Assembly: GCF_001427985.1 (NCBI RefSeq)
Contig: NZ_LMSA01000002.1
Span: forward strand, 91,550 to 155,549
Reading direction: 5' to 3'
Source: Knoellia sp. Soil729
GTDB lineage: Bacteria > Actinomycetota > Actinomycetes > Actinomycetales > Dermatophilaceae
Length of the DNA stretch: 64,000 nucleotides
Part shown: positions 1-64,000 of the stretch, one piece after another
Layout: every line of letters begins with the position of its first letter
Position numbering within the stretch: the stretch's first letter is position 1
Position numbers and translations under genes: made by a program
Notes under the pieces: model-generated
The model's input: only the letters and a program-made list of their open reading frames with translations
The model's database searches: none
Told to the model about the DNA's origin: nothing

Positions 1-73
1 AGTCCATGACGACGACGCGGTAGATGGCGGTACGGATCTTGCCCATACGCTTGAGACGGATCTTGACGGCCAC
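1..73 (-). CDS. rpsP: 30S ribosomal protein S16, N-terminal part (cut by window edge)
   Basis: Only the first 24 codons are present. A GTG at 71-73 opens a reading frame that starts VAVKIRLKRMGKIR, the characteristic beginning of ribosomal protein S16, a small-subunit protein that binds 16S rRNA during 30S assembly. The rest of the gene lies outside the window. It runs in the same direction as ffh further upstream, the ffh-rpsP order that is conserved in actinobacteria. The start is supported by the match of the N-terminus to the family; the region just before it contains no other gene. Confidence 0.93.
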   Translation of the reverse strand, partial: MAVKIRLKRMGKIRTAIYRVVVMD

Positions 74-337
74 GTGTGTGGTCTCGCTTTCAGTTGTGGG
101 CACGGCCAGACCGCGGGAGCAAACACGCGGGGTACCGAACGGCCCGGGGTAGGCATCCAGCCGACATCAGCGCCAGCCAGAAGGTGTACAGCGGACCATT
201 CTGCCAGACCGCGCGCGGTGCGCCGAACCGGCGGACGCGGCTCCCCGGCATACCGGGAAGAGCCGGCGGCGTATGCCGGCCCACGCCGAGCGTGGGACCC
301 GCGCCCACCCTTGCGAGTGTGCGTCACCGCGAGGACG
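74..337. other. Intergenic stretch with an inverted pair of the CGGCATAC octamer
   Basis: No convincing gene is seen here between rpsP and the membrane protein at 338. The region holds CGGCATAC at 246-253 and its reverse complement GTATGCCG at 271-278. The 9-base arms CCGGCATAC and GTATGCCGG face each other across 17 bases and can form a hairpin. The start of rpsP and its presumed upstream promoter also lie here; I see no certain -10 or -35 box. Confidence 0.5.
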
Positions 338-781
338 ATGAGTGCCATGCCGCTGCTCCTCGGCCTGTGGACGCTCACCGGTCTCGCCTGGGTCCTCACC
401 TTCATGGGGATGTTCTCGATCGGCATCTTCGTCCTGCCCGTGGCGGTGGGTCTGCTCGTCCTCTCGATCGTGCGGACCGTGCAGCGACCGGGCTGGTGGC
501 CCGCCCTGGCAGGGCTGGGGGTGGCGCTGTCGGTGGGTGTCGCCTGGCTCGGCTGGACCTTGGCCAGTGCCGGGCCCTCGCAGCTGTCGTGCTCCGGGTC
601 CTCGGACGGCCCGACCGTCTGCACGTCCGGTGGCAAGGTCATCGACCCGGACGCGGTCGACTGGGCCGTGGCCACTCCGTCCTTCGTCATGGCGGGCGTC
701 ATCGCACTCGTGTCGGTGGTCGGCTATGCCCTGCTCGCGGCGCGCAGCACCCGCGCGAGCGCGGCCATCGTGGGCAGGTAG
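338..781 (+). CDS. Small integral membrane protein of unknown function
   Basis: The frame encodes about 147 residues beginning MSAMPLLLGLWTL. Three hydrophobic segments are clear in the first 80 residues (roughly 5-25, 27-45 and 53-77) and a fourth lies near residues 115-135. The loop before it carries two Cys in a Ser/Gly-rich stretch (LSCSGSSDGPTVC), which could form a disulfide outside the membrane. I do not recognise a family. ATG 338 is preferred; ATG 347 and GTG 317 are alternatives, and the GAGG at 331-334 suits 347 better by spacing. Its last 58 bases overlap the end of the convergent kinase gene, so the two transcripts are antisense to each other there. Confidence 0.55.
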   Translation: MSAMPLLLGLWTLTGLAWVLTFMGMFSIGIFVLPVAVGLLVLSIVRTVQRPGWWPALAGLGVALSVGVAWLGWTLASAGPSQLSCSGSSDGPTVCTSGGKVIDPDAVDWAVATPSFVMAGVIALVSVVGYALLAARSTRASAAIVGR

Positions 782-1707
782 TCCGCGACCGCCTCCCTGA
801 CCTCCCCGCGAGCCTGTTCGCGCCTCGCGGGCAAGGCGCTCGTGTCGAGCGCAAGACGGATCTGGCTGGCGAGGAAGTTGGTCTCGGCGCACAGCACCAT
901 GGCGAAGTCCTCGACGCCGGCGACCACTCCCGGACCGGCCGCGGCGCGGTAGGCCCTCGTGGTCACGGCAACGGCGCCCTCGTCGACGTCGTCGCCGAGC
1001 ACGTGCCACTGCACGAGCGTCTTGGCCAGCTCGCGCGAGGGCTGCAGTGGCCCGCAGTCCTCCCAGTCGAGGGCACGCAGGCTGCCATCCGGGCCGAGGA
1101 CCACGTTGTCGGGATGCAGGTCGCAGTGGCCGAGGACGAAGGGACCTGCAGGCCGGCCGGCCCGCCGCACGACCTCGGCGTATGCCGTGAGGTCACCCAG
1201 TCGGGCCGCGAGCGCTCCGTGCCACGCCTGCCCGTGTGACCTCTGCACGAGCTCGGCCCAGGCCTGCGCCGAAGGCATCGTGGAGTGCCAGTCCCTCGGC
1301 GGCTCGACCGTCGTCGGACCGGCGCGGTGTAGCTGTGCGACAAGGGTGCCCAGCTCGCCGGCCACCTCGGAGGTACGGTCGGTGACCGGCGTCCCGGCGA
1401 CCCAGTGGCTCACGCGCGCGCTGCCACCGCCCAGCTCGGCGGGGACGTCCCTGACGAGGTGGCCGTCCGAGGTGGCGACGTGCGTGGGCACCTCCACGCC
1501 CTGCATGGCGAGCTGGTGCAGGAGCGCAGCCTCCCGCCGAACGGCCGCCGCGTCGAGCGCCCGGAAGGGCCGCTTGACCGCGAAGTCCCGCCCCGCGACC
1601 GACAGGTGCCAAACGTCGCCGTCGGCGCCACGTCCCCCGACCCGCGACGTGATCGTGCCTGTCCCCAAGCCGAACTCGGACCGGACCCACTCAGCGAAGG
1701 CGTCCAC
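724..1707 (-). CDS. Aminoglycoside phosphotransferase (APH)-fold kinase
   Basis: The 327-residue protein has the kinase-like APH fold: a probable ATP-binding Lys in FAVKRPF near residue 45, the Brenner catalytic motif HCDLHPDN at 194-201 (catalytic Asp and Mg-binding Asn) and the DWED metal motif at 214-217. Members phosphorylate aminoglycosides, homoserine, choline or other small alcohols, and the substrate cannot be deduced here. The start is GTG 1707. A copy of the octamer CGGCATAC sits just upstream at 1709-1716, in the short gap after the SDR gene. With the SDR gene only 18 bases upstream, the two are probably co-transcribed. Nothing suggests antibiotic resistance. Confidence 0.8.
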   Translation of the reverse strand: MDAFAEWVRSEFGLGTGTITSRVGGRGADGDVWHLSVAGRDFAVKRPFRALDAAAVRREAALLHQLAMQGVEVPTHVATSDGHLVRDVPAELGGGSARVSHWVAGTPVTDRTSEVAGELGTLVAQLHRAGPTTVEPPRDWHSTMPSAQAWAELVQRSHGQAWHGALAARLGDLTAYAEVVRRAGRPAGPFVLGHCDLHPDNVVLGPDGSLRALDWEDCGPLQPSRELAKTLVQWHVLGDDVDEGAVAVTTRAYRAAAGPGVVAGVEDFAMVLCAETNFLASQIRLALDTSALPARREQARGEVREAVADYLPTMAALARVLRAASRA

Positions 1708-1725
1708 GCGGCATACCTCGTCCTG

Positions 1726-3291
1726 TCACCAAGGACTGGGTTCGTAGTCCTTGACGAAGGCTCCGTAGAGGTCCTCGCCGGCCTCGCCTCGCACGATCGG
1801 GTCATAGACGCGGGCGGCGCCGTCGACGAGGTCGAGCGGTGCGTGCCACCCCTCGGCGGCGATGCGCAGCTTCTCGTGATGGGGACGCTCGTCGGTGATC
1901 CAGCCGGTGTCGACCGCGGTCATGAGGATGCGGTCGGTCTCGAACATCTCCCCCGAGCTGGTGCGGGTGAGCATGTTGAGCGCGGCCTTGGCCATGTTGG
2001 TGTGCGGGTGGCCGGCGCCCTTGTACCTGCGGGAGAACTGTCCCTCCATGGCCGAGACGTTGACGACGTAGGCGCGACGAGCCCCTGCCTGCACCGCTGC
2101 TCGCATCGACGGGCGCAGTCGTGAGATGAGGATGAAGGGCGCCGTCGAGTTGCAGAGCTGCACCTCGAGGAGCTCGAGCGGGTCGACCTCGTCGACGACC
2201 CGGGTCCAGCTGTTGTTGCGCTGGGTGTCGGGCAGCAGCCCACCGGCGTCGACGGCGGTGCCGGCGAGGTGCGCCTCGAGGCTGGCATTGCCCGCCGTGA
2301 GGGCCATCTCGGAAATCGAGGCCGCGGTGCGCTGGGCAAGGGCACGGGCGGCCTCCTCCTGCGACTCCCCCTCGTGGTGAGCGACCTTGTTGCTCGTGAG
2401 AGTTCCGAGCAGGTTCGCCGGGTGCGCCTCGCTGATGCGGTCGAACGTCACGAGCTCGGGGTAGCGCACGGTGGAGTCCAGCGGCACCTGCTCGCCGTCG
2501 ACGAGGTGCGAGTAGGACCCCGGCGAACGGCGCACCGTCTGGGCCGCGTTGTTGATGAGGATGTCGAGAGGCCCTGCGGCAGCGACCTCGTCGGCGAGGG
2601 CGACGACCTGCGTGGGGTCGCGCAGGTCGATGCCCACGACCTTGAGGCGGTCGACCCACTCGTGCGAGTCCTCCTGCGCGGCGAAGCGGCGGGCGGCGTC
2701 GTGGGGAAAGCGCGTGGTGATCGTGAGGTGGGCACCGTCGCGCAGGAGCATGAGCGCGATGTACATGCCGATCTTGGCTCGCCCGCCGGTGAGCAGGGCG
2801 CGCTTGCCGGTGAGGTCGACGCGCTGGTTGCGCTTGGCATGGCTCTTGGCGGCGCAGCGTGGGCACAGCCAGTGGTAGAACGCGTCGACGAGCGTGTAGT
2901 CGTCCTTGCAGATGTAGCAGCCGCGCGGCTCGACCAGCTCACCCACCGTGGTGCCCGCCGCGGGGACCTCGAGGAGGATCCCCTTGGTCTCGTCGTCGAT
3001 GCGCATGGGCGAACCGGTGGCGGTGCTGGCGAGGATCGCCTCGTCGTGGTCGACCTGGGGCTGCTTGGCCTCGCGGCGGCGGGTCTTGCGGACCTGCTTG
3101 TACATGCGCCCGGTGGCGCGCTTGACCGTCTGGAGGTCGGGGTGTCCGGCCTCGAGCCGGGGCAGGCACTCGAGGACCCGCAGCACGGTGGCCAGGTCGT
3201 CGGGGTCGATCCCGGGACCGAAGTCGTCCGGGTCGTTGTCGGTCGGGTGGACGTCGACGGGAAGGGTGCAGCGTTCGCGGGCGTGCGTCAT
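1726..3291 (-). CDS. SDR-family oxidoreductase with N-terminal zinc-ribbon-like extension
   Basis: A 521-residue protein starting MTHARERCTLP. Residues 1-155 are an extension with two Cys pairs (CYIC about 125-128 and CPRC about 143-146) that look like a zinc ribbon. From about residue 160 follows a short-chain dehydrogenase/reductase domain with the nucleotide-binding motif TGGRAKIG (168-175) and the NNAAQT motif. At the usual Tyr-x-x-x-Lys position the sequence reads TNMAK, so Thr seems to replace the catalytic Tyr, although a Tyr lies nine residues earlier. Large SDR proteins of this kind occur in actinobacteria; the substrate is unknown. An upstream in-frame start exists, but MTHARER is the more natural one. 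Confidence 0.7.
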   Translation of the reverse strand: MTHARERCTLPVDVHPTDNDPDDFGPGIDPDDLATVLRVLECLPRLEAGHPDLQTVKRATGRMYKQVRKTRRREAKQPQVDHDEAILASTATGSPMRIDDETKGILLEVPAAGTTVGELVEPRGCYICKDDYTLVDAFYHWLCPRCAAKSHAKRNQRVDLTGKRALLTGGRAKIGMYIALMLLRDGAHLTITTRFPHDAARRFAAQEDSHEWVDRLKVVGIDLRDPTQVVALADEVAAAGPLDILINNAAQTVRRSPGSYSHLVDGEQVPLDSTVRYPELVTFDRISEAHPANLLGTLTSNKVAHHEGESQEEAARALAQRTAASISEMALTAGNASLEAHLAGTAVDAGGLLPDTQRNNSWTRVVDEVDPLELLEVQLCNSTAPFILISRLRPSMRAAVQAGARRAYVVNVSAMEGQFSRRYKGAGHPHTNMAKAALNMLTRTSSGEMFETDRILMTAVDTGWITDERPHHEKLRIAAEGWHAPLDLVDGAARVYDPIVRGEAGEDLYGAFVKDYEPSPW

Positions 3292-3479
3292 GTGCGGTCC
3301 GTGCGCGCCGAGATGTCCACGCCGCATTCTCTCCCACTCAGGGCGTGCACCCGAACGTGATCCACCCACCCGTGGGGACCACCATGTGGGACATAACCCC
3401 TTGTTACTTGTTCCATAATGTCAACACGAGTGAGACTCCTCCCGAAGAGACCACAGTCCGTCGATCTCGGGAGTCCCCC

Positions 3480-4403
3480 TTGCGCAAGCTCACCCTGTTG
3501 GCCATCGTCGGCCTCGTCGCCCAGCTCGTCGACGGGAGCCTGGGCATGGCCTACGGCGTGACCACGACGAGCCTGCTGCTCGTCATCGGCACCAACCCGG
3601 CCGCGGCCTCGGCCACCGTGCACCTCGCCGAGATCGGCACGACCCTGGCGTCCGGGACGGCGCACTGGCGCTTCGGCAACGTCGACTGGGGTGTCGTGCT
3701 GCGCATCGGAATCCCCGGAGCGGTCGGTGCCTTCCTCGGAGCGACCGCGCTCGCCTCGCTCGACACCACCGTGGCCAAGCCCCTCATGGCCCTGATCCTC
3801 GTCACGCTCGGCGTCTACATCCTCGTGCGCTTCACCCTGCGAGGGTTGCGCACCGACCGTCTCGGGCAGCCGCTCCGGTCACGCTTCCTCGCACCGCTGG
3901 GCCTGTTCGCCGGCTTCGTCGACGCGACCGGCGGCGGAGGCTGGGGTCCCGTGGGAACGCCTGCCCTGCTCGCCTCCGGGCGACTCGAGCCCCGCAAGAC
4001 CATCGGTTCGATCGACACGAGTGAGTTCCTCGTCTCGGTCGCCGCGAGCCTGGGCTTCCTCCTCTCCCTGGGGTCCCAGGGCATCGATCTCGGCTGGGTG
4101 CTGGCGCTGCTCGGCGGCGGGCTCATCGCTGCCCCGATCGCGGCGTGGCTGGTGCGCCACCTTCCACCCCGTGTCCTCGGGTCCGCCGTCGGGGGGCTCA
4201 TCGTCCTCACCAACATCCGCACCCTGCTCGGCTCCTCCTGGGTGGACGCCGGCGACGCGGTGAAGGCCGGGACCTACCTCGTCGTCGCGGTGGCGTGGGT
4301 CGCCGCCATCACCTGGTCGGTCTCCGAGCACCGCCGGGACGAGGCCCTCGTGCCGGCCGGCGCGCACGAGGACGAGCGGGACCTGGCCGCGGACGCCGTG
4401 TGA
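3480..4403 (+). CDS. TauE/SafE (TSUP) family sulfite/organosulfonate exporter-like permease
   Basis: About 307 residues and strongly hydrophobic, with roughly eight membrane segments in two halves. It opens with LVAQLVDGSLGMAYGVTTTS, typical of the TSUP family, and the second half contains the related FVDATGGGGWGPVGTPALL. The family moves sulfite, sulfoacetate or other sulfur anions across the cytoplasmic membrane. I place the start at TTG 3480 because the homology begins there; an ATG at 3384 would add a hydrophilic tail. The AT-rich gap before it has imperfect inverted arms, TGGGACA (3387-3393) and TGTTCCA (3408-3414), that could be an operator. It ends one base before the convergent amidohydrolase gene. 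Confidence 0.78.
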   Translation: MRKLTLLAIVGLVAQLVDGSLGMAYGVTTTSLLLVIGTNPAAASATVHLAEIGTTLASGTAHWRFGNVDWGVVLRIGIPGAVGAFLGATALASLDTTVAKPLMALILVTLGVYILVRFTLRGLRTDRLGQPLRSRFLAPLGLFAGFVDATGGGGWGPVGTPALLASGRLEPRKTIGSIDTSEFLVSVAASLGFLLSLGSQGIDLGWVLALLGGGLIAAPIAAWLVRHLPPRVLGSAVGGLIVLTNIRTLLGSSWVDAGDAVKAGTYLVVAVAWVAAITWSVSEHRRDEALVPAGAHEDERDLAADAV

Positions 4404-4404
4404 G

Positions 4405-5493
4405 TCAGTAGGTCACACCGCGCAGCACGATCGCCGTGGGCTCGCCGAGAGCGGTGATGTCCTGCCGGGGGTCACGGTCCAGAACGAGCAGGTCGGCGTC
4501 GGAGCCCTCCTCGAGCCCGGGCCGGCCCAGCCAGGCGCGAGCTGCCCAGGTGGCCGCAGCGAGGGCTTCGGTGTGGCTGAAGCCGATCTTCGCGAGCTCG
4601 ACGGCCTCTTCTGCGGCCAGTCCGTGGGCGATCGAGCCTCCCGCGTCGGTCCCGAGATAGATGGGTATGCCGGCCTCTCGCGCCGCGCCGAACGTCTCGT
4701 AGCGTCGTGCGTGCAGGTCGAGCATGCGCCGGTGGTAGTCGGGGAACTTCTCCTTGGCCGGCTCGGCGATGGCCGGGAACGTCGCGATGTTGACCAGCGT
4801 CGGGACGATCGCGATCCCCTGCGCGGCGAAGGACTCGATCGTGTCCGGCTCGAGGCCGGTGGCGTGCTCGATGCAGTCGGTGCCGGCGGCCGCGAAGTCG
4901 CGCAGGGAGTCCGGGCCGAAGCAGTGGGCCGTCGTGCGCGCGCCCTCCTCGTGTGCCGCAGCGACTGCCGCGGCGAGGACATCGGCGGGCCAGCAGGGCT
5001 CGAGGTCGCCCGTCTCCCGGTCGATCCAGTCACCGACGAGCTTGACCCACCCGTCGCCGACCCTGGCCTCGATGCGGACGCGCTCGACGAGCTGCTCGGG
5101 CTCGACCTCCCACGCGTAGTTGCGGATGTAGCGCTTGGTCCGGGCGATGTGGCGCCCCGCCCGGATGACCTTGGGCAGGTCGTCGCGCTCGTCGATCCAG
5201 CGCGTGTCGGCCGGTGACCCGGCATCGCGGATGAGCAGCGTGCCGTTGTTTCGGTCCGCGAGCGCCTGGGCCTCGGTGGTGTCGTGGTCGACCTCGCCGT
5301 GATGGTCCAGACCGACGTGGCAGTGGGCGTCGACCATGCCCGGGACGAACCAGCCCCGGAGCGTCTCGACGTCGTGCCCGGCGCCGGTCGGCCGTTCGAA
5401 GGTCAGCCTCCCCCCGACCACCCACGCCTGCGGCCGGACCTCCTCGGGTCCGACCAGAACCTCGCCCAACAGGTGCAGCACCGGTGCCGTCAT
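4405..5493 (-). CDS. Amidohydrolase-superfamily metal-dependent hydrolase
   Basis: A 362-residue protein with the amidohydrolase beta-strand-1 motif MVDAHCHVG (the two His are metal ligands), further His residues in TTAHCFG and CIEHATG, and the late metal Asp in YLGTDAGG. It ends with the usual composite domain remnant (DADLLVLDRDP). The family hydrolyses cyclic amides, ureas and imides; imidazolonepropionase- and prolidase-like members are closest in feel, but no substrate can be assigned. Start ATG 5493 was chosen because the family homology begins a few residues later. An octamer copy at 4665 makes the protein use the rare Ile codon ATA. Confidence 0.75.
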   Translation of the reverse strand: MTAPVLHLLGEVLVGPEEVRPQAWVVGGRLTFERPTGAGHDVETLRGWFVPGMVDAHCHVGLDHHGEVDHDTTEAQALADRNNGTLLIRDAGSPADTRWIDERDDLPKVIRAGRHIARTKRYIRNYAWEVEPEQLVERVRIEARVGDGWVKLVGDWIDRETGDLEPCWPADVLAAAVAAAHEEGARTTAHCFGPDSLRDFAAAGTDCIEHATGLEPDTIESFAAQGIAIVPTLVNIATFPAIAEPAKEKFPDYHRRMLDLHARRYETFGAAREAGIPIYLGTDAGGSIAHGLAAEEAVELAKIGFSHTEALAAATWAARAWLGRPGLEEGSDADLLVLDRDPRQDITALGEPTAIVLRGVTY

Positions 5494-5565
5494 GGCCCCG
5501 ACCCTAGCGACCCCTCCCACGCCCCTCCACCTGACGTCTGCGCCGATGGTCGTTTGTGCAGCCGC

Positions 5566-6399
5566 TTACGCTGGCGTTGCGGTGAGGACCCGGCGCAGGG
5601 CCTCGATGACCACCTGCGGCGCCTCGCTGTGCACCCAGTGCGACGCGCCCTTGACGGTCAGCTGCCGCACCCGCGGGAACAACGCACGCATCGTCGGACC
5701 GTCTCCCTCCTTGATGTAGCGCGACTCACCCCCAGCGATCCACAGGACCGGCCCGGCATACGGCTCGACCGCTGCCGGCGCGATCGGGAAGTCCGCGATG
5801 GCCGACTCCTGCCCACGGGCGGCGTCGGCCACGAAGAGGTCGAGGTTGGCCTGCCAGCGCCAGGACGAGCCCTCGCGCCGCAGGTTCTGCAGGAGGAAGG
5901 CCTTGACGCCCGGGTCCGGCTCCTCGAAGCGTGCCTCGGCGTCCGCCCGGTCCCGCAGCTCGTCCAGGGGCAGGCGCTTCATCTCCTGCATGTAGCGGGT
6001 GAACCGCGTGAGGTTGCCGTAGCTCTTGGGCGCGATGTCGACGACGACGAGCCGTGACACCAGGGCCGGGTCGGTCAGGGCCAGCACCATGGCGACCTTG
6101 CCACCGAGCGAGTGCCCGACGACCACCCAGGGGCCGGGGTCGATGGCGCGCAACGTCGAGGCGACGGACACGGCATACGCCATGTAGGAGAACTGCGCCG
6201 ACCACGGACTGCGACCGTGGTCCGGGAGGTCGACGAGCGTGCACCGCGCCCCCGTGCCATCAGGCCCCGCCAACGCCTTGGCGATCGTCGACCAGTTGCG
6301 CCCCTGCCCGAAGAGTCCGTGGAGGAAGGCGACGCGTGGCCCGGCCGTGCCCACCGACAACGTGTGCAGCTGCCCGGGGTCCACGGCCGCGGCGCTCAC
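5566..6399 (-). CDS. Alpha/beta-hydrolase fold esterase (YbfF-like)
   Basis: 277 residues with the oxyanion-loop motif FLHGLFGQGRNW near the N-terminus, the nucleophile elbow GHSLGG (catalytic Ser), and a C-terminal His in GASHWVHSEAP. Overall layout and length fit the YbfF/acyl-esterase group of intracellular hydrolases. The GTG start overlaps the ffh stop by a few bases (GTGA type), so it is translationally coupled behind ffh. The substrate is unknown; short-chain acyl esters or acyl-CoA thioesters are typical of the group. Confidence 0.78.
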   Translation of the reverse strand: MSAAAVDPGQLHTLSVGTAGPRVAFLHGLFGQGRNWSTIAKALAGPDGTGARCTLVDLPDHGRSPWSAQFSYMAYAVSVASTLRAIDPGPWVVVGHSLGGKVAMVLALTDPALVSRLVVVDIAPKSYGNLTRFTRYMQEMKRLPLDELRDRADAEARFEEPDPGVKAFLLQNLRREGSSWRWQANLDLFVADAARGQESAIADFPIAPAAVEPYAGPVLWIAGGESRYIKEGDGPTMRALFPRVRQLTVKGASHWVHSEAPQVVIEALRRVLTATPA

Positions 6400-8003
6400 T
6401 TGCCCAGGAACTTCTCGAAGCCCTTGGGGAGCTGCGACGGGTCCATCGCGGCCGGGTCGAGCCCACCGGGGGCGCCGCCGCCGCCGAAGGAGCTGCCGGC
6501 CGGCCTGGACGAAGCACGCTGTGCCTCGGCCTGGGCGTCGGCCGCGCGCTTGGCCGGGTTGCCCGACTTGGACTTCTTGCCCCGGACCTGTTGCTGCTGC
6601 TGACGAGCCTTCTTGCCGCCGCCACCGCCCATGCCCGGCATGCCGGGGATGCCGCCACCGCGGGCGAGCTGCTTCATCATCTTCTGCGCCTCGCCGAAGC
6701 GCTCGAGCAGCTGGTTGACCTCGGACACGGTCACACCGGAGCCGCCGGCGATGCGGGCGCGGCGGGAGCCGTTGATCTGCTTGGGGTGGTTGCGCTCGAA
6801 GGGCGTCATGGAGCGCACCATCGCCTCGACCCGGTCGAACTCGCGCTCGTCGAGGGCGTCGAGCTGGGCCGACATCTGGCCCATGCCCGGCATCATCTTG
6901 AGCATCGACTTGAGCGAGCCCATCTTCTTGATCGCCGACATCTGCTGGAGGAAGTCGTCGAAGGTGAAGTCCTCGGCCGCGAGGAACTTGCGCTCCATCT
7001 CGGCGGCCTGGCCGCGGTCGAAGGCCTTCTCGGCCTGCTCGATGAGGGTGAGGACGTCACCCATGTCGAGGATGCGCGAGGCCATGCGGTCGGGGTGGAA
7101 GACCTCGAAGTCCCGCACGTTCTCGCCGGTCGACGCAAACATGATGGGGCGACCGGTGAGGCCGGCGACGGAGAGCGCGGCGCCGCCGCGGGCATCGCCG
7201 TCGAGCTTGGTGAGGACGACGCCGGTGAAGTCGACGCCCTCGAGGAACGCCTCGGCGGTCTCGACGGCGGCCTGGCCGATCATCGCGTCGATGACGAAGA
7301 GGACCTCGTCGGGGTTGATCGCGGCCCGGATGTCGCCGGCCTGCTGCATGAGGTCGGAATCGACCGCCAGACGACCGGCGGTGTCGACGATGACGACGTC
7401 GTGGTGCTTGGTGACGGCTTCGCGTATGCCGTCACGCGACACCGTGACCGGGTCCCCGAAGCTCCGGGTGCCCTCGCCCGTGGGTCCGACGGCGTCGTGG
7501 CCACCGACGTTGCCCTGCTCGGGAGCGAAGACGGGGATGCCAGCACGCTCACCGACGACCTGGAGCTGGGTCACGGCATTGGGTCGCTGCAGGTCCGCGG
7601 CGACGAGAATCGGGGTGTGGCCCTGCTCCTTGAGCCAGCGGGCGAGCTTGCCTGCGAGCGTGGTCTTGCCCGCGCCCTGCAGGCCGGCGAGCATGATGAC
7701 GGTCGGGCCGGTCTTGGCGAAGCGGATCGTGCGGGTCTGCCCGCCGAGGATGTCGACGAGCTCCTCGTTGACGATCTTGACGACCTGCTGGGCCGGGTTG
7801 AGCGCCTGCGACACCTCGGCCCCGAGCGCACGATCACGGACGGCGGAGGTGAAGTCCTTGACGACCGGCAGGGCCACGTCGGCGTCGAGCAGGGCCATCC
7901 GGATGTCGCGGACGGTCTTGTTGACGTCGGACTCGGACAAGCGCCCCTTGGTGCGGAGGTTCTTGAAGGTCGCTGTCAGGCGGTCTGAGAGGCTCGTGAA
8001 CAC
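6396..8003 (-). CDS. ffh: Signal recognition particle protein Ffh (SRP54)
   Basis: 535 residues in N-G-M order. The N domain starts MFTSLSDRLTATFKNL, and the G domain has the P-loop GLQGAGKTT, DLQRPNA, DTAGRL and TKLDGDARGG. The M domain is methionine-rich (MPGMGQMSAQLD) and the tail is Gly/Met- and Lys/Gln-rich. Ffh binds 4.5S RNA and nascent signal sequences and docks with FtsY to target ribosomes to SecYEG. The G domain carries an insertion around VGGHDAVGPTGEGTRSF that I associate with actinobacterial Ffh. Within the octamer copy at 7424 the frame uses the rare codon ATA (Gly-Ile-Arg). Confidence 0.97.
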   Translation of the reverse strand: MFTSLSDRLTATFKNLRTKGRLSESDVNKTVRDIRMALLDADVALPVVKDFTSAVRDRALGAEVSQALNPAQQVVKIVNEELVDILGGQTRTIRFAKTGPTVIMLAGLQGAGKTTLAGKLARWLKEQGHTPILVAADLQRPNAVTQLQVVGERAGIPVFAPEQGNVGGHDAVGPTGEGTRSFGDPVTVSRDGIREAVTKHHDVVIVDTAGRLAVDSDLMQQAGDIRAAINPDEVLFVIDAMIGQAAVETAEAFLEGVDFTGVVLTKLDGDARGGAALSVAGLTGRPIMFASTGENVRDFEVFHPDRMASRILDMGDVLTLIEQAEKAFDRGQAAEMERKFLAAEDFTFDDFLQQMSAIKKMGSLKSMLKMMPGMGQMSAQLDALDEREFDRVEAMVRSMTPFERNHPKQINGSRRARIAGGSGVTVSEVNQLLERFGEAQKMMKQLARGGGIPGMPGMGGGGGKKARQQQQQVRGKKSKSGNPAKRAADAQAEAQRASSRPAGSSFGGGGAPGGLDPAAMDPSQLPKGFEKFLGK

Positions 8004-8063
8004 CGCACAAGGTTAACCGGCCGCGCGCGCCGGGCCGGCACCCGCGCACGAGAGGCGACCACA

Positions 8064-8086
8064 CGGCATACCGACTGGGTATGCCG
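8064..8086. repeat. Hairpin formed by two facing CGGCATAC octamers
   Basis: CGGCATACC and GGTATGCCG are separated by GACTG only, giving a compact 9-bp stem and 5-base loop in the gap between ffh and glnD. It lies downstream of glnD, so it may work as a transcription terminator, but no T tract follows in that direction. The same octamer is scattered over the whole window. Confidence 0.7.
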
Positions 8087-8090
8087 CGTG

Positions 8091-8172
8091 CACCGTGCGC
8101 GGCAACCTCACCGTCCGCGGACCATGCCGTGCCGGATCGGCGGCACGTCCGTGGCCTTTGCCGCGCACCGTG
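8091..8172. repeat. Intergenic imperfect palindrome downstream of glnD
   Basis: CACCGTGCGCGGCAA at 8091-8105 and TTGCCGCGCACCGTG at 8158-8172 are inverted repeats matching at 14 of 15 positions. The 52 bases between them contain a further inner inverted repeat around GTGCCG. The element could be a bidirectional terminator or a repetitive palindromic element; no second copy was noticed in this window. Confidence 0.55.
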
Positions 8173-8190
8173 CCGGCTCGCAGGAACGCG

Positions 8191-10569
8191 TCAGATCGCA
8201 CCGTCACAGGTGTCAATGATCGCCGCCACGACCTGGGCGACCTTGGCCGGTTCGAGCGGCCGGCCCGAGAAGTCCGAGACGTAGAACGTGTCGAGCGTCT
8301 GGCCGGCATAGGTCGCAATGTGCGCGGAGCGCACCGAGACCCCGGCCTTGGCGAAGGCCATGCCGAGCTCGTGGAGGAGCCCGGGGCGGTCGTCTGCGCG
8401 CACCTCGAGGACCGTGGCGTGGGTGCTCGCACCCGGCACGACCAGCGCCCGGGGCTGGCCCGGCGTACCGATCGTGGAGCTGCCGCTGGGCCGCGTGGCG
8501 AACTGCCGTCGGCGGTCGAGGAGGCTGAGCGGCCCGCGGTCGCCGGTGGCGAGACGCATCAGGCCACGCACGATCCGTTCCTGCTCGGGCCCTGCGTCGC
8601 TGGGGCTCTCGACGTGCCACTCGTTGACCGCCATCCCGTCGTGCGTCCTCAGTACCGCCGTGCGCACGACCAGTCCCTCGGCGGCGAGCAGCCCCGCGGT
8701 GTCGGCGAAAAGCCCGAGGCGGTCGCGGTCCGCGATGTCGACGCGGTAGGAGCCTCCGTGGGACACGACCCGCACGTGGGGTTCGCCGGAGACCAGCGTC
8801 CTCACGACGTCGTCGGGGACGACGGCAGGTGCGGCCTCGCCCTCGGCCGGTGCAGGTGGGCGGAGCCGGGCGCGGACAGCGGCGGCGAGCTGACCCAGCA
8901 GGGCGGCCCGCCAGTCTGTCCACGCCGTGGGTCCGGCGGCGACGGCGTCCGCCTCGGTCAGGGCGAGCAAGAGCTCGAAGCGGTCGCTGTCACCGTCGAC
9001 CGCTGCCAGGGCGGCCTCGATCGTGCGGGGGTCCGCGTGGTCGCGCCGGGTCGCGAGCTCGATGAGCGTCAGGTGCTCCCGCACGAGCGAGGTGACGACG
9101 GCGACGTCGTCCTCGTCGTGACCGAGTCGCCGCATGACCGTCTGGGCGATGGGTGCGCCGGTGACCGAGTGGTCGTGGGAGCCGGGGAGCTTGCCGATGT
9201 CGTGGAGGAGGGCAGCGAGCAGCAGGAGGTCCGCCCGTCCCACACCGCGCACCAGCCCGGTCGCGTGGACGACGGTCTCGATGAGGTGGCGGTCGACCGT
9301 GTGCCGGTGCACGGCGTTGCGCTGGGGTCGCGAGCGCACCGAGGCCCACTGCGGCAGCCAGCGCTCGATGATGCCCTGCTGGTCCAGGCCCTCCCAGACG
9401 GTGACCAGACCCGGACCCGACGCGAGCAGGTCGCCGAACAGGCCGCGGGCGAGCGGTGACCAGGGGGTGGGCAGGTCGGGACACCTCGTCGCGAGGTTCT
9501 CGAGCGTGGTCGGAGCGATGGGCAGGTTCGCACGGGCCGCGGCCACGGCTGCCCGCAGTGGCAGGTGCGGGTCGGAGTCGAGGAGCCGCCCGGAGCCGAG
9601 CACGACCTCGCCGTCGCTCTCGAAGAGGCCGTGGCCGAGTGGCGCCATCTGCGGGCGACGCGGACCGACGCGCAGGACCCGCGCTCGCTGCGACTGCCCC
9701 GCCCTGCGCAGGGTCCCGTCGAGTGCATAGGCGATCGAGCGGCCTGCGTCCGAGGTGTCTGCGAGCAGGTCGTCGGGGTCGTCGTAGCCCAGCAGCGCCG
9801 CGACGGCGTCGTGGTCCTCGCGCCCGAGACGGTCGCGTCCGCGGCCGGTGACGACGTGGACCGCGTCGCGCACGTCGAGCAGGAGCCCGTATGCCGTGTC
9901 GACCTCACCTCGGGGCCGGTCGGCCAGCCAGGCCTCGGCCAGGGCGCTGAGGACCCTCATGTCGCGCAGGCCACCGCGGGCCTCCTTGAGGTCGGGTTCG
10001 ATCGACTGGGCCAGGTCGCCGTGCCTGCGGTGGCGCACGGCCATGGCCTCGGCCAGCTGGGGCAGCCGCTTGCGCGCGTTGGCGCGCCAGTCGTGGCTCA
10101 CGGTGGCCCGGGCCGCCGTGACGACCTCGGCGTCTCCGGCGACGGGTGAGATGTCGAGCAGCCCGACGGCTGCGGTGAGGTCCTCGGCGGCGACGCGGCG
10201 GCACTGGCTCACCGTCCTCACGCTGTGGTCGAGGCGGATCCCGGCGTCCCAGATCGGGTACCAGATCCGGTCGGCGAGACGGGTGACCTCGTCACCGGAC
10301 AGGGTCCGGCCATAGTGCAGGAGGACGAGGTCGTAGTCCGACAGCGGCCCGGCGTCGCCGCGGCCGACGCTCCCGACGGCCGCGAGGGCAACGCCGTCGA
10401 CCGGGCGGCCATGCGTGGCCTCGCGCCACAGCCCACCCAGCCACTGGGTGTTGAAGTCCGCGAGCCGCTGGCGGCGCTCCTGCCCGGAGCCGGGGTGCTC
10501 GAAGGCCCGCGTGCCGGCCAGGTCCAGCCGCCGTGCCGCAACGTCCACGACCTCGGCGCCGTCACTCAT
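8191..10569 (-). CDS. glnD: Bifunctional PII uridylyl/adenylyl-transferase and removing enzyme GlnD
   Basis: 792 residues. The nucleotidyltransferase motif GSVGRGDAGPLSDYD is at 66-80. An HD phosphohydrolase domain follows (LLAALLHDIGKLPGSHDH), and two ACT domains fill the last 200 residues, ending in APTHATVLEVRADDRPGLLHEL-like sequence. GlnD senses glutamine through the ACT domains and modifies or demodifies the PII protein at Tyr51; in actinobacteria the modification is adenylylation. It is downstream of amtB-glnB in the same direction, separated from glnB by a strong hairpin, so it may be expressed at a lower level than they are. Confidence 0.95.
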   Translation of the reverse strand: MSDGAEVVDVAARRLDLAGTRAFEHPGSGQERRQRLADFNTQWLGGLWREATHGRPVDGVALAAVGSVGRGDAGPLSDYDLVLLHYGRTLSGDEVTRLADRIWYPIWDAGIRLDHSVRTVSQCRRVAAEDLTAAVGLLDISPVAGDAEVVTAARATVSHDWRANARKRLPQLAEAMAVRHRRHGDLAQSIEPDLKEARGGLRDMRVLSALAEAWLADRPRGEVDTAYGLLLDVRDAVHVVTGRGRDRLGREDHDAVAALLGYDDPDDLLADTSDAGRSIAYALDGTLRRAGQSQRARVLRVGPRRPQMAPLGHGLFESDGEVVLGSGRLLDSDPHLPLRAAVAAARANLPIAPTTLENLATRCPDLPTPWSPLARGLFGDLLASGPGLVTVWEGLDQQGIIERWLPQWASVRSRPQRNAVHRHTVDRHLIETVVHATGLVRGVGRADLLLLAALLHDIGKLPGSHDHSVTGAPIAQTVMRRLGHDEDDVAVVTSLVREHLTLIELATRRDHADPRTIEAALAAVDGDSDRFELLLALTEADAVAAGPTAWTDWRAALLGQLAAAVRARLRPPAPAEGEAAPAVVPDDVVRTLVSGEPHVRVVSHGGSYRVDIADRDRLGLFADTAGLLAAEGLVVRTAVLRTHDGMAVNEWHVESPSDAGPEQERIVRGLMRLATGDRGPLSLLDRRRQFATRPSGSSTIGTPGQPRALVVPGASTHATVLEVRADDRPGLLHELGMAFAKAGVSVRSAHIATYAGQTLDTFYVSDFSGRPLEPAKVAQVVAAIIDTCDGAI

Positions 10570-10597
10570 GTGCCATCACTCCCCTCTCTCGCAACCT

Positions 10598-10647
10598 GCC
10601 TTGTGTGCCCCAGCGCGAGCCATAGCTCGCGCTGGGGCACACAAGGC
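10598..10647. terminator. Perfect 23-bp hairpin between glnB and glnD
   Basis: The arms at 10598-10620 and 10625-10647 are exact reverse complements, with a CATA loop. It lies in the short gap between the end of glnB and the start of glnD. No T tract follows, so it could be a partial or factor-dependent terminator or a 3'-end mRNA stabiliser that lowers glnD relative to amtB-glnB. Confidence 0.7.
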
Positions 10648-10653
10648 GAGTGA

Positions 10654-12425
<1,772 letters not shown>

Positions 12426-12449
12426 GCGCAAGGAGTCTGCGATCGGGGC

Positions 12450-12518
12450 GTTTCACCTCGCGGCACCTCGTGTTACGCCGACGTTGCGCCTTCGCTCCCC
12501 AGGTAAGAAGTGTGTTTC
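12450..12518 (-). promoter_or_regulatory. Candidate GlnR-binding half-sites upstream of amtB
   Basis: On the minus strand there are GAAAC (12518-12514) and CTTAC (12507-12503) 11 bases apart, then GCAAC (12487-12483), GTAAC (12476-12472) and GAAAC (12454-12450) at steps of 11 and 22. The actinobacterial nitrogen regulator GlnR binds gTnAc-n6-GaAAc arrays with exactly this 11-base period. amtB-glnB-glnD is a classic GlnR target, so the match is biologically sensible, but not every unit fits perfectly. Confidence 0.55.
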
Positions 12519-12566
12519 GCCCTCACAACACCTCTTTCGGCCGCGCGTCGGTGCGAGACTGGCGCC

Positions 12567-12959
12567 ATGGCTCGACCAGTACTCGTCTACGACGGTGGTT
12601 GCGGCGTGTGCACGAGGCTGGCCACAGTGGTGACCACCCGGCTGCGCAGCAGGCCCGAGGACTACGACGTCACCGCCTACCAGGATGCCGACCTCGCGGC
12701 GCTGGGCCTCACCGCGCAGGAGTGCGACGCGGCCCTGCAGTGGGTCTCCGCGGACGGGCGGGTGAGCTCGGGCGAGGACGCCGTCGCCCAGGCCCTTCGG
12801 GCGTCACGTATGCCGGCCCGCCCCCTGGGTGCCCTGGTCCAGGTCCCCGTTGTGCACGCCATCGCCGGCCTCGCCTACCGCTGGGTGGCGAACCACCGGC
12901 ACCTCCTCCCGGGCGGCACCCCGGCCTGCTCCTTGCCGGCGGGGCAACGTCCCTCCTGA
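12567..12959 (+). CDS. DCC-family (DUF393) thiol-disulfide oxidoreductase-like protein
   Basis: 130 residues beginning MARPVLVYDGGCGVCTRL. The DxxCxxC-type motif DGGCGVC at 9-15 is diagnostic of the DCC/DUF393 family, a thioredoxin-like group with a presumed redox-active Cys pair. No signal peptide is visible, so it is probably cytoplasmic. The sequence GAGACT at 12555-12560, six bases before the ATG, resembles an actinobacterial -10 box, so the transcript may be leaderless. It converges on the MDMPI gene. Biochemical function is unknown for most members. Confidence 0.75.
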   Translation: MARPVLVYDGGCGVCTRLATVVTTRLRSRPEDYDVTAYQDADLAALGLTAQECDAALQWVSADGRVSSGEDAVAQALRASRMPARPLGALVQVPVVHAIAGLAYRWVANHRHLLPGGTPACSLPAGQRPS

Positions 12960-12986
12960 ACGGATCCAGCTCCGCTCGGACACGTC

Positions 12987-13685
12987 TCAGAAGGCCGAGA
13001 TGTCCCCGCTCGAGCGCTGAGGGCGGCTCAGCGCCCGCATGAGCGCGACCTGGCCGTGGCGTTGCAGCGAGACACCGGTGAGCAGCCGGAGGACCGACGC
13101 GACCACGACCGGCTCGTGCTCGTGCGTCTCGAGCCCCACGCTGGCAGCGAGGTCGTCCCCGTGCACGACCATCTCCATCATCCGGGTCGTGAGGAAGTCC
13201 GGCGTCGACAGCGACCAGCCCTGCCACGGGATGAAGACGGTGTCGGGGTCACGCCGTTCGGCCAGGAGGTGCGGCAGGGCGTCCAGGGCCGCGCTCGCCT
13301 CGCCGAGGACGGCATCCGCACCCTGACGGGCCCCGGTGTTGTCGGTCTCGAGCTGCTCGCCGTCGACCCCACCCTGGCGCGAGGCGGCCACCCAGGGCGC
13401 GCGGGCGTAGTGGTCGAGGAGGCCGATGACCGGCGCGTCGGGAGGTGCCTGCACCGCCAACAGCCGGGCCGAGTTGCGCAGCTGGCCCAGCAGGTGGTGC
13501 GTCAGCCCGCCCACGGTCATCCGGGCGCAGGCGCTCTCCCGCTCCCACGTGGACCGGACCTCCTCCCGGCGGGCGAGCCCCAAGGCGACCTCGGCGCAGG
13601 AGAGGAAGGCCCGGACGCACGCCTCGCGGCCCAACTCTGCGCCGAGCCCAGAGTCCGGCTCACTGCGGTGCCCCGCCTCGCTCAT
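12987..13685 (-). CDS. DinB/MDMPI-like (maleylpyruvate isomerase-type) protein
   Basis: 232 residues starting MSEAGHRSEPDSG. The N-terminal half contains a helical stretch with MTVGGLTHHLLGQLRNSARL and later MMEMVVHGDDLAAS. The His in THHLLG and the HGDD motif are the metal-ligand pattern of the mycothiol-dependent maleylpyruvate isomerase/DinB four-helix fold. Such proteins use mycothiol or bind metals; the substrate here is unknown. The start is one base after the ftsY stop, so it is probably read with ftsY. A longer open frame continues upstream within ftsY, but that is a shadow. Confidence 0.68.
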   Translation of the reverse strand: MSEAGHRSEPDSGLGAELGREACVRAFLSCAEVALGLARREEVRSTWERESACARMTVGGLTHHLLGQLRNSARLLAVQAPPDAPVIGLLDHYARAPWVAASRQGGVDGEQLETDNTGARQGADAVLGEASAALDALPHLLAERRDPDTVFIPWQGWSLSTPDFLTTRMMEMVVHGDDLAASVGLETHEHEPVVVASVLRLLTGVSLQRHGQVALMRALSRPQRSSGDISAF

Positions 13686-13686
13686 G

Positions 13687-14904
13687 TCAGTCGATGATGG
13701 CGTCGACGAACCCCTCGGGGTCGAAGGGCGCCAGGTCGTCGGGACCCTCGCCCAGGCCGATGAGCTTGACCGGGACGCCGAGCTTGCGCTGGACGGCGAC
13801 GACGATGCCGCCCTTGGCCGTGCCGTCGAGCTTGGTGAGGACGATGCCGGTGATGCCGACGACCTCGCTGAAGACCTCGGCCTGGCGCAGGCCGTTCTGG
13901 CCGGTCGTGGCGTCGAGCACGAGGAGCACCTCGTCGATGGGGCTCTGCTTCTCGATGACGCGCTTGACCTTGCCCAGCTCGTCCATGAGCCCGACCTTGT
14001 TGTGCAGGCGACCGGCGGTGTCGATGATGACCACGTCGGACTCGAGCTCGGCAGCACCCTTGACGGCGTCGAACGCCACGGCAGCGGGGTCGGCGCCCTC
14101 GCGATCGGACCGGATGGTGGGAACGCCCACGCGCTCCCCCCAGGTCTGGAGCTGGTCGGCAGCAGCTGCCCGGAACGTGTCAGCCGCCCCGAGGACGACA
14201 TCCTTCTCCTCGGCCACGAGCACGCGCGCGAGCTTGCCCACGGTGGTCGTCTTGCCGGTGCCGTTGACGCCGACGACGAGGATCACGGCTGGGCGCCCCT
14301 CGACACGCGAGGACGCGATGGTGCGGTCCATCGACGGGTCGACCAGCGTGATGAGCTCCTCGCGCAACCAGCCGCGCACGGTGGCCTCGTCGGCGTTGCC
14401 GTTGACCTTGACCTTGGTGCGCAGCGCGTCCACGAGCTCGGTGGTCGCCTCGACGCCCAGGTCCGCCGTGAGAAGGGTGTCCTCGACGTCCTCCCAGGCC
14501 GCTTCGTCGAGGTCGCCTCGCGAGAGCAGGGCCAGCAGGCTCTTGCCGAGCGCGGTGTTGGAGCGGGCCAGCCGGGCCCGCAGCCGCTGCAACCGGGTCC
14601 GCGGCGCCTCGGGGCGCTCGACCTCGGGGACCGCGACGGGCGGAAGCGTCTCCTCGACCGTGTCGTCGATGGTGTCCCCGGCAGGCGGGGGCAGGGTGTC
14701 GACCGACGACCCGCTGCCGGCGCGGTCGTCGACCTCGTCGCTGCCCGGCGCCGGACGAGTCGGTGCCTGCGTCGGCTGCTCGGGCGGCAGCTCCTTGGTC
14801 GCTCCACCCCGCCCTCGCAGGAGGGCCACGGCGAGCCCGCCAAGGATGACGAGCAGGCCGACGGCGACGGCGATGAATTCCCAGAGAGTGTCGATGGCGC
14901 TCAC
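13687..14904 (-). CDS. ftsY: Signal recognition particle receptor FtsY
   Basis: About 405 residues. A membrane segment comes first (WEFIAVAVGLLVILGGLAVALL), then an acidic Pro-rich linker, then the SRP GTPase NG domain with GVNGTGKTTTVGKLA, DTFRAAA, DTAGRL and TKLDGTAKGG. FtsY receives the Ffh-ribosome complex at the membrane; the N-terminal TM anchor is typical of actinobacterial FtsY. GTG 14904 is preferred because AAGGA lies about eight bases upstream; ATG 14913 is the alternative. It lies downstream of smc in the same direction, as in relatives, although an M13 peptidase and lepB intervene. Confidence 0.95.
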   Translation of the reverse strand: MSAIDTLWEFIAVAVGLLVILGGLAVALLRGRGGATKELPPEQPTQAPTRPAPGSDEVDDRAGSGSSVDTLPPPAGDTIDDTVEETLPPVAVPEVERPEAPRTRLQRLRARLARSNTALGKSLLALLSRGDLDEAAWEDVEDTLLTADLGVEATTELVDALRTKVKVNGNADEATVRGWLREELITLVDPSMDRTIASSRVEGRPAVILVVGVNGTGKTTTVGKLARVLVAEEKDVVLGAADTFRAAAADQLQTWGERVGVPTIRSDREGADPAAVAFDAVKGAAELESDVVIIDTAGRLHNKVGLMDELGKVKRVIEKQSPIDEVLLVLDATTGQNGLRQAEVFSEVVGITGIVLTKLDGTAKGGIVVAVQRKLGVPVKLIGLGEGPDDLAPFDPEGFVDAIID

Positions 14905-14939
14905 GAGAACCATCCTTGCATCACCGCCGGACGCCGAGT

Positions 14940-16901
14940 TCAGAAGATCCGGATGCGGTCCTTCTCGGGCACCCACATGCCGTCACCCTGCGTGACGTCG
15001 AACGCCTCGTGGAACTCGGTGAGGTTGCGCACCGCGTTGGCCCGCAGGTCCATCGGTGCGTGCGGGTCGATCGCGAGCAGGCGCACCGCTTCGGCCTCGC
15101 GGGCCACACCGCACCACACGCGGGCCCACCCGATGAAGAAGCGCTGGTCACCGGTGAGCTCGTCGAGGACCGGCGCCTGCGTGCCTTCCGTCGAGATCCG
15201 GTATGCCGCGTGCCCGATGGTGAGCCCGCCGAGGTCACCGATGTTCTCACCGACCGTGAGCGCGCCGTTGACCTTGTGGCCGGGTGCGTCGCGCGACTCC
15301 AGCTCGTTGAACTGGGCGATGAGCCGCTGGGCACGGCCGTCGAAGTTCTCCCGGTCGGTCTGGGTCCACCAGTTGCGCAGGTTGCCCTCGCCGTCGTACT
15401 GCGAGCCCTGGTCGTCGAAACCGTGGCCCAGCTCGTGCCCGATGACGGCACCGATGCCGCCATAGTTGACGGCGTCGTCGGCGTCCACGTCGAAGAACGG
15501 CGGCTGCAGGATCGCCGCGGGGAAGACGATCTCGTTGAGGCCGGGGTTGTAGTAGGCGTTGACGGTCTGGGGAGTCATGAACCACTCGTCGCGGTCGACG
15601 GGCCCACCGAGCTTGGACAGGTTGCGGTCCACCTCGAAGGCTGAGGCGCGGGCGACGTTGCCGAGCAGTTCCTCAGCCACGACCTTGAGCGTGGAGTAGT
15701 CGCGCCACGATTCCGGGTAGCCGACCTTGGGCGTGAAGGCCTCGAGCTTGGCCAGAGCCTCGGTGCGGGTCTGGAAGCCCATCCACTCGAGGTCGGCGAA
15801 GTCACGCCGGAACGCCTCGACGAGGTTGTCGACGAGCTCGAGCATGCGCTCCTTGGCCCGGGGCGGGAAGTGCTGCTCGACGTACAGCTGGCCGACGGCC
15901 TCGCCCAGGGCGTCCTCGACGAGACCCACGCCGCGCTTCCACCGGTCGCGGATCTGCGGGACGCCGGAGAGCGTGCGGCCGTAGAAGTCGAAGTTCTCGG
16001 CGACGACGGCGTCAGCGAGGTAGGGGGCCAGGGCGTGGACGACTCGCCAGCGCAGCCAGTCCTGCCACGTCGTGACGTCGACGTCGGCGAGGGCGGCCGC
16101 CATCGAGCGCAGGTGGTCGGGCTGGCGGGCGATGACCTGGTCGAAGGCCCCGGCCGGCGCCTTCGCCGCAGCGAGGTAGGCGTCCCAGTCCACGCCCGGC
16201 GTGAGCTCGGCGAGGCCCTGACGGTCGACGAGGGTGTAGGTCTTCACGGCGTCACGGTTGGCGACGGTGTCCCAGTGGGCCGCGGCGATGCGGGTCTCGA
16301 GTGCCATGACGCGGTCGGCGGCAGCGGACGCCGCGTCACCGGCATACACGCCCGCAAGGGTGAGCATGCGCGCGAGGTGACCGGGGTAGGCCGCCCGGAT
16401 GGCCTCGTGCTGCGGGTCCCGGTAGTAGGCCTCGTCGGGCAGGCCGATGCCCGCCTGCTCGAGGTAGACGACGTAGCGGCTCGAGTCGCGGTCGTCGGTG
16501 TTGACGATCGGGTGGACGAGGCCATCGACGCCCGCGCGCAGGAACGACCCGAGCAGCCTCATGACGTCGGCCGGTGCGGCCACCTCGTCGATCGCGGTGA
16601 AGAAGGGCTCGAGGGGCGCCACGCCGAGCTCGTCGATGCGGGCCTCGTCCATGAAGGAGCTGTAGAGGTCGCCGACCTTGCGGGCGACGGTGCCGGCCTC
16701 CGGGTTGCCCTGTGCGACGGCGGTGATGATGTCGCGCACCTGCTGCTCGGCGGTCTCGCGCAGGATGTCGAACGAGCCGTAGCGCCCGCGGTCGGCCGGA
16801 ATCTCGGTGCGCGCCACCCAGCCGCCGTTGACGTGCGCGAAGAGGTCGTCCTGCGGACGGACCGTGGGGTCACCGGCGGAGTGGTCGATCCCGGAGCGCA
16901 T
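14940..16901 (-). CDS. M13-family zinc metallopeptidase (neprilysin/PepO type)
   Basis: 653 residues starting MRSGIDHSAGDP. The catalytic zinc motif HELGH lies in AVIGHELGHGFDDQGSQYD, the third ligand Glu is in GENIGDLGG, and the substrate-binding signature VNAYYNPGLNEIVFPA is present. M13 enzymes cut oligopeptides. No signal peptide or N-terminal membrane anchor is visible, so it is probably cytoplasmic, like other bacterial PepO forms. Its start overlaps the stop of the preceding small membrane protein gene by one base, indicating coupling. Confidence 0.92.
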   Translation of the reverse strand: MRSGIDHSAGDPTVRPQDDLFAHVNGGWVARTEIPADRGRYGSFDILRETAEQQVRDIITAVAQGNPEAGTVARKVGDLYSSFMDEARIDELGVAPLEPFFTAIDEVAAPADVMRLLGSFLRAGVDGLVHPIVNTDDRDSSRYVVYLEQAGIGLPDEAYYRDPQHEAIRAAYPGHLARMLTLAGVYAGDAASAAADRVMALETRIAAAHWDTVANRDAVKTYTLVDRQGLAELTPGVDWDAYLAAAKAPAGAFDQVIARQPDHLRSMAAALADVDVTTWQDWLRWRVVHALAPYLADAVVAENFDFYGRTLSGVPQIRDRWKRGVGLVEDALGEAVGQLYVEQHFPPRAKERMLELVDNLVEAFRRDFADLEWMGFQTRTEALAKLEAFTPKVGYPESWRDYSTLKVVAEELLGNVARASAFEVDRNLSKLGGPVDRDEWFMTPQTVNAYYNPGLNEIVFPAAILQPPFFDVDADDAVNYGGIGAVIGHELGHGFDDQGSQYDGEGNLRNWWTQTDRENFDGRAQRLIAQFNELESRDAPGHKVNGALTVGENIGDLGGLTIGHAAYRISTEGTQAPVLDELTGDQRFFIGWARVWCGVAREAEAVRLLAIDPHAPMDLRANAVRNLTEFHEAFDVTQGDGMWVPEKDRIRIF

Positions 16902-17215
16902 CAGGAGCGCGCCGGGTCGACGGGAGCGGCCGGTGCGACCGAGGCAGCTTGGGCGGCCGCGCTCGCGGGTGCTGCGGTGCTGCTCACGCCCCCGGCCGGG
17001 GCGTGGGCCACGCCGTCCTCGGACGACTCGTCGCCCTCCGGGCGCTCGAGACGCTGACGGGACGACTGCTGGCGGTCCTTGAGGGCACTCACGACCTCCT
17101 CGCCCTTGGGCGTGAGCAGGTCCCGGCCATCGCGTCGGGCGGGCACGGCGACCATCGCCACGACGGCCAGGGCGAGTGCGACGCAGATGAGCATGCCGAT
17201 GATGAGCGCAACCAT
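16901..17215 (-). CDS. Small single-pass membrane protein, unknown function
   Basis: 104 residues. An N-terminal membrane helix (MVALIIGMLICVALALAVVAMVAVPARR) is followed by a charged stretch (GRDLLTPKGEEVVSALKDRQQ) and an Ala/Pro-rich disordered tail. I do not recognise the family; single-TM proteins of this design are common beside actinobacterial peptidase genes. Its stop overlaps the M13 start (TGATG), so it is the first gene of a two-gene unit and may help localise or fold the peptidase, which is speculation. Confidence 0.65.
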   Translation of the reverse strand: MVALIIGMLICVALALAVVAMVAVPARRDGRDLLTPKGEEVVSALKDRQQSSRQRLERPEGDESSEDGVAHAPAGGVSSTAAPASAAAQAASVAPAAPVDPARS

Positions 17216-17298
17216 GTTCCAAGAATCTCCCAGTCGGGGCCGCGCGTGCAAAACGACACCCCGTGCGAGAAGGCGCCCCCCGGCCACCGGGCGCCGCG

Positions 17299-17311
17299 TA
17301 GGCTCGGCCGG
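17299..17311 (+). promoter_or_regulatory. Leaderless-type -10 box for lepB
   Basis: TAGGCT at 17299-17304 followed by seven bases and then GTG 17312, the spacing expected if transcription starts at the initiation codon. No good -35 box is visible. Confidence 0.5.
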
Positions 17312-18103
17312 GTGACGGCGACAACCTCGGCAACGCCCCCTCCTCGGGGCCGCCGGAGGCTCCCGGTGGGGGTCGAGATCCTGTTCGCCGTGCTCGTGGT
17401 CGCGCTGATCCAGGCGTTCGTGGTCAAGCCGTTCGGCGTGCCGTCGCAGTCCATGGAGCAGACCCTGCGCATCGGCGATCGGATCATCGTCAACCGGACG
17501 AACCCCCAGGTGCACCGCGGCGACGTCGTCGTGTTCTCCCACGGGGAGTCCTGGCAGGAGTCGCAGCTTCCGGAGGCCGGCAACCCGTTGCTCAAGGCGG
17601 TCCGCACGTTCGGCGACCTCACCGGGATCGGGCCGTCCAACAAGGCCTACACGGTCAAGCGGGTCATCGGCCTGCCGGGCGACCGCGTGCAGTGCTGCGA
17701 CGACCAGGGCCGGGTGACCGTCGAGGACGAGCCTCTCGCGGAGCCCTACGTCTTCGAGGACCTCACGTTCCGTGCCCCCGACCTGACCTGCGACACGACC
17801 CCACGGTCCTCACGGTGCTTCCCCGAGATCCGTGTTCCCACCGACCGGCTCCTCGTGCTGGGTGACCACCGTTCGCAGTCGGCGGACTCCGTCGTCAACT
17901 GCCGCGGCGGGACCCAGGCCGAGGGATGCGCTCGCTTCGTGCCGGTGAACCGGGTGGTTGGTCCCGTCGTCTTCCGCATCTGGCCGCTGGACACCTTCGG
18001 CCGCGTCAACCACCACGGAAGCAGTCAGGCGGTGGCGGCGACGTCGCGGATGCGCTGGGACACCACGGTCGTGATGCCGTCCCCACGCATGCTCACCCCA
18101 TAG
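17312..18103 (+). CDS. lepB: Signal peptidase I
   Basis: 263 residues. A single N-terminal membrane helix (ILFAVLVVALIQAFVV, about 23-38) precedes the catalytic motif SQSMEQTL with nucleophile Ser47. The general-base Lys is in YTVKRVIGLPGDRV (Lys116), and the late box LVLGDHRSQSADS is present. It cleaves signal peptides on the outer face of the plasma membrane. The GTG start fits a leaderless promoter. The last 79 bases overlap the end of the convergent smc gene, an unusually long coding overlap. Two Cys in the loop QCCDD and two more in TCDT and SRCF may form disulfides outside. Confidence 0.9.
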   Translation: MTATTSATPPPRGRRRLPVGVEILFAVLVVALIQAFVVKPFGVPSQSMEQTLRIGDRIIVNRTNPQVHRGDVVVFSHGESWQESQLPEAGNPLLKAVRTFGDLTGIGPSNKAYTVKRVIGLPGDRVQCCDDQGRVTVEDEPLAEPYVFEDLTFRAPDLTCDTTPRSSRCFPEIRVPTDRLLVLGDHRSQSADSVVNCRGGTQAEGCARFVPVNRVVGPVVFRIWPLDTFGRVNHHGSSQAVAATSRMRWDTTVVMPSPRMLTP

Positions 18104-21100
18104 AGGGCGTCGGCGATCTCCATCGTCTTCTTCTGGTGGGTGATGACGATGAGCTGGCTGCTGTCACGCAGCTCCTCGAAGAGCGTGATGAGCCGGCCGA
18201 GGTTGGAGTCGTCGAGGGCAGCCTCGACCTCGTCCATGATGTAGAACGGGCTCGGCCGCGCCTTGAAGATCGACACGAGCAGGGCCACCGCCACGAGCGA
18301 ACGCTCACCACCGGAGAGCAGTGACAGCCGCTTGATCTTCTTGCCGGGCGGACGTGCCTCGACCTCGATGCCCGTCGTGAGCATGTCGCTTGGGTCGGTG
18401 AGGGTGAGCTTGCCCTCGCCCCCCGGGAAGAGGCGGCCGAAGACGCCCTCGAACTGCGCGGCCGTGTCGTGGAAGGCCTCGGCGAACACCTGCTCGACCC
18501 GCTCGTCGACCGACTTCACGATGTCGAGCAGGTCGCGCTTGGAGTTCTTGAGGTCCTCGAGCTGCTCGGTGAGGAACCTGTGCCGCTCCTCGAGCGCCGC
18601 GAACTCCTCGAGGGCGAGCGGGTTGACCCGGCCGAGAGCCGAGAGGCCGCGCTCGGCCTTGCGCAGCCGCTTCTCCTGCTCGTCACGCACGAAGGCCGAC
18701 GGCATGGGCAGGTCGCCCACGTGGTCCGGTCCGGCGATGAAGGGGATGAGCTGGTGCGGCCCGAAGTCCTCCATGAGGACGTCGGGGTCGACGCCGAGCT
18801 CCTCGACCGCCTTGGCCTGCAGCTGCTCGATGCGGGCGACCTGTCGTGCACGGGCGACCTCGTCGCGGTGGGCCGAGTCGGTGAGCTCGCGCAGCTCGTC
18901 CTGGTGCGTGGCCATCTCGGCTCGGAGTGCGTGGACCGCCGTGTCGCGCTCGGCCCGCCCACGTTCGGCCTCCTCGCGCAGACGTGCGGCGCGTTCCAGC
19001 GCACTCGCCATGCGGTCGGTGGCGTATGCCGCCGCGCGGCCCACTGCGTCAGCGATCGTCACCTCGCGACGGCGTCGTTCCTGACGCTGGCGCAGCTTCT
19101 CGCGTGCCTGGATCTCGTTGCGCGCGGCGCCCTCGAGCGAGTCCGCCCGCCCCTTGAGGGAACGAGCGCGCTCCTCACGGGTGCGCAGGGTGAGGCGCAG
19201 CTCGGTCTCCGCGGTGCGGGCCCGGCTGGCGGCGAGCTCGAGGTCGTTGCGCAGGTCCGTCGACGGCTCCTCGGACTGCGTGGGCTCGGCACTCGCCTCC
19301 TCGAGTCGTGCGGTGAGCGCCGTGAACTCCACGCGGTCGGTCTCGAGGGCCGACTCGGCGTCCGCGATCGTGCGCTCGGTGCGCTCGATCTCGGCCCGGC
19401 TGCTGCGGATCGTCGACTGGAGCCCACCGAGCTGCTCGGCGACGGCGGCCATGCGGGCGTCACTGTCGTGCAGCGCCTCCAGCGCCGCTTCGACGCGCTC
19501 GGTGACGGCGGCCGCCTGCTCGCGCTCGGTCGCGAGCCGGAATCGGGTCTGCTCTCCCTTGGCGGTGGCCGCTGCGACGGCCGACTGCGCCTCCTCGAAC
19601 GCCGACTGGATCTCGAGGAGCGACTCACCGCTGCTGGACCCACCCCGCACCCAGCCGGGTGCGAAGACGTCGCCGTCCTCGGTGACGGCCGTGATGCCGA
19701 GGCCCCGGGCGACGAGGGCCAGGGCGTGCTCTGAACCACCGACGAGGGCAACCCGGTCGAGGAGCTGGTCAACGGCGGGCAGCACGTCTGCGGGCGCCGA
19801 GACCACGTCGCGGGCCCAGACGCCCGAGCCCTCGAGGTCGGGCCAGGTGGAGGGGTCGGACGAGGACGCGGTGTCGCCGACGAGCAGGGTGGCCTGGCCC
19901 TGGTCGTCCCGGCGCAGGGCGGAGACGGCCTGGGCTGCTCCCTCGACCGAGGCCACGGCAAGTGCCTCCGAGGCCCACCCCAGTGCCGCTGCGACCGCGC
20001 CCTCGTGTCCGCGGGTGACCTGCAACAGGGAGGCGACGGTGCCGACGATCCCGTGCTGCTCGTCCGAGGCGGCCAGCAGCGCAGCGGCGCCGTCCTTGCG
20101 ACGCAGGCTGAGGCCGAGGGCCTCGACCCGGGCCGAGGCGGCCGAGCGCTCACGCTCGGCGTCGCGCTCAGCGTTCTCCAGCGCGGTGATGCGTCCCTCG
20201 ATCTCGGCGAGCTCCTCGGCGGCGGTCTCGTAGGCGCTGTCCAGACCCTCTTCGCCCTCTTCGTCGTGGGCGACCGTCCCCTCGAGGTGCGAGAAGGCCT
20301 GCTCGGCCTCGGCGGCGCGCTTCTGCGACGCCTCGATGATGCCGCGGAGCCGGCCGATCTCGGCCTCCCCCGCCTCGATCCGGCTGCGACGGGCACCGAC
20401 CTGACCGGCCAGCTTGGCCAGCCCTTCGCGGCGGTCGGCCGCGGCGCGCGCGAGACGTGCAAGACGGTCCTGCTCCGCGGCATACGCCTGCTCTGCCTCC
20501 GCACGTGCGGTGACCGACAGCGACAGCTGCTCAGCAGCGCTGGCGACCTCGGCGAGGAGCTTCTGCTCGGCCTCGCGGGCCTGTGCCGCCTGCGCGCGCA
20601 GCTCCTCGGGGTCGCGCCCGGTCGTCGCCTCGTCGACGTCGTCCTGGCTGAGCAGGCGGACCCTCTCGCGGGCGATCGACGCGGTGGACTCGAGGCGGTC
20701 ACGCAGGGACTGGAGCCTGACGAAGCGGTCCTGCGAGCGCCCGAGCTCGGGGGCTGCGTCGGCGGCCTGCCGCTCGATCTCGGTGATGCGCGAGCGCAGC
20801 GACTCGAGGGCGTTCTCGACGGTGGTGCGGCGCTCGATGACCGCGGTCTCGTCGGCGACCTCCTGCTCGAGGGTCGCGGTGAGCTGGACGAGGTCGTCGG
20901 CGAGCAGTCGCTGGCGGGCATCCCGAGCCTCGGCCTGGATGACGGCGGCCTTGCGCGCGGCCTCGGCCTGGCGACCGAGCGGGCCGAGCTGACGACGGAT
21001 CTCACCGGTGAGGTCGTGCACGCGGGTGAGGTTGGCCTCCATCGCGTCGAGCTTGCGCAGGGCGCGCTCCTTGCGCTTGCGGTGCTTGAGGACGCCCGCG

Positions 21101-21591
21101 GCCTCCTCGATGAAGCCGCGTCGCTCCTCGGGGGTCGCGCGCAGGACGGCGTCGAGCTGCCCCTGGCCGACGATGACGTGCATCTCTCGACCGATCCCGC
21201 TGTCGGACAACAGTTCTTGGATGTCCAGGAGGCGGCTGGGGGTGCCGTTGATGGCGTACTCGGAGCCGCCGTTGCGGAACATCGTGCGCGTGATGGTCAC
21301 TTCGGCGTAGTCGATCGGCAGGGCGCCGTCGGTGTTGTCGATCGTCAGGCTCACCTCGGCGCGTCCGAGCGGCGGGCGCCCGGCGGTGCCGGCGAAGATG
21401 ACGTCCTCCATCTTGCCGCCGCGCAGCGTCTTGGCACCCTGCTCGCCCATGACCCAGGCGAGGGCGTCGACGACGTTGGACTTGCCCGAGCCGTTCGGGC
21501 CGACGATGCAGGTGATGCCGGGCTCGAGGCGCATCGTCGTGGCCGAGGCGAAGGACTTGAACCCCTTGAGGGTCAGGCTCTTGACGTACAC
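18025..21591 (-). CDS. smc: Chromosome segregation protein SMC
   Basis: About 1188 residues starting VYVKSLTLKGFKSFAS. The N-terminal ATPase head has Walker A GPNGSGKSN. Long coiled-coil arms rich in Glu, Arg and Ala flank a hinge near the middle, and the C-terminal head has the signature LSGGERSL and Walker B YIMDEVEAALDD. SMC with ScpAB organises and segregates the chromosome. The frame continues upstream, but GTG 21591 matches the universal SMC N-terminus. A large palindrome lies in the gap before the gene. It overlaps lepB at the 3' end. Confidence 0.97.
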   Translation of the reverse strand: MYVKSLTLKGFKSFASATTMRLEPGITCIVGPNGSGKSNVVDALAWVMGEQGAKTLRGGKMEDVIFAGTAGRPPLGRAEVSLTIDNTDGALPIDYAEVTITRTMFRNGGSEYAINGTPSRLLDIQELLSDSGIGREMHVIVGQGQLDAVLRATPEERRGFIEEAAGVLKHRKRKERALRKLDAMEANLTRVHDLTGEIRRQLGPLGRQAEAARKAAVIQAEARDARQRLLADDLVQLTATLEQEVADETAVIERRTTVENALESLRSRITEIERQAADAAPELGRSQDRFVRLQSLRDRLESTASIARERVRLLSQDDVDEATTGRDPEELRAQAAQAREAEQKLLAEVASAAEQLSLSVTARAEAEQAYAAEQDRLARLARAAADRREGLAKLAGQVGARRSRIEAGEAEIGRLRGIIEASQKRAAEAEQAFSHLEGTVAHDEEGEEGLDSAYETAAEELAEIEGRITALENAERDAERERSAASARVEALGLSLRRKDGAAALLAASDEQHGIVGTVASLLQVTRGHEGAVAAALGWASEALAVASVEGAAQAVSALRRDDQGQATLLVGDTASSSDPSTWPDLEGSGVWARDVVSAPADVLPAVDQLLDRVALVGGSEHALALVARGLGITAVTEDGDVFAPGWVRGGSSSGESLLEIQSAFEEAQSAVAAATAKGEQTRFRLATEREQAAAVTERVEAALEALHDSDARMAAVAEQLGGLQSTIRSSRAEIERTERTIADAESALETDRVEFTALTARLEEASAEPTQSEEPSTDLRNDLELAASRARTAETELRLTLRTREERARSLKGRADSLEGAARNEIQAREKLRQRQERRRREVTIADAVGRAAAYATDRMASALERAARLREEAERGRAERDTAVHALRAEMATHQDELRELTDSAHRDEVARARQVARIEQLQAKAVEELGVDPDVLMEDFGPHQLIPFIAGPDHVGDLPMPSAFVRDEQEKRLRKAERGLSALGRVNPLALEEFAALEERHRFLTEQLEDLKNSKRDLLDIVKSVDERVEQVFAEAFHDTAAQFEGVFGRLFPGGEGKLTLTDPSDMLTTGIEVEARPPGKKIKRLSLLSGGERSLVAVALLVSIFKARPSPFYIMDEVEAALDDSNLGRLITLFEELRDSSQLIVITHQKKTMEIADALYGVSMRGDGITTVVSQRIRDVAATA

Positions 21592-21758
21592 GCGATGGCT
21601 CTCGGTTCCTCGGCGGGACTGCTGACGGATCGACGCGGCCACTGTACCGGCGGGCACACGGCGGGCCCGGGACCTGCGGGGTGCTCTGCGTTGCCCGTGA
21701 CTGATGTGACCAGAGGTGCCGCTGAGGCCCTTGGGCCCGCTGTGGCCGACGACGCGGC

Positions 21759-21850
21759 CCACCTTTTCCGGCTGGTCACAGCAACGGAGCGTTCGGCCGG
21801 GAACGGTTCCCGGCGGAACAGTGCGGTTGCTTGATCAGCCGGAAAACGAG
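21759..21850. repeat. Long intergenic palindrome, family A copy 1
   Basis: The left half begins CCACCTTTTCCGGCTGGTCA and contains CGTTCGGCCGGGAAC; the right half contains TCAGCCGGAAAACG. It folds into an imperfect hairpin of about 92 bases between chorismate mutase and smc. The left 46 bases match family A copy 2 (33502-33594) nearly base for base, so this is a dispersed repeat and not a one-off terminator. Confidence 0.8.
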
Positions 21851-21853
21851 AGG

Positions 21854-22141
21854 TCAGCTGTTGGCGATCGTCTCGTGGTGGTGGATGACCTCGGCGATGA
21901 CGAAGTTGATGAACTTCTCGGCGAACTCGGGGTCCAGCCCGCTCTCGTGTGCCAACCCACGCAACCGCGCGACCTGGCGCTCCTCGCGTGCGGGGTCAGC
22001 GGGCGGCATACCCTCGGTCGCCTTGAGCTCGCCGACCTGCTGGGTGCACTTGAAGCGCTCGGCGAGCAGGTGGACGAGGGCCGCGTCGATGTTGTCGATG
22101 CTCGATCGCAGACGGGCCAGCTCGGGAGGGACGTCGCTCAT
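21854..22141 (-). CDS. Chorismate mutase, AroQ type
   Basis: 95 residues starting MSDVPPELARLRSSIDNID. The helix pattern LRSSIDNIDAALVHLLAERFKCTQQVGELKA is the AroQ-alpha signature with the active-site Arg and Lys (RFKCTQQVGELK). It converts chorismate to prephenate for Phe and Tyr. It is a stand-alone domain, as in other actinobacteria, where it is often partnered with DAHP synthase encoded elsewhere. ATG 22141 is supported by homology starting here. An octamer copy at 22004 encodes Met-Pro in this gene. Confidence 0.88.
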   Translation of the reverse strand: MSDVPPELARLRSSIDNIDAALVHLLAERFKCTQQVGELKATEGMPPADPAREERQVARLRGLAHESGLDPEFAEKFINFVIAEVIHHHETIANS

Positions 22142-22224
22142 CGCCCCATCGTAGGAACGTTCCCCTCCCGCAGTGCCCACGTCCCACGAGCCGGTATGCC
22201 GTCCGCCCCCGGCCCGTGCGCACG

Positions 22225-22548
22225 TCACCTCTCGACGAAGCCCGAGACCCCCTCGCGCGGCTCGCTCACGAGGGGCGTCGAGACCGACAGGACCTCACCC
22301 GGGCGGTGCGCCGTGGAGGGCTGTTCACCGAGCAGGTCGACGAGCCGGTCGACGGCTCCACGCGACCCCTGGGCGACGACCTCGACGCGTCCGTCCGAGG
22401 TGTTGCGGGCATGGCCGACGAGTCCGAGCTCGAGCGCGCGGGCCCTGGTCCACCAGCGGAAGCCCACGCCCTGGACGCGGCCCCTCACCGTGACGGTGGC
22501 ACGGATGGGCTGCAGGCCGTCCCGATCGGGGTCAAGACTGCTCTCCAT
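22225..22548 (-). CDS. acyP: Acylphosphatase
   Basis: 107 residues with TVRGRVQGVGFRWWTRARALELGLVGHARNTSDG. The P-loop VRGRVQGVGFRWW and catalytic Asn in GHARNTSDG are exactly the acylphosphatase active-site pair. The family hydrolyses acyl phosphates such as carbamoyl phosphate. The enzyme is about 15 residues longer than the minimum because of N- and C-terminal extensions. It lies near smc, mutM and rnc, the usual actinobacterial neighbourhood. Confidence 0.9.
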   Translation of the reverse strand: MESSLDPDRDGLQPIRATVTVRGRVQGVGFRWWTRARALELGLVGHARNTSDGRVEVVAQGSRGAVDRLVDLLGEQPSTAHRPGEVLSVSTPLVSEPREGVSGFVER

Positions 22549-22609
22549 GGCGAGATCGTAGGTCCGACCCGGCCCAGCGCGCCTCCCGGACCCTGTCGGT
22601 GCACGTCCA

Positions 22610-22621
22610 TAACCTGAGGGC
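22610..22621 (+). promoter_or_regulatory. Leaderless-type -10 box for the acyltransferase gene
   Basis: TAACCT at 22610-22615, then GAGGGC, then ATG 22622, six bases after the box. This spacing matches leaderless transcription. Confidence 0.45.
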
Positions 22622-24580
22622 ATGAGCGTGGAGACCCCAGCAGCGGGGCCCGGAGCCAGGCGCAGGCCAGCCCCGTCCCGCGGCGCGACCGCGCCTTCAT
22701 CGGGCCGGCTGCCGGGCCTCGACGGCCTGCGTGCCGTCGCGATCCTCGCCGTCCTCGCCTTCCACCTCGACCCCCGCTGGCTCCCCGGTGGATTCCTCGG
22801 GGTCGACGTCTTCTTCGTCATCTCCGGCTTCCTCATCACGACCCTGCTCGTGCGCGAGCGGGCGCGCACCGGGCGCATCGACCTGTGGGGGTTCTGGACC
22901 CGGCGAGCCAGGCGCCTGCTGCCTGCGCTGCTCGTCCTCGTGCCGAGCGTCATCCTGCTCGCCCGCCTCGTCGAGACCGACCTGCTGGTCGGCATCCGCC
23001 GGCAGGCCGTCGGCGCCCTGACCTTCACGAGCAACTGGCTCGAGATCGCCGCGGGCTCGGACTACTTCCACAGCACCGCGCCCCAGCTGCTCATGAACCT
23101 CTGGTCGCTCGCGGTCGAGGAGCAGTTCTACCTCGTGTGGCCGCTCGTCGCGCTCGCCCTGCTGCGGTTCGCCCCCTCGTCCAGGGTCCGGACGGGTTGT
23201 GCCCTCGCGCTGGCCGCGACCTCGGCCGTGCTCATGGCGACCCGCTTCGACCCGTCGCTGGGCGCGACCCGGGTCTACTACGGCACCGACACCCACCTCA
23301 TGGGACTCATGCTCGGGGCTGCGCTGGCCTTCGCCTGGGCGGCCCCGCACCGTGCGTGGACCTCGAGCGACCGGTGGCAGAGGGTGCGCGTCCCGGTCGT
23401 GGCACTCGCCGGGGCGGCCCTCGTGGCTCTCATGCTGTTCCTCGACGAGTCGAACCCGCTGACGTTCCGGGGCGGCCTTCTCGCTGCATCGCTGGCCACC
23501 ACCGTCCTCGTGCTGGGCGTGGTCGAGCGCCCGACTCCCCTGCGAACCGTGCTCAACCTGCCGGTGCTGCGCTGGGTCGGTGAACGCTCCTACGGCCTCT
23601 ACCTCTGGCACTGGCCGGTCATCCTCATCGTCGAGGCCGACCTCTCGTGGGCGGCACGCGGCTCCGAGAACTACCTCTGGTCCCGCCTGTGGTGCGTCGC
23701 CGTCACCGTCGCGATCGCCGACCTGTCCTACCGCCTCATCGAGACGCCGGTGCGCACGCACGGGTTCCGCGGCTCGGCCGGGCGCCTGCTGCACACGATC
23801 CGCTACTCCGGCACGCGCACGGCCCGGGCGGTCTGGGCCTCCGTGGCCGTCCTCGCCATCATCCTCACCGTCGTCCTCGTGACGGCCCCCACGAGGACCC
23901 GTGTCGAGCAGCTGCTCGAGGCCAACGCCTCGGCCGCGACGGCCTCGGCCCCCGCAACCACGGCGTCGACGACGTCCTCGACCTCAGCACCGTCCGGCGC
24001 GGCCGCTGCCCAGGCCTCGACCAAGGGCAAACCGGCCCCGCTGGTGCAGAGCTGGACGATGCCGACCGGCGCCGAGATCGACGGCTACGGCGACTCGATG
24101 ATGGTGGGCAGCGTCCATGCCCTGCGCTACTACTTCCCCGGGATCCGCCTGGACGCTCGCTCCAACCGCCAGTGGTCCGAGGGACTCGAGCTCGTCCGGG
24201 AGCGCGGTGCCGCCAACCGCCGGGCCGTCGTCATCGCCCTCGGCACCAACGCCGGCACGGACCTCGAGCGGGCGCGCGAGACCCTGGATGCGCTCGGCCC
24301 CGACCGCATGGTCGTCCTCGTCACGCTCCACGGCCGCATCAACCGGATCGCCGAGGACAACGCGGCCCTCGAGCAGCTCGTCGCGGGGCGCGACAACGTC
24401 GCCCTGGCCGACTGGGACGCCGCCCTCAAGGGCACCGAGGGCCAGCTCCAGTCCGACGGCATCCACCCCTCCCTCGTGGGTGCCCACCTCTACGCCAAGA
24501 CCATCCGCCAGGCGTTCGCGGAGCTGAGCGCACGGCATACCGGCAAGACCGTCACGCTCAAGGAGCTCCCGATCCCGTGA
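22622..24580 (+). CDS. Acyltransferase-3 (OafA/YrhL-like) membrane protein with C-terminal SGNH domain
   Basis: 652 residues. After a disordered head, the acyltransferase-3 domain begins PGLDGLRAVAILAVLAFH with the FLGVDVFFVISGFLIT motif and about ten membrane helices. A Ser/Thr/Ala-rich linker is followed by an extracytoplasmic SGNH-like domain with GYGDSMMVGS (nucleophile Ser), GTNAG, and SDGIHPSLVGAHLYA (Asp-His). Such proteins O-acetylate cell-wall polysaccharides, glycolipids or peptidoglycan; the substrate is unknown. It is transcribed away from acyP, and the stop lies against the convergent mutM gene. Confidence 0.86.
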   Translation: MSVETPAAGPGARRRPAPSRGATAPSSGRLPGLDGLRAVAILAVLAFHLDPRWLPGGFLGVDVFFVISGFLITTLLVRERARTGRIDLWGFWTRRARRLLPALLVLVPSVILLARLVETDLLVGIRRQAVGALTFTSNWLEIAAGSDYFHSTAPQLLMNLWSLAVEEQFYLVWPLVALALLRFAPSSRVRTGCALALAATSAVLMATRFDPSLGATRVYYGTDTHLMGLMLGAALAFAWAAPHRAWTSSDRWQRVRVPVVALAGAALVALMLFLDESNPLTFRGGLLAASLATTVLVLGVVERPTPLRTVLNLPVLRWVGERSYGLYLWHWPVILIVEADLSWAARGSENYLWSRLWCVAVTVAIADLSYRLIETPVRTHGFRGSAGRLLHTIRYSGTRTARAVWASVAVLAIILTVVLVTAPTRTRVEQLLEANASAATASAPATTASTTSSTSAPSGAAAAQASTKGKPAPLVQSWTMPTGAEIDGYGDSMMVGSVHALRYYFPGIRLDARSNRQWSEGLELVRERGAANRRAVVIALGTNAGTDLERARETLDALGPDRMVVLVTLHGRINRIAEDNAALEQLVAGRDNVALADWDAALKGTEGQLQSDGIHPSLVGAHLYAKTIRQAFAELSARHTGKTVTLKELPIP

Positions 24581-24581
24581 C

Positions 24582-25457
24582 TCACCCCGCCCGGCGGCGG
24601 ACGCGCGGGCGAGTCTGGCACTGGGGACAGGAGAACGAGGACCGGTTCATGAACTGCTCGCGCCGGATCGGCGTGCCGCACCGGGCACAGGGCCGGCCCT
24701 CCTGCCCGTAGGCGTGCAGCGACCGGTCGAAGTAGCCCGAGGCGCCGTTGACGTTGACGTAGAGCGCGTCGAAGCTCGTGCCGCCCTGAACCAGCGCGGC
24801 CGCCATGACCTCGCGGGCGTGCTCGAGCACCCGGGCGATCGTCGGCTTGGTCAGGCTGCTCGAGGGGCGTTCGCCGTGGACGCGGGCTCGCCAGAGAGCC
24901 TCGTCGGCATAGATGTTGCCGATTCCGGACACGACGCCCTGGTGCAGGATCATCCGCTTGATGGCGCTGTCGCTCGCCTTGATCCGGCGCACGACCGCCG
25001 CCTGGTCATAGACAGGTTCGAACGGGTCGGGGGCGATGTGGCGGATCTGGTGGGGCACCCCGTCGTCGGCGAGGTCGTCGAGCGCGAAGCCTCCGAACGT
25101 GCGCTGGTCCACGAAGCGCAGCTCGGGATCGCCGTCGGCAAAGGTGAAGCGCGCATGCAGGTGCTTCTCGTCCGGGGCGTCGGCCGGCTCGACGAGCAGC
25201 TGGCCGCTCATCCCCAGGTGGGCGATGAGTCCGTGGACGGGGTGGCCGTCCTCGCTGAGGACGAGCCAGAGGTACTTGCCGCGACGACGCGCCTGCGTGA
25301 CCTCGAGCCCGGTGATGCGGTGGGCGAGGTCGACCGGGCCGGGGATGTGGCGCCGCGCGACCCGGGCTCCGGTGAAAGAGGCAGCCGTGATGCGGCGGCC
25401 GACCACGTGGTCGGCGAGGCCGCGGCGGACGACCTCGACCTCGGGCAGCTCGGGCAC
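24582..25457 (-). CDS. mutM: Formamidopyrimidine-DNA glycosylase (Fpg)
   Basis: 291 residues starting [14 protein letters not shown]; Pro2 and Glu3 are the nucleophile and catalytic acid. The helix-two-turn-helix region ([20 protein letters not shown]) and the C-terminal zinc finger CARCGTPI...FSCPQC are intact. It removes oxidised purines such as 8-oxoguanine and nicks abasic sites. It lies directly downstream of rnc in the same direction, as in many actinobacteria. Confidence 0.95.
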
Positions 25458-25470
25458 CGGTCAGGCCCGC

Positions 25471-26244
25471 TCAGCCGAGGTCGGGCAAGGGGGCGGTCGA
25501 CGCCCCGTCACCGTGGCGGTCACGCAGGACCTGCCATGCCTGGGCGGCGGCCTGCTGCTCGGCGTCCTTCTTGGTACGTCCCACTCCGGCGCCGTGCTCC
25601 TCGCCACCGACGAGGACCCGCGCGCTGAACGTCTTGGCGTGCTCGGGGCCCTCCTCCTCGAGGACGTACTCGACCGCGCCGGCAGAGTGCAGTGCGCCGA
25701 TCTCCTGCAGGCTCGTCTTCCAGTCCAGCCCCGCACCGAGGGTCGCCGAACTGGCCATCAGCGGGTCGAGGAGGTGGTGCACGAGCGCGCTCGAGGCCTC
25801 CAGGCCAGCGCTGCAGTAGGTCGCACCGATGACGGCCTCGACGGTGTCCGCGAGGATCGAGTCCTTGTCGCGCCCACCGGTGGCCTCCTCGCCCCGGCCC
25901 AGGTGCAGGTAGTCGCCCAACCCGAGGGTGCGGCCGACCGCCGCGAGGGCGCGCATGTTGACGACGGCGGCCCGCAGCTTGGCGAGCTGGCCCTCGGTGA
26001 GGTCGGGGTGGGTCGTGTACAGCGTGTCGGTGACGACGAGGCCCAGCACCGAGTCGCCGAGGAACTCGAGGCGCTCGTTGTGTGGGATGCCCCCGGCCTC
26101 GTAGGCGTAGGAGCGGTGCGTCAGGGCACGACCGAGCAGCGCCTCGTCAATGTCTCCACCGGTCACCTCGGTGAGGTGCTGGTGGAGCTCAGCGACGGGG
26201 CGCTGTGGCGTCCTGGCCACAGGGCCGTTCGCGCCCCTCCCCAT
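25471..26244 (-). CDS. rnc: Ribonuclease III
   Basis: 257 residues. The RNase III signature [12 protein letters not shown] is at 56-67, the second catalytic cluster at [11 protein letters not shown], and a double-stranded RNA-binding domain occupies the last 70 residues ([22 protein letters not shown]). It processes rRNA precursors and double-stranded RNA. ATG 26244 opens 11 bases after rpmF ends. The unit yceD-rpmF-rnc-mutM is a conserved actinobacterial block. Confidence 0.94.
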
Positions 26245-26255
26245 GAGGAGTGGGC

Positions 26256-26450
26256 TCAGCCCTGGTGCTCGGTGCGCTCGGCCACGCCGTAGTGGCGGCC
26301 GTTGTAGGTTCCGCACGACGGGCACGCGATGTGCGGCTGCGTGGGCGCCTTGCACTGGGGGCACGCCGTCAGGGTGACGGGCGTGGCCTTCCAGTTTGCA
26401 CGGCGGTGGCGGGTGTTTGAGCGAGACGTCTTCCGCTTCGGAACAGCCAC
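26256..26450 (-). CDS. rpmF: 50S ribosomal protein L32 (zinc-ribbon type)
   Basis: 64 residues starting [20 protein letters not shown] (GTG start), the standard L32 beginning. The CPQC and CPSC pairs form the zinc ribbon, so this is the Zn-binding C+ form. Its start is two bases from the yceD stop, the universal yceD-rpmF pairing. Confidence 0.96.
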
Positions 26451-26451
26451 G

Positions 26452-27045
26452 TCAGGTCCTGTCTGTTGTCTTCGTCGTGGGTGGCTCGGACGCGAGGTCC
26501 GTGAGAGCCGCCCACCTGGGGTCGATCACGTCATGTGCGTGGTCCGGGTCGTCCTCGAGGTGCATTCCGCATTCGGAGCACAACCCCGGGCAGTCCGGGC
26601 GACACACGGGCTGGAACGGCAGTGCGGGCACCACCGAGTCCCGGAGCACCATCTCGAGGTCGATGAGACCGTCCTCGACGAGGTACACCTCGGCTGCTTC
26701 TTCGTCGCCCACCTCTTGGTGGTGGGCGTTGCGATCGGCGTAGGCGAACAGCTCCTGGAACGTCCCAGCCACCTCGTGGCTGATCGGATCCAGGCACCGC
26801 ACGCAGGCGCCGGTCGCCGTGCCTTGCACCGAACCACTCACCAGGACGCCCTCGACGACGGACTCGAGCCGCACGTCGACCGACAGGGGTTCCCCCTCGG
26901 CAACGCGCAGCACCTCCGTGCCGAAGTCGGCTGGTGCCTCCACCACGCGCGAGAGCTCTGCCATCGAGCCGGGTCGCCGGCCAACCTCCTTGGTGTCGAG
27001 TACCAGAGGAGACCGAGGATCGAGACGAGTCATTGCCCTTGCCAT
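26452..27045 (-). CDS. YceD-family (DUF177) protein, 23S rRNA accumulation factor
   Basis: 197 residues. The core has VSGSVQGTATGACVRCLDP, and the C-terminal region has CRPDCPGLCSECG with four Cys likely to bind zinc; the frame ends just before rpmF. YceD proteins help 23S rRNA accumulate or ribosome assembly, and the gene nearly always precedes rpmF. The first ATG is 27045; ATG 27033 (MTRLDP) is equally likely and agrees better with family length. Confidence 0.85.
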   Translation of the reverse strand: MARAMTRLDPRSPLVLDTKEVGRRPGSMAELSRVVEAPADFGTEVLRVAEGEPLSVDVRLESVVEGVLVSGSVQGTATGACVRCLDPISHEVAGTFQELFAYADRNAHHQEVGDEEAAEVYLVEDGLIDLEMVLRDSVVPALPFQPVCRPDCPGLCSECGMHLEDDPDHAHDVIDPRWAALTDLASEPPTTKTTDRT

Positions 27046-27327
27046 GGTCGAGTGGTTCGGTCCGTCGTCACGGCTGACGCAGACCGAAGATCAAAGGTAC
27101 CGGAGGGGGTGCCACCTCCCCAAATGCAGTCCGTCGGGCGGCTCGGTCGCGACCTCTCCCATCGGGTGGCGTCCGCAAGCCGGGTGCTGCCGTATGCCGG
27201 CTGCTTGCGTCCGCAACCTTGGTCACCTTCGCGACCACCTCCGCGGACGCTGCCGTATGCCGACTGCTTGCGTCCGCAAACCTGGTCGCCCTCGCGACCA
27301 CCTCCGCGGACGCAGGCTCCTCCACGC
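27046..27327. other. Intergenic gap with tandem 63-bp repeats (coaD to yceD)
   Basis: A 282-base gap. Two direct 63-base repeats are described separately. Two octamer copies (27192 and 27255) sit at identical places in the repeats. I see no secure protein gene, but a minus-strand GTG frame from 27325 to 27068, starting just past the coaD stop, reads the repeats as 21-residue units. Confidence 0.5.
27185..27310. repeat. Two tandem copies of a 63-bp repeat
   Basis: Unit 1 spans 27185-27247 and unit 2 27248-27310, differing at only a handful of positions. A partial related unit (GTGGCGTCCGCAAGCCGGG) precedes them. Each unit contains the octamer GTATGCCG, the inverted repeat TTGCG-TC-CGCAA, a hairpin around GGTCGC-CCTC-GCGACC (one mismatch in unit 1) and the palindrome TCCGCGGA. 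63 bases is 21 codons, so a minus-strand frame repeats without shifting. Confidence 0.85.
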
Positions 27328-27834
27328 TCAGGACCCGGCCGGGAACTTCTCCGTCAACGCGGCCAGGACCTCGTGCGGGACGAGCCCGCCAACGTCTCCC
27401 CCGAACCGCGCGACCTCCTTGACCAGCGAGCTCGACACGTGCCCGTACTCCGGCGACCCGGGCAGGAAGACGGTCTCCACGCCGGTCAGGTGCCGGTTCA
27501 TGAGCGCCATGGGCAGCTCGTAGGCGAAGTCGGTCTCACCGCGCAGCCCCTTGACGATGGCATCGGCACCGACGTCACGGCATACGTCGACAAGAAGGCG
27601 ACCAGCGAAGGCCTCGACGCGCACGCGCGGGGCGACCGCCTCGGGAACGGCGCGCTCGATGAAGCCGAGCCGCTCCTCCACGCCGAACAGGCCGTGCTTG
27701 GCGGGGTTGTGCAGGACCGCGACGACGACCTCGTCGAAGAGCGCGGCCGCCCGCACGAGGACGTCGACGTGGCCCAGGGTGATGGGGTCGTAGGAGCCCG
27801 GGCACAGGGCTCGTCGAATCTGCTGCTCGCTCAC
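27328..27834 (-). CDS. coaD: Phosphopantetheine adenylyltransferase
   Basis: 168 residues starting (GTG) MSEQQIRRALCPGSYDPITLGH. The nucleotidyltransferase motif T/HxGH (TLGH, 19-22) and the C-terminal SSSLVKEVARFGGDV signature are present. CoaD adenylates 4'-phosphopantetheine in coenzyme A synthesis. It lies downstream of the hemerythrin, rsmD and recG genes in the same direction, as often seen for rsmD-coaD. An octamer copy at 27578 puts a Val-Cys pair in the protein. Confidence 0.95.
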   Translation of the reverse strand: MSEQQIRRALCPGSYDPITLGHVDVLVRAAALFDEVVVAVLHNPAKHGLFGVEERLGFIERAVPEAVAPRVRVEAFAGRLLVDVCRDVGADAIVKGLRGETDFAYELPMALMNRHLTGVETVFLPGSPEYGHVSSSLVKEVARFGGDVGGLVPHEVLAALTEKFPAGS

Positions 27835-27867
27835 GCGCGCCAGCCTACGGTTCCGGTGGCGTCCGGC

Positions 27868-28506
27868 TCAGTCGCCGGCCTTTTCCTGTTCCTTCGAGGC
27901 CTCCTCGACCTCCTTCGCCTCCTTCTTGGCCTTCTCCTCGATCTCGTCGGCCTCCTCACGGGCCTTCGGGGAGGCGATCGTGCCCTCCTCCTCAGCGCGG
28001 TGGAGCAGCGCCTTGACCTGCTCGAGGCTGGCGCACCCCTGGTCGAGCAGCTCGTTGCGCCTGGTCGCCCAGGCGACGCCGAGCTCCTTGCGGACGTCGA
28101 GGGAGACGTCCTCCCGGGCGGGGTTGAGAATCGTCTGCTCCTCCTCGTTGGCGTGGTGGTTGACCGCCGTCGCCAGGTCCTCGAGGGCCGAGTCGTACTT
28201 GTCGGTGTCGGTGCCCTTGGCCTCGAGGAAGCCGATGATCGCCTCGTTGATCTCGGCGTGCTCCTCCTTGCCATGCTCCTGCTCGTGCTCCCCGATCGCG
28301 CGCTTCGTGCGCAGCGTCGAGTAGACCTTCTCCTCCTCGGCCTCGCCGTGCGCGACGAGCAGCTCGGTCAGCGCCGTGCGTGCTGCCTCGCGGTCGACGT
28401 CGTTGCGTCGCGCCTGCCGCAGGAGGTCCTCGAAGAGGCGGTGGTCGTCGAGGATGAGGTCGAGCACGTCACCACTGGTCGGCCGGGGAATCTGGTAGTC
28501 GCTCAT
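27868..28506 (-). CDS. Hemerythrin (HHE)-domain protein with charged C-terminal tail
   Basis: 212 residues. The di-iron hemerythrin pattern is visible as DDHRLFEDLL near residue 21, HGEAEEEKVY, EHEQEHGKEEHAEI and HHANEEEQTI. The last 45 residues are a Glu/Lys/Ala-rich stretch, probably a charged helix. The family binds O2, NO or acts as an iron or redox store; the role here is unknown. It is inserted between rsmD and coaD, which usually adjoin, so it may be an acquisition or a local stress gene. Confidence 0.8.
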   Translation of the reverse strand: MSDYQIPRPTSGDVLDLILDDHRLFEDLLRQARRNDVDREAARTALTELLVAHGEAEEEKVYSTLRTKRAIGEHEQEHGKEEHAEINEAIIGFLEAKGTDTDKYDSALEDLATAVNHHANEEEQTILNPAREDVSLDVRKELGVAWATRRNELLDQGCASLEQVKALLHRAEEEGTIASPKAREEADEIEEKAKKEAKEVEEASKEQEKAGD

Positions 28507-28554
28507 GTCGGCATCCTTGCTGATTCTCGGACGTGACGGAGAGGAAGCACCCCG

Positions 28555-29103
28555 TCAGTTCGTGGCGTACCAGATGACGGTCTCGCCGTACTTCTTGAGC
28601 CGTTCGGGCTCGAGCCCCTCGGGCCAGCTCGGCTCGGCGGTGCGCTTGGAGCGTTCGACGACGACGAGGGACGCCTCGGCGAGCCACCCGCCCGTGACCA
28701 GAGCCGAGAGGTTGGCCGCGAGCGCCTCCTCGGTGAGGTCGTAGGGCGGGTCGAGGAAGACGAGGTCGTGCTCCTGGGCCGTCCCCGCCAGCGCCGACGA
28801 GACGGTGGTCGCGAGGACCGTCGCCGGCAACCCGAGCCGGGCAGCGTTGTCCCGGATCACCCCGGCCGCCGTCCGGTCCGACTCGACGAGGGTTACCGCC
28901 GCCGCACCACGGCTGGCCGCCTCCAGTCCCAGGGCCCCGGAGCCGGCATACAGGTCGAGCACGTGCGCTCCCGAGAGCGCGTCGCGCGCCTCGAGGGCGG
29001 AGAAGAGGGCCTCGCGCACCCGGTCGCTCGTGGGACGGGTCCCGCGCCCGGGTGGGGTGCGCAGCTCACGCCCTCCGGCCGTGCCGGCGATGATCCGGGT
29101 CAT
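28555..29103 (-). CDS. rsmD: 16S rRNA (guanine-966-N2)-methyltransferase RsmD
   Basis: 182 residues starting MTRIIAGTAGGRELRTPPG. The SAM-binding DLYAGSGALGLEAASRG and the catalytic DPPYD motif are exact RsmD features. The enzyme methylates G966 of 16S rRNA. The start is eight bases after the recG stop, so the genes are coupled. An octamer copy at 28944 encodes the Tyr-Ala of the SAM motif. Confidence 0.94.
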   Translation of the reverse strand: MTRIIAGTAGGRELRTPPGRGTRPTSDRVREALFSALEARDALSGAHVLDLYAGSGALGLEAASRGAAAVTLVESDRTAAGVIRDNAARLGLPATVLATTVSSALAGTAQEHDLVFLDPPYDLTEEALAANLSALVTGGWLAEASLVVVERSKRTAEPSWPEGLEPERLKKYGETVIWYATN

Positions 29104-29110
29104 CGACGAC

Positions 29111-31312
29111 TCACCCCCGCTCCAGGTAGGCCGCCTGCTCGGCGTCCACGCGGGCGTGGACCAGCTCGGCAAGCCTGGGGTGGGCGGTCAGGTCGGGGTC
29201 GTCGGCAACCACCGCGAAGGCATCCTCGCGGGCGTCCTCGATGAGGTCCTCGTCCTCGAGGACGTGGAGGAACTGCAGCTGGCTGCGCACGCCGTGCTGC
29301 GAGGAGCCCAGGATGTCGCCCTCACGACGCTGGCGCAGGTCGATGCGGGCCAGCTCGAAGCCGTCGGTCGTGCCGGCCACGGCGTCCAGGCGCTCGTGCG
29401 GGGTCTCCGGGTCGCCCGAGTGGACGAGCAGGCACAGTCCCGGGAGGCCACCTCGCCCGACGCGACCACGCAGCTGGTGCAGCTGCGAGACACCGAAGCG
29501 GTCGGCGTCCATGACGACCATGACGCTGGCCCGGGGGACGTCCACACCGACCTCGATGACGGTGGTCGAGACGAGGACGTCGATGCCACCCGACGCGAAG
29601 TCGCGCATGATCCCGTCCTTCTCATCGGCCGGCAGACGGCCGTGGAGGATCTCGATCCGCAGGCCCTCGAGCGCGGGGTTGGCAACGAGGTCGGCGTGGA
29701 CCCGGTGGACCGAGGCGAGCGGGCGGGGCGGGGGCGCGTCATCGTCGCTGTCCTCAGCACCCCCGTCGCCGTCGGTGTCACCGGCCGCCTCGGGAGCGAA
29801 GATCTCGGCCTCCTCGTCGGGCTCGTCATCATCGCCGATGCGCGGGCACACGACATAGGCCTGGCGCCCCTGCGCGACCTCCTCGGCGATGCGCTGCCAG
29901 GTGCGCTGGAGCCAGCCCGGCTTGCCCTCCGGCACGACATGGGTCGTGATCGGCGCGCGCCCAGCCGGCAGCTCGCTCAGGGTGGAGGTCTCCATGTCGC
30001 CGAAGACGGTCATGGCGACGGTGCGCGGGATGGGGGTGGCGGTCATGACGAGGACGTGGGGTGGCTGGGCGGCCTTGCCGCGCAGGGCATCCCGCTGCTC
30101 GACACCGAAGCGGTGCTGCTCGTCGACCACGACGAGCGCCAGGTCCTGGAAGCTCACGTGCTCCTGGATCAGCGCATGGGTGCCGATGACGATCCCGGCG
30201 TCGCCACTGGCGATGTCGAGCATGGCCTTGCGTCGTGAGGCGGTCGACATGCTGCCCGTGAGGAGGGTGACCCTGGTGCCGATGTCGCTGCCACCGAGCA
30301 TGCCGCCCTCGGCGAGGTCACCGAGCATCGCCGTGATCGAGCGGTGGTGCTGCATGGCGAGCACCTCGGTGGGAGCGAGCAGCGCAGCCTGGCCCCCGGA
30401 GTCCACCGCGGCGAGCATCGCCCGCACCGCGATGACCGTCTTGCCCGAGCCGACCTCCCCTTGGAGGAGCCGGTGCATGGGGACGTCGCGGGCCATCTCG
30501 GCGGCCAGGGTCCGGCCCACCTCCACCTGTCCGGCCGTGAGGGTGAAGGGCAGGCGCTCGTCGAACGCGTCGAGCAGTCCACCAGGGCGGGGGCTGCGAG
30601 CGATCGTGGACTCCGCCGACTGGCGTGCGCGACGCTGCGCGAGCGCCACCTGGAGGATGAACGCCTCCTCGTAGGACATGCGCCGGCGCGCCGCGTCGAC
30701 CTCTGCGTGTGACTGGGGTGTGTGGATGCCGCGCAGCGCCGACGTGCGGTCGCCGAGGTCGCGCCGGTCGAGGATCTCCTCAGGGATCGGCTCGGGGCTC
30801 TCGCGCAGCAGGTCGAGGACCATGCGCACGCACTCGGTGACCGTCCATGTGTGGAGGTTGCCCACCTGCTTGTAGATGGGGATGAGGTCGCGCCGGTCCC
30901 CCCGGTCGAAGTCGCTGAGCAAGGAGTAACCGGGGTGGGCCAGCTGGAGACGGTTGTTGAAGGAGGAGACCTTGCCGGCAAACAGGGCGCGCGTGCCGGG
31001 GACGAGCTTGCCCTCGTGCCCGTAGGCGCTGAAGAACGTGATCTCGAGATCCTTGCTCCCATCGGTGATCACGGCCTGGAGCATCTTGCCGCGACGGGCC
31101 TTCATCGCCCGGGTGGTGGCCGACTTCACCTCGGCCACGGCGACGATGTAGGAGCCGATCCGTGCCGCGGCCAAGTTGCTCTCGCGGTCCTGGTAGCGGC
31201 GCGGCCAGTAGGCCAGCAGGTCACCCACGGTCGCAATGCCGCGCGAGTCCTTGAACTTCTTGGCCTCGCGCTTGTCCAGCACCTTGGTCAGCGGCGTCGA
31301 CTCGTCGTACAC
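29111..31312 (-). CDS. recG: ATP-dependent DNA helicase RecG
   Basis: About 733 residues. An OB-type wedge domain comes first (YQDRESNLAAARIG), followed by helicase motifs GEVGSGKTV, the DExH-type box VDEQHRFGVEQR, TATPIPRT and QLRGRVGRGG. RecG reverses stalled forks and resolves branched intermediates. The GTG at 31312 is taken as the start because VYDESTPL matches the family beginning. An acidic insert (DDDEPDEEAEIFAPEAAG) lies between the two helicase lobes. It follows the DAK2 gene by four bases. Confidence 0.94.
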   Translation of the reverse strand: MYDESTPLTKVLDKREAKKFKDSRGIATVGDLLAYWPRRYQDRESNLAAARIGSYIVAVAEVKSATTRAMKARRGKMLQAVITDGSKDLEITFFSAYGHEGKLVPGTRALFAGKVSSFNNRLQLAHPGYSLLSDFDRGDRRDLIPIYKQVGNLHTWTVTECVRMVLDLLRESPEPIPEEILDRRDLGDRTSALRGIHTPQSHAEVDAARRRMSYEEAFILQVALAQRRARQSAESTIARSPRPGGLLDAFDERLPFTLTAGQVEVGRTLAAEMARDVPMHRLLQGEVGSGKTVIAVRAMLAAVDSGGQAALLAPTEVLAMQHHRSITAMLGDLAEGGMLGGSDIGTRVTLLTGSMSTASRRKAMLDIASGDAGIVIGTHALIQEHVSFQDLALVVVDEQHRFGVEQRDALRGKAAQPPHVLVMTATPIPRTVAMTVFGDMETSTLSELPAGRAPITTHVVPEGKPGWLQRTWQRIAEEVAQGRQAYVVCPRIGDDDEPDEEAEIFAPEAAGDTDGDGGAEDSDDDAPPPRPLASVHRVHADLVANPALEGLRIEILHGRLPADEKDGIMRDFASGGIDVLVSTTVIEVGVDVPRASVMVVMDADRFGVSQLHQLRGRVGRGGLPGLCLLVHSGDPETPHERLDAVAGTTDGFELARIDLRQRREGDILGSSQHGVRSQLQFLHVLEDEDLIEDAREDAFAVVADDPDLTAHPRLAELVHARVDAEQAAYLERG

Positions 31313-31316
31313 CGGG

Positions 31317-33041
31317 CTACTCCACCCCCACGAGGAGCGGGTACACCTGTTGCCCGCCCGCGATGCGCACGACCTCCACCTCTGCGTGCTCCTTGGCGAT
31401 GCGCGCCTCGACGGCATCGATGAAGTCCGGGTCGGCCTCTGCCCCGGAGACGAGGGTGACGAGCTCGCCACCACCTGACAGGAGCCTGTTGAGGACCTCG
31501 ACGGCGGTCTCGGTGAGGTCGTCCCCGATGAGCGCCACATCACCGCTGACGATGCCCAGGATGTCGCCGACCGACACCGACCCGGCCCAGGTGAGCACCT
31601 CGCGCGACGCGATCGAGACGGCTCCGTGGCGGGTGGACACGGCGGCGCCGGTCATGGCGATGACGTTCTCGCGCAGGCCCCTGTCGAAGTCGACGACGGC
31701 CAGGGCCGCGAGCCCCTGCACGGCGGTGCGCGCCGGGATGATCGCGGTGTCGATGCCGTCGTCCTTGGCACCACGGCAGGCGACCTCGGCCGCCATGAGG
31801 GTGTCCTTGTCGTTGGGGAGCACCACGACGGACGCTGCACCGGTACGACGGATGGCGTCGAGGAGCTGCCCGGCCGATGCCCGCGCCCCCGGTGCGCTCA
31901 GCACCACCTCGGCGCCTGCCTCGCTGAGGACCGACGCCATGCCGGGACCGGCGGCGCACGCGACGACGGCGAAGTGCTGGGGCTCGCGGGCCGCGATCTG
32001 CGTGGCGAAGTGCGTCACCCTGATGCGGTGCGGACGGCCTGCCTGGATCCCGGTCTCGATGGCGGCGCCGACGTCGTCGACGTGCACGTGGACGTTCCAG
32101 AGGTCGGGTCCGCCGACGACGAGCAGGGAGTTGCCCAGGCCATCGAGGGCGGTCCGCATCATCGCCACCCGCTCGGCGTCGCTCTCGTCGAGCAGGAACA
32201 TGACCTCGAACGCCGGTCCGTCGAGTCCGGTCGCTGCGGCGTCCAGCGGGTCGTGGGGACTGGCCGCCGCCAGGCCTCCCATCGGCTGCTCCGAGCCGGC
32301 ACCGTCGGCCACAGCCGCGGGGACGGCTTCGGCGTGCCACGACGCCCGGGGTCCCAGGTCGTCCGACTCGTGGTGCAGAGAGCCCGTCTCGCCGTTCCAG
32401 TCGCCCGTCAGCGCGCGGTGCAGCGCCTCGATCATGAGCAGGCAGCCGGCGCCACCGGCGTCCACGACCCCGGCGCGGGCGAGCGTCGGCAGCTGTTCGG
32501 GCGTGCGCGCCAGAGCGGTCTCGGCCGCGGCGACCGCCGCAGCGGCCACCTCGATCGCGTCGCCGCCGGCGTCGGCTCGCTCTCGTGCAGCGACCGCGAC
32601 CGCGTCCGCCACGCTGAGGATCGTGCCCTCCTGGGGATGCGCCACACTGGCCCGGGCGAGCTCGGCGCCGCGCGTGACGGCTCGGGCCAGGGCGGCTCCG
32701 TCGACCTCGGTGAGCTCCTCCTCGACGATGACCTGGCTGATCCCCGCCACGATCTGGCTCACGATGACCCCCGAGTTGCCGCGGGCCGACATGAGCATCG
32801 CGCGAGAGAGGTTGCGGGACTCGTCGACCAGGCTGGCGGTGCCGAGGATCCCCTGCGCCCCGTGGACCCGGTTGACCTCGTTGATCGCGGTGTCGATCGT
32901 CAGGTAGAGGTTGGTGCCCGTGTCACCGTCCGGGACCGGGAAGACATTGAGCCCGTCGATCTCCGCACGGCGGGCCGCGAAGGCCGCGCGGGTGAGCGCG
33001 CCCCACTGGCGGGCTCCATCGGCGTCGAGAACGGCTGGCAC
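31317..33041 (-). CDS. DAK2-domain kinase-like protein (YloV/FakA family)
   Basis: 574 residues. The N-terminal DAK2 domain has the ATP-binding, Mg-chelating motif NVFPVPDGDTGTNLYLT, then SARGNSGVI and GGAGCLL. The middle and C-terminal halves match the YloV/FakA layout, with a C-terminal FakA-type domain rich in short beta elements. FakA kinases phosphorylate protein-bound fatty acids (FakB). It is the upstream neighbour of recG, as in many Gram-positive bacteria, with a GTG start. The gap before it carries divergent promoters towards rpmB. Confidence 0.88.
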   Translation of the reverse strand: MPAVLDADGARQWGALTRAAFAARRAEIDGLNVFPVPDGDTGTNLYLTIDTAINEVNRVHGAQGILGTASLVDESRNLSRAMLMSARGNSGVIVSQIVAGISQVIVEEELTEVDGAALARAVTRGAELARASVAHPQEGTILSVADAVAVAARERADAGGDAIEVAAAAVAAAETALARTPEQLPTLARAGVVDAGGAGCLLMIEALHRALTGDWNGETGSLHHESDDLGPRASWHAEAVPAAVADGAGSEQPMGGLAAASPHDPLDAAATGLDGPAFEVMFLLDESDAERVAMMRTALDGLGNSLLVVGGPDLWNVHVHVDDVGAAIETGIQAGRPHRIRVTHFATQIAAREPQHFAVVACAAGPGMASVLSEAGAEVVLSAPGARASAGQLLDAIRRTGAASVVVLPNDKDTLMAAEVACRGAKDDGIDTAIIPARTAVQGLAALAVVDFDRGLRENVIAMTGAAVSTRHGAVSIASREVLTWAGSVSVGDILGIVSGDVALIGDDLTETAVEVLNRLLSGGGELVTLVSGAEADPDFIDAVEARIAKEHAEVEVVRIAGGQQVYPLLVGVE

Positions 33042-33073
33042 GGTGGCAGGCTATCGGGCGCCACCGACTCGTT

Positions 33074-33102
33074 TTGGAGCCACACCCGAACTCGGCTACG
33101 CT
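33074..33102 (+). promoter_or_regulatory. Sigma-A-type promoter upstream of rpmB
   Basis: TTGGAG (33074-33079), a 17-base spacer, then TACGCT (33097-33102). The transcript would have a leader of about 105 bases before GTG 33214. Confidence 0.55.
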
Positions 33103-33213
33103 TTGACGGTTCCGCGTGAGCCCCATGCCTTGGGGCGGGCACCGGAATCCACTGACCTGGGACGGCTGGCTCTTCAGCCCTCTCGTATGACACCTGACTC
33201 AAGGAGACCAACC

Positions 33214-33408
33214 GTGGCTGCCAACTGCGATGTCTGCGGCAAGGGACCCGGCTTCGGCCACAGCATCTCGCACTCGCACCGCCGCACCAAGCGTCGCTGG
33301 AACCCCAACATCCAGCGCGTGAAGGCTCTCGTCGGCGACAAGGGTGTGACCCCCAAGCGCCTCAACGTCTGCACCTCCTGCCTCAAGGCGGGCAAGGTCA
33401 AGCGCTGA
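33214..33408 (+). CDS. rpmB: 50S ribosomal protein L28 (zinc-binding type)
   Basis: 64 residues starting (GTG) MAANCDVCGKGPGFGHSISH. The Cys pairs CDVC and CTSC mark the zinc-containing C+ version. Start choice is firm: AAGGAG at 33201-33206 lies eight bases upstream of GTG. A strong terminator follows at 33425. It is divergent from the DAK2 gene. Zinc-dependent and zinc-free L28 paralogues are exchanged under zinc limitation in actinobacteria; only this one is visible. Confidence 0.97.
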   Translation: MAANCDVCGKGPGFGHSISHSHRRTKRRWNPNIQRVKALVGDKGVTPKRLNVCTSCLKAGKVKR

Positions 33409-33424
33409 CCCCCTAGCCCCATCC

Positions 33425-33462
33425 CGAAAGGGCGCCGTCCGACTGCGGACGGCGCCCTTTCG
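33425..33462 (+). terminator. Hairpin terminator after rpmB
   Basis: CGAAAGGGCGCCGTCC and its exact reverse complement enclose the loop GACTGC, making a 16-bp GC-rich stem 17 bases downstream of the rpmB stop. No long T tract follows. Confidence 0.8.
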
Positions 33463-33501
33463 CATGCCCGAAGGCCAGCGCGCAGGGCTGTGAAGAGCGC
33501 C

Positions 33502-33594
33502 CCACCTTTTCCGGCTGGTCACACAAGCGGAGTGTTCGGCCGGGAACTGTTCCGGGCCGAACACTCCGCTTCCCGGACCGGCCGGAAAAGGTGG
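33502..33594. repeat. Long intergenic palindrome, family A copy 2
   Basis: About 93 bases forming one near-continuous hairpin: the outer arms CCACCTTTTCCGGC and GCCGGAAAAGGTGG and inner arms AAGCGGAGTGTTCGGCC and GGCCGAACACTCCGCTT are exact complements around a tiny loop. It lies between the rpmB terminator and the thiL stop, so it is in convergent-gene space. It shares its left half with copy 1 at 21759-21850. Confidence 0.85.
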
Positions 33595-33659
33595 TGCGGG
33601 GTTTCGAGTGCGCGCGAGGTGTCCCAGCGGGCCAGGAAGACGAGCAGCCGGTATGCCGG

Positions 33660-34700
33660 TCAGCCTGCGAAGTGGTCCCAGCCGGTCACGCTCGGCACGG
33701 CGCCGCCGACGGTGAGCCGCGGCCCCTTCGGGCCGGCATCCACCACGCGGCCGATGACCGTCCACGGGGCGCGCGGGTCATCGGGCACGCGGTCCGCCGG
33801 GAACGTCGCGAGCAGAGAGTGCTCCTCTCCCCCGGACAGCACCTGCCGCCAACCCGTCTCCGGACCGACGGCCAGCTCGACCGGTCCGGCCAGGAAGTGC
33901 TCGCGCAGGAGCGTCTCGTCCAGCGCCAGCTCGACGCCGCTGGCCGTGGCCACCCGGCCACCGTCACGCACGAGCCCGTCGGAGAGGTCGATCATCGAGG
34001 TGGCCCCGGCGTCGGCAGCCACCGGCCCGGACTCCCACGGAGGACGCGGGGACCGGTGGAACCACATGAGCAGGGAGGCCGCCTTGTTGACAGGACTGAG
34101 GTGTCGAGGGCTCTCCGAGCGTGAGATCGGGTCGAGCGCACCGCCCTCATAGAGTGCCAGCCCAGCACCGGACCAGCCGAGCGAGCCCGCCACGGCGACG
34201 ACGTCACCGGGCCGGGCACCCGAGCGCAGGACCGGCTGGCGCCCCTGAAGGTCACCGAAGGCCGTGAGGGCGACGATGACGACGCCTGACGGGGCCGATG
34301 AAAGGTCCCCGCCCACGACGGGGCAGCCGGCGTCCTCGGCAGCGACGGCGATGCCACGGGTGAGGTCGAGCACCCAGTCGAGCTCGGTGTCGGGGTCCGC
34401 GGCCAGGGAGACGAGCAGACCCGTGGGCACCGCGCCCATGGCCGCGACGTCGGCGACGTTCTGGGCGACGACCTTGATGCCCACGTCATGCCCGGTCGAC
34501 CAGTCGTCGCGCCAGTCACGTCCGCGCACCATCGAGTCGGTCGTGACGACGACGGACTCGCGAGCCGTGATCACGGCGGCGTCGTCACCGGGCGGGACGA
34601 GCACCCCGGCACCCGCGGAGGGGCTCTCGCCGAACAGGGGAATGATGCGGGCGAGCAGATCGGACTCGCTCACGGAGCCGATCGTCGTGTGCGCGACCAT
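33660..34700 (-). CDS. thiL: Thiamine-monophosphate kinase
   Basis: 346 residues starting MVAHTTIGSVSESDLL. GDDAAVI near the N-terminus, DSMVRGRDWRDDW, NVADVAAMGA and DLSDGLVRDGG are ThiL signatures (Mg and ATP binding in the PurM-like fold). It makes thiamine diphosphate from the monophosphate. AGGAGG seven bases upstream of ATG 34700 makes the start secure. The gene is divergent from the RAM-domain gene. Confidence 0.94.
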   Translation of the reverse strand: MVAHTTIGSVSESDLLARIIPLFGESPSAGAGVLVPPGDDAAVITARESVVVTTDSMVRGRDWRDDWSTGHDVGIKVVAQNVADVAAMGAVPTGLLVSLAADPDTELDWVLDLTRGIAVAAEDAGCPVVGGDLSSAPSGVVIVALTAFGDLQGRQPVLRSGARPGDVVAVAGSLGWSGAGLALYEGGALDPISRSESPRHLSPVNKAASLLMWFHRSPRPPWESGPVAADAGATSMIDLSDGLVRDGGRVATASGVELALDETLLREHFLAGPVELAVGPETGWRQVLSGGEEHSLLATFPADRVPDDPRAPWTVIGRVVDAGPKGPRLTVGGAVPSVTGWDHFAG

Positions 34701-34848
34701 GCACCCACCTCCTGAGCCACCCGAGACTTGCGGACCACCGGCACGGTACCGTGCAGACACCGACGCCCCGGCGACGGTCAAGGCACGATCCAGCAGACCC
34801 AGCGGAACGGCATACGGTGCTCGTTCCACGACAGTGAGGTGACACCCA

Positions 34849-35082
34849 GTGGTCCAGGCCTACATCCTGATTCAGACCGAAGTCGGTCGCGCAGCAGCCG
34901 TGGCCCAGGCGATCGGTGAGATCGCGGGGGTCGCTCTCGCCGAGGACGTCACCGGTCCCTACGACTGCATCGCCCGCGTCGAGGCCGAGACGGTCGACGA
35001 GCTCGGCAAGCTCGTCATCGCCAAGATCCAGGAGGTCGAGGGCATCACTCGCACCCTCACCTGCACGGTGGTCCACGTCTGA
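34849..35082 (+). CDS. Stand-alone Lrp/AsnC ligand-binding (RAM) domain protein
   Basis: 77 residues beginning (GTG) MVQAYILIQTEVGRAAAVAQ, with the Lrp/AsnC C-terminal ligand-binding fold (GVALAEDVTGPYDCIARVEA) and no DNA-binding domain. Such SraA-like proteins bind amino acids or partner with full-length Lrp regulators. GAGGTG lies six bases upstream of the GTG. The adjacent DUF3515 gene starts two bases after the stop, so they form an operon. Confidence 0.85.
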   Translation: MVQAYILIQTEVGRAAAVAQAIGEIAGVALAEDVTGPYDCIARVEAETVDELGKLVIAKIQEVEGITRTLTCTVVHV

Positions 35083-35084
35083 CC

Positions 35085-35540
35085 GTGCCCACACGGTCAC
35101 GCAGAACGACGGCGGTGGCGCTCGGCGCCACCGCCGTCGTCATGCTCTCCGGCTGCTCGTCCGCCGTCGAGATCGCGCCCACGTCCCTCTCCCACGGCGA
35201 GGTATGCCGTGACGTCGCCTCTGCATGGCCGGAGAAGGTCGGGACCCACGCACGTCGCGAGGTCTCGGACGCGAGCGCCGGTGCGGCATACGGGGATCCG
35301 CCGATCATCGCCCGGTGCGGTGTCCCGGCGCTCGGACCCACCACGGACGACTGCATCGAGGTTGACGGCATCGGGTGGGTCGCGCAGAAGCTGAGCGACG
35401 GCACCCGCTTCACGACGTTCGGGCGCGACCCCGCCGTGGAGGTGCTGATCCCCCGCGACTACGCGCCCGAGCCGCTGTTGCTGCCCGCGTTCACGAAGGC
35501 CGCCGAAAAGCTCCCCAAGAACACCCTCGCCTGCCGCTAG
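35085..35540 (+). CDS. DUF3515-family lipoprotein
   Basis: 151 residues (GTG start). An N-terminal signal (TTAVALGATAVVMLSGCSS) has a lipobox LSGC, so it should be lipidated at Cys23 or so and held on the outside of the membrane. The body has paired Cys (ARCGVP, DDCIEV, LACR) and fits the DUF3515 family, common beside thiL and ddl in actinobacteria. Function unknown. Octamer copies at 35202 and 35284 encode Val-Cys and Ala-Tyr here. Confidence 0.82.
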   Translation: MPTRSRRTTAVALGATAVVMLSGCSSAVEIAPTSLSHGEVCRDVASAWPEKVGTHARREVSDASAGAAYGDPPIIARCGVPALGPTTDDCIEVDGIGWVAQKLSDGTRFTTFGRDPAVEVLIPRDYAPEPLLLPAFTKAAEKLPKNTLACR

Positions 35541-35549
35541 CCCTTCGTG

Positions 35550-35615
35550 CGACTGATGGCCCGTTTGGCCAGTGGCTCGCTGCGCTCGCGGACCAGCCAA
35601 ACGGGCAATGGGTCG
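35550..35615. repeat. Intergenic palindrome, family B copy 1
   Basis: About 66 bases. Arms CCCGTTTGGC and GCCAAACGGG enclose a centre containing GCTCGCTGCGCTCGC. It lies between the convergent DUF3515 and ddl genes. Copy 2 at 47816-47882, in reverse orientation, shares most positions including the centre. Confidence 0.82.
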
Positions 35616-35621
35616 CGGTTC

Positions 35622-36770
35622 TCACCGCAGGCCGACGCGGCGCTCCATCGCGAGGGCGATGAGCTCGTCGATGAGCTCCGGGTAGGTCAGGCCCGCCGCG
35701 GCCCACATGCGCGGGTACATCGAGCTCGGCGTGAAACCGGGCATCGTGTTGATCTCGTTGATGAGCAGGTCGCCGGACTCGGTGAGGAAGAAGTCGCAGC
35801 GGGCCAGGCCTTCGCACCCCGCAGCCGTGAAGGCAGCGACCGCCATCTCGGCGATCTGCTCGGCGATGCCGGGTGAGACGTCGGCGGGGGCCTCGAGCCG
35901 GATGTCGTCGGCCGCGAGGTACTTGGCCTCGAAGTCGTAGAACGCGTGGTTCTGCACCACGATGCACTCCCCCAGCGGACTGGTGCGCGGGGCGTCGGTG
36001 CCATGGCCGTCGAGGACGCCGCACTCGATCTCTCGCCCGACGATGCCCTGCTCGACGACGACCTTGGGGTCGTGCTCGCGGGCGGCCTCGACCGCGGCGC
36101 GCACCCCGTCGGGGCCGTCGACCTTGGTGATGCCCATGCTCGACCCGGCGCGGGCCGGCTTGACGAAGACGGGGAACTCGAGCGCACCGACGGCATCGAG
36201 CGCCGCCTCGGGGTCGCTCAGCCACTGGCGGTCGGTGATGACGGTGTAGGGACCGACGGGAAGGCCGGCGGCCGCGAAGACGACCTTCATCATGTGCTTG
36301 TCCATCATCACCGCGGACGCGGTGACCCCGGAGCCGACGTAGCGGACGTCGGCCAGGTCGAACATCCCCTGGATCGTGCCGTCCTCACCGAAGGGCCCGT
36401 GGAGGAGCGGGAAGACGACGTCGACCTCGCCCAGCTCGCGCGGCGCGGCCCCGGGCTCGTGGACGATGAGGTGGCGGGCTGTGGCGCTCGTCGGCACGAG
36501 CACAGCCGGGCCGGACCCGTCGACCTCCGGGATGTGCCCCGCCGCGAGACGCAGGGGCTCGGGGTCGTTGGGGGCGAGCACCCAGCTGCCGTCCTTGGCG
36601 ATGCCGATGGGGATGACGTCGTAGCGCTCGGGGTCGAGCGCCGACATGACGCTCGCGGCCGTGGCGCACGACACGGCGTGCTCGGAGGAGCGCCCGCCGA
36701 AGACGAGGGCGACCCGCAGCCGGCGCGGCGAGTTCCCCGTGGAGGCTGTCGGTGTGAGGTCTGAGTTCAT
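35622..36770 (-). CDS. ddl: D-alanine--D-alanine ligase
   Basis: 382 residues starting MNSDLTPTAS. The ATP-grasp fold has VFGGRSSEHAVSC (first substrate loop), LLHGPFGEDGTIQGM, DKHMMKVVFAAAGLP, KPARAGSSMGI and INEINTMPGFTPSSMYP. It makes the D-Ala-D-Ala dipeptide for peptidoglycan. The start is supported by the homology; an upstream frame is not. It is divergent from the PLP enzyme, and the gap holds an octamer overlapping that gene's promoter. Confidence 0.95.
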   Translation of the reverse strand: MNSDLTPTASTGNSPRRLRVALVFGGRSSEHAVSCATAASVMSALDPERYDVIPIGIAKDGSWVLAPNDPEPLRLAAGHIPEVDGSGPAVLVPTSATARHLIVHEPGAAPRELGEVDVVFPLLHGPFGEDGTIQGMFDLADVRYVGSGVTASAVMMDKHMMKVVFAAAGLPVGPYTVITDRQWLSDPEAALDAVGALEFPVFVKPARAGSSMGITKVDGPDGVRAAVEAAREHDPKVVVEQGIVGREIECGVLDGHGTDAPRTSPLGECIVVQNHAFYDFEAKYLAADDIRLEAPADVSPGIAEQIAEMAVAAFTAAGCEGLARCDFFLTESGDLLINEINTMPGFTPSSMYPRMWAAAGLTYPELIDELIALAMERRVGLR

Positions 36771-36808
36771 CGCTCTGGACCCTATCTCGCGGAAGCGGGC
36801 ACACGGCA

Positions 36809-36821
36809 TACGCTCGCTCGC
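36809..36821 (+). promoter_or_regulatory. Leaderless-type -10 box overlapping an octamer
   Basis: TACGCT at 36809-36814 is followed by seven bases and the GTG 36822. The octamer CGGCATAC (36804-36811) supplies the first three bases of the box, so one sequence serves as octamer copy and as promoter. Confidence 0.45.
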
Positions 36822-37898
36822 GTGGACCATGACGAGCTGAGCCCTGCCACCCGTGTCGTCTCCCTGGGCCGGGTGCCCCGTGAGCCGGGAGCACAGGTCG
36901 GCGCACCGCTGACCCTGACCTCGACCTACCACGCGGACGGGCCGGTGAACTACGCGCGCGCCGGCAACCCGACCTGGGCCGCCTTCGAGGAGGCGCTCGG
37001 GTCGCTCGAGGGCGGTGAGGCGCTGGTCCTCGCCTCGGGAATGGCCGCCGTCGCCGCTGCCCTCTCCCTCGTGCCCCATGGCGGCCGCGTCGTCGTGCCC
37101 TCAGCCGCCTACAACGGGACCCTGGTCACCCTGACGGATCGCGCGGAGGCCGGTGAGGTCGAGGTCACGCACGTCGACATCACCGACACGGGCGCAGTGG
37201 TGGCCGCTCTCGACGGGGCCGCCATGCTGTGGATCGAGTCGCCCACCAACCCCCTGCTCGACGTCGCCGAGGTGGAGACCCTCGCGCAGGCCGCCCGGGC
37301 GCGCGGCGTTCTCGTCGTCGTCGACAACACCTTCGCCACCCCCCTGCTGCAGAAGCCGCTCGCCCTCGGCGCTGACGTCGTGGTCCACTCGGCCACCAAG
37401 TACCTGTCCGGCCACAGCGACCTCCTGCTCGGCGCCACCGTGACGAGCCCGGACGATGCCGGTCGGGGACTGCACGAACGGATCCGTCGCCACCGTCAGC
37501 TGCACGGCGCCATCGCCGGACCGATGGAGACCTGGCTGGCCCTGCGCGGACTGCGCACGCTGTCCGTCCGGCTGGAGCGGGCCTGCGCCAACGCCGCCGT
37601 GCTCGCGTCGCGGCTCGAGGGCCACGCCGGTGTGGAGCGGGTGCGCTACCCCGGCTTCGGGGCCATGGTCTCGATCGACGTCGCCGGTGACGCCGACGCG
37701 GCGGAGCGGGTGGCCGCGGCCACGCTCCTCTGGGTGCACTCGACGAGCCTGGGCGGGGTCGAGAGCCAGGTCGAGCGACGGCGTCGCCAGCCCGGCGAGC
37801 CCGAGGTCGTGCCCGAGAGCCTGCTGCGGCTCTCGGTCGGCATCGAGGACGTCGAGGACCTGTGGCGCGACCTCGACGCCGCCCTCGGCACCGTCTGA
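36822..37898 (+). CDS. Cys/Met-metabolism PLP-dependent enzyme (cystathionine gamma-synthase/lyase family)
   Basis: 358 residues, GTG start. The trans-sulfuration family markers are present: YARAGNPTWAAFEEALGSLEGG, LASGMAAVAA, ESPTNPLLDVAE, VDNTFATPLLQ and VVHSATKYLSGHSDLLLG, whose Lys binds PLP. The C-terminus (STSLGGVESQVERRRR and LRLSVGIEDVEDLWRDL) is also typical. The reaction could be gamma-synthase, gamma-lyase or O-succinylhomoserine sulfhydrylase; the sequence does not decide. It overlaps nothing and converges on gpsA. Confidence 0.87.
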   Translation: MDHDELSPATRVVSLGRVPREPGAQVGAPLTLTSTYHADGPVNYARAGNPTWAAFEEALGSLEGGEALVLASGMAAVAAALSLVPHGGRVVVPSAAYNGTLVTLTDRAEAGEVEVTHVDITDTGAVVAALDGAAMLWIESPTNPLLDVAEVETLAQAARARGVLVVVDNTFATPLLQKPLALGADVVVHSATKYLSGHSDLLLGATVTSPDDAGRGLHERIRRHRQLHGAIAGPMETWLALRGLRTLSVRLERACANAAVLASRLEGHAGVERVRYPGFGAMVSIDVAGDADAAERVAAATLLWVHSTSLGGVESQVERRRRQPGEPEVVPESLLRLSVGIEDVEDLWRDLDAALGTV

Positions 37899-37912
37899 CG
37901 CGCCTGGGCGTC

Positions 37913-38911
37913 TCAGCCGGTCTCGGCCTTGCGGGGCCGCGCAAGCAACGTGCCCACGACGTCCTGGGCCGACTTGCCCTCGGTGATCATGGCGTTGACC
38001 TGCTCGATGATCGGCACATCGACGCCGTGGCGGCGCGCCAGGTCGAGGATCGAGGTGCAGGACTTCACGCCCTCCGCGGTCTGCTTGGTGACCGCGATGA
38101 CCTCCTCCACGGTCATGCCCTGGCCGAGGCGCACGCCGAAGCTGTGGTTGCGCGAGAGGGGTGACATGCACGTCGCGATGAGGTCGCCGACGCCCGCGAG
38201 GCCCGAGAAGGTCACGGCCTCCGCGCCCAGGGCAAGGCCCAGACGCGTGGTCTCGGCGAGCCCACGGGTGATGATCGAGGCCTTGGAGTTGTCGCCCATC
38301 CCCAGCCCCTCGGCCATGCCCACGGCGAGCGCGATGACGTTCTTGGTCGCCCCCGCGATCTCGGTCCCGACGACGTCGGTCCCGGTGTAGGGACGGAAGT
38401 ATGCCGCGGCGCAGGCGTCCGCGACCCGCTGCGCCACCCGCTCGTCGGCCGCTGCCACCACGCTCGCCGCCGGCTGCTTCACGGCGATCTCGCGGGCCAG
38501 GTTCGGTCCGGAGATGACGACGATGCGATCCGGCTCGACGCCACCGGCGTCGGCGATGACCTCGCTCATCCGCTTGGTGGTGCCGAGCTCAACACCCTTC
38601 ATCAGGGAGACCACGGCCGCATCACCCGGCAGCGTGGAGCCCCACGCCACGAGGTTGTCGCGCAGCGTCTGCGACGGCACAGCGAGGATGACGATGTCGG
38701 CCCCGGCTGCTGCCTCGGCGGGGTCGGTGGTCGCCGAGATCCGGGACGAGAGGCGCAGCTCGGGGAGGTACTGCTCGTTGCACCCCGCGTTGATCGTGTC
38801 CACGACCTCGGCGCGTCGGCCCCACATGGACACGTCGGTCCCGGAGTCCGCGAGGACGGCTGCGAACGCCGTGCCCCAGCTGCCGGTGCCGAACACGGCT
38901 GCAGTGCTCAC
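37913..38911 (-). CDS. gpsA: Glycerol-3-phosphate dehydrogenase [NAD(P)+]
   Basis: 332 residues. The Rossmann motif GTGSWGTAFAA opens the protein, then SLMKGVELGTTKRMSEV, GATKNVIALAVGMAEGLGMGDNSKASIITRGL with catalytic Lys in ATKN, and GLAGVGDLIATCMSPLSRN. It supplies sn-glycerol-3-phosphate for phospholipids. The GTG start overlaps the plsC stop by four bases, making a lipid-synthesis pair. An octamer copy at 38399 encodes Ala-Tyr. Confidence 0.95.
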   Translation of the reverse strand: MSTAAVFGTGSWGTAFAAVLADSGTDVSMWGRRAEVVDTINAGCNEQYLPELRLSSRISATTDPAEAAAGADIVILAVPSQTLRDNLVAWGSTLPGDAAVVSLMKGVELGTTKRMSEVIADAGGVEPDRIVVISGPNLAREIAVKQPAASVVAAADERVAQRVADACAAAYFRPYTGTDVVGTEIAGATKNVIALAVGMAEGLGMGDNSKASIITRGLAETTRLGLALGAEAVTFSGLAGVGDLIATCMSPLSRNHSFGVRLGQGMTVEEVIAVTKQTAEGVKSCTSILDLARRHGVDVPIIEQVNAMITEGKSAQDVVGTLLARPRKAETG

Positions 38912-39738
38912 GCGTCGTCCTCCACATCGTCGGGGTCGTCCTTGGCCCATTGTGGGGGCAGTTCACGCTCACGCGGACCAGAACGTTCGCTCGGCGTCGT
39001 CGCTCGCGGCCGTCCGGTCACGGTGATCCCCTGCTCACGGGGGTCGAACCGCTCCGCCGGCGCCTCCTCGCCGCGCAGGCGTTCCAGCTCGCGGGTCAAC
39101 GCCGTCATGATGCGGTCGGTGGCCTCGGCCAGGACCGTGGCCGTGACCGGCCGGTCATGGAGGTCGTCGAGGTGGACGGGCTCGCCTGCCCGGACCTGCA
39201 TCGTGTGGCGGGGCAGCACGCTCGGGCGATGCCCGTAGGGAGCAAGGACGGCCTGGGGGCCCCACTGGACGATGGGGATGACCGGGCAGCGGGTCGCGAG
39301 GGCGACCCGGGCGGCACCGGTCTTGCCCCGCATCGGCCACAGCTGCGGCTGTCTCGTGAGCGTGCCCTCCGGATAGATCGCGACGCACTGCCCGGCCGCG
39401 ACTGCGTCCACCGCGGCGCCGTAGGCGTCGGACGCCTGACCCGTCTCGCGGTAGACGGGGATCTGCTGGGCGCCCCTGAGGATCGAGCCGATGACGGGGA
39501 GGCGGAAGACCTCGATCTTGCCGAGGAAGTGCGGCACGATCCCGGCGTCGTTGAGGAAGTGAGCGAAGATGAAGGGGTCGATGTGCGAGACGTGGTTGGC
39601 CACCGCGACGAACCCGCGGTCACGGGGCAGGTGCTCGACCCCGGACCACTCGCGTCGGGTCAGCACCATGAGCGGGGGCCGCAGGAGGGAGACGACGAAC
39701 CGGTATGCCGGAGGGGCGCCCGATGGTCCGGTCCTCAT
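38908..39738 (-). CDS. plsC: 1-acylglycerol-3-phosphate acyltransferase (PlsC)
   Basis: 276 residues starting MRTGPSGAPP. The catalytic motif NHVSHID (HX4D) and the phosphate-binding YPEGTLTR are present, and the length and C-terminal basic tail fit the soluble or peripheral PlsC type. It is translated ahead of gpsA in a two-gene operon, linking glycerol-3-phosphate supply to phosphatidate synthesis. It is divergent from cofC; the gap between the starts is about 115 bases. Confidence 0.92.
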   Translation of the reverse strand: MRTGPSGAPPAYRFVVSLLRPPLMVLTRREWSGVEHLPRDRGFVAVANHVSHIDPFIFAHFLNDAGIVPHFLGKIEVFRLPVIGSILRGAQQIPVYRETGQASDAYGAAVDAVAAGQCVAIYPEGTLTRQPQLWPMRGKTGAARVALATRCPVIPIVQWGPQAVLAPYGHRPSVLPRHTMQVRAGEPVHLDDLHDRPVTATVLAEATDRIMTALTRELERLRGEEAPAERFDPREQGITVTGRPRATTPSERSGPRERELPPQWAKDDPDDVEDDA

Positions 39739-39853
39739 GCAGGCCTCTCGTCTCGGGCACCGCGTCACCGGCGGTGCCGTGCGGTCTGCGGACATCTTGG
39801 TCTGCAGCGGGGGCGATGTCGAGCAGGCACGAGCCGCATTGGAGGATCGAGGC

Positions 39854-40486
39854 ATGCCGTCGCCCTGCGAGACCAGCTGGTACGTCGTGGTCCCCGTCAA
39901 GGGCGGTCGCACAGGCAAGTCGCGCCTGCGTCAACATCTCGACGACGAGGACCTCGTCGCGGCGATCACCCATGACACCTTGGCAGTGGTGGCGCGCGTC
40001 GTGACCTCCGCCCGGACCATCGTCGTGACGTCCGACCCGGGCGAGGCGGCACGTGCCCGTGAGCTGGGCGCCGCTGTGGTCGCTGACCCCGGCCGCGGAC
40101 TGAACGCTGCCTGCCTCGCGGGAGTGCGCGCGGTGAGGTCGCTGGACTCGACCGAGCGCGTCCCCGTGGCGGTGCTCCTCGGCGACCACCCGGCCCTGCA
40201 CGCCGACGAGCTCAGCGCCGCGCTGCGTGCCGGGTCCACGCTGGAGACGTTCTTCGTGCCCGATGCCGATGGAGTCGGCACCGCTCTGGTGGGCACCACG
40301 GCTGCTGGGGAGCCCGACCTCGCGTTCGGACCGCACAGCGCCTCGCGTCACGCCGGTCTCGGCCACGTGCGGCTCGACCTCGACCTCCCCGGCCTGCGGC
40401 ACGACGTCGACGATGCGGCCTCCCTGCACCATGCAGCAAGCCACCTCACGTTGGGCCCGCGCACGCGACGGGCTCTGGAGCGATAG
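39854..40486 (+). CDS. cofC: 2-phospho-L-lactate (phosphoenolpyruvate) guanylyltransferase CofC
   Basis: 210 residues starting MPSPCETSWYVVVPVKGG. The nucleotidyltransferase signature VVPVKGGRTGKSRLRQ and late LLGDHPALHADEL are typical of CofC/FbiD. The enzyme makes the activated intermediate of coenzyme F420, in actinobacteria from phosphoenolpyruvate, so the organism can probably make F420. GGAGG at 39841-39845 is a good ribosome-binding site for ATG 39854. Its stop overlaps the -10 of the next small gene. Confidence 0.9.
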   Translation: MPSPCETSWYVVVPVKGGRTGKSRLRQHLDDEDLVAAITHDTLAVVARVVTSARTIVVTSDPGEAARARELGAAVVADPGRGLNAACLAGVRAVRSLDSTERVPVAVLLGDHPALHADELSAALRAGSTLETFFVPDADGVGTALVGTTAAGEPDLAFGPHSASRHAGLGHVRLDLDLPGLRHDVDDAASLHHAASHLTLGPRTRRALER

Positions 40487-40495
40487 CGTCGGCTC
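40484..40495 (+). promoter_or_regulatory. Leaderless-type -10 box inside the cofC stop
   Basis: TAGCGT at 40484-40489 shares its TAG with the cofC stop codon; GTG 40496 follows after six bases. Confidence 0.45.
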
Positions 40496-40705
40496 GTGCA
40501 AGCCAGCGTCCACACCTTCTCCCCCGACGGCTCCGGCTCAGCCCTGCTCGACGACGGACAGGAGGTGTCGTGGCCCGGAGAGGTCTTCGCGCACAGCGCG
40601 CTGCGACACGTGCGCATCGGCCAGCGCGTCAGTGTCGAGCTCGACGGCGAGACGGTGACCCGTCTGTGGATCGTGGGGATCGGTGAGGGAGAGGTCATCC
40701 GCTGA
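40496..40705 (+). CDS. Small OB/cold-shock-like protein
   Basis: 69 residues starting (GTG) MQASVHTFSPDGSGSALLDDGQEVSWPGEVFAHSALRHVRIGQRVSVELDGE. The alternating beta-strand pattern with short turns resembles a cold-shock (OB-fold) domain, though the RNP1/RNP2 motifs of classical Csp are not obvious. A leaderless-type promoter begins at the cofC stop. Function is uncertain; RNA or nucleic-acid binding is only inferred from the fold impression. Confidence 0.55.
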   Translation: MQASVHTFSPDGSGSALLDDGQEVSWPGEVFAHSALRHVRIGQRVSVELDGETVTRLWIVGIGEGEVIR

Positions 40706-40746
40706 TCCGCGTACGAGTACTCAGGCGAGGAGGTCCGGCACACACC

Positions 40747-40758
40747 TAGGTTGAGCGC
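40747..40758 (+). promoter_or_regulatory. Leaderless-type -10 box for the 237-residue protein
   Basis: TAGGTT at 40747-40752 followed by GAGCGC and then GTG 40759. No recognisable -35 box. Confidence 0.4.
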
Positions 40759-41472
40759 GTGTCGACCCTCACGCGCATCGTGCGCCTCGTCTGCGTCGCG
40801 ATCGCGGCCGTTGTCGCCCTCGCCCTGACGGCCTACCTCACGGTCAACCTCGTCGGACTGGTCTCCGCGACGGCCAAGCGGGCAGAGCTCAGTACTCAGC
40901 TCACCGCCCGCATCGCGACGGAGGTTCCGACCTCGCAGGAGCGCGCGCAGGATTTCGCCAGGGACATCGATGCGCCGCCGACGCACCACTGGGTGGCGCA
41001 GCAGTGTGGCTTCAGCAGCGACGACGCGGGCTGGATGGTGCAGAACTACCGCCAGGTCTGCTCCCTGGAGTCGGTCCACGTGTGGAAGGTCGCCACGGAG
41101 GGCGAGGCGCGCACGTTGCTCGGCGACCACGTGCAGACAGGCACGCGGCCCTTCACGATCGACGCCTGCCAGCGCTACCAGGTGGCGGACTCCTTGGGCG
41201 CGCAGGACGCCTTCTCGGACAGCCAGCTCGCACTCACCTACCTCGGCCCGGCGGCCGAGGGCAGCCGTTGGTGCGAGCCCACCGACCGGCGCTACCAGCA
41301 GCGGCGAAGCGTCGTCGGCGAGATCCCCGTCCTGGACGACACCCAGGGCTGGCTCGTCGCCGTCCAGAGCGACAAGCTCGTCGACGAGGACCTCGGGTGC
41401 CTGCACTGGAGCGTCATCTTTTGCGACAACCCGTTCGGCAACGCACCTGCCTGGGGCAGGCCGCCCGGCTGA
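40759..41472 (+). CDS. Membrane-anchored protein with Cys-rich outer domain, unknown
   Basis: 237 residues. An N-terminal membrane helix (IVRLVCVAIAAVVALALTAYLTVNLVGLV) anchors a soluble domain with about seven Cys (QQCGF, QVCSLE, DACQRY, RWCEP, LGCLHW, FCDNP) that could pair by disulfides outside the membrane. Trp and Tyr are frequent. I do not recognise the family. It ends shortly before a bidirectional terminator shared with the HU gene. Confidence 0.6.
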   Translation: MSTLTRIVRLVCVAIAAVVALALTAYLTVNLVGLVSATAKRAELSTQLTARIATEVPTSQERAQDFARDIDAPPTHHWVAQQCGFSSDDAGWMVQNYRQVCSLESVHVWKVATEGEARTLLGDHVQTGTRPFTIDACQRYQVADSLGAQDAFSDSQLALTYLGPAAEGSRWCEPTDRRYQQRRSVVGEIPVLDDTQGWLVAVQSDKLVDEDLGCLHWSVIFCDNPFGNAPAWGRPPG

Positions 41473-41503
41473 GCACGCCAGGAGCGGCACGCGCTTCCCG
41501 ACA

Positions 41504-41538
41504 CGACAGGGCCGGCGCCCGTGGCGCCGGCCCTGTCG
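41504..41538. terminator. Bidirectional hairpin terminator
   Basis: A 16-bp perfect stem CGACAGGGCCGGCGCC/GGCGCCGGCCCTGTCG with a 3-base loop, in the gap between the convergent genes at 41472 and 41561. Confidence 0.8.
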
Positions 41539-41560
41539 GTGTGCGGTGGTGAGGCAGCGG

Positions 41561-42262
41561 TCAGCGACGTGCCGTCTTCTTGGCAGTGGTCGTCTTGGCC
41601 GGAGCCTTCTTGGCCGCAGCCTTCGTCGTCCTCGTGGCAGCCGCCTTGGTGGCGGTGGCCTTGGTGGCGGTCGCCTTAGTGGCGGATGCCTTCTTGGCGG
41701 GTGCCGTCCTGGCAGCGGACGTCGTCGCCGTCTTCTTGGCCGCAGCCTTCGTGGCGGTGGCCTTCGTGGCGGTCTTCTTGGCCGGGGCGGCCTTCGTGGT
41801 GGCTGCCTTCTTGGCGGGTGCCGCCTTGGCCACGGTCTTGGTCGCCGCCTTCTTGGCTGCCGCAGTCGTGGCCTTCGTGGCCGGGGTGGCCTTGGCCGCG
41901 TTCTTCTTGGCGGGTGCCGCCTTCGCGGCGGCCGAAGCGGTGCCTGCACTCGCGCGCTGGGCGGCCGGCGATGCCTTGGGCAGCGTGGAGGGCTTCTTCA
42001 CGTAGGCCTTGAACGCGGCACCGGCGCGGAACCGCGGGGCCTTCGCCTTGGGGATGCGGACGCTGGCGCCGGAGTGCGGGTTGCGCCCCGTGCGCGCGGC
42101 GCGCTCGACGCGGTCGAAGGTGCCGAAGCCGGTGATGCCGACCTTGCCACCCTTGGTGACCTCACGAACGATCGTGTCGAGGACCGCATCGAGGGCCTCC
42201 GTCGCCGCCTTGCGGCTGCCGAGACGCTTCTCGAGCTCCCGGACGAGTTCTCCCTTGTTCAC
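41561..42262 (-). CDS. hupB: HU-family nucleoid protein with Lys/Ala-rich tail (HupB type)
   Basis: 233 residues. The first 95 are a standard HU fold: VNKGELVRELEKRLGSRKAATEALDAVLDTI, GKVGITGFGTFDR and RNPHSGASVRIPKAKAPRF. The remaining 135 residues are a repetitive Lys/Ala/Thr/Pro tail (AAKKTATKA, PAKKAA-like units), which binds DNA like a histone H1 tail, as in mycobacterial HupB. GTG 42262 fits the family start (VNKGEL). It is encoded downstream of leuCD, the common leuD-hup order. The tail DNA is internally repetitive. Confidence 0.92.
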   Translation of the reverse strand: MNKGELVRELEKRLGSRKAATEALDAVLDTIVREVTKGGKVGITGFGTFDRVERAARTGRNPHSGASVRIPKAKAPRFRAGAAFKAYVKKPSTLPKASPAAQRASAGTASAAAKAAPAKKNAAKATPATKATTAAAKKAATKTVAKAAPAKKAATTKAAPAKKTATKATATKAAAKKTATTSAARTAPAKKASATKATATKATATKAAATRTTKAAAKKAPAKTTTAKKTARR

Positions 42263-42650
42263 TGGCTCTCCATCGAGTTTGCCGCCGGCACTACCGACGA
42301 TGTGTGTGACCAGACGATCGCCTGACCTGTCTCGACGGTAGGCCCGGCCCGGCGTGCAGTCCATCACCTCCGCCCGTGTTCCGTTGTCCCGCAACCCCAT
42401 TGGTCTCGGTCCACACTGAACCCGGCCCACCTGCGCCACGAGCGGCATGATGGACGCCCACCGGCCCACTCACGGCCAGCACCGTTGTGGCACAGGACAA
42501 TTGGTCGAGGGGTCAGCGGCCTGCACGGCGTCACCCGGAAGACGGGAGCGCACGACCCAGGTCACACCAGCCACACCAGTCACAAGCAGGACGATGGGAC
42601 AGCTGGACGAATTGCTTACTCCCCCAACGGCGTGTCGCGAGCCTTGATGC
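42263..42650. other. Long gap between leuD and hupB
   Basis: About 390 bases without a secure gene. The promoter and leader of hupB should be here, but no clear -35/-10 pair was found. Some minus-strand frames run through the gap (one ends at 42470 with a hydrophobic stretch LLVTGVAGVTWVV), yet it has no believable start or ribosome site, so I left it out. Confidence 0.45.
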
Positions 42651-43238
42651 TCAGATCGTGACGGGCTTCCACGCCGGACGGGTGCCCTCGTATGCCGTGA
42701 TGTCACCCTCGTTGCGCAGCGTGAGCGAGATGTCGTCCAGGCCCTCGAGAAGGCGCCAGCGGGTGTACTCGTCCACCTCGAATGCGGCGACGAGCTCTCC
42801 AGCCGTGATCGTGCGCGAGACGAGGTCCACGACGACGGGGGTCCCGGGCTCGTTCTCGAGGAGCTTCCAGAGGAGCTCGACGTCGTCCTGGCTGCACTGG
42901 GCCGTGAGCAGCCCGGCCTTGCCGCTGTTGCCGAGGAAGATGTCGGCGAACCGCGAGGAGATGACGACCCGGAAGCCGTAGTTCATCAGCGCCCAGACCG
43001 CGTGCTCCCTCGAGCTGCCCGTCCCGAAGTCGGGACCGGCGACGAGCACCGAGCCCGCGGCATACGTCGGGTCGTTGAGCACGAACGTCTCGTCCTTGCG
43101 CCACGCGGCGAACAGGCCGTCCTCGAAACCGGACTTGGTCACCCTCTTGAGGTACTCGGCCGGGATGATCTGGTCGGTGTCGACGTTGCTGCGGCGCAGC
43201 GGGACACCGGTGCCGGTGTGGGTGGTGAAGGCATCCAT
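42651..43238 (-). CDS. leuD: 3-isopropylmalate dehydratase small subunit
   Basis: 195 residues starting [31 protein letters not shown]. The motif [17 protein letters not shown] is the LeuD active-site loop. With LeuC it isomerises 2-isopropylmalate in leucine synthesis, and often citraconate/(R)-2-methylmalate in isoleucine synthesis through citramalate. The ATG lies one base from the leuC stop, so the subunits are co-translated. Octamer copies at 42690 and 43058 encode Ala-Tyr and Tyr-Ala. Confidence 0.96.
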
Positions 43239-43239
43239 G

Positions 43240-44673
43240 TCAGGCCTCCTGGGTGGCCAGGTCGACGACGGGCGTTGCGAGCGGCTCGAGGTCGGAGGGG
43301 CTGGCAAGCGTGCCACGCACCGCGGTGGCCGCGGCGACGAGCGGGCTCACGAGGTGGGTGCGCCCGCCCTTGCCCTGACGCCCCTCGAAGTTGCGGTTGG
43401 ACGTCGACGCGCTGCGCTCACCGGGGGCCAGCTTGTCGGGGTTCATCGCCAGGCACATCGAGCAGCCGGGCAGGCGCCACTCGGCCCCCGCCTCGGTGAA
43501 GATCGCGTCGAGACCCTCGGCCTCGGCCTGCAGGCGCACCCGGGCAGAGCCGGGGACGACGAGCATGCGCACACCGTCGGCGACCTGGCGACCACGGACG
43601 ACGGAGGCGGCAGCACGCAGGTCCTCGATGCGACCGTTGGTGCAGGACCCGACGAAGACCGTGTTGACGGCGATCCGGCGCAGCGGGGTGCCGGCGACCA
43701 GACCCATGTACTCGAGGGCGCGCTCGGCAGACTGGCGCTCGGTGTCGTCCATCGTCGACGGGTCCGGCACGCTCTCGCCGAGCGGTGCGCCCTGACCGGG
43801 GTTGGTGCCCCACGTGACGAACGGGGTGAGGGAGGCTGCGTCGAGGACGATCTCGTTGTCGAACTCGGCGTCGTCGTCGGTGCGCAGCTCGCGCCAGCTG
43901 GCGACGGCGGCGTCCCAGTCGGCGCCCTGGGGTGCGTGGTCGCGGCCCTTGAGGTACTCGAAGGTCGTCTCGTCGGGGGCGATCATCCCCGCACGCGCGC
44001 CGGCCTCGATCGACATGTTGCAGACGGTCATGCGCCCCTCCATGGAGAGGGCGCGGATGGCGCTGCCGCGATACTCGAGGACGTAGCCCTGACCGCCACC
44101 GGTGCCGATCCTGGCGATCACGGCCAGGACGATGTCCTTGGACGTCACTCCCTCGGGGAGGTCACCCTCGACCGTGACGGCCATGGTGCGGAACGGCTTG
44201 AGCGGCAGCGTCTGCGTCGCCAGGACATGCTCGACCTCGGAGGTGCCGATGCCGAACGCCAGGGCGCCGAACGCGCCGTGGGTGGACGTGTGGCTGTCGC
44301 CGCAGACGACGGTCATGCCCGGCTGGGTCAGGCCGAGCTGCGGTCCGACGACGTGGACGATCCCCTGCTCGGCGTCGCCCATCGGATAGAGCTTGATGCC
44401 GAACTCCTCGCAGTTGCGACGGAGCGTCTGCACCTGCGTGAGGCTGATCGGGTCGGTGATCGGCCCCGGGGTGGTCGGGACGTTGTGGTCCTCCGTCGCC
44501 AGGGTGAGGTCGGGGCGGCGCACCGGTCGCCCGGCCAGTCGCAACCCGTCGAAGGCCTGCGGGCTCGTCACCTCATGCAGGAGGTGGAGGTCGATGTAGA
44601 GCAGGTCCGGCTCCCCCTCGCCGCGACGCACCACATGCGCGTCCCACACCTTCTCTGCCAGGGTCCTGCCCAC
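43240..44673 (-). CDS. leuC: 3-isopropylmalate dehydratase large subunit
   Basis: 477 residues beginning [15 protein letters not shown] (GTG 44673, GGAGG eight bases upstream), the standard LeuC start. The cluster ligands lie in [13 protein letters not shown] and GCSMCLAMN, and the aconitase motifs HNVPTT and [28 protein letters not shown] are intact. It carries the [4Fe-4S] cluster and converts 2- to 3-isopropylmalate. The divergent neighbour is an IclR-type regulator that probably represses the operon. Confidence 0.97.
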
Positions 44674-44742
44674 GACCAACACCTCCACGAAACGGTTTGT
44701 GGCGCCGCCGCCCCCATGGTCGGCGACATCGCTCCCCACGAG

Positions 44743-44804
44743 AGTTCCACGCACGCCGCGCCGGGGAACTTGCGTCTCACGGCTTGGGACGGCAGTATCA
44801 AGAC
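44743..44804. promoter_or_regulatory. Divergent leuC/IclR control region and IclR promoter
   Basis: For the plus-strand regulator: TTGCGT (44770-44775), 17-base spacer, CAGTAT (44793-44798), six bases, ATG 44805, a leaderless arrangement. Inverted arms AGTTCC (44743-44748) and GGAACT (44765-44770) overlap the -35 and could be the regulator's operator, also affecting leuC in the other direction. Confidence 0.5.
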
Positions 44805-45548
44805 ATGGACAACACCAGTGGTGTCGGCGTTCTCGACAAGGCGGCCATCGTCTTGAGCGCCCTCGAAGCCGGCCCCTCAACCCTCGCCCAGCTCGTCACC
44901 GCCACCGGGCTGGCGCGCCCGACGGCCCACCGCCTCGCGGTGGCCCTCGAGCACCACCGGCTCGTCGGGCGTGACATGCAGGGACGCTTCGTGCTCGGCC
45001 CTCGCCTGGGCGAGCTCGCCGCCGCGGCCGGCGAGGACCGCCTGCTCGCGGCAGCAGGGCCCGTCCTCGGGGCCCTGCGTGACCACACCAACGAGAGTGC
45101 TCAGCTGTTCCGCCGCCAAGGCGAGCACCGGATCTGCGTCTCGGCCGCCGAGCGGCCGGTGGGGCTGCGCGACTCCATCCCGATCGGCGCCAGCCTGACG
45201 ATGCTCGCCGGCTCGGCCGCCCAGATCCTGCTCGCCTGGGAGGAGCCGGACCGGCTCCACCGCGGCCTGCAGGGCGCAGCCTTCAACGCCACCACGCTCT
45301 CGGGAGTGCGCCGGCGCGGCTGGGCCCAGAGCGTGGGCGAACGCGAGGCCGGCGTCGCCTCCGTCTCCGCGCCGGTCCGCTCCCCCTCGGGGCGCGTCAT
45401 CGCGGCCGTGTCGATCTCCGGACCCATCGAGCGCCTGTCGCGCCAGCCCGGCCGACTGCACGCGGCCACCGTGATCGCGGGGGCCAACAAGCTCACCGAG
45501 GTCCTCGCCCGCCACGCGAAGACCGCAGAGGAGCAGCACTCGGCCTGA
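44805..45548 (+). CDS. IclR-family transcriptional regulator (NdgR/LtbR-like)
   Basis: 247 residues starting [20 protein letters not shown]. An N-terminal winged helix-turn-helix ([24 protein letters not shown]) is followed by the IclR effector domain. The location divergent from leuCD and the sequence are those of NdgR (Streptomyces) and LtbR (Corynebacterium), regulators of branched-chain amino acid genes. It likely binds between the two genes. NdgR is also known to control other amino acid genes. Confidence 0.86.
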
Positions 45549-45578
45549 CCGCCGCGGTGAGGCCACGGCATACACGCA

Positions 45579-45615
45579 GAAGTCCCCGCCACCTCGAGGA
45601 GGTGGCGGGGACTTC
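45579..45615. terminator. Bidirectional hairpin terminator
   Basis: A 16-bp perfect stem GAAGTCCCCGCCACCT/AGGTGGCGGGGACTTC with a 5-base loop CGAGG, between the IclR gene and the convergent tRNA-Glu. It terminates both transcripts. Confidence 0.85.
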
Positions 45616-45622
45616 GTGTACG

Positions 45623-45695
45623 TAGCCCCAACGGGATTTGAACCCGTGCTAACGCCGTGAGAGGGCGCCGTGCTAGGCCGCTACACAATGGGGCC
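45623..45695 (-). tRNA. tRNA-Glu (anticodon CTC)
   Basis: A 73-base cloverleaf on the minus strand. Acceptor GGCCCCA pairs with TGGGGCT (G1-U wobble), the anticodon loop is CTCTCAC with CTC (codon GAG), and the T-loop is TTCAAAT (GGGTTCAAATCCC). No CCA is encoded. It is read after tRNA-Gln and gltX, and a terminator follows. Confidence 0.93.
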
Positions 45696-45794
45696 ATGAC
45701 TGTGCTGTCGGAGCGAGCTTCGACAGCGGGTGAAAGAATACCGTAGAACGGCAGTTCTTTCGAATCGGCCTCCGCCACAGGGGCTTTGACCAAG

Positions 45795-45866
45795 CTGGGG
45801 TACCAGGACTCGAACCTAGAATGACGGTACCAGAAACCGTAGTGTTGCCGATTACACCATACCCCA
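45795..45866 (-). tRNA. tRNA-Gln (anticodon CTG)
   Basis: A 72-base cloverleaf on the minus strand. Acceptor TGGGGTA pairs with TACCCCA, the anticodon loop is TTCTGGT with CTG (codon CAG), and the T-arm is GGTTCGAGTCC. No CCA is encoded. It lies between gltX and tRNA-Glu. Confidence 0.93.
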
Positions 45867-45983
45867 AGGGGGTATCACCGACGCTGTGGTCCGAAGACCT
45901 CATCCACCGGTGAACCGAGGAGTGATACTACCGGCCGCTCCCCCGACGCCCAAATCGACTCGTGTTCGGGCTCCCTCGACCGC

Positions 45984-47516
<1,533 letters not shown>

Positions 47517-47594
47517 GATGACCCGATTCTAGGGTCTACGTTGGGCGCAGGGTCCGGGCGACCGGCGTCCGGCACGACCTGACGGAGACACCCC

Positions 47595-47807
47595 ATGACC
47601 GATCACGTCTACGCCATCTCCGAGCTGGTGGGCAGCTCCCCCGACGGCGTCGAGGCGGCAGTGAACAACGCCCTCGCCTCCGCCAGCTCCAGCGTCCGCA
47701 ACCTCGACTGGTTCGAGGTGACCCAGATCCGTGGCCACCTCGGCGAGTCCGGTGAGGTCGCCGACTGGCAGGTGGGCATCAAGCTCGGCTTCCGCGTCGA
47801 GAAGTAG
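47595..47807 (+). CDS. Dodecin
   Basis: 70 residues, the exact dodecin size, starting MTDHVYAISELVGSSPDGVEAAVNNALASASSSVRNLDWFEV. The motif and the single Trp that stacks with flavin (NLDWFEV) identify it. Dodecins form hollow 12-mers that bind FMN or riboflavin or CoA and buffer flavins. GGAGA lies about 10 bases before ATG 47595. The gene is divergent from gltX. Confidence 0.92.
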   Translation: MTDHVYAISELVGSSPDGVEAAVNNALASASSSVRNLDWFEVTQIRGHLGESGEVADWQVGIKLGFRVEK

Positions 47808-47815
47808 CCCCCGGG

Positions 47816-47882
47816 ACGACTGATTGCCCGTTCGGCCAGCTGCGAGCGCAGCGAGCGACTGGCCGAACGGGCAATCAGTCGT
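47816..47882. repeat. Intergenic palindrome, family B copy 2
   Basis: 67 bases with perfect 24-bp arms. The left arm starts ACGACTGATTGCCCG, the right arm is its reverse complement, and the centre is CTGCGAGCGCAGCGAGCGA. It lies between the convergent dodecin and sigma factor genes. Reverse-complemented, it aligns with copy 1 at 35550-35615 over its whole length. Confidence 0.88.
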
Positions 47883-47903
47883 ACTCCTGTCCCTGATGGT
47901 CGG

Positions 47904-49136
47904 TCAGGTCTCGCGCCGCGCAGCCAGCCAGGCACGCTCGGCCGGGTTCTGCGTGGTCGCGATCGCGGCGGCATACGCGTGGGTTGCGTCCTCCGCACGT
48001 CCGAGACGGCGCAGCAGCTCCGCTCTGCTTGCGTGCCATGGTGCGTATGCCGTGAGCTCCAGTGCGTCGATGACCGCCAGTGCGACGTGGGGCCCGTCGA
48101 CCTCGGCGAGGGCGACCGCACGGTTGAGCTCGACGACCGGTGTGGGGTGGACGCGCACGAGCTGGTCGTAGAGCGCGAGCACCTGGCCCCAGTCGGTGGC
48201 CGATGCCTCGAGGGTGTCGGTGTGGACGGCCTGGATCGCGGCCTGCAGCTGGTAGGCACCAGGAGCATTGCGGCGCAGGCACTCTCGCACGAGCGCGTGG
48301 CCCTCCTCGATGAGCCCGAGGTCCCACAGGGTCCGGTCCTGCTCGCTGAGGGTGACCCACCGCCCGTCGGCGCCGATGCGTGCGGGGCGGCGGGCTCGGC
48401 TCAGGAGCATGAGCGCGAGCAGGCCGTCGACCTCGGGTGGTGAGCCGACGCCGACCGCGATCGACTGCACCTGGCGAGTGAGCCTGATGGCCTCGTCGGC
48501 GAGGTCCTGGCGGTCGGCACCGTCACCGCTGGAGCTGAGGTAGCCCTCGTTGTAGATGAGGTACAGCACCGCGAGCACGCCATCGAGGCGTTCGGCGAGG
48601 TCGTCCGGGGCAGGGACTCGGTACGGGATCCGGGCCCTGGCGATCTTGCCCTTGGCGCGGGTGATGCGCTGGGCCATGGTCGTCTCGGGGACGAGGAAGG
48701 CGCTGGCGATCTCCGCAACGGTGAGGCCGCCGAGCAGGCGCAGGGTCAGGGCGACCCTGGCCGGCTCGGCGAGCGCGGGGTGGCAGCAGGTGAAGATCAG
48801 CCGGAGCCGGTCGTCCTTCACCGGACCGCTCGCCTCCGGGGGCGTGTCGTCGGTGAGCATGGCGGCCTCGGCGTACTTCTCGTCGCGCACCTTCTCGCGA
48901 CGGAGGTGGTCCAGCGCCTTGCGGCTGGCCGTGGTGGTGAGCCACCCGGCGGGGTTGGGCGGGACACCGTCGCGGGGCCACCGCTGGAGCGCGATGACGA
49001 TGGCCTCGCCGAGGGCGTCCTCGGCCACGCCGATGTCGCCGTAGCGACGGATGAGACCGGCAACCACCCGGCCGTACTCGGTGCGGACGACGTCGGCGAC
49101 GGCGTCCGAACCACGAGCGGCTGCGGGGGCGGGCAC
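47904..49136 (-). CDS. ECF-type RNA polymerase sigma factor with C-terminal SnoaL/TPR-like extension (ECF42 type)
   Basis: 410 residues (GTG start). The ECF sigma2 region is AEDALGEAIVIALQRWPRDGVPPNPAGWLTTTASRKALD and sigma4 is LTVAEIASAFLVPETTMAQRITRAKGKI. About 200 residues follow, including a helical-repeat-like region (AIQAVHTDTLEASATDWGQVLALYDQLVRV), the large C-terminal extension that marks the ECF42 group. The gene lies just below a DGPF/YCII partner, as in ECF42 systems. The extension is thought to replace an anti-sigma factor. It probably regulates its own operon. Confidence 0.9.
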   Translation of the reverse strand: MPAPAAARGSDAVADVVRTEYGRVVAGLIRRYGDIGVAEDALGEAIVIALQRWPRDGVPPNPAGWLTTTASRKALDHLRREKVRDEKYAEAAMLTDDTPPEASGPVKDDRLRLIFTCCHPALAEPARVALTLRLLGGLTVAEIASAFLVPETTMAQRITRAKGKIARARIPYRVPAPDDLAERLDGVLAVLYLIYNEGYLSSSGDGADRQDLADEAIRLTRQVQSIAVGVGSPPEVDGLLALMLLSRARRPARIGADGRWVTLSEQDRTLWDLGLIEEGHALVRECLRRNAPGAYQLQAAIQAVHTDTLEASATDWGQVLALYDQLVRVHPTPVVELNRAVALAEVDGPHVALAVIDALELTAYAPWHASRAELLRRLGRAEDATHAYAAAIATTQNPAERAWLAARRET

Positions 49137-49158
49137 GGGCGGGCTCAGGTGCAGTCGG

Positions 49159-49512
49159 TCACTGGGAGGCGGCGTCGAAGGGACGGACCTCGACCGCGGC
49201 CCCGCAGGCGGCCGAGCCCTGCTTGGCCCAGTCGAGCGCGTCGTCGAGGTCGGCCGCCTCGATGATCCAGAAGCCCCCGAGGAACTCTTTGGCCTCCGAG
49301 AAGGGGCCGTCGGTCACGGTGGGGCGCTCGCCAGTGGCGTCCACCACCGTCGCGGTCGTGATCGGCGCGAGACCGCCGGCGAAGACCCACTTGCCGGCCT
49401 CCTGGAGCGTGTCGTTGAAGCGTCCGACCGTCGCGAACATCTCCTGCATCTCGTCGTCCGTGGGGACGGCGTCGTCGACGTTGCCGACGACGGAAAGCAT
49501 GTACTGCGTCAT
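49159..49512 (-). CDS. YCII-related DGPF-domain protein (ECF42 partner)
   Basis: 117 residues starting MTQYMLSVVGNVDDAVPTDDEM. It has the YCII-like fold with the signature TDGPFSEAKEFLGGFWIIEAADLDDALDWA. DGPF proteins are almost always encoded next to ECF42 sigma factors, which control them. A clear AAGGAGA stands six bases before the ATG. The sigma factor gene follows after 22 bases, so they form one operon. Confidence 0.9.
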   Translation of the reverse strand: MTQYMLSVVGNVDDAVPTDDEMQEMFATVGRFNDTLQEAGKWVFAGGLAPITTATVVDATGERPTVTDGPFSEAKEFLGGFWIIEAADLDDALDWAKQGSAACGAAVEVRPFDAASQ

Positions 49513-49646
49513 GGTGGCTCTCCTTGAGGTGAACGACCGGCCGCCGTCCGTGGCGTCCTGCGTCGTCGTTCATCCTCTCCACGAACGGGCCCGCACGGAT
49601 ACGACAGACTCCGCGAAGTTTTCTCGGACTTCTGCAGGGCTCGGGC

Positions 49647-50420
49647 TCACTCGGCCGCGACGAAGGGGTTGCTCAGCGTGCCGATCTGGTCGATCTCGAC
49701 CTCGACGCGCTGACCGGCGACGACCTGCCCGACACCGGCGGGGGTGCCGGTGAGGATGACGTCGCCCGGCAGCAGGGTGAAGGCCTGCGAGGCATGGGCG
49801 ATGAGCTCGGCGACGCCGTGGACCATGTCGGACGTCGGGCCGTCCTGGACGACCTCGCCATCGAGGGTGGTGCGGATCCGGCACCCGGCCGGGTCGAGGC
49901 TGGTCTCGATCCACGGGCCGAGCGGGCAGAACGTGTCCAGGCCCTTGGCCCGCGACCACTGTCCGTCGCCGCGCTGCAGGTCACGCGCGGTCACGTCGTT
50001 GGCGACGGTGTAGCCGAAGACCGTGGAGAGGGCTTGGTCGACCGGCACGTCCTTGGCCAGGCGCCCGATGACGACGGCGAGCTCGCCCTCGTAGCTGACC
50101 TCCTGCGTGAACCCGGGGATCACCACCGGGTCACCGGGCCCGACGACGGCGGTGTTGGGGATGAGGAACATCAGCGGGCTCGTCGGAGCCTCGCCGCCCA
50201 TCTCCTTGGCGTGCTCGGCGTAGTTCTTGCCGATGCCGATGACCTTGCTGCGCGGGATGACCGGCGCCAGCAGGCGCACGTCCTCGACGAGGTGGGTCGC
50301 GCCCGTCAGCTCGATCCTGGTGTAGAGCGGGTCGCCCGTGATCTCGGCGATCTTCTCGCCAGCACCGTCGACCAGCCCGTAGACCGGGTCCTCACCAGTA
50401 GTGAATCTCGCAATACGCAC
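49647..50420 (-). CDS. Fumarylacetoacetate hydrolase-family protein
   Basis: 257 residues (GTG start) with the FAH-fold metal site: KVIGIGKNYAEHAKEMG, VSYEGELAVVIGR (Glu ligand), FGYTVANDVTARDLQ (Asp ligand), and GDVILTGTPAGVG. Family members hydrolyse or decarboxylate beta-diketones and hydroxyhexenedioates. TAGAGT (50432-50427) six bases before the GTG is a leaderless -10 box. The actual substrate is unknown. Confidence 0.88.
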   Translation of the reverse strand: MRIARFTTGEDPVYGLVDGAGEKIAEITGDPLYTRIELTGATHLVEDVRLLAPVIPRSKVIGIGKNYAEHAKEMGGEAPTSPLMFLIPNTAVVGPGDPVVIPGFTQEVSYEGELAVVIGRLAKDVPVDQALSTVFGYTVANDVTARDLQRGDGQWSRAKGLDTFCPLGPWIETSLDPAGCRIRTTLDGEVVQDGPTSDMVHGVAELIAHASQAFTLLPGDVILTGTPAGVGQVVAGQRVEVEIDQIGTLSNPFVAAE

Positions 50421-50426
50421 GGGCTC

Positions 50427-50432
50427 ACTCTA
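50427..50432 (-). promoter_or_regulatory. Leaderless-type -10 box for the FAH gene
   Basis: TAGAGT on the minus strand, GAGCCC, then GTG 50420. It lies within the 21-base gap between the FAH start and the upstream gene's stop. Confidence 0.5.
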
Positions 50433-50441
50433 GGGCGAGCC

Positions 50442-51290
50442 TCACTCCAGGCGAGCAGCGACGGTCGACGCGAGGACGGCATACCCGGCGTCGTTGGCGT
50501 GGATGTCGCTCTTGGTGCACATCCAGGTCCAGGCGCAGATCGTCGCGACGTTGGTCGGGATGGGTCCGTATGCCGTGGTCACGGGTGTCGTGTTGGTGGA
50601 CCTGAACGCCGTGGCGACGTCCGCGACGTCGGCCCCGGCCGTGGCCGCCGCACGAGCGACCGCGGCGTTGAGTGCGCCCTGCAACACGCTCGATGCCCCT
50701 GCAGCCGTCTGACCGGCCGTACCGGTGAGCCAAAGGGCGAGGAACGGGTTGTAGTAGTTCAGGACGACGATCTGGGTGTCCGGGCCGGTCGCGGCGCGCA
50801 GCTCGCCGAGCGTCTTGGTGAGGTTGGCCTCAACCGTGCCGACCGCCTTCAGGGCGCACGTGAAGTCGATCACCGGGCGTGCACACGGGGTGACGTCGTT
50901 GGCGCCGATGTCGATGGTGACGAGGTCGACCTTGCTCTTGTGCGCCTTGAGGAACTGCACGCCCTCGGCCAGCTGGCTGCCGGCCTCGTAGGCGCAGCGG
51001 TCGGTGCCCATGAGCGAGGTGGTCGTCGCTCCGGAGCACGAGATGTTGCGCAGCTTGGCCTTGGGAGCGGTCTCCTGCAGGGCGTCCAGCACGCCGCCGA
51101 CGTAGCCGCCAGTGCGGTCGTCGCCCACCCCTGGCTGGTATCCGGCCGCGAGGGAGTCACCGAGGGCGAGGTACCAGCTCGTCGCGTTCTGCGCCGCCTT
51201 GCCCTGGTCGCCGCCCGGGCCTGCGTACGCAGCGGACGGCGCCACGAGGGCGAGGAAGCAGGCGATGACCAGGGTGAGGGTTCGACGCAT
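50442..51290 (-). CDS. Secreted SGNH/GDSL-family esterase/lipase
   Basis: 282 residues with a signal peptide (RRTLTLVIACFLALVAPSAAYA, cleavage after AYA). The mature protein opens LALGDSLAAGYQPG (Ser block), then GATTTSLMG, DIGANDVTP (block with Gly/Asn) and DIHANDAGYAVLA (catalytic Asp-His). Paired Cys probably form disulfides. Such enzymes cleave acyl esters outside the cell. GGAGC lies about seven bases before ATG 51290. Two octamer copies (50477, 50568) are inside the gene. Confidence 0.9.
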   Translation of the reverse strand: MRRTLTLVIACFLALVAPSAAYAGPGGDQGKAAQNATSWYLALGDSLAAGYQPGVGDDRTGGYVGGVLDALQETAPKAKLRNISCSGATTTSLMGTDRCAYEAGSQLAEGVQFLKAHKSKVDLVTIDIGANDVTPCARPVIDFTCALKAVGTVEANLTKTLGELRAATGPDTQIVVLNYYNPFLALWLTGTAGQTAAGASSVLQGALNAAVARAAATAGADVADVATAFRSTNTTPVTTAYGPIPTNVATICAWTWMCTKSDIHANDAGYAVLASTVAARLE

Positions 51291-51408
51291 GACGGCAGCT
51301 CCAGGGGGATGCTCATGGCCGCGGCATGCGGCCCACCATGGATCGTCGCACGACCCCGCGTCGTCCGTGGTGACTTGGCCCGACCGACTCACCTACGCTG
51401 GTGAGGCC

Positions 51409-52305
51409 ATGCTGCCGGACGCCCCCACCCTCCTCGACTCCCCGACATGGACCGTGCGCGAGTCCGCCCACCACTCGCGGGTCGAGGCGGCGACCGCGGC
51501 GCACCGAGCCCGGCGCGGCCAGCAGGTGCGCCACCCGGTCGAGGACTTCCTCTTCAGCTACTACTCGACGACGCCCGCGCAGCTGCGCCGTTGGCACCCC
51601 GGCGCCGGCGTGCGCCTGGCCGGTGCGAGCGGCCTCGAGCGAGCGGGGTGGAAGCACTACCGCGTCGTGGACGACGCGGTCGAGCTCGACGTCGAGGCGT
51701 TCGTCGCGGCCCGCGGACGCGCGGTCGAGTTCATCGCGCGGCTGCTTTCGGCGACGGCCTCGCGACCTGCTCGGCTCGGCTGCTTCGGCCTGCACGAGTG
51801 GGCCATGGTGTATCGCGCCACGGACGGTGACATCCGGCACGAGCAGGTGCCACTGCGCCTGAGCCAGGCTGCGACGGACGCGGTCGTCGAGCGCCACCAG
51901 ATCACGTGCACCCACTTCGACGCGTTCCGCTTCTTCACGGCGGATGCGTTGCCCCGCAACGCTGTCCAGCCCACGAGGGAGTCGCAGGTCGCGCTCGAGC
52001 AGCCGGGCTGCCTGCACGCGGGGATGGACGTCTACAAGTGGGCGACGAAGCTCACTCCACTCGTGCCGAGCGAGCTCACGCTGGACTGCTTCGACCTCGC
52101 GATGGAGATCCGCCTCCTTGACATGCAGGCGTCGCCCTACGACCTCTCCGCCTACGACGTCGAACCGGTGAGGATCGAGACGGCAACGGGCAAGGCGGCA
52201 TACCTCGAGCGCCAGCGAGCGTTCGCCGAGCGCTCCAACGTCCTGCGCCACCGCCTGCTCACGGTCCTCGAGACCTCGGGCGCTGCTGGGCTCATTCGGG
52301 CCTGA
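51409..52305 (+). CDS. Protein annotated in relatives as 3-methyladenine DNA glycosylase
   Basis: 298 residues starting MLPDAPTLLDSPTW. The sequence (LGCFGLHEWAMVYR, RHEQVPLRL, THFDAFRFFT, CLHAGMDVYKWATKL, ASPYDLSAYD) is characteristic of an actinobacterial family usually called 3-methyladenine DNA glycosylase. No helix-hairpin-helix or other known glycosylase motif is visible, so the name rests on annotation tradition. TACGCT (51394-51399) lies nine bases before the ATG. Its C-terminal codons overlap the end of convergent arfB. Confidence 0.65.
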   Translation: MLPDAPTLLDSPTWTVRESAHHSRVEAATAAHRARRGQQVRHPVEDFLFSYYSTTPAQLRRWHPGAGVRLAGASGLERAGWKHYRVVDDAVELDVEAFVAARGRAVEFIARLLSATASRPARLGCFGLHEWAMVYRATDGDIRHEQVPLRLSQAATDAVVERHQITCTHFDAFRFFTADALPRNAVQPTRESQVALEQPGCLHAGMDVYKWATKLTPLVPSELTLDCFDLAMEIRLLDMQASPYDLSAYDVEPVRIETATGKAAYLERQRAFAERSNVLRHRLLTVLETSGAAGLIRA

Positions 52306-52756
52306 GCCGACCGCGTCCGGACTTGAGGGTGCCGCGGCGCTTCTTGGCGTCGAGGCGGCGGCGCTGGGAGCCGCGGGTCGGGCGCGTCGGCCGACGGGTG
52401 GGCGGCGCCGGTGCCAGGGCGTCGCGCAACAGGTTCGCGAGCCGCTCGCGGGCGGCGGCTCGGTTGCGCAGCTGTGACCGGTACTCGGACGCGGCGATGA
52501 CGAGCTGGCCCTGCACGAGGCTGGACGCGAGGACCTCGAGGACGCGTTCGGCCTGGGTCGGCGTGAGGGACGCCGAGGTTGCGGGTGCGAAGGCCAGCTC
52601 GACCCGGCTGTCGGTGGTGTTGACGCCCTGGCCGCCGGGGCCGGACGAGCGGCTGAAGCGTTCGACGAGCTCGCCGGCATCGATCACCAACCCGCTCGCA
52701 AGCCCCGGACCGGGTCGCACGACGAGGTCGCCACCAGGTCCGCTCATGCTGCTCAT
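52292..52756 (-). CDS. arfB: Alternative ribosome-rescue peptidyl-tRNA hydrolase ArfB
   Basis: 154 residues. The class-I release factor-like GGQ motif in RSSGPGGQGVNTTDSRVEL is diagnostic. The C-terminal tail is Arg/Lys-rich (RRPTRPTRGSQRRRLDAKKRRG), as needed to enter the empty mRNA channel of stalled ribosomes. ArfB frees peptides from non-stop ribosomes independently of tmRNA. ATG 52756 or 52747 could start it. It lies downstream of cimA in the same direction. Confidence 0.9.
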   Translation of the reverse strand: MSSMSGPGGDLVVRPGPGLASGLVIDAGELVERFSRSSGPGGQGVNTTDSRVELAFAPATSASLTPTQAERVLEVLASSLVQGQLVIAASEYRSQLRNRAAARERLANLLRDALAPAPPTRRPTRPTRGSQRRRLDAKKRRGTLKSGRGRLRPE

Positions 52757-52784
52757 GGTCGCACCCGGGTGCGCGCATCGCAGG

Positions 52785-54398
52785 TCAGCGTGCGGGCACT
52801 CCCGCCCGAAGCAGGCCGTAGGTCACGCTCTCGACGAGGGCCCTCCAGCTCGCCTCGAGGATGTTGGGGGCGACGCCGATGGTCTCCCAGGTCGTCTCGC
52901 CGTCACTGGTCTCGATGAGGACGCGGGTCACGGCGTCGGTGCCGTGGGCGGCGTCGAGGATGCGCACGCGGTAGTCGATGAGCTCGAGGTGCTCGACCTC
53001 GGGATAGGCCGGGGCCAGCGCCAGGCGCAGGGCGTGGTCGAGCGCGTTCACCGGGCCGTTGCCCTCGCCGGTGCGCAGCACCCTCTTGCCGCCGGCCGTG
53101 AGCTTGACCGTCGCCTCCGAGAGGGCCTCACCCTCGGACTGCGAGTCCGTGATGACCCGCCACGACTCGACCTCGAAGAAGGCGGGGAGGGCGCCGTCGA
53201 TCTCGCGTCGCAGCAGCAGCTCGAAGCTCGCGTCGGCCGCGTCGAAGGTGTAGCCGCGCAGCTCGAGGTCCTTGACCATTGCCAGCACCTTCTGGACGAG
53301 CACGCCGTCGGCCTCGTTCTGCGAGTCGAGCTCGAGGCCGAGCTCGCGCGACTTCAGCTCGACCGAGGCACGTCCGGCCATGTCCGAGATGAGCATGCGC
53401 ATGTCGTTGCCGACGTGCTTGGGGTCGAGGTGCTGGTAGAGGTCCGGGTCGACCTTGATGGCGCTGGCGTGCAGGCCCGCCTTGTGTGCGAAGGCGCTGG
53501 CTCCCGTGTAGGGCTGACGGCTGTAGGCCGGCACGTTCGTGATCTCACTGATCGCGTGGCTGATGCGCGTCGACTCCTGCAGGCGGTGCGGCTCCATGAC
53601 CGACACCCCCTCCTTGAGCTGGAGGTTGGCCACCACCGTGACGAGGTTGGCGTTGCCGGTGCGCTCGCCGTAGCCGTTGATCGTGCCCTGCACGTGCGTT
53701 GCGCCGGCGTCGACGGCAGCCATCGAGTTGGCCACGGCACAACCGGTGTCGTTGTGGCAGTGGATGCCGAGACGAGCGTCCGCCCCGGTCGGGTCCAGCC
53801 CGAGCGCCGCGACCACGTCGGTGACGACGTCCCACACCTGCCCGGGCAACATGCCGCCGTTGGTGTCGCACAGCGCAGCCACCTCCGCACCCGACTCGAG
53901 CGCAGCGTGAAGTGCCTCGAGGGCGTACGCCCGGTCCACGGCATACCCGTCGAAGAAGTGCTCCGCGTCCAGGAAGACGCGCCGCCCCTCCCCCCGCAGG
54001 AACGACACGGTGTCGCGGATCATCTCGAGGTTCTCCGCACCGGTCGTGCGCAGCGCCCGCTCGACGTGCCCGATGTGCGACTTGGCGACGAGGGTGACGA
54101 CAGGTGCCTGGCTGTCCAGGAGGGCCCGCACGAGCGGATCGGTCGAGGCCTGGCCTCCGGCCCGGCGGGTGGCGCCGAACGCGGCGAGGGTGGCGTTGTG
54201 GAGCGTGAGCTCGGTGGCGGCCCGGGCGAAGAACTCGGTGTCCTTGGGGTTCGCGCCGGGCCAGCCACCTTCGATGAAGCCGACTCCGAGGTCGTCGAGG
54301 TGGGACGCGATCGTGAGCTTGTCCACGACAGAGAGGTTGAGTCCCTCCTGCTGGGCACCGTCACGCAACGTCGTGTCGTAGACGTGCAAGTCGCTCAT
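52785..54398 (-). CDS. cimA: (R)-citramalate synthase
   Basis: 537 residues starting MSDLHVYDTTLRDGAQQEGLN. The DRE-TIM fold shows RDGAQQEG, HCHNDTGCAVANSMAAVDAGATHVQGT and GERTGNANL; the C-terminal domain (SFELLLRREIDG, HALRLALAP, DYRVRILD) is the LeuA-type regulatory domain. CimA condenses pyruvate and acetyl-CoA to citramalate, a route to isoleucine using LeuCD and LeuB. 2-isopropylmalate synthase and homocitrate synthase are the alternatives, but the sequence suits the CimA group. A leader attenuator precedes it. Confidence 0.88.
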   Translation of the reverse strand: MSDLHVYDTTLRDGAQQEGLNLSVVDKLTIASHLDDLGVGFIEGGWPGANPKDTEFFARAATELTLHNATLAAFGATRRAGGQASTDPLVRALLDSQAPVVTLVAKSHIGHVERALRTTGAENLEMIRDTVSFLRGEGRRVFLDAEHFFDGYAVDRAYALEALHAALESGAEVAALCDTNGGMLPGQVWDVVTDVVAALGLDPTGADARLGIHCHNDTGCAVANSMAAVDAGATHVQGTINGYGERTGNANLVTVVANLQLKEGVSVMEPHRLQESTRISHAISEITNVPAYSRQPYTGASAFAHKAGLHASAIKVDPDLYQHLDPKHVGNDMRMLISDMAGRASVELKSRELGLELDSQNEADGVLVQKVLAMVKDLELRGYTFDAADASFELLLRREIDGALPAFFEVESWRVITDSQSEGEALSEATVKLTAGGKRVLRTGEGNGPVNALDHALRLALAPAYPEVEHLELIDYRVRILDAAHGTDAVTRVLIETSDGETTWETIGVAPNILEASWRALVESVTYGLLRAGVPAR

Positions 54399-54542
54399 GG
54401 GTGTCGCCTCGATCTGGTCTCGTGCATCGGCGTGCTCAGACGTGTGCCTCACGTGTCGCTGTCGACTGGCGCTGCGACTCGGCCACCGGGGGTGGGGCGG
54501 CCGAGCTTCTCGTCCGGGCGACTCCGGCTTCCCGTCGTCGAC
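54399..54542 (-). other. Leader of cimA between attenuator and start codon
   Basis: About 145 bases of 5' untranslated RNA downstream of the attenuator hairpin and upstream of ATG 54398. I see no gene or other convincing motif in it. Confidence 0.5.
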
Positions 54543-54602
54543 CAAACAAAAAGACCCCCCGGGTGTGGGAGGTCTGCGCGACGAACTGTGTGTTCGTCGC
54601 GC
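54543..54602 (-). promoter_or_regulatory. Putative transcription attenuator in the cimA leader
   Basis: Reading on the minus strand, an 11-bp perfect hairpin (54602-54576, arms GCGCGACGAAC/GTTCGTCGCGC, loop ACACA) begins at the last base of the leader stop codon. Directly after it comes a terminator stem (54575-54552, AGACCTCCC/GGGGGGTCT with one wobble, loop ACACCC) followed by TTTTTGTTT (54551-54543). This is a classical Rho-independent terminator in front of cimA. I do not find a clean alternative antiterminator pairing, so the switching mechanism is inferred. Confidence 0.7.
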
Positions 54603-54637
54603 TAGTCGATAATGACGGTGGCGGTGGCCACGGACAT
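54602..54637 (-). CDS. Putative leader peptide of the cimA attenuator
   Basis: An 11-codon ORF on the minus strand, MSVATATVIID then TAG, ending two codons after consecutive Ile codons and with two Val. The codons fit a sensor of isoleucine and valine supply, the end products linked to CimA. Its stop abuts the 1:2 hairpin. No Shine-Dalgarno sequence stands before the ATG, so the start is uncertain; an upstream GTG in frame would add three codons. Confidence 0.55.
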   Translation of the reverse strand: MSVATATVIID

Positions 54638-54778
54638 GAGAGTCACAGGCAGAGCGTGGCAGAACAGACCAGCATCCGGGAAGGCCTGTCCACATCGTGG
54701 GCACCCTCCTCGTCCGCGTCTCGTCATCGCCTGCGCGAGCGGTTGATTCGACGTATGCCGTCCGCTCGCCCACGTCGC

Positions 54779-54792
54779 TAGGCTCGCCTCCC
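54779..54792 (+). promoter_or_regulatory. -10-like box for the YdeI-type gene
   Basis: TAGGCT at 54779-54784, eight bases before ATG 54793. The octamer GTATGCCG is 19 bases upstream of it. Confidence 0.4.
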
Positions 54793-55254
54793 ATGGGAGA
54801 GACGCTGCACCTGACCGCCGTCCTTGAGGCACGCGGCCCTGCTGGTGGGTTCACGTTGACGGACGAGCAGGTTGCCGCACTGGGTGATGGCGCGAAGGCC
54901 TTCCCCGTCGTGGTGACGGTCAACGGCAAGCCCATCCCGCTTCGCCTCGCACGCATGGGTGGCGAGAACCTCGTCGGCTTCAGCAAGGCCAACCGTGCCG
55001 CAGCCGGGGTCGAGCTGGGTGACGAGGTGACCTTCGACATCGCCGCCGACCAGGCACCGCGCGAGGTCCAGGTCCCCGACGACCTCGCCGCCGCACTGTC
55101 GGCCGACCCGCCCGTCGAGGCGGCCTTTGCTGCGTTGGCGTCCTCGCACCGCAAGGAGTTCGTGCGGTGGGTCACCGAGGCCAAGCGTGAGCAGACCAGG
55201 GCCGAGCGCGTCGCCAAGACCGCCGAGATGGTCCGCGCCGGCCAGACGCGCTGA
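54793..55254 (+). CDS. DUF1905/YdeI-like protein
   Basis: 153 residues starting MGETLHLTAVLEARGPAGGF. The N-terminal part matches DUF1905 (GKPIPLRLARMGGENLVGFSKANRAAAGVELGDEVTF), and the C-terminal part LASSHRKEFVRWVTEAKREQTRAERVAKTAEMV matches the YdeI/OmpD-associated motif. Family members are small cytoplasmic proteins, sometimes linked to antimicrobial-peptide stress; the function is not established. Confidence 0.78.
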   Translation: MGETLHLTAVLEARGPAGGFTLTDEQVAALGDGAKAFPVVVTVNGKPIPLRLARMGGENLVGFSKANRAAAGVELGDEVTFDIAADQAPREVQVPDDLAAALSADPPVEAAFAALASSHRKEFVRWVTEAKREQTRAERVAKTAEMVRAGQTR

Positions 55255-55291
55255 CCGCCGGCGCCGCAATCGGCCGGGTGCCACTGTTTTC

Positions 55292-55320
55292 TTGACTGAT
55301 TCCAGAATTGTTGGTTGAGT
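55292..55320 (+). promoter_or_regulatory. furA promoter and probable FurA operator
   Basis: TTGACT (55292-55297), 17-base spacer, TTGAGT (55315-55320), then seven bases to ATG 55328, consistent with a leaderless start. The intervening sequence GATTCCAGAATTGTTGG is AT-rich and, from memory, resembles the FurA boxes of mycobacterial and streptomycete furA-kat promoters. Confidence 0.5.
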
Positions 55321-55327
55321 GAGGGTC

Positions 55328-55789
55328 ATGCCCACTCCGATGAAGCCAGCGGCCGTCCTGCGTGCCGCTTCACTTCGGGTGACGAGGCCGCGCATGGCTG
55401 TCCTCGAGGCCGTCTGGGCACACCCGCATGCCGATGCCGAGACCCTCGCGCGCGCGGCGCGTGCCGGCCTCGGCAAGGTGTCCACCCAGGCCGTCTACGA
55501 CGTCCTTGCCGCCCTGAGCAGTGCGGGGCTCATCCGCCGGATCGAGCCCGCCGGCTCGCCCGCGCGCTACGAGGCCCGCACCGGGGACAACCACCACCAC
55601 ATCGTCTGCCGGCAGTGCGGCGAGATCGCCGATGTGGACTGCGCCGTGGGTGAGACCCCGTGCCTCGCGGCCCAGGACAGCCACGGCTTCGTCATCGACG
55701 AGGCCGAAGTGACCTACTGGGGCACCTGCCCCGCCTGCAGCACCGCCGCGGGGTCCATCCCCTCGGCGTCCACCCACCACCCGTTGTGA
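55328..55789 (+). CDS. furA: Fur-family peroxide/iron-responsive repressor FurA
   Basis: 153 residues starting [23 protein letters not shown] winged helix ([20 protein letters not shown]) is followed by the metal-binding region [20 protein letters not shown] with HHH and CxxC, and a second Cys pair near the C-terminus (CPAC). It sits directly before katA, as in furA-katG or catalase pairs of actinobacteria, so it is probably a peroxide sensor repressing the catalase and itself. GTG 55319 is an alternative start. Confidence 0.9.
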
Positions 55790-55821
55790 GCAAGAGCCCC
55801 ACACCACAAGGAGAGATCCCG

Positions 55822-57447
55822 ATGAGCGTTGAAGGACCCCGGCAGGACCCGGGCAACACCAACCCGCTGACCACCGTCGCCGGAGCACCGGTCTGGGACG
55901 GCGAGAACAGCGTCACCGCCGGCCCTCGCGGCCCCCTGCTGCTCCAGGACGTCTGGTTCCTCGAGAAGCTGGCCCACTTCGACCGTGAGGTCATCCCCGA
56001 GCGACGCATGCACGCCAAGGGTTCCGGCGCCTACGGCACCTTCACCGTGACGGGCGACATCACCAAGTACAGCAGCGCCAAGATCTTCTCCGAGGTCGGC
56101 AAGCAGACCGAGATGTTCGCCCGGTTCTCCACGGTCGCCGGTGAGCGCGGTGCGGCCGACGCCGAGCGTGACATCCGTGGCTTCGCCGTGCGGTTCTACA
56201 CCGAGGAGGGCAACTGGGACATCGTGGGCAACAACACGCCCGTCTTCTTCTTCCGTGACCCGCTCCAGTTCCCGGACCTCAACCACGCCGTCAAGCGCGA
56301 CCCGAAGACCAACCTGCGCAACGCCGAGAACAACTGGGACTTCTGGACCAACCTGCCCGAGTCCCTGCACCAGGTGACGATCGTGATGTCGGACCGCGGG
56401 ATCCCGGCCACGTACCGCAACATGCACGGGTTCGGCTCGCACACCTTCTCGTTCACCAACGCCGAGGGCGAGCGCTTCTGGGTCAAGTTCCACCACCGCA
56501 CCCAGCAGGGCATCAAGAACCTCACGGACGAGGAGTCGAGCGCCCTCATCGGCGCCGACCGCGAGTCGCACCAGCGTGACCTCTTCGAGGCGATCGAGAA
56601 GGGTGACTTCCCCAAGTGGAAGCTCTTCGTCCAGGTCATGCCCGAGGCCGACGCCGACAAGGTTCCCTACCACCCGTTCGACCTCACCAAGGTCTGGCCC
56701 AAGGGCGACTACCCGCTCATCGAGGTCGGCGAGTGGGAGCTCAACCGCAACGCCGAGAACTACCACATGGACGTGGAGCAGGCTGCGTTCAGCCCGGCCA
56801 ACGTCGTGCCGGGGATCAGCTTCTCCCCCGACCGCATGCTCCAGGGTCGCCTGTTCTCCTACGGTGACGCCCAGCGCTACCGCCTCGGGGTCAACCACCA
56901 CCAGATCCCGGTCAACTCCCCGCGAGGTGTCGAGAACCCGAACGACCCGCACCGCGACGGCGCCATGCGCATCTCGGCAGGGTCCACCCCGTCCATCACG
57001 CCGAACTCCTACGGCCGCTATGCCAGCCAGCCGCAGTACCGCGAGCCCGCCTGGAGCATCGGGTCGAGCGGCGACCGGTTCAACCACCGCGAGGATGACC
57101 AGGACTACTTCACGCAGCCGGGTGTGCTCTTCCGCGAGAAGATGACGCCGGAGCAGCAGCAGGTCCTCTTCGAGAACACCGCACGTGCGATCTCGGGTGC
57201 CTCCAAGGAGACCATCGAGCGGCACATCGCCCACTGCACCGCGGCCGACCCGGCCTACGGTGAAGGGGTCCGCAAGGCGATCGAGGCGCTCAACGCCGAG
57301 GCCGGCGATGCGCAGGACGTTCCCAAGGGTCCGTTCAACGACAACGCTCCGACCGAGGGCGGGACCGACCGCGACGGCGGCGCTGCGAACGCGGGCGACA
57401 ACGGTGGCTCCGAGGCCAAGAAGGACGACTTCTCCGACCTCCTCTGA
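55822..57447 (+). CDS. katA: Monofunctional heme catalase
   Basis: 541 residues. The catalytic His is in [12 protein letters not shown] (about His64), the active Asn in [13 protein letters not shown] (about Asn137), and the heme-ligand Tyr in [14 protein letters not shown]. The tail is short and Gly/Asp-rich, so it belongs to the small-subunit clade. It breaks down hydrogen peroxide in the cytoplasm. AAGGAG at 55808-55813 precedes ATG 55822. It follows furA by 32 bases and is terminated by a long hairpin at 57507. Confidence 0.95.
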
Positions 57448-57506
57448 GCTCGGCCTGAGCCTGCTGTGAGCCACACTCTGGGGTGGCGACGCACACGGCA
57501 CGACGT

Positions 57507-57543
57507 CGAAGGGGATCGCGACTCCAGGTCGCGGTCCCCTTCG
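57507..57543 (+). terminator. Hairpin terminator after katA
   Basis: A 16-bp stem (CGAAGGGGA/TCCCCTTCG, a T-G wobble, CGCGAC/GTCGCG) with loop TCCAG, 60 bases past the catalase stop. Confidence 0.8.
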
Positions 57544-57588
57544 TCATGTCCTGGGCATGCCCACCGCGTGGGGACCCGGCGGACGAGC

Positions 57589-57981
57589 TCAGGTCTCGAG
57601 GAGTGACTGCGTGCCGAACATCTCGGCGGCCTGGCGCGCCGTCGGTGTGCCGGCGTCCAGGTCGGCGCCGGCGGTGACGAGCGCTCGCACGACCTGCTTC
57701 TCGCCCTTGAACAGGGCGCCGGCCACCGGCGTCTGGTCCCGGTCGTTGCGCCGGTCCACGTCAGCACCGCGGTCGACCAGTGCCACCACCGTCTCGGCGT
57801 GCCCGTGGTAGGCCGCGAGCATGAGCAGGGTGTTGCCCTGGGTGTCGGCGAGGTTGACGGGCAGGCCGTGGTCGAGGAACTCCAGGAGCTCGTCGGTGCT
57901 ACCGTTGCGCGCCAGGTCGACGGCGAGGTCGGCGACGCGCGCACTGTCGTCCGGACTCAGTCCGCCGAGGGAGGTCGCCAT
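57589..57981 (-). CDS. Ankyrin-repeat protein
   Basis: 130 residues, about three ankyrin repeats: DLARNGSTDELLEFLDHGLPVNLADTQGNTLLMLAAYHGHAETVVALVDRGADVDRRNDRDQTPVAGA. The repeats begin with canonical TLLMLAAYHGH and GADVDRR motifs. Ankyrin proteins mediate protein-protein contact. Catalases in Pseudomonas are often beside an ankyrin gene (AnkB) that supports catalase, and the present gene is the convergent neighbour of katA, so a similar role is possible. It has no signal peptide. Confidence 0.88.
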   Translation of the reverse strand: MATSLGGLSPDDSARVADLAVDLARNGSTDELLEFLDHGLPVNLADTQGNTLLMLAAYHGHAETVVALVDRGADVDRRNDRDQTPVAGALFKGEKQVVRALVTAGADLDAGTPTARQAAEMFGTQSLLET

Positions 57982-57996
57982 CGGGCCAGCCTACGG

Positions 57997-59364
57997 TCAG
58001 CCGCGCCGTCGTCCCACCCTGGACCGGGGCCCGGATCCGTCGAGGTCGGCCCGGTCCGCCGCCTCACGGCCCACGTGCCAGCCCTCGGCGTCGCGCACCG
58101 AACCGATCGAGCTCCTGGTGACCTTGGGGAACCACTGGCCCATGACGGCGTCGACCTGCTCGGCTCGCGCTGCGAGCAGTGGCACGAGCTCCTGACCGCG
58201 TGGGCCGGCCGACTCCTGCGCCGAGGCCACCTCGGCATCCGCGACCTCGCGCAGCCGCTCGCCGATCCGGTGGGCATAGGCGGTAAGGAAGGACTGGCGG
58301 AAGGAGCGAGTGCGGCTGCGACCGCGATGGTCCGCACGCTTGCCCTCGGCCATCAACCGGGAGTTGGCCTGCACGAGCAACGACGTGAACAGCAGCTCGA
58401 CGCTGTCGAGGTCGGCCTCGAACCCCATCACCGTGCCGAAGCCCAGCTCACGGGTCCACACCATGCGGCACCGGTTTGCCCTGGCCACGGCATCGAGCAG
58501 GGAGGCCTTGGGCCCGTCATAGGGAGTGTCGATCCCGATGCGCCTGCCGTGCGGGCCACCGCCTCCGGCGCCCTCTCGGCCGCCGGTTCTCCGCTCCTCC
58601 GCCGCCAGCCAGGCGGCATCGATGCTGTGCCTGGCCATGAGCGCCTGCGCCCCGGCGGTGAAGGTCTCGGCCTCGGCCTCGAACGTCGTGGACTCCGCCT
58701 TGGCCAGCATCATCCGCACCCGGGCGAGGATGCGGTCGTCCACCCGCGCCACAGGCTCTTCGGCACCTCGGGACGCGTCCGGCGAGGACCGGGATCCGGC
58801 GCCGGCCCCAGCGGCGGTCGCCGTGCCAGGCAGGGGCGACAGCCGCTCGATGTGCGGCAGGGTCCAGAGAAGGTGCAGCACCGTGAGAGTCTGCGAGAGC
58901 AACGTGAGCCAGTCGGTGCCGCGTTCACGTCGGGCGTCGAGCCAGGTCTGTGAACGCGCCCACCAGACGCCACCCTCGAGCTCCGCGACCTGGGCCAGCC
59001 ACCGGTGGTCCACGGTGGACACCGCATATCTCGCGAGCTCGTCGCTCATGGCGTCGACGACGATGGCCTGCTCAGCGGGAGCCAGGGTGCGGGTCGCCAT
59101 GCGATGGACATCGGCTGGCTGCCAGCCGCGCTCCCATGCCTGCGTGGTGGCGGCGGCGACGTTCTCGGCGAGCGTCGGGACCACCGACCGACGCCCCTCG
59201 TCAGTGCTGCACCGCTGAGCGAGTGAGACGGCCACGTCGTCGAAGGCTCGGCCCCGGTGGGAGGCCAGTGCGGACAGCGCCAGGGCGATCAGGGCCTCGG
59301 TCGAGCGGTGGCGGGGGTCGCCGGCCGCGGCGCCCTCATGCTGGGCCGTGCTGCTCTGGCTCAT
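57997..59364 (-). CDS. DUF2786-domain protein
   Basis: 455 residues. The DUF2786 signature RVRMMLAKAESTTFEAEAETFTAGAQALMARHSIDAAWLAAEE is plain, flanked by an Ala/Gly/Ser-rich linker and a C-terminal domain with VDAVMGQWFPKV. The family has no established function; associated proteins are often found near mobile or stress genes. It lies 15 bases upstream of the ankyrin gene in the same direction, so they may be co-transcribed. Confidence 0.82.
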   Translation of the reverse strand: MSQSSTAQHEGAAAGDPRHRSTEALIALALSALASHRGRAFDDVAVSLAQRCSTDEGRRSVVPTLAENVAAATTQAWERGWQPADVHRMATRTLAPAEQAIVVDAMSDELARYAVSTVDHRWLAQVAELEGGVWWARSQTWLDARRERGTDWLTLLSQTLTVLHLLWTLPHIERLSPLPGTATAAGAGAGSRSSPDASRGAEEPVARVDDRILARVRMMLAKAESTTFEAEAETFTAGAQALMARHSIDAAWLAAEERRTGGREGAGGGGPHGRRIGIDTPYDGPKASLLDAVARANRCRMVWTRELGFGTVMGFEADLDSVELLFTSLLVQANSRLMAEGKRADHRGRSRTRSFRQSFLTAYAHRIGERLREVADAEVASAQESAGPRGQELVPLLAARAEQVDAVMGQWFPKVTRSSIGSVRDAEGWHVGREAADRADLDGSGPRSRVGRRRG

Positions 59365-59503
59365 CGTGTCCCCTCTCCTGGTGGGGAATCAGCATGACAT
59401 CGCGGCAGGACAGCTCAGCGACGGCGGACCCAGCACTGTGGACGACGGCGAGCCGAGGTCGTGCCTGTGGACAACCGGGCGGTAGACGAAGACCGCGAGA
59501 GAT

Positions 59504-59549
59504 GTCAACAAAGGATTGACACGGGATCTGTAGTCAACCTACGGTTGAC
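59504..59549 (+). promoter_or_regulatory. Promoter with twin 17-bp palindromic operators
   Basis: TTGACA (59516-59521), an 18-base spacer, TACGGT (59540-59545), then six bases and ATG 59552, a near-consensus leaderless promoter. Two 17-base palindromes with GTCAA/TTGAC arms cover it: 59504-59520 (one mismatch in six-base arms) overlapping the -35, and 59533-59549 (perfect arms, GTCAAC...GTTGAC) overlapping the -10, centres 29 bases apart. This is a strong sign of repression by a dimeric regulator. Confidence 0.8.
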
Positions 59550-59551
59550 GC

Positions 59552-59800
59552 ATGGCTACCAACCTCCTGCGCCCGACGAGGACGACCTCGCTCTCCTCAG
59601 GCATGATCTGCGTCCTCCTCGGCCTCGGCTCCTTCGCCCTCTCCCACGGACGGGATGGCTTCGACAAGGGCCTCCTCCTGGGCATGACGATCGCGCTCAT
59701 GGTCCTCGGTGCCTACCTGCTCGGGTCGGCGACGTTCCGCAAGGGCACCGACGACGAGCCCGGTGACGCCGCGTGGCTGCCGAGCAGTGACGAGCGCTGA
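59552..59800 (+). CDS. Small two-helix membrane protein
   Basis: 82 residues starting MATNLLRPTRTTSLSSGMIC. Two membrane helices (GMICVLLGLGSFALSH and LLLGMTIALMVLGAYLLG) flank a short charged loop. I do not recognise the family. It is the first gene of an operon under twin operators; the second gene overlaps its end by 14 bases. Small membrane proteins in front of regulators often act in stress or transport control, which is conjecture here. Confidence 0.65.
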   Translation: MATNLLRPTRTTSLSSGMICVLLGLGSFALSHGRDGFDKGLLLGMTIALMVLGAYLLGSATFRKGTDDEPGDAAWLPSSDER

Positions 59801-60344
59801 GCCGGACGACGGGCTGGTCGAGGCACTGGGCTCGGCCATCCTGGACGGCGCACCGGTCGACGACCCGCTCGCCCTGGTGCGCCGCGTCGCGGACGCCGAG
59901 GGCTCCGTCCGCCGGCTGCTGCACCAGTCCGTGGGCGCCGCCCGTGCCGCCGGCCACAGCTGGGCCGCGATCGGCGCCGAGCTCGGCATGAGCCGACAGG
60001 CCGTGCAGCAGCGCTTCGGTGACCGGGTCGGCACGGCCGATGACGACCTCACCGAGGAGCAGCGCTGGCTCGGACCGGTCACCGCCTTCGACGAGATGTC
60101 CGAGCTCGAGCTCGCCGGTCGACGCGGCTGGCACACCGTGCGCGCGGGCATGCTCCGCCACCTCATGGTCCGCACGTCGACGCAGTGGGAGCACAAGCGG
60201 GTGCTCTGGTCCGGCTCGCTCGCGCGCCACGAGAAGGCCGGGTGGGTCGTGGGCGCTCGCGCGTTCCCCTGGCTCTACCTCGTGCGAGACACCGGACTGC
60301 CCGCTGAGGGTCAGGACAGGGCGGGCACCCCGAGGGTGAGGTAG
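59787..60344 (+). CDS. Helix-turn-helix protein
   Basis: 185 residues starting (GTG) MTSAEPDDGLVEALGSAILDGAP. A clear helix-turn-helix lies at HSWAAIGAELGMSRQAVQQRFGDR. The remaining C-terminal part (EEQRWLGPVTAFDEMSELELAGRRGWHTVRAGMLRHLMVRTSTQWEHKRVLW) is of no recognised family, perhaps a sensing or partner domain. It is translationally coupled to the small membrane protein and may bind the twin operators, giving autoregulation. Confidence 0.7.
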   Translation: MTSAEPDDGLVEALGSAILDGAPVDDPLALVRRVADAEGSVRRLLHQSVGAARAAGHSWAAIGAELGMSRQAVQQRFGDRVGTADDDLTEEQRWLGPVTAFDEMSELELAGRRGWHTVRAGMLRHLMVRTSTQWEHKRVLWSGSLARHEKAGWVVGARAFPWLYLVRDTGLPAEGQDRAGTPRVR

Positions 60345-61036
60345 GCGAACCCGAAGGCGTTGCGGTAGCCGTGCAGCCACCGCGACCGGTGCTCGTCGGC
60401 GCGGGCGCGGACCTGCGCGTCGTCGTGGTGCATCAGCCACTGCTCCAGGTCCGCGAGATAGCCGGACTCGAACGCGAAGAGCTCGTCCTCGTTGGCCGTC
60501 TCGACCCAGAGCGGCCGGTACCCCGCCTCCACCGCCAGGTCCACGAGGCCGGCCACCGAGGGCAGCGCCACGACGTCGTCCCACACGCGGTCGGGACCGA
60601 CCGGACCACGCACCTCCCAGGTCCCCTCCCCCAGCACGAGCCGGCCACCGGGACGCACCAACGGCCGCAGCGCGGCAAGCGCCTGCGCCGCAGTGTCGCC
60701 GAACGCGTGTGAGGAGCCGATGCAGATCACGACGTCTGCGGCCGCCGTCACATCGTCACCCGGCTGGTTCTCGAACCGCACTCGCCCTGACACCCCCAGC
60801 TCCCGGGCACGCACCCGAGCCCTCTCGAGGTGGCGCTCCTCGGTGTCGACGCCCACAGCCGTGGCGTACGGCACTCGCCCGACGACCCGCAGGAGCAGCT
60901 CGGCCCACCCGCAGCCGACGTCCACGATGGTCGCCGGGCCGGCAGCCGCGAGCCGTCCGGCCAAGGCCTCGGCACGCGCGTCCGACAGGGGCGCGTTGAA
61001 GGTCAGGTGCTCATAGAAGCCCGGGGCGTCGGTCAC
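60311..61036 (-). CDS. Class I SAM-dependent methyltransferase
   Basis: About 241 residues. The SAM motif IVDVGCGWAELLLRVVG (motif I), acidic VGVDTEERHLE (motif II) and IGSSHAFGDTAAQALAALRPLVRPGGRLVLGEG are class I features. The substrate is unknown. GTG 61036 is preferred; an upstream TTG 61048 is in frame. The gene converges on the HTH gene and overlaps its end by 34 bases. Confidence 0.8.
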   Translation of the reverse strand: MTDAPGFYEHLTFNAPLSDARAEALAGRLAAAGPATIVDVGCGWAELLLRVVGRVPYATAVGVDTEERHLERARVRARELGVSGRVRFENQPGDDVTAAADVVICIGSSHAFGDTAAQALAALRPLVRPGGRLVLGEGTWEVRGPVGPDRVWDDVVALPSVAGLVDLAVEAGYRPLWVETANEDELFAFESGYLADLEQWLMHHDDAQVRARADEHRSRWLHGYRNAFGFAYLTLGVPALS

Positions 61037-61078
61037 CCCGCGAGTCAACCAGCGATGCCCGGGGTTCGCGACCGCGTT

Positions 61079-62188
61079 TCAGGTGATCGAGCGCCACCAG
61101 AAGCTCGGCTCGGCGGGGACTGCGGACAGGTCGATGCGCTCGCCCGGCCGCGGCACGACGACGGTGGCCCCACGGCGCTCCGCCTCGACCAGGAGCCGCT
61201 CGACCGGCTCACTCCATGGGTGGAAGGCAAGGTTGAACGTGCCCCAGTGCACCGGCACCATGACGGCCGCCTGGACGTCCAGGTGCGCCTCGACGCCGTG
61301 CTCGGGGTCCATGTGGATCGTGGGCCACCCGTCGTCGTAGGCGCCGATCTGCACGAGCGACACGTCGAACGGACCGTAGCGCTCCCCGATCTCCGCGAAC
61401 CCGATGAAGTAGCCCGTGTCCCCCGAGTAGAAGACCTTGTGCGACTCGCCCTCGATCACCCACGAGGCCCAGAGCGTGCCGTCGCGCGACAGACCACGAC
61501 CGGAGAAGTGCTGGGCCGGTGTGGCGACGAGGCGCACGCCCTCGACCTTGGCGTCCTCGTGCCAGTCCAGCTCGTCGATGCGCTCCAGCGGCACGCCCCA
61601 CTTCTCGAGGTGCACACCGACGCCGAGCGGGACGACGAACCGGGTCTCGGGGCGCATCGCCGCGAGCGCCTTGATCGAGTCCATGTCGAGGTGGTCGTAG
61701 TGGTCGTGCGAGATGACGACGGCATCGACGGGTGGCAGGTCGGCCAGGGCCACCGGCACGGGGTGGAGCCGCCGGGGCCCGACCTGCTGTGAGGGCGAGC
61801 AGCGGTCGCTCCACACCGGGTCGAGGAGGATGACGGCCCCGTCGACCTGGACGAGGGCGGTCGAGTGACCCAGCCAGGTGACGTGGGTGCCCTGGGCCAC
61901 CGGGTCGAGCGCTCCACGCACCAGCGGGATGTCGCCGACGGGATGGCGCTCCTGGCGGCCGGCGACGAGCTCCTTGACGCTGCCCGCGAGGGAGCGCGCC
62001 GACGGCTCGAAGCGGAGCCGCTGGTTGTGGAACTTGCCGTTCGACCACTCGGGCGACTGCGCCATGCGGGCAGCCCGGGCCCCGGTGGCCCGTCCGCCCA
62101 TCGCGTCGGGCACCGGACGCCCTGCTCGCACGAGCCAGGTTGCGAGCCCGACACCACCCACGGCCACTGCCAGTCCTGGAATCCTCAC
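61079..62188 (-). CDS. Metallo-beta-lactamase-fold hydrolase (NAPE-PLD/UlaG-like)
   Basis: 369 residues (GTG start). A membrane or signal-like N-terminus (LAVAVGGVGLATWLVRAG) precedes the MBL domain with THVTWLGHSTALVQVDG, VVISHDHYDHLD (the HxHxDH metal motif), and later PAQHFSGRG and YSGDTGY. The layout (NGKFHNQRL and WSDRCSPSQQVGP) resembles N-acylphosphatidylethanolamine phospholipase D and the related lactonase-like group. Its GTG overlaps the GATase stop by a few bases (GTGA), so they are coupled. Confidence 0.85.
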   Translation of the reverse strand: MRIPGLAVAVGGVGLATWLVRAGRPVPDAMGGRATGARAARMAQSPEWSNGKFHNQRLRFEPSARSLAGSVKELVAGRQERHPVGDIPLVRGALDPVAQGTHVTWLGHSTALVQVDGAVILLDPVWSDRCSPSQQVGPRRLHPVPVALADLPPVDAVVISHDHYDHLDMDSIKALAAMRPETRFVVPLGVGVHLEKWGVPLERIDELDWHEDAKVEGVRLVATPAQHFSGRGLSRDGTLWASWVIEGESHKVFYSGDTGYFIGFAEIGERYGPFDVSLVQIGAYDDGWPTIHMDPEHGVEAHLDVQAAVMVPVHWGTFNLAFHPWSEPVERLLVEAERRGATVVVPRPGERIDLSAVPAEPSFWWRSIT

Positions 62189-62931
62189 CGCTCCAGTGTC
62201 ACCCCACCGCTCCCCTCGGGACGACAGGCCGCCACCAGTGCGTCGAAGAGTCGCGTGTCCGTCCCCGCCTCGGGGTGCCACTGGACGGCAAGACGGAACG
62301 GGTATGCCGTGTCCTCCATCGCTTCGAGCGTCCCGTCCTCGTGCCACGCCGCGGCGTCGTACCCGGGGTGGGCGCGCACCGCCTGGTGGTGGTAGGTCGG
62401 GACGTCGAGGACGTCCCCGCCGAGGATCGACTCCAGGAGCGTGCCCTCGACCGGAGTCACGTGGTGCGAGGCATAGACGCCCGGCGTCGGGCTGTGCGCC
62501 TCGTGCCCCACTCTGTCCGGGACGTGCTGCTCGAGCTCGCCCCCGGCCTCGACCGCCATGACCTGCATGCCACGACAGATGCCGAACAGGGGAAGCCTCG
62601 TCTGCGCGGTCACCCGGGCCACCGCGAGCTCGAAGGTGTCCCGGTCCGGTCGGGGCGACTGGATGCGGGAGTCGGGCACGGCGGCATACCGGCTGGGTTC
62701 GACATCGGCGCCACCGGCGATGATGACGCCGTCCAGACGCGCGAGCAGCCCTGCGACGAGGGCGTCGTCGGCGTCGAGGCGGGGTGGGAGCACCACGGCG
62801 ATGCCGCCAGCGCGCTCGACGTGCTCCACGTAGGCGTGCGGCAGCACCGCGCTGCGCTGGCCGGCCCAGTCGCCGCGAGAGACCGGCTCGACATAGCTCG
62901 TGATGCCGATGACCGGCCTCGCGTCCGCCAC
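62185..62931 (-). CDS. Class I glutamine amidotransferase-like gamma-glutamyl hydrolase (PuuD family)
   Basis: 248 residues (GTG start) beginning VADARPVIGITSY. The catalytic triad motifs are in place: FGICRGMQVMAVEAGG (Cys), VYASHHVTPVEG-like segments and AVQWHPEA (His-Glu). PuuD-type enzymes hydrolyse gamma-glutamyl-gamma-aminobutyrate in the glutamylated putrescine pathway. The neighbours (SDR, aldehyde dehydrogenase) fit polyamine or amine degradation, as in Streptomyces GlnA3-type clusters. Octamer copies at 62302 and 62682 are within the gene. Confidence 0.88.
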   Translation of the reverse strand: MADARPVIGITSYVEPVSRGDWAGQRSAVLPHAYVEHVERAGGIAVVLPPRLDADDALVAGLLARLDGVIIAGGADVEPSRYAAVPDSRIQSPRPDRDTFELAVARVTAQTRLPLFGICRGMQVMAVEAGGELEQHVPDRVGHEAHSPTPGVYASHHVTPVEGTLLESILGGDVLDVPTYHHQAVRAHPGYDAAAWHEDGTLEAMEDTAYPFRLAVQWHPEAGTDTRLFDALVAACRPEGSGGVTLER

Positions 62932-62932
62932 G

Positions 62933-63700
62933 TCAGAGGGGCGTGACGTAGGCGCCGGAGATGCCGCCGTCGACGAGGAACGTGTTGGCAGTGATGAAGC
63001 TCGACTCGTCGGAGGCGAGGAAGAGCACGGCGTTGGCCATCTCCTCGGGCTCCCCGAACCGCCCCATCGGCACGTGCACGAGGCGCCGAGCCGCGCGCTC
63101 CTCGTCCTTGGCGAACAGCTCGCGCAACAAAGGCGTGTTGACCGGTCCAGGGCACAGCGCGTTGACGCGCACCCCCTGCCGGGCGAACTGCACCCCGAGC
63201 TCGCGCGACATGGACAGCACCCCGCCCTTGGAGGCGCTGTAGGAGATCTGCGAGGTCGCCGCGCCCATGACCGCGACGAAGGACGCCGTGTTGATGATCG
63301 AGCCCTTGCCCTGCTCGAGCATGTAGGGGATGGCCGCCTTGCAGCAGAGGTAGACCGAGGTGAGGTTGACCTCCTGGACCTTGCGCCAGGCGTCGAGGTC
63401 GGTGTCGAGGATGGAGTCGTCCTCGGGCGGGCTGATGCCGGCGTTGTTGAACGCGATGTCGACGCTGCCGAACTTCTCCTTGGCCGTCGCGAACAGCGCG
63501 TCGACCTCGTCCTTGCTGGTGACGTCGCAGTGGACGTAGGCGCAGCCGACCTCCTGCGCGATGCGCTCACCGTTGGCGTCGTCGAGGTCGCCGATGACGA
63601 CCTTGGCGCCCTCCTCCGCGAACCGTCGCACCGTCGCGAGCCCGATGCCGGAGCACCCTCCCGTGACGACGGCGACCTTGCCTGCCAGCCGATCTCCCAT
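62933..63700 (-). CDS. Short-chain dehydrogenase/reductase
   Basis: 255 residues starting MGDRLAGKVAVVTGGCSGIG. Classical SDR motifs: TGGCSGIG cofactor site, DVTS, NNAG, the Ser-Tyr-Lys triad as NTASF and YSASK, and PGPVNTPLL. The enzyme probably oxidises an alcohol or reduces a carbonyl with NAD(P)H; in this cluster it may act on an amino-aldehyde or alcohol intermediate. ATG 63700 is preferred over TTG 63709. Confidence 0.9.
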   Translation of the reverse strand: MGDRLAGKVAVVTGGCSGIGLATVRRFAEEGAKVVIGDLDDANGERIAQEVGCAYVHCDVTSKDEVDALFATAKEKFGSVDIAFNNAGISPPEDDSILDTDLDAWRKVQEVNLTSVYLCCKAAIPYMLEQGKGSIINTASFVAVMGAATSQISYSASKGGVLSMSRELGVQFARQGVRVNALCPGPVNTPLLRELFAKDEERAARRLVHVPMGRFGEPEEMANAVLFLASDESSFITANTFLVDGGISGAYVTPL

Positions 63701-63726
63701 GTCTACCAAGCCTTTCAGTGAAGCAG

Positions 63727-64000
63727 TCAGTTGTCGGTGCTGATGAAGACGTTCTTGACCTCGGTGAACGCATCGAGCGCATCGGGGCCGAGCTCGCGCC
63801 CGATGCCGCTCGCCTTGTAGCCACCGAAGGGGGTCGAGTAGCGCACGCTGCTGTGGCTGTTGACCGACAGGTTGCCGGCCTCCACCGCCCGCGAGACGCG
63901 GATCGCGCGACCGACGTCGCGTGTCCAGATCGAGCCGGACAGCCCGTATGCCGTGTCGTTGGCCATCCGGATCGCGTCGGCTTCGTCGTCGAACGGCATG
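63727..64000 (-). CDS. Aldehyde dehydrogenase, C-terminal part (cut by window edge)
   Basis: The last 91 codons of an aldehyde dehydrogenase; the start and catalytic Cys lie beyond the window. The C-terminal signature (NDTAYGLSGSIWTRDVGRA, GNLSVNSHSS, GGYKASGIGRELGPDALDAFTEVKNVFI) is unmistakable. It probably oxidises an aminoaldehyde such as gamma-glutamyl-aminobutyraldehyde. Transcription runs from it into the SDR, GATase and MBL genes. An octamer copy at 63946 encodes Ala-Tyr. Confidence 0.9.
   Translation of the reverse strand, partial: MPFDDEADAIRMANDTAYGLSGSIWTRDVGRAIRVSRAVEAGNLSVNSHSSVRYSTPFGGYKASGIGRELGPDALDAFTEVKNVFISTDN

Follow-up and report, generated by a model that had tools for sequence, protein, structure and literature searches.

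The octamer CGGCATAC, which is scattered over the 64,000-bp stretch of DNA analysed here (the window) and over the rest of the 3.6-Mb genome of its Knoellia host (family Intrasporangiaceae), is probably a DNA uptake sequence of Knoellia and of much of its family, a reading that draws on genome comparisons and to which we give a probability of about 0.76. Nothing shows more clearly than uptake words that bacteria select the DNA they import, and only two Gram-negative families are named as using them in the available part of a 2025 paper (PMC12616744). If our reading holds, the family would supply a third case, Gram-positive and with a Tad pilus, in which the word has several dialects, has been lost in places and was once exchanged completely, and would thereby offer an independent replicate for the drive-versus-selection question on the origin of uptake words. 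Receptor discovery by comparative genomics would then become possible, and natural transformation by DNA that bears the word would be predicted for Knoellia, Phycicoccus, Terrabacter and their relatives, a property that would also be of use as a genetic tool.

Abundance and placement of the word

A direct count in the window yielded 21 copies of CGGCATAC and 22 of GTATGCCG (Table 1), identical to the numbers in the first-pass annotation, and the whole genome contains 2138 copies (1083/1055 by strand) compared to 89 of the reversed word (51/38). For the window, Markov models of orders 1-3 predicted 0.7, 1.0 and 1.9 copies, corresponding to a 23- to 63-fold excess, and those of orders 4-6, which absorb parts of CGGCATAC itself, 7.8, 26 and 39. 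The over-representation claimed initially was thereby confirmed, the 2.3 copies then expected being a base-composition figure that lies above those of Markov orders 1-3. In a 464-kb genome sample, 268 copies were observed relative to 16.4 expected from base composition and 5.5, 7.7 and 12.1 from orders 1-3, so that the enrichment survived the comparison with Markov expectation that had been set beforehand as a refuting test. One-mismatch copies were barely enriched in this sample and stood mostly at background level; the excess of one near-miss, CGGCCTAC, was regarded as codon-driven because 47 of its 49 copies share one reading frame (GCC TAC). CGGCATAC is neither palindromic nor self-complementary, and a short non-palindromic word strongly over-represented genome-wide is what a DNA uptake sequence should be. 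All 43 occurrences of GGCATAC in the window follow a C, as first described, and the pattern VCGGCATACV with two exceptions proved exact because T flanks the word just twice in the window (Table 1).

The desert reported at 54.8-62.3 kb is a real gap (54753-62302), but its length is ordinary under random placement, with a probability of 0.66 that the simulated maximum gap was no longer than the observed one in the 104-kb segment holding the window. A genomic island was accordingly rejected for this region, whose genes, as judged by eye from translations, include those for a catalase, a Fur-like protein and metabolic or unknown proteins. The coefficient of variation of the spacing was 0.84 in one segment (C1a, P = 0.013) and 0.91 in another (C2a, P = 0.24).

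The two strands were near even in all 15 20-kb blocks of a 300-kb segment and split 71,079:70,850 when summed over 75 carrier genomes, only one of which deviated at P < 0.05; equal orientations of this kind are expected of an uptake sequence. In coding sequence, 183 copies were found versus 17.6 ± 3.7 after synonymous shuffling (about tenfold), and codon usage, the check called for earlier, therefore fails to account for the enrichment. Within genes the word forces the rare codons ATA and TAT, and 17 of the 28 in-frame ATA codons fall inside it. Copies are approximately threefold denser between genes (83 of 268, though about 12% of the sequence is intergenic). Among the 17 pairs lying within 60 bp, 16 were inverted and one was direct, with the stem extending for 3-9 more perfect pairs in five of the 16, and inverted pairs also predominated for the dialects and for the second word CCCCCTTCG described below. 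It is the orientation of close pairs, rather than their number, that is striking, since the latter is moderately above chance (17 vs 9.3 in this genome and 12 vs 8.6 in other genera). Presence in genes, enrichment between them and inversion of close pairs all agree with an uptake sequence.

Table 1. Copies of CGGCATAC in the window, with position, strand and remarks
Position	Strand	Remark
246..253	+	inverted pair with 271, 17-base spacer
271..278	-	inverted partner of 246
1180..1187	-	
1709..1716	+	
4665..4672	-	
5754..5761	+	
6171..6178	+	
7424..7431	-	
8064..8071	+	inverted pair with 8079, 7-base spacer
8079..8086	-	inverted partner of 8064
9889..9896	-	
12808..12815	-	
15201..15208	-	
16340..16347	+	
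19024..19031	-	
20478..20485	+	
22004..22011	+	
22194..22201	-	
24533..24540	+	
27192..27199	-	
27255..27262	-	T before word
27578..27585	+	
28944..28951	+	
33651..33658	-	
34808..34815	+	
35202..35209	-	
35284..35291	+	
36804..36811	+	
38399..38406	-	T after word
39703..39710	-	
42690..42697	-	
43058..43065	+	
45566..45573	+	
47969..47976	+	
48045..48052	-	
50477..50484	+	
50568..50575	-	
52196..52203	+	
53939..53946	+	
54753..54760	-	
62302..62309	-	
62682..62689	+	
63946..63953	-	

Distribution and dialects across the family

CGGCATAC was carried by 75 of 129 family genomes, a count that rests on a cut-off of our own setting and leaves 54 word-minus genomes, carriers of other words included; the carriers belong to at least 33 of the 53 sampled genera. 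Other genomes of the family contain one-base dialects of CGGCATAC, by genus, which trees place nested among CGGCATAC genomes, and some orthologous sites show the local dialect in place of CGGCATAC; such clade-specific dialects among relatives are a further property of uptake sequences. Single aligned places may match a dialect by chance: opposite two different sites of the Knoellia genome, a CGGCATAC genome (G028) has CGGCATCC and a word-minus genome (G035) has CGTCATAC. All eight sampled genomes of two genera carry the unrelated word CCCCCTTCG, and loss was observed in a single species of a carrier genus (G097, 19 copies vs 1062 and 3681 in the genus). Conservation in sister genomes, which the first-pass annotation had proposed to examine, was evident: the CGGCATAC sites of the Knoellia genome were conserved in sister species in 21 of 26 comparisons versus 0.25 for control octamers, and in word-minus genomes in 0 of 41 versus 0.12 for controls. 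A further candidate dialect, CGGCGTAC, enriched in several word-minus genomes, was rejected because it also occurs beyond the family (Nocardioides, Kribbella and Hamadaea loci) and is not denser between genes (ratio 1.00). An enriched GGCATCC-like word was also observed in a genome from another family of the same order (G055), where CGGCATCC stands at 774/774 vs 87/97 in the whole genome and a longer GGCATCC-like form splits 13:26 by strand in a 60-kb sample.

Alternative explanations

Among the three options raised in the first-pass annotation, the uptake sequence is well supported. A second, that CGGCATAC is kept by a DNA modification system (a solitary methyltransferase, a BREX-type system or phosphorothioation) in the manner of HIP1, with sites selected for regulation, repair or self-marking, appears improbable to us: although non-palindromic targets, clade-specific changes and near-misses mostly at background would be compatible with it, a 24-fold enrichment is unusual for recognition sites, which are usually avoided or neutral, and inverted close pairs and site conservation between species are poorly explained. 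HIP1 (GCGATCGC) of cyanobacteria is likewise a hyper-abundant genome-wide octamer, but it is a palindrome, whereas CGGCATAC is not and forms inverted pairs. About equally improbable is binding of CGGCATAC by a nucleoid or chromosome-organising protein, non-polar along the genome, which would suit the high copy number and the more even than random spacing in C1a, one of the two segments; whole genera and single species of carrier genera (G097) have lost the word, which would be odd for such a housekeeping role, and in two genera the unrelated CCCCCTTCG has replaced it completely.

The remaining option, a polar recombination or translocation element (Chi, KOPS/FtsK), is considerably less probable still. 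E. coli Chi is an octamer of similar abundance, a resemblance in its favour, but its usual polar form is contradicted because the strands are near even both in 20-kb blocks and over the 75 genomes; the first-pass annotation correctly held that strand balance speaks against an orienting role, no orientation bias with replication was detected in the 20-kb blocks of the one 300-kb segment, and intergenic enrichment and inverted pairs also argue against it. Scarcely any weight attaches to a by-product of codon usage or composition, since the genic copies, though mainly at Ala-Tyr and Tyr-Ala pairs, exceed synonymous shuffles tenfold and the word is densest outside genes and imposes rare codons within them.

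Comparison with known uptake systems

Among the matches listed, literature searches for CGGCATAC, GTATGCCG and longer forms returned no title bearing on such an element, those on actinobacterial or Gram-positive uptake sequences no such word, and those that paired Knoellia or its family with transformation or with over-represented words nothing on the subject. We know of no uptake or transformation experiment for any family member. According to the portion available of the source (PMC3630211), the neisserial DUS, with its receptor ComP, resembles the Knoellia word in being short and present in thousands of copies, with relatives that lack any such word, dialects one or a few bases apart between genera, the coexistence of two dialects in a single genome, and inverted pairs able to form stem-loops. 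The Knoellia word differs in its Gram-positive, actinomycetotal hosts, its length of eight bases, its sequence and the Tad/Flp locus of Knoellia, a type IVa pilus having been rejected as the uptake machine (the PilM_2 model had matches in 2 of 36 genomes of the family, and in 0 of 9 from Knoellia). AT-DUS, with its AT prefix, and GTATGCCG have the six letters ATGCCG in common. The Pasteurellaceae USS (Hin and Apl dialects) is similarly an enriched word, of about nine bases, with two types within a single family, as far as the accessible text goes (PMC12616744), but differs in sequence, phylum and pilus type, and CCCCCTTCG is unrelated to CGGCATAC and no mere variant of it. Micrococcus luteus shares with Knoellia the actinobacterial comEA/comEC genes and Tad locus, which its transformation requires (TadA, Flp, TadE and TadF proteins), and the accessible part of that report mentions no uptake word (PMC6370729).

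Competence genes, the Tad locus and a proposed mechanism

Genes for ComEA and ComEC are present together with a Tad operon, which at gene level provides the competence machinery expected alongside an uptake sequence. ComEC was rejected as a discriminator of word carriers because the search recovered it from each of the 36 family genomes covered. A dedicated receptor was considered among the Tad pilins, but these have diverged to a similar degree in CGGCATAC and CCCCCTTCG genomes and nothing in them separated the word types; no clear candidate for a ComP-like receptor stood out in this comparison. In the stretches examined from G027 and G033, two genomes with dialects, no flp-tadE-G genes were recognisable downstream.

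Across the family, the word and tadA, the pilus ATPase gene, are imperfectly linked. The six genera without a tadA match (threshold E 1e-84) in every sampled genome at least 90% complete are all word-minus. The link is imperfect because 4 of 75 word-plus genomes lacked a match at this cut-off (G004 keeps a fragment, G076 has distant ATPases only, and the genomes G113 and G115 are incomplete), a match was present in 40 of the 54 word-minus genomes, which include carriers of other words, and G066, with 1939 CCCCCTTCG copies, has a broken tadA remnant only.

We infer that Knoellia is competent, that the word affects uptake and is maintained by an uptake bias, and that the pilus involved is Tad. 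In natural transformation, DNA from outside the cell would be preferred if it contains CGGCATAC, probably via a sequence-selective receptor on the Tad/Flp pilus or at ComEA, and would then pass through ComEC and recombine into the chromosome. Because word-bearing copies would be imported and recombined more often, CGGCATAC would become fixed and be repaired genome-wide on both strands and foreign DNA would remain word-poor, and any drift in, or replacement of, the receptor preference would carry the genome over to another dialect or word. Decaying copies are expected under this uptake model unless replacement is very efficient, and the hardly enriched near-misses are a counterpoint to it.

We also lean towards a wider proposal, that Actinomycetota independently evolved transformation driven by Tad/Flp and guided by an uptake word, with several one-base drifts and one outright swap inside a single family, and that mobile elements counter it via the pilus ATPase gene. 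In line with this and with the uptake reading itself, tadA is repeatedly split by mobile-element insertions, recombinase or transposase genes being present in the four inserts read, and three tadA inserts in word-plus genomes contained 2 words versus 28.1 expected, with 26 versus 26.2 expected in their flanks.

Abundance of the octamer and its independence from codon usage

The octamer CGGCATAC (GTATGCCG on the opposite strand) had been reported in the first-pass annotation as over-represented on both strands alike, and the counts bore this out: the window holds 21 + 22 copies vs 0.7-1.9 expected (Markov orders 1-3), and the whole Knoellia genome (G000; 3,605,744 bases in 8 contigs) 1083 + 1055 copies vs 51 + 38 for the reversed word. 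In a 464-kb sample made up of the window and 20 fetched stretches of the same genome, it was the top octamer by z-score (268 copies vs 7.7 expected, order 2). Among these 268 copies the preceding base was A in 126, position -5 was G or C in 256, and T seldom flanked the word (6 copies on one side, 7 on the other), as previously described. Near-misses in this sample stood at or near background, apart from CGGCCTAC (49 copies vs 10.4, order 1) and CGGCATAG (23 vs 4.9); the excess of CGGCCTAC was codon-driven, 47 of its 49 copies sharing one frame.

Genes in the 464-kb sample were taken from a simple purpose-written gene caller (88% coding), which placed 183 copies of CGGCATAC in genes, 83 between genes and 2 partially in genes, an approximately threefold intergenic excess (density ratio 2.83 under slightly altered settings). 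Codon usage was ruled out as the cause of the enrichment, since synonymous shuffling yielded 17.6 ± 3.7 copies vs the 183 coding copies observed; in the same coding sequence the reversed word (6 vs 6.9) and the one-base dialect CGGCATCC (59 vs 50.2) remained near expectation. Of 28 ATA codons read in frame, 17 lay within copies of CGGCATAC, as did 85 of 345 TAT codons.

Across a 300-kb segment the strands were balanced at 83:87, with a near-equal split in its 15 20-kb blocks, in line with the earlier claim. Spacing was evener than random in this segment (P = 0.013) and no evener than random in a 104-kb segment (P = 0.24). The three longest word-free gaps in the segment of contig C1 (6.9-7.1 kb) lay over glycosyltransferase/polysaccharide genes in two cases and over a cluster that by eye appears to encode type VII secretion in the other. 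Two same-strand copies in the window, 63 bp apart, are preceded by 15 almost identical bases, as if by a small duplication.

Pairs of copies at most 60 bp apart were inverted in 16 of 17 cases in the Knoellia genome; 14 of the 16 lay outside a single gene, and in 5 the stem, read from sequence, extended inside the words by 3-9 more perfect base pairs. Inverted pairs likewise prevailed over direct ones in other genera (10:2), for the dialects CGGCATCC (7:1), CGGCATTC (2:0), CGTCATAC (2:0) and CCGCATAC (1:0), and for the unrelated second word CCCCCTTCG (7:1). The numbers of close CGGCATAC pairs were only moderately above chance (17 vs 9.3 in the Knoellia genome, 12 vs 8.6 in other genera), and CCCCCTTCG gave 8 vs 2.2. 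Tandem genes flanked 10 of the 16 inverted pairs and convergent genes 2, so such pairs may possibly act as transcription terminators.

Distribution, dialects and a second word

Among 58 genomes of the order, all nine of the genus Knoellia carried the word (1971-3277 copies each), as did many, not all, of 27 other genomes of the family (Intrasporangiaceae at NCBI, Dermatophilaceae in GTDB); the 22 genomes outside it had at most 167 copies each. By a threshold of no fewer than 250 copies and at least a 2.5-fold excess over the reversed word, 75 of 129 family genomes drawn were word-plus, in 33 of 53 genera, with strand totals of 71,079:70,850 and one of the 75 deviating at P < 0.05. Loss occurred within genera: G097 had 19 copies vs 1062 (G032) and 3681 (G123) in its genus, and G150 had 37 vs 1251-1660 in four genus-mates. 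In fetched DNA, loci of Phycicoccus elongatus, Intrasporangium oryzae, Humibacillus, Terrabacter, an uncultured Tetrasphaera and two Ornithinimicrobium were enriched and an Arsenicicoccus locus more weakly so (6 copies); enrichment was not found in those of Dermacoccus abyssi, Intrasporangium flavum, Ornithinimicrobium CNJ-824 and an uncultured Phycicoccus (L108), and none of another 56 loci of 8 kb or more (L126-L185, largely from other families of actinobacteria) exceeded 3 copies.

Conservation in sister species, suggested earlier as a check, was observed at the comEC and tad loci, where Knoellia sites were kept in 21/26 comparisons vs 3430/13888 for control octamers with three A/T each. 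In other word-plus genera 18/54 were kept (controls 3339/26862), and in word-minus genomes 0/41 (controls 2475/21157).

Several relatives carry dialects. In pooled stretches, CGGCATCC was found in G033, G024 and G009, and CGTCATAC alongside CGGCATAC in G011, G012 and G034 and more weakly in G013, G019 and G025; in stretches only, CGGCATTC marked G020, which also has 1025 CGGCATAC genome-wide, and CCGCATAC marked G027 and G025. Genome-wide, CGGCATCC reached 3949 (G033), 3816 (G024) and 1336 (G009) vs 260-976 in the remaining family genomes, and CGTCATAC 1954 (G034), 1557 (G011), 834 (G012), 597 (G019), 347 (G013) and 344 (G025), with at most 78 in the other 20 of 26 genomes counted. One orthologous site reads CGGCATAC in Knoellia, G012, G015 and G029, whereas G009 has CGGCATCC there and G020 has CGGCATTC. 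Of other Knoellia sites, two are CCGCATAC in G027 and one is CGTCATAC in G034. At many aligned sites the relative had no word, and two match a dialect foreign to their genome (G028, G035). In a TadA+TadB tree (37 genomes) and a ComEC tree (33 genomes), CGGCATCC sits at two separate places (G009; G024 with G033), and the number of dialect or word changes is not firm because several inner branches are weakly supported. Outside the family, a GGCATCC-containing word was enriched in G055, from another family of the order (L220-L222), with CGGCATCC at 774/774 genome-wide vs 87/97; its longer GGCATCC form had uneven strands in a 60-kb sample.

An unrelated word surfaced in sampled word-minus genomes of two genera (g58, g59), as the nonamer CCCCCTTC(G) (71 in 140 kb vs 3.3). 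CCCCCTTCG had 1265-1939 copies in 8/8 sampled g58/g59 genomes (loci L229, L230, L233-L236 and L245) vs 11-30 for the reversed word; no genome among the remaining 121 of the family had more than 80. It is strand-balanced (e.g. 954/985, 833/833) and resembles CGGCATAC in gene context (intergenic density ratio 2.90). Seven sampled carriers form one clade (97/99) in the TadA+TadB tree, within the part holding CGGCATAC genomes.

Comparison with known uptake words

Taken together, the balance between strands, the higher density between genes, the inverted orientation of close pairs, the dialects, the keeping of sites among carriers alone and the scarcity of the word in mobile DNA are traits of neisserial and pasteurellacean uptake words. 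Some of these traits are described in PMC3630211 and PMC12616744. The Knoellia-family case differs in phylum and pilus type, and here two unrelated words occur inside one family. An uptake role, one of those offered in the first-pass annotation, is supported by these shared genomic traits. Comparison of Tad pilins across words gave no clear receptor candidate, and CGGCATAC is a candidate uptake sequence.

Competence genes and tadA as an insertion target

ComEA (SLBB + HHH) and ComEC genes lie in tandem in the Knoellia genome, and ComEC occurs once in each of 36 family genomes, 2 of which have the type IVa marker PilM_2. A Tad (Tad/Flp pilus) operon encodes the ATPase TadA, two T2SSF proteins (TadB, TadC), two TadE-like proteins, one TadE/G-like protein and a small protein read by eye as Flp, w/o Pfam or NCBIfam match; a second, Cpa-type Tad locus was recognised by eye. 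The operon resembles the gene set of Micrococcus luteus, whose transformation requires the Flp pilus (PMC6370729). In fetched stretches of G027, G033, G077 and G097, TadA-C were recognised and flp-tadE-G were not, with an IS-type integrase gene in the expected place in G027; G097 is word-poor within a carrier genus, and G027 and G033 are dialect carriers.

TadA lay in two co-oriented, ordered pieces 5-35 kb apart on one contig in 7 of 129 genomes (G002, G015, G035, G064, with an N-terminal piece just 49% identical, G132, G146 and G147), and in G005 outside that draw. Only fragments were found in G004, G008, G028 (at contig ends) and G066, partial matches near contig ends being otherwise left out. 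The gene is split at several different codons by elements with serine/tyrosine recombinases or transposases, and the N-terminal pieces of G008, G015, G035 and G147 all stop near residue 208-210. Four inserts were read: those of G015 and G035 encode a large serine recombinase, the latter also type I restriction proteins, that of G002 tyrosine recombinases, and that of G005 an IS110-type transposase and a ResIII protein. Three inserts of word-plus genomes held 2 words vs 28.1 expected at genome rate, and their flanks 26 vs 26.2. Competence genes are disrupted by mobile elements in other bacteria (PMC4774983), and by analogy the insertions support a possible role of the Tad locus in transformation.

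Coordinates of features
Feature	Sequence	Position
Same-strand CGGCATAC copies	Window	27192-27262
Tad operon	Knoellia genome	~10-15 kb past window end
Split tadA	L186	5166-11940
Split tadA	L187	3087-17079
Split tadA	L188	4857-15882
Split tadA	L189 + L190	4449-20000 + 1-19198
TTCCAGAA repeat	L196 (G033)	about 1074-1590

At E 1e-84, tadA was absent from 4/75 word-plus vs 14/54 word-minus genomes, the latter including carriers of other words (Fisher P = 0.0014, ignoring kinship). Six genera lacked it in every sampled genome at least 90% complete, all word-minus; a laxer cut-off returned weaker matches (~40% identity or below) in the members searched. TTCCAGAA recurs 14 times at a 39-base period within a repeat-coding ORF of G033, a few kb from its tad operon lacking recognised flp and tadE-G genes.
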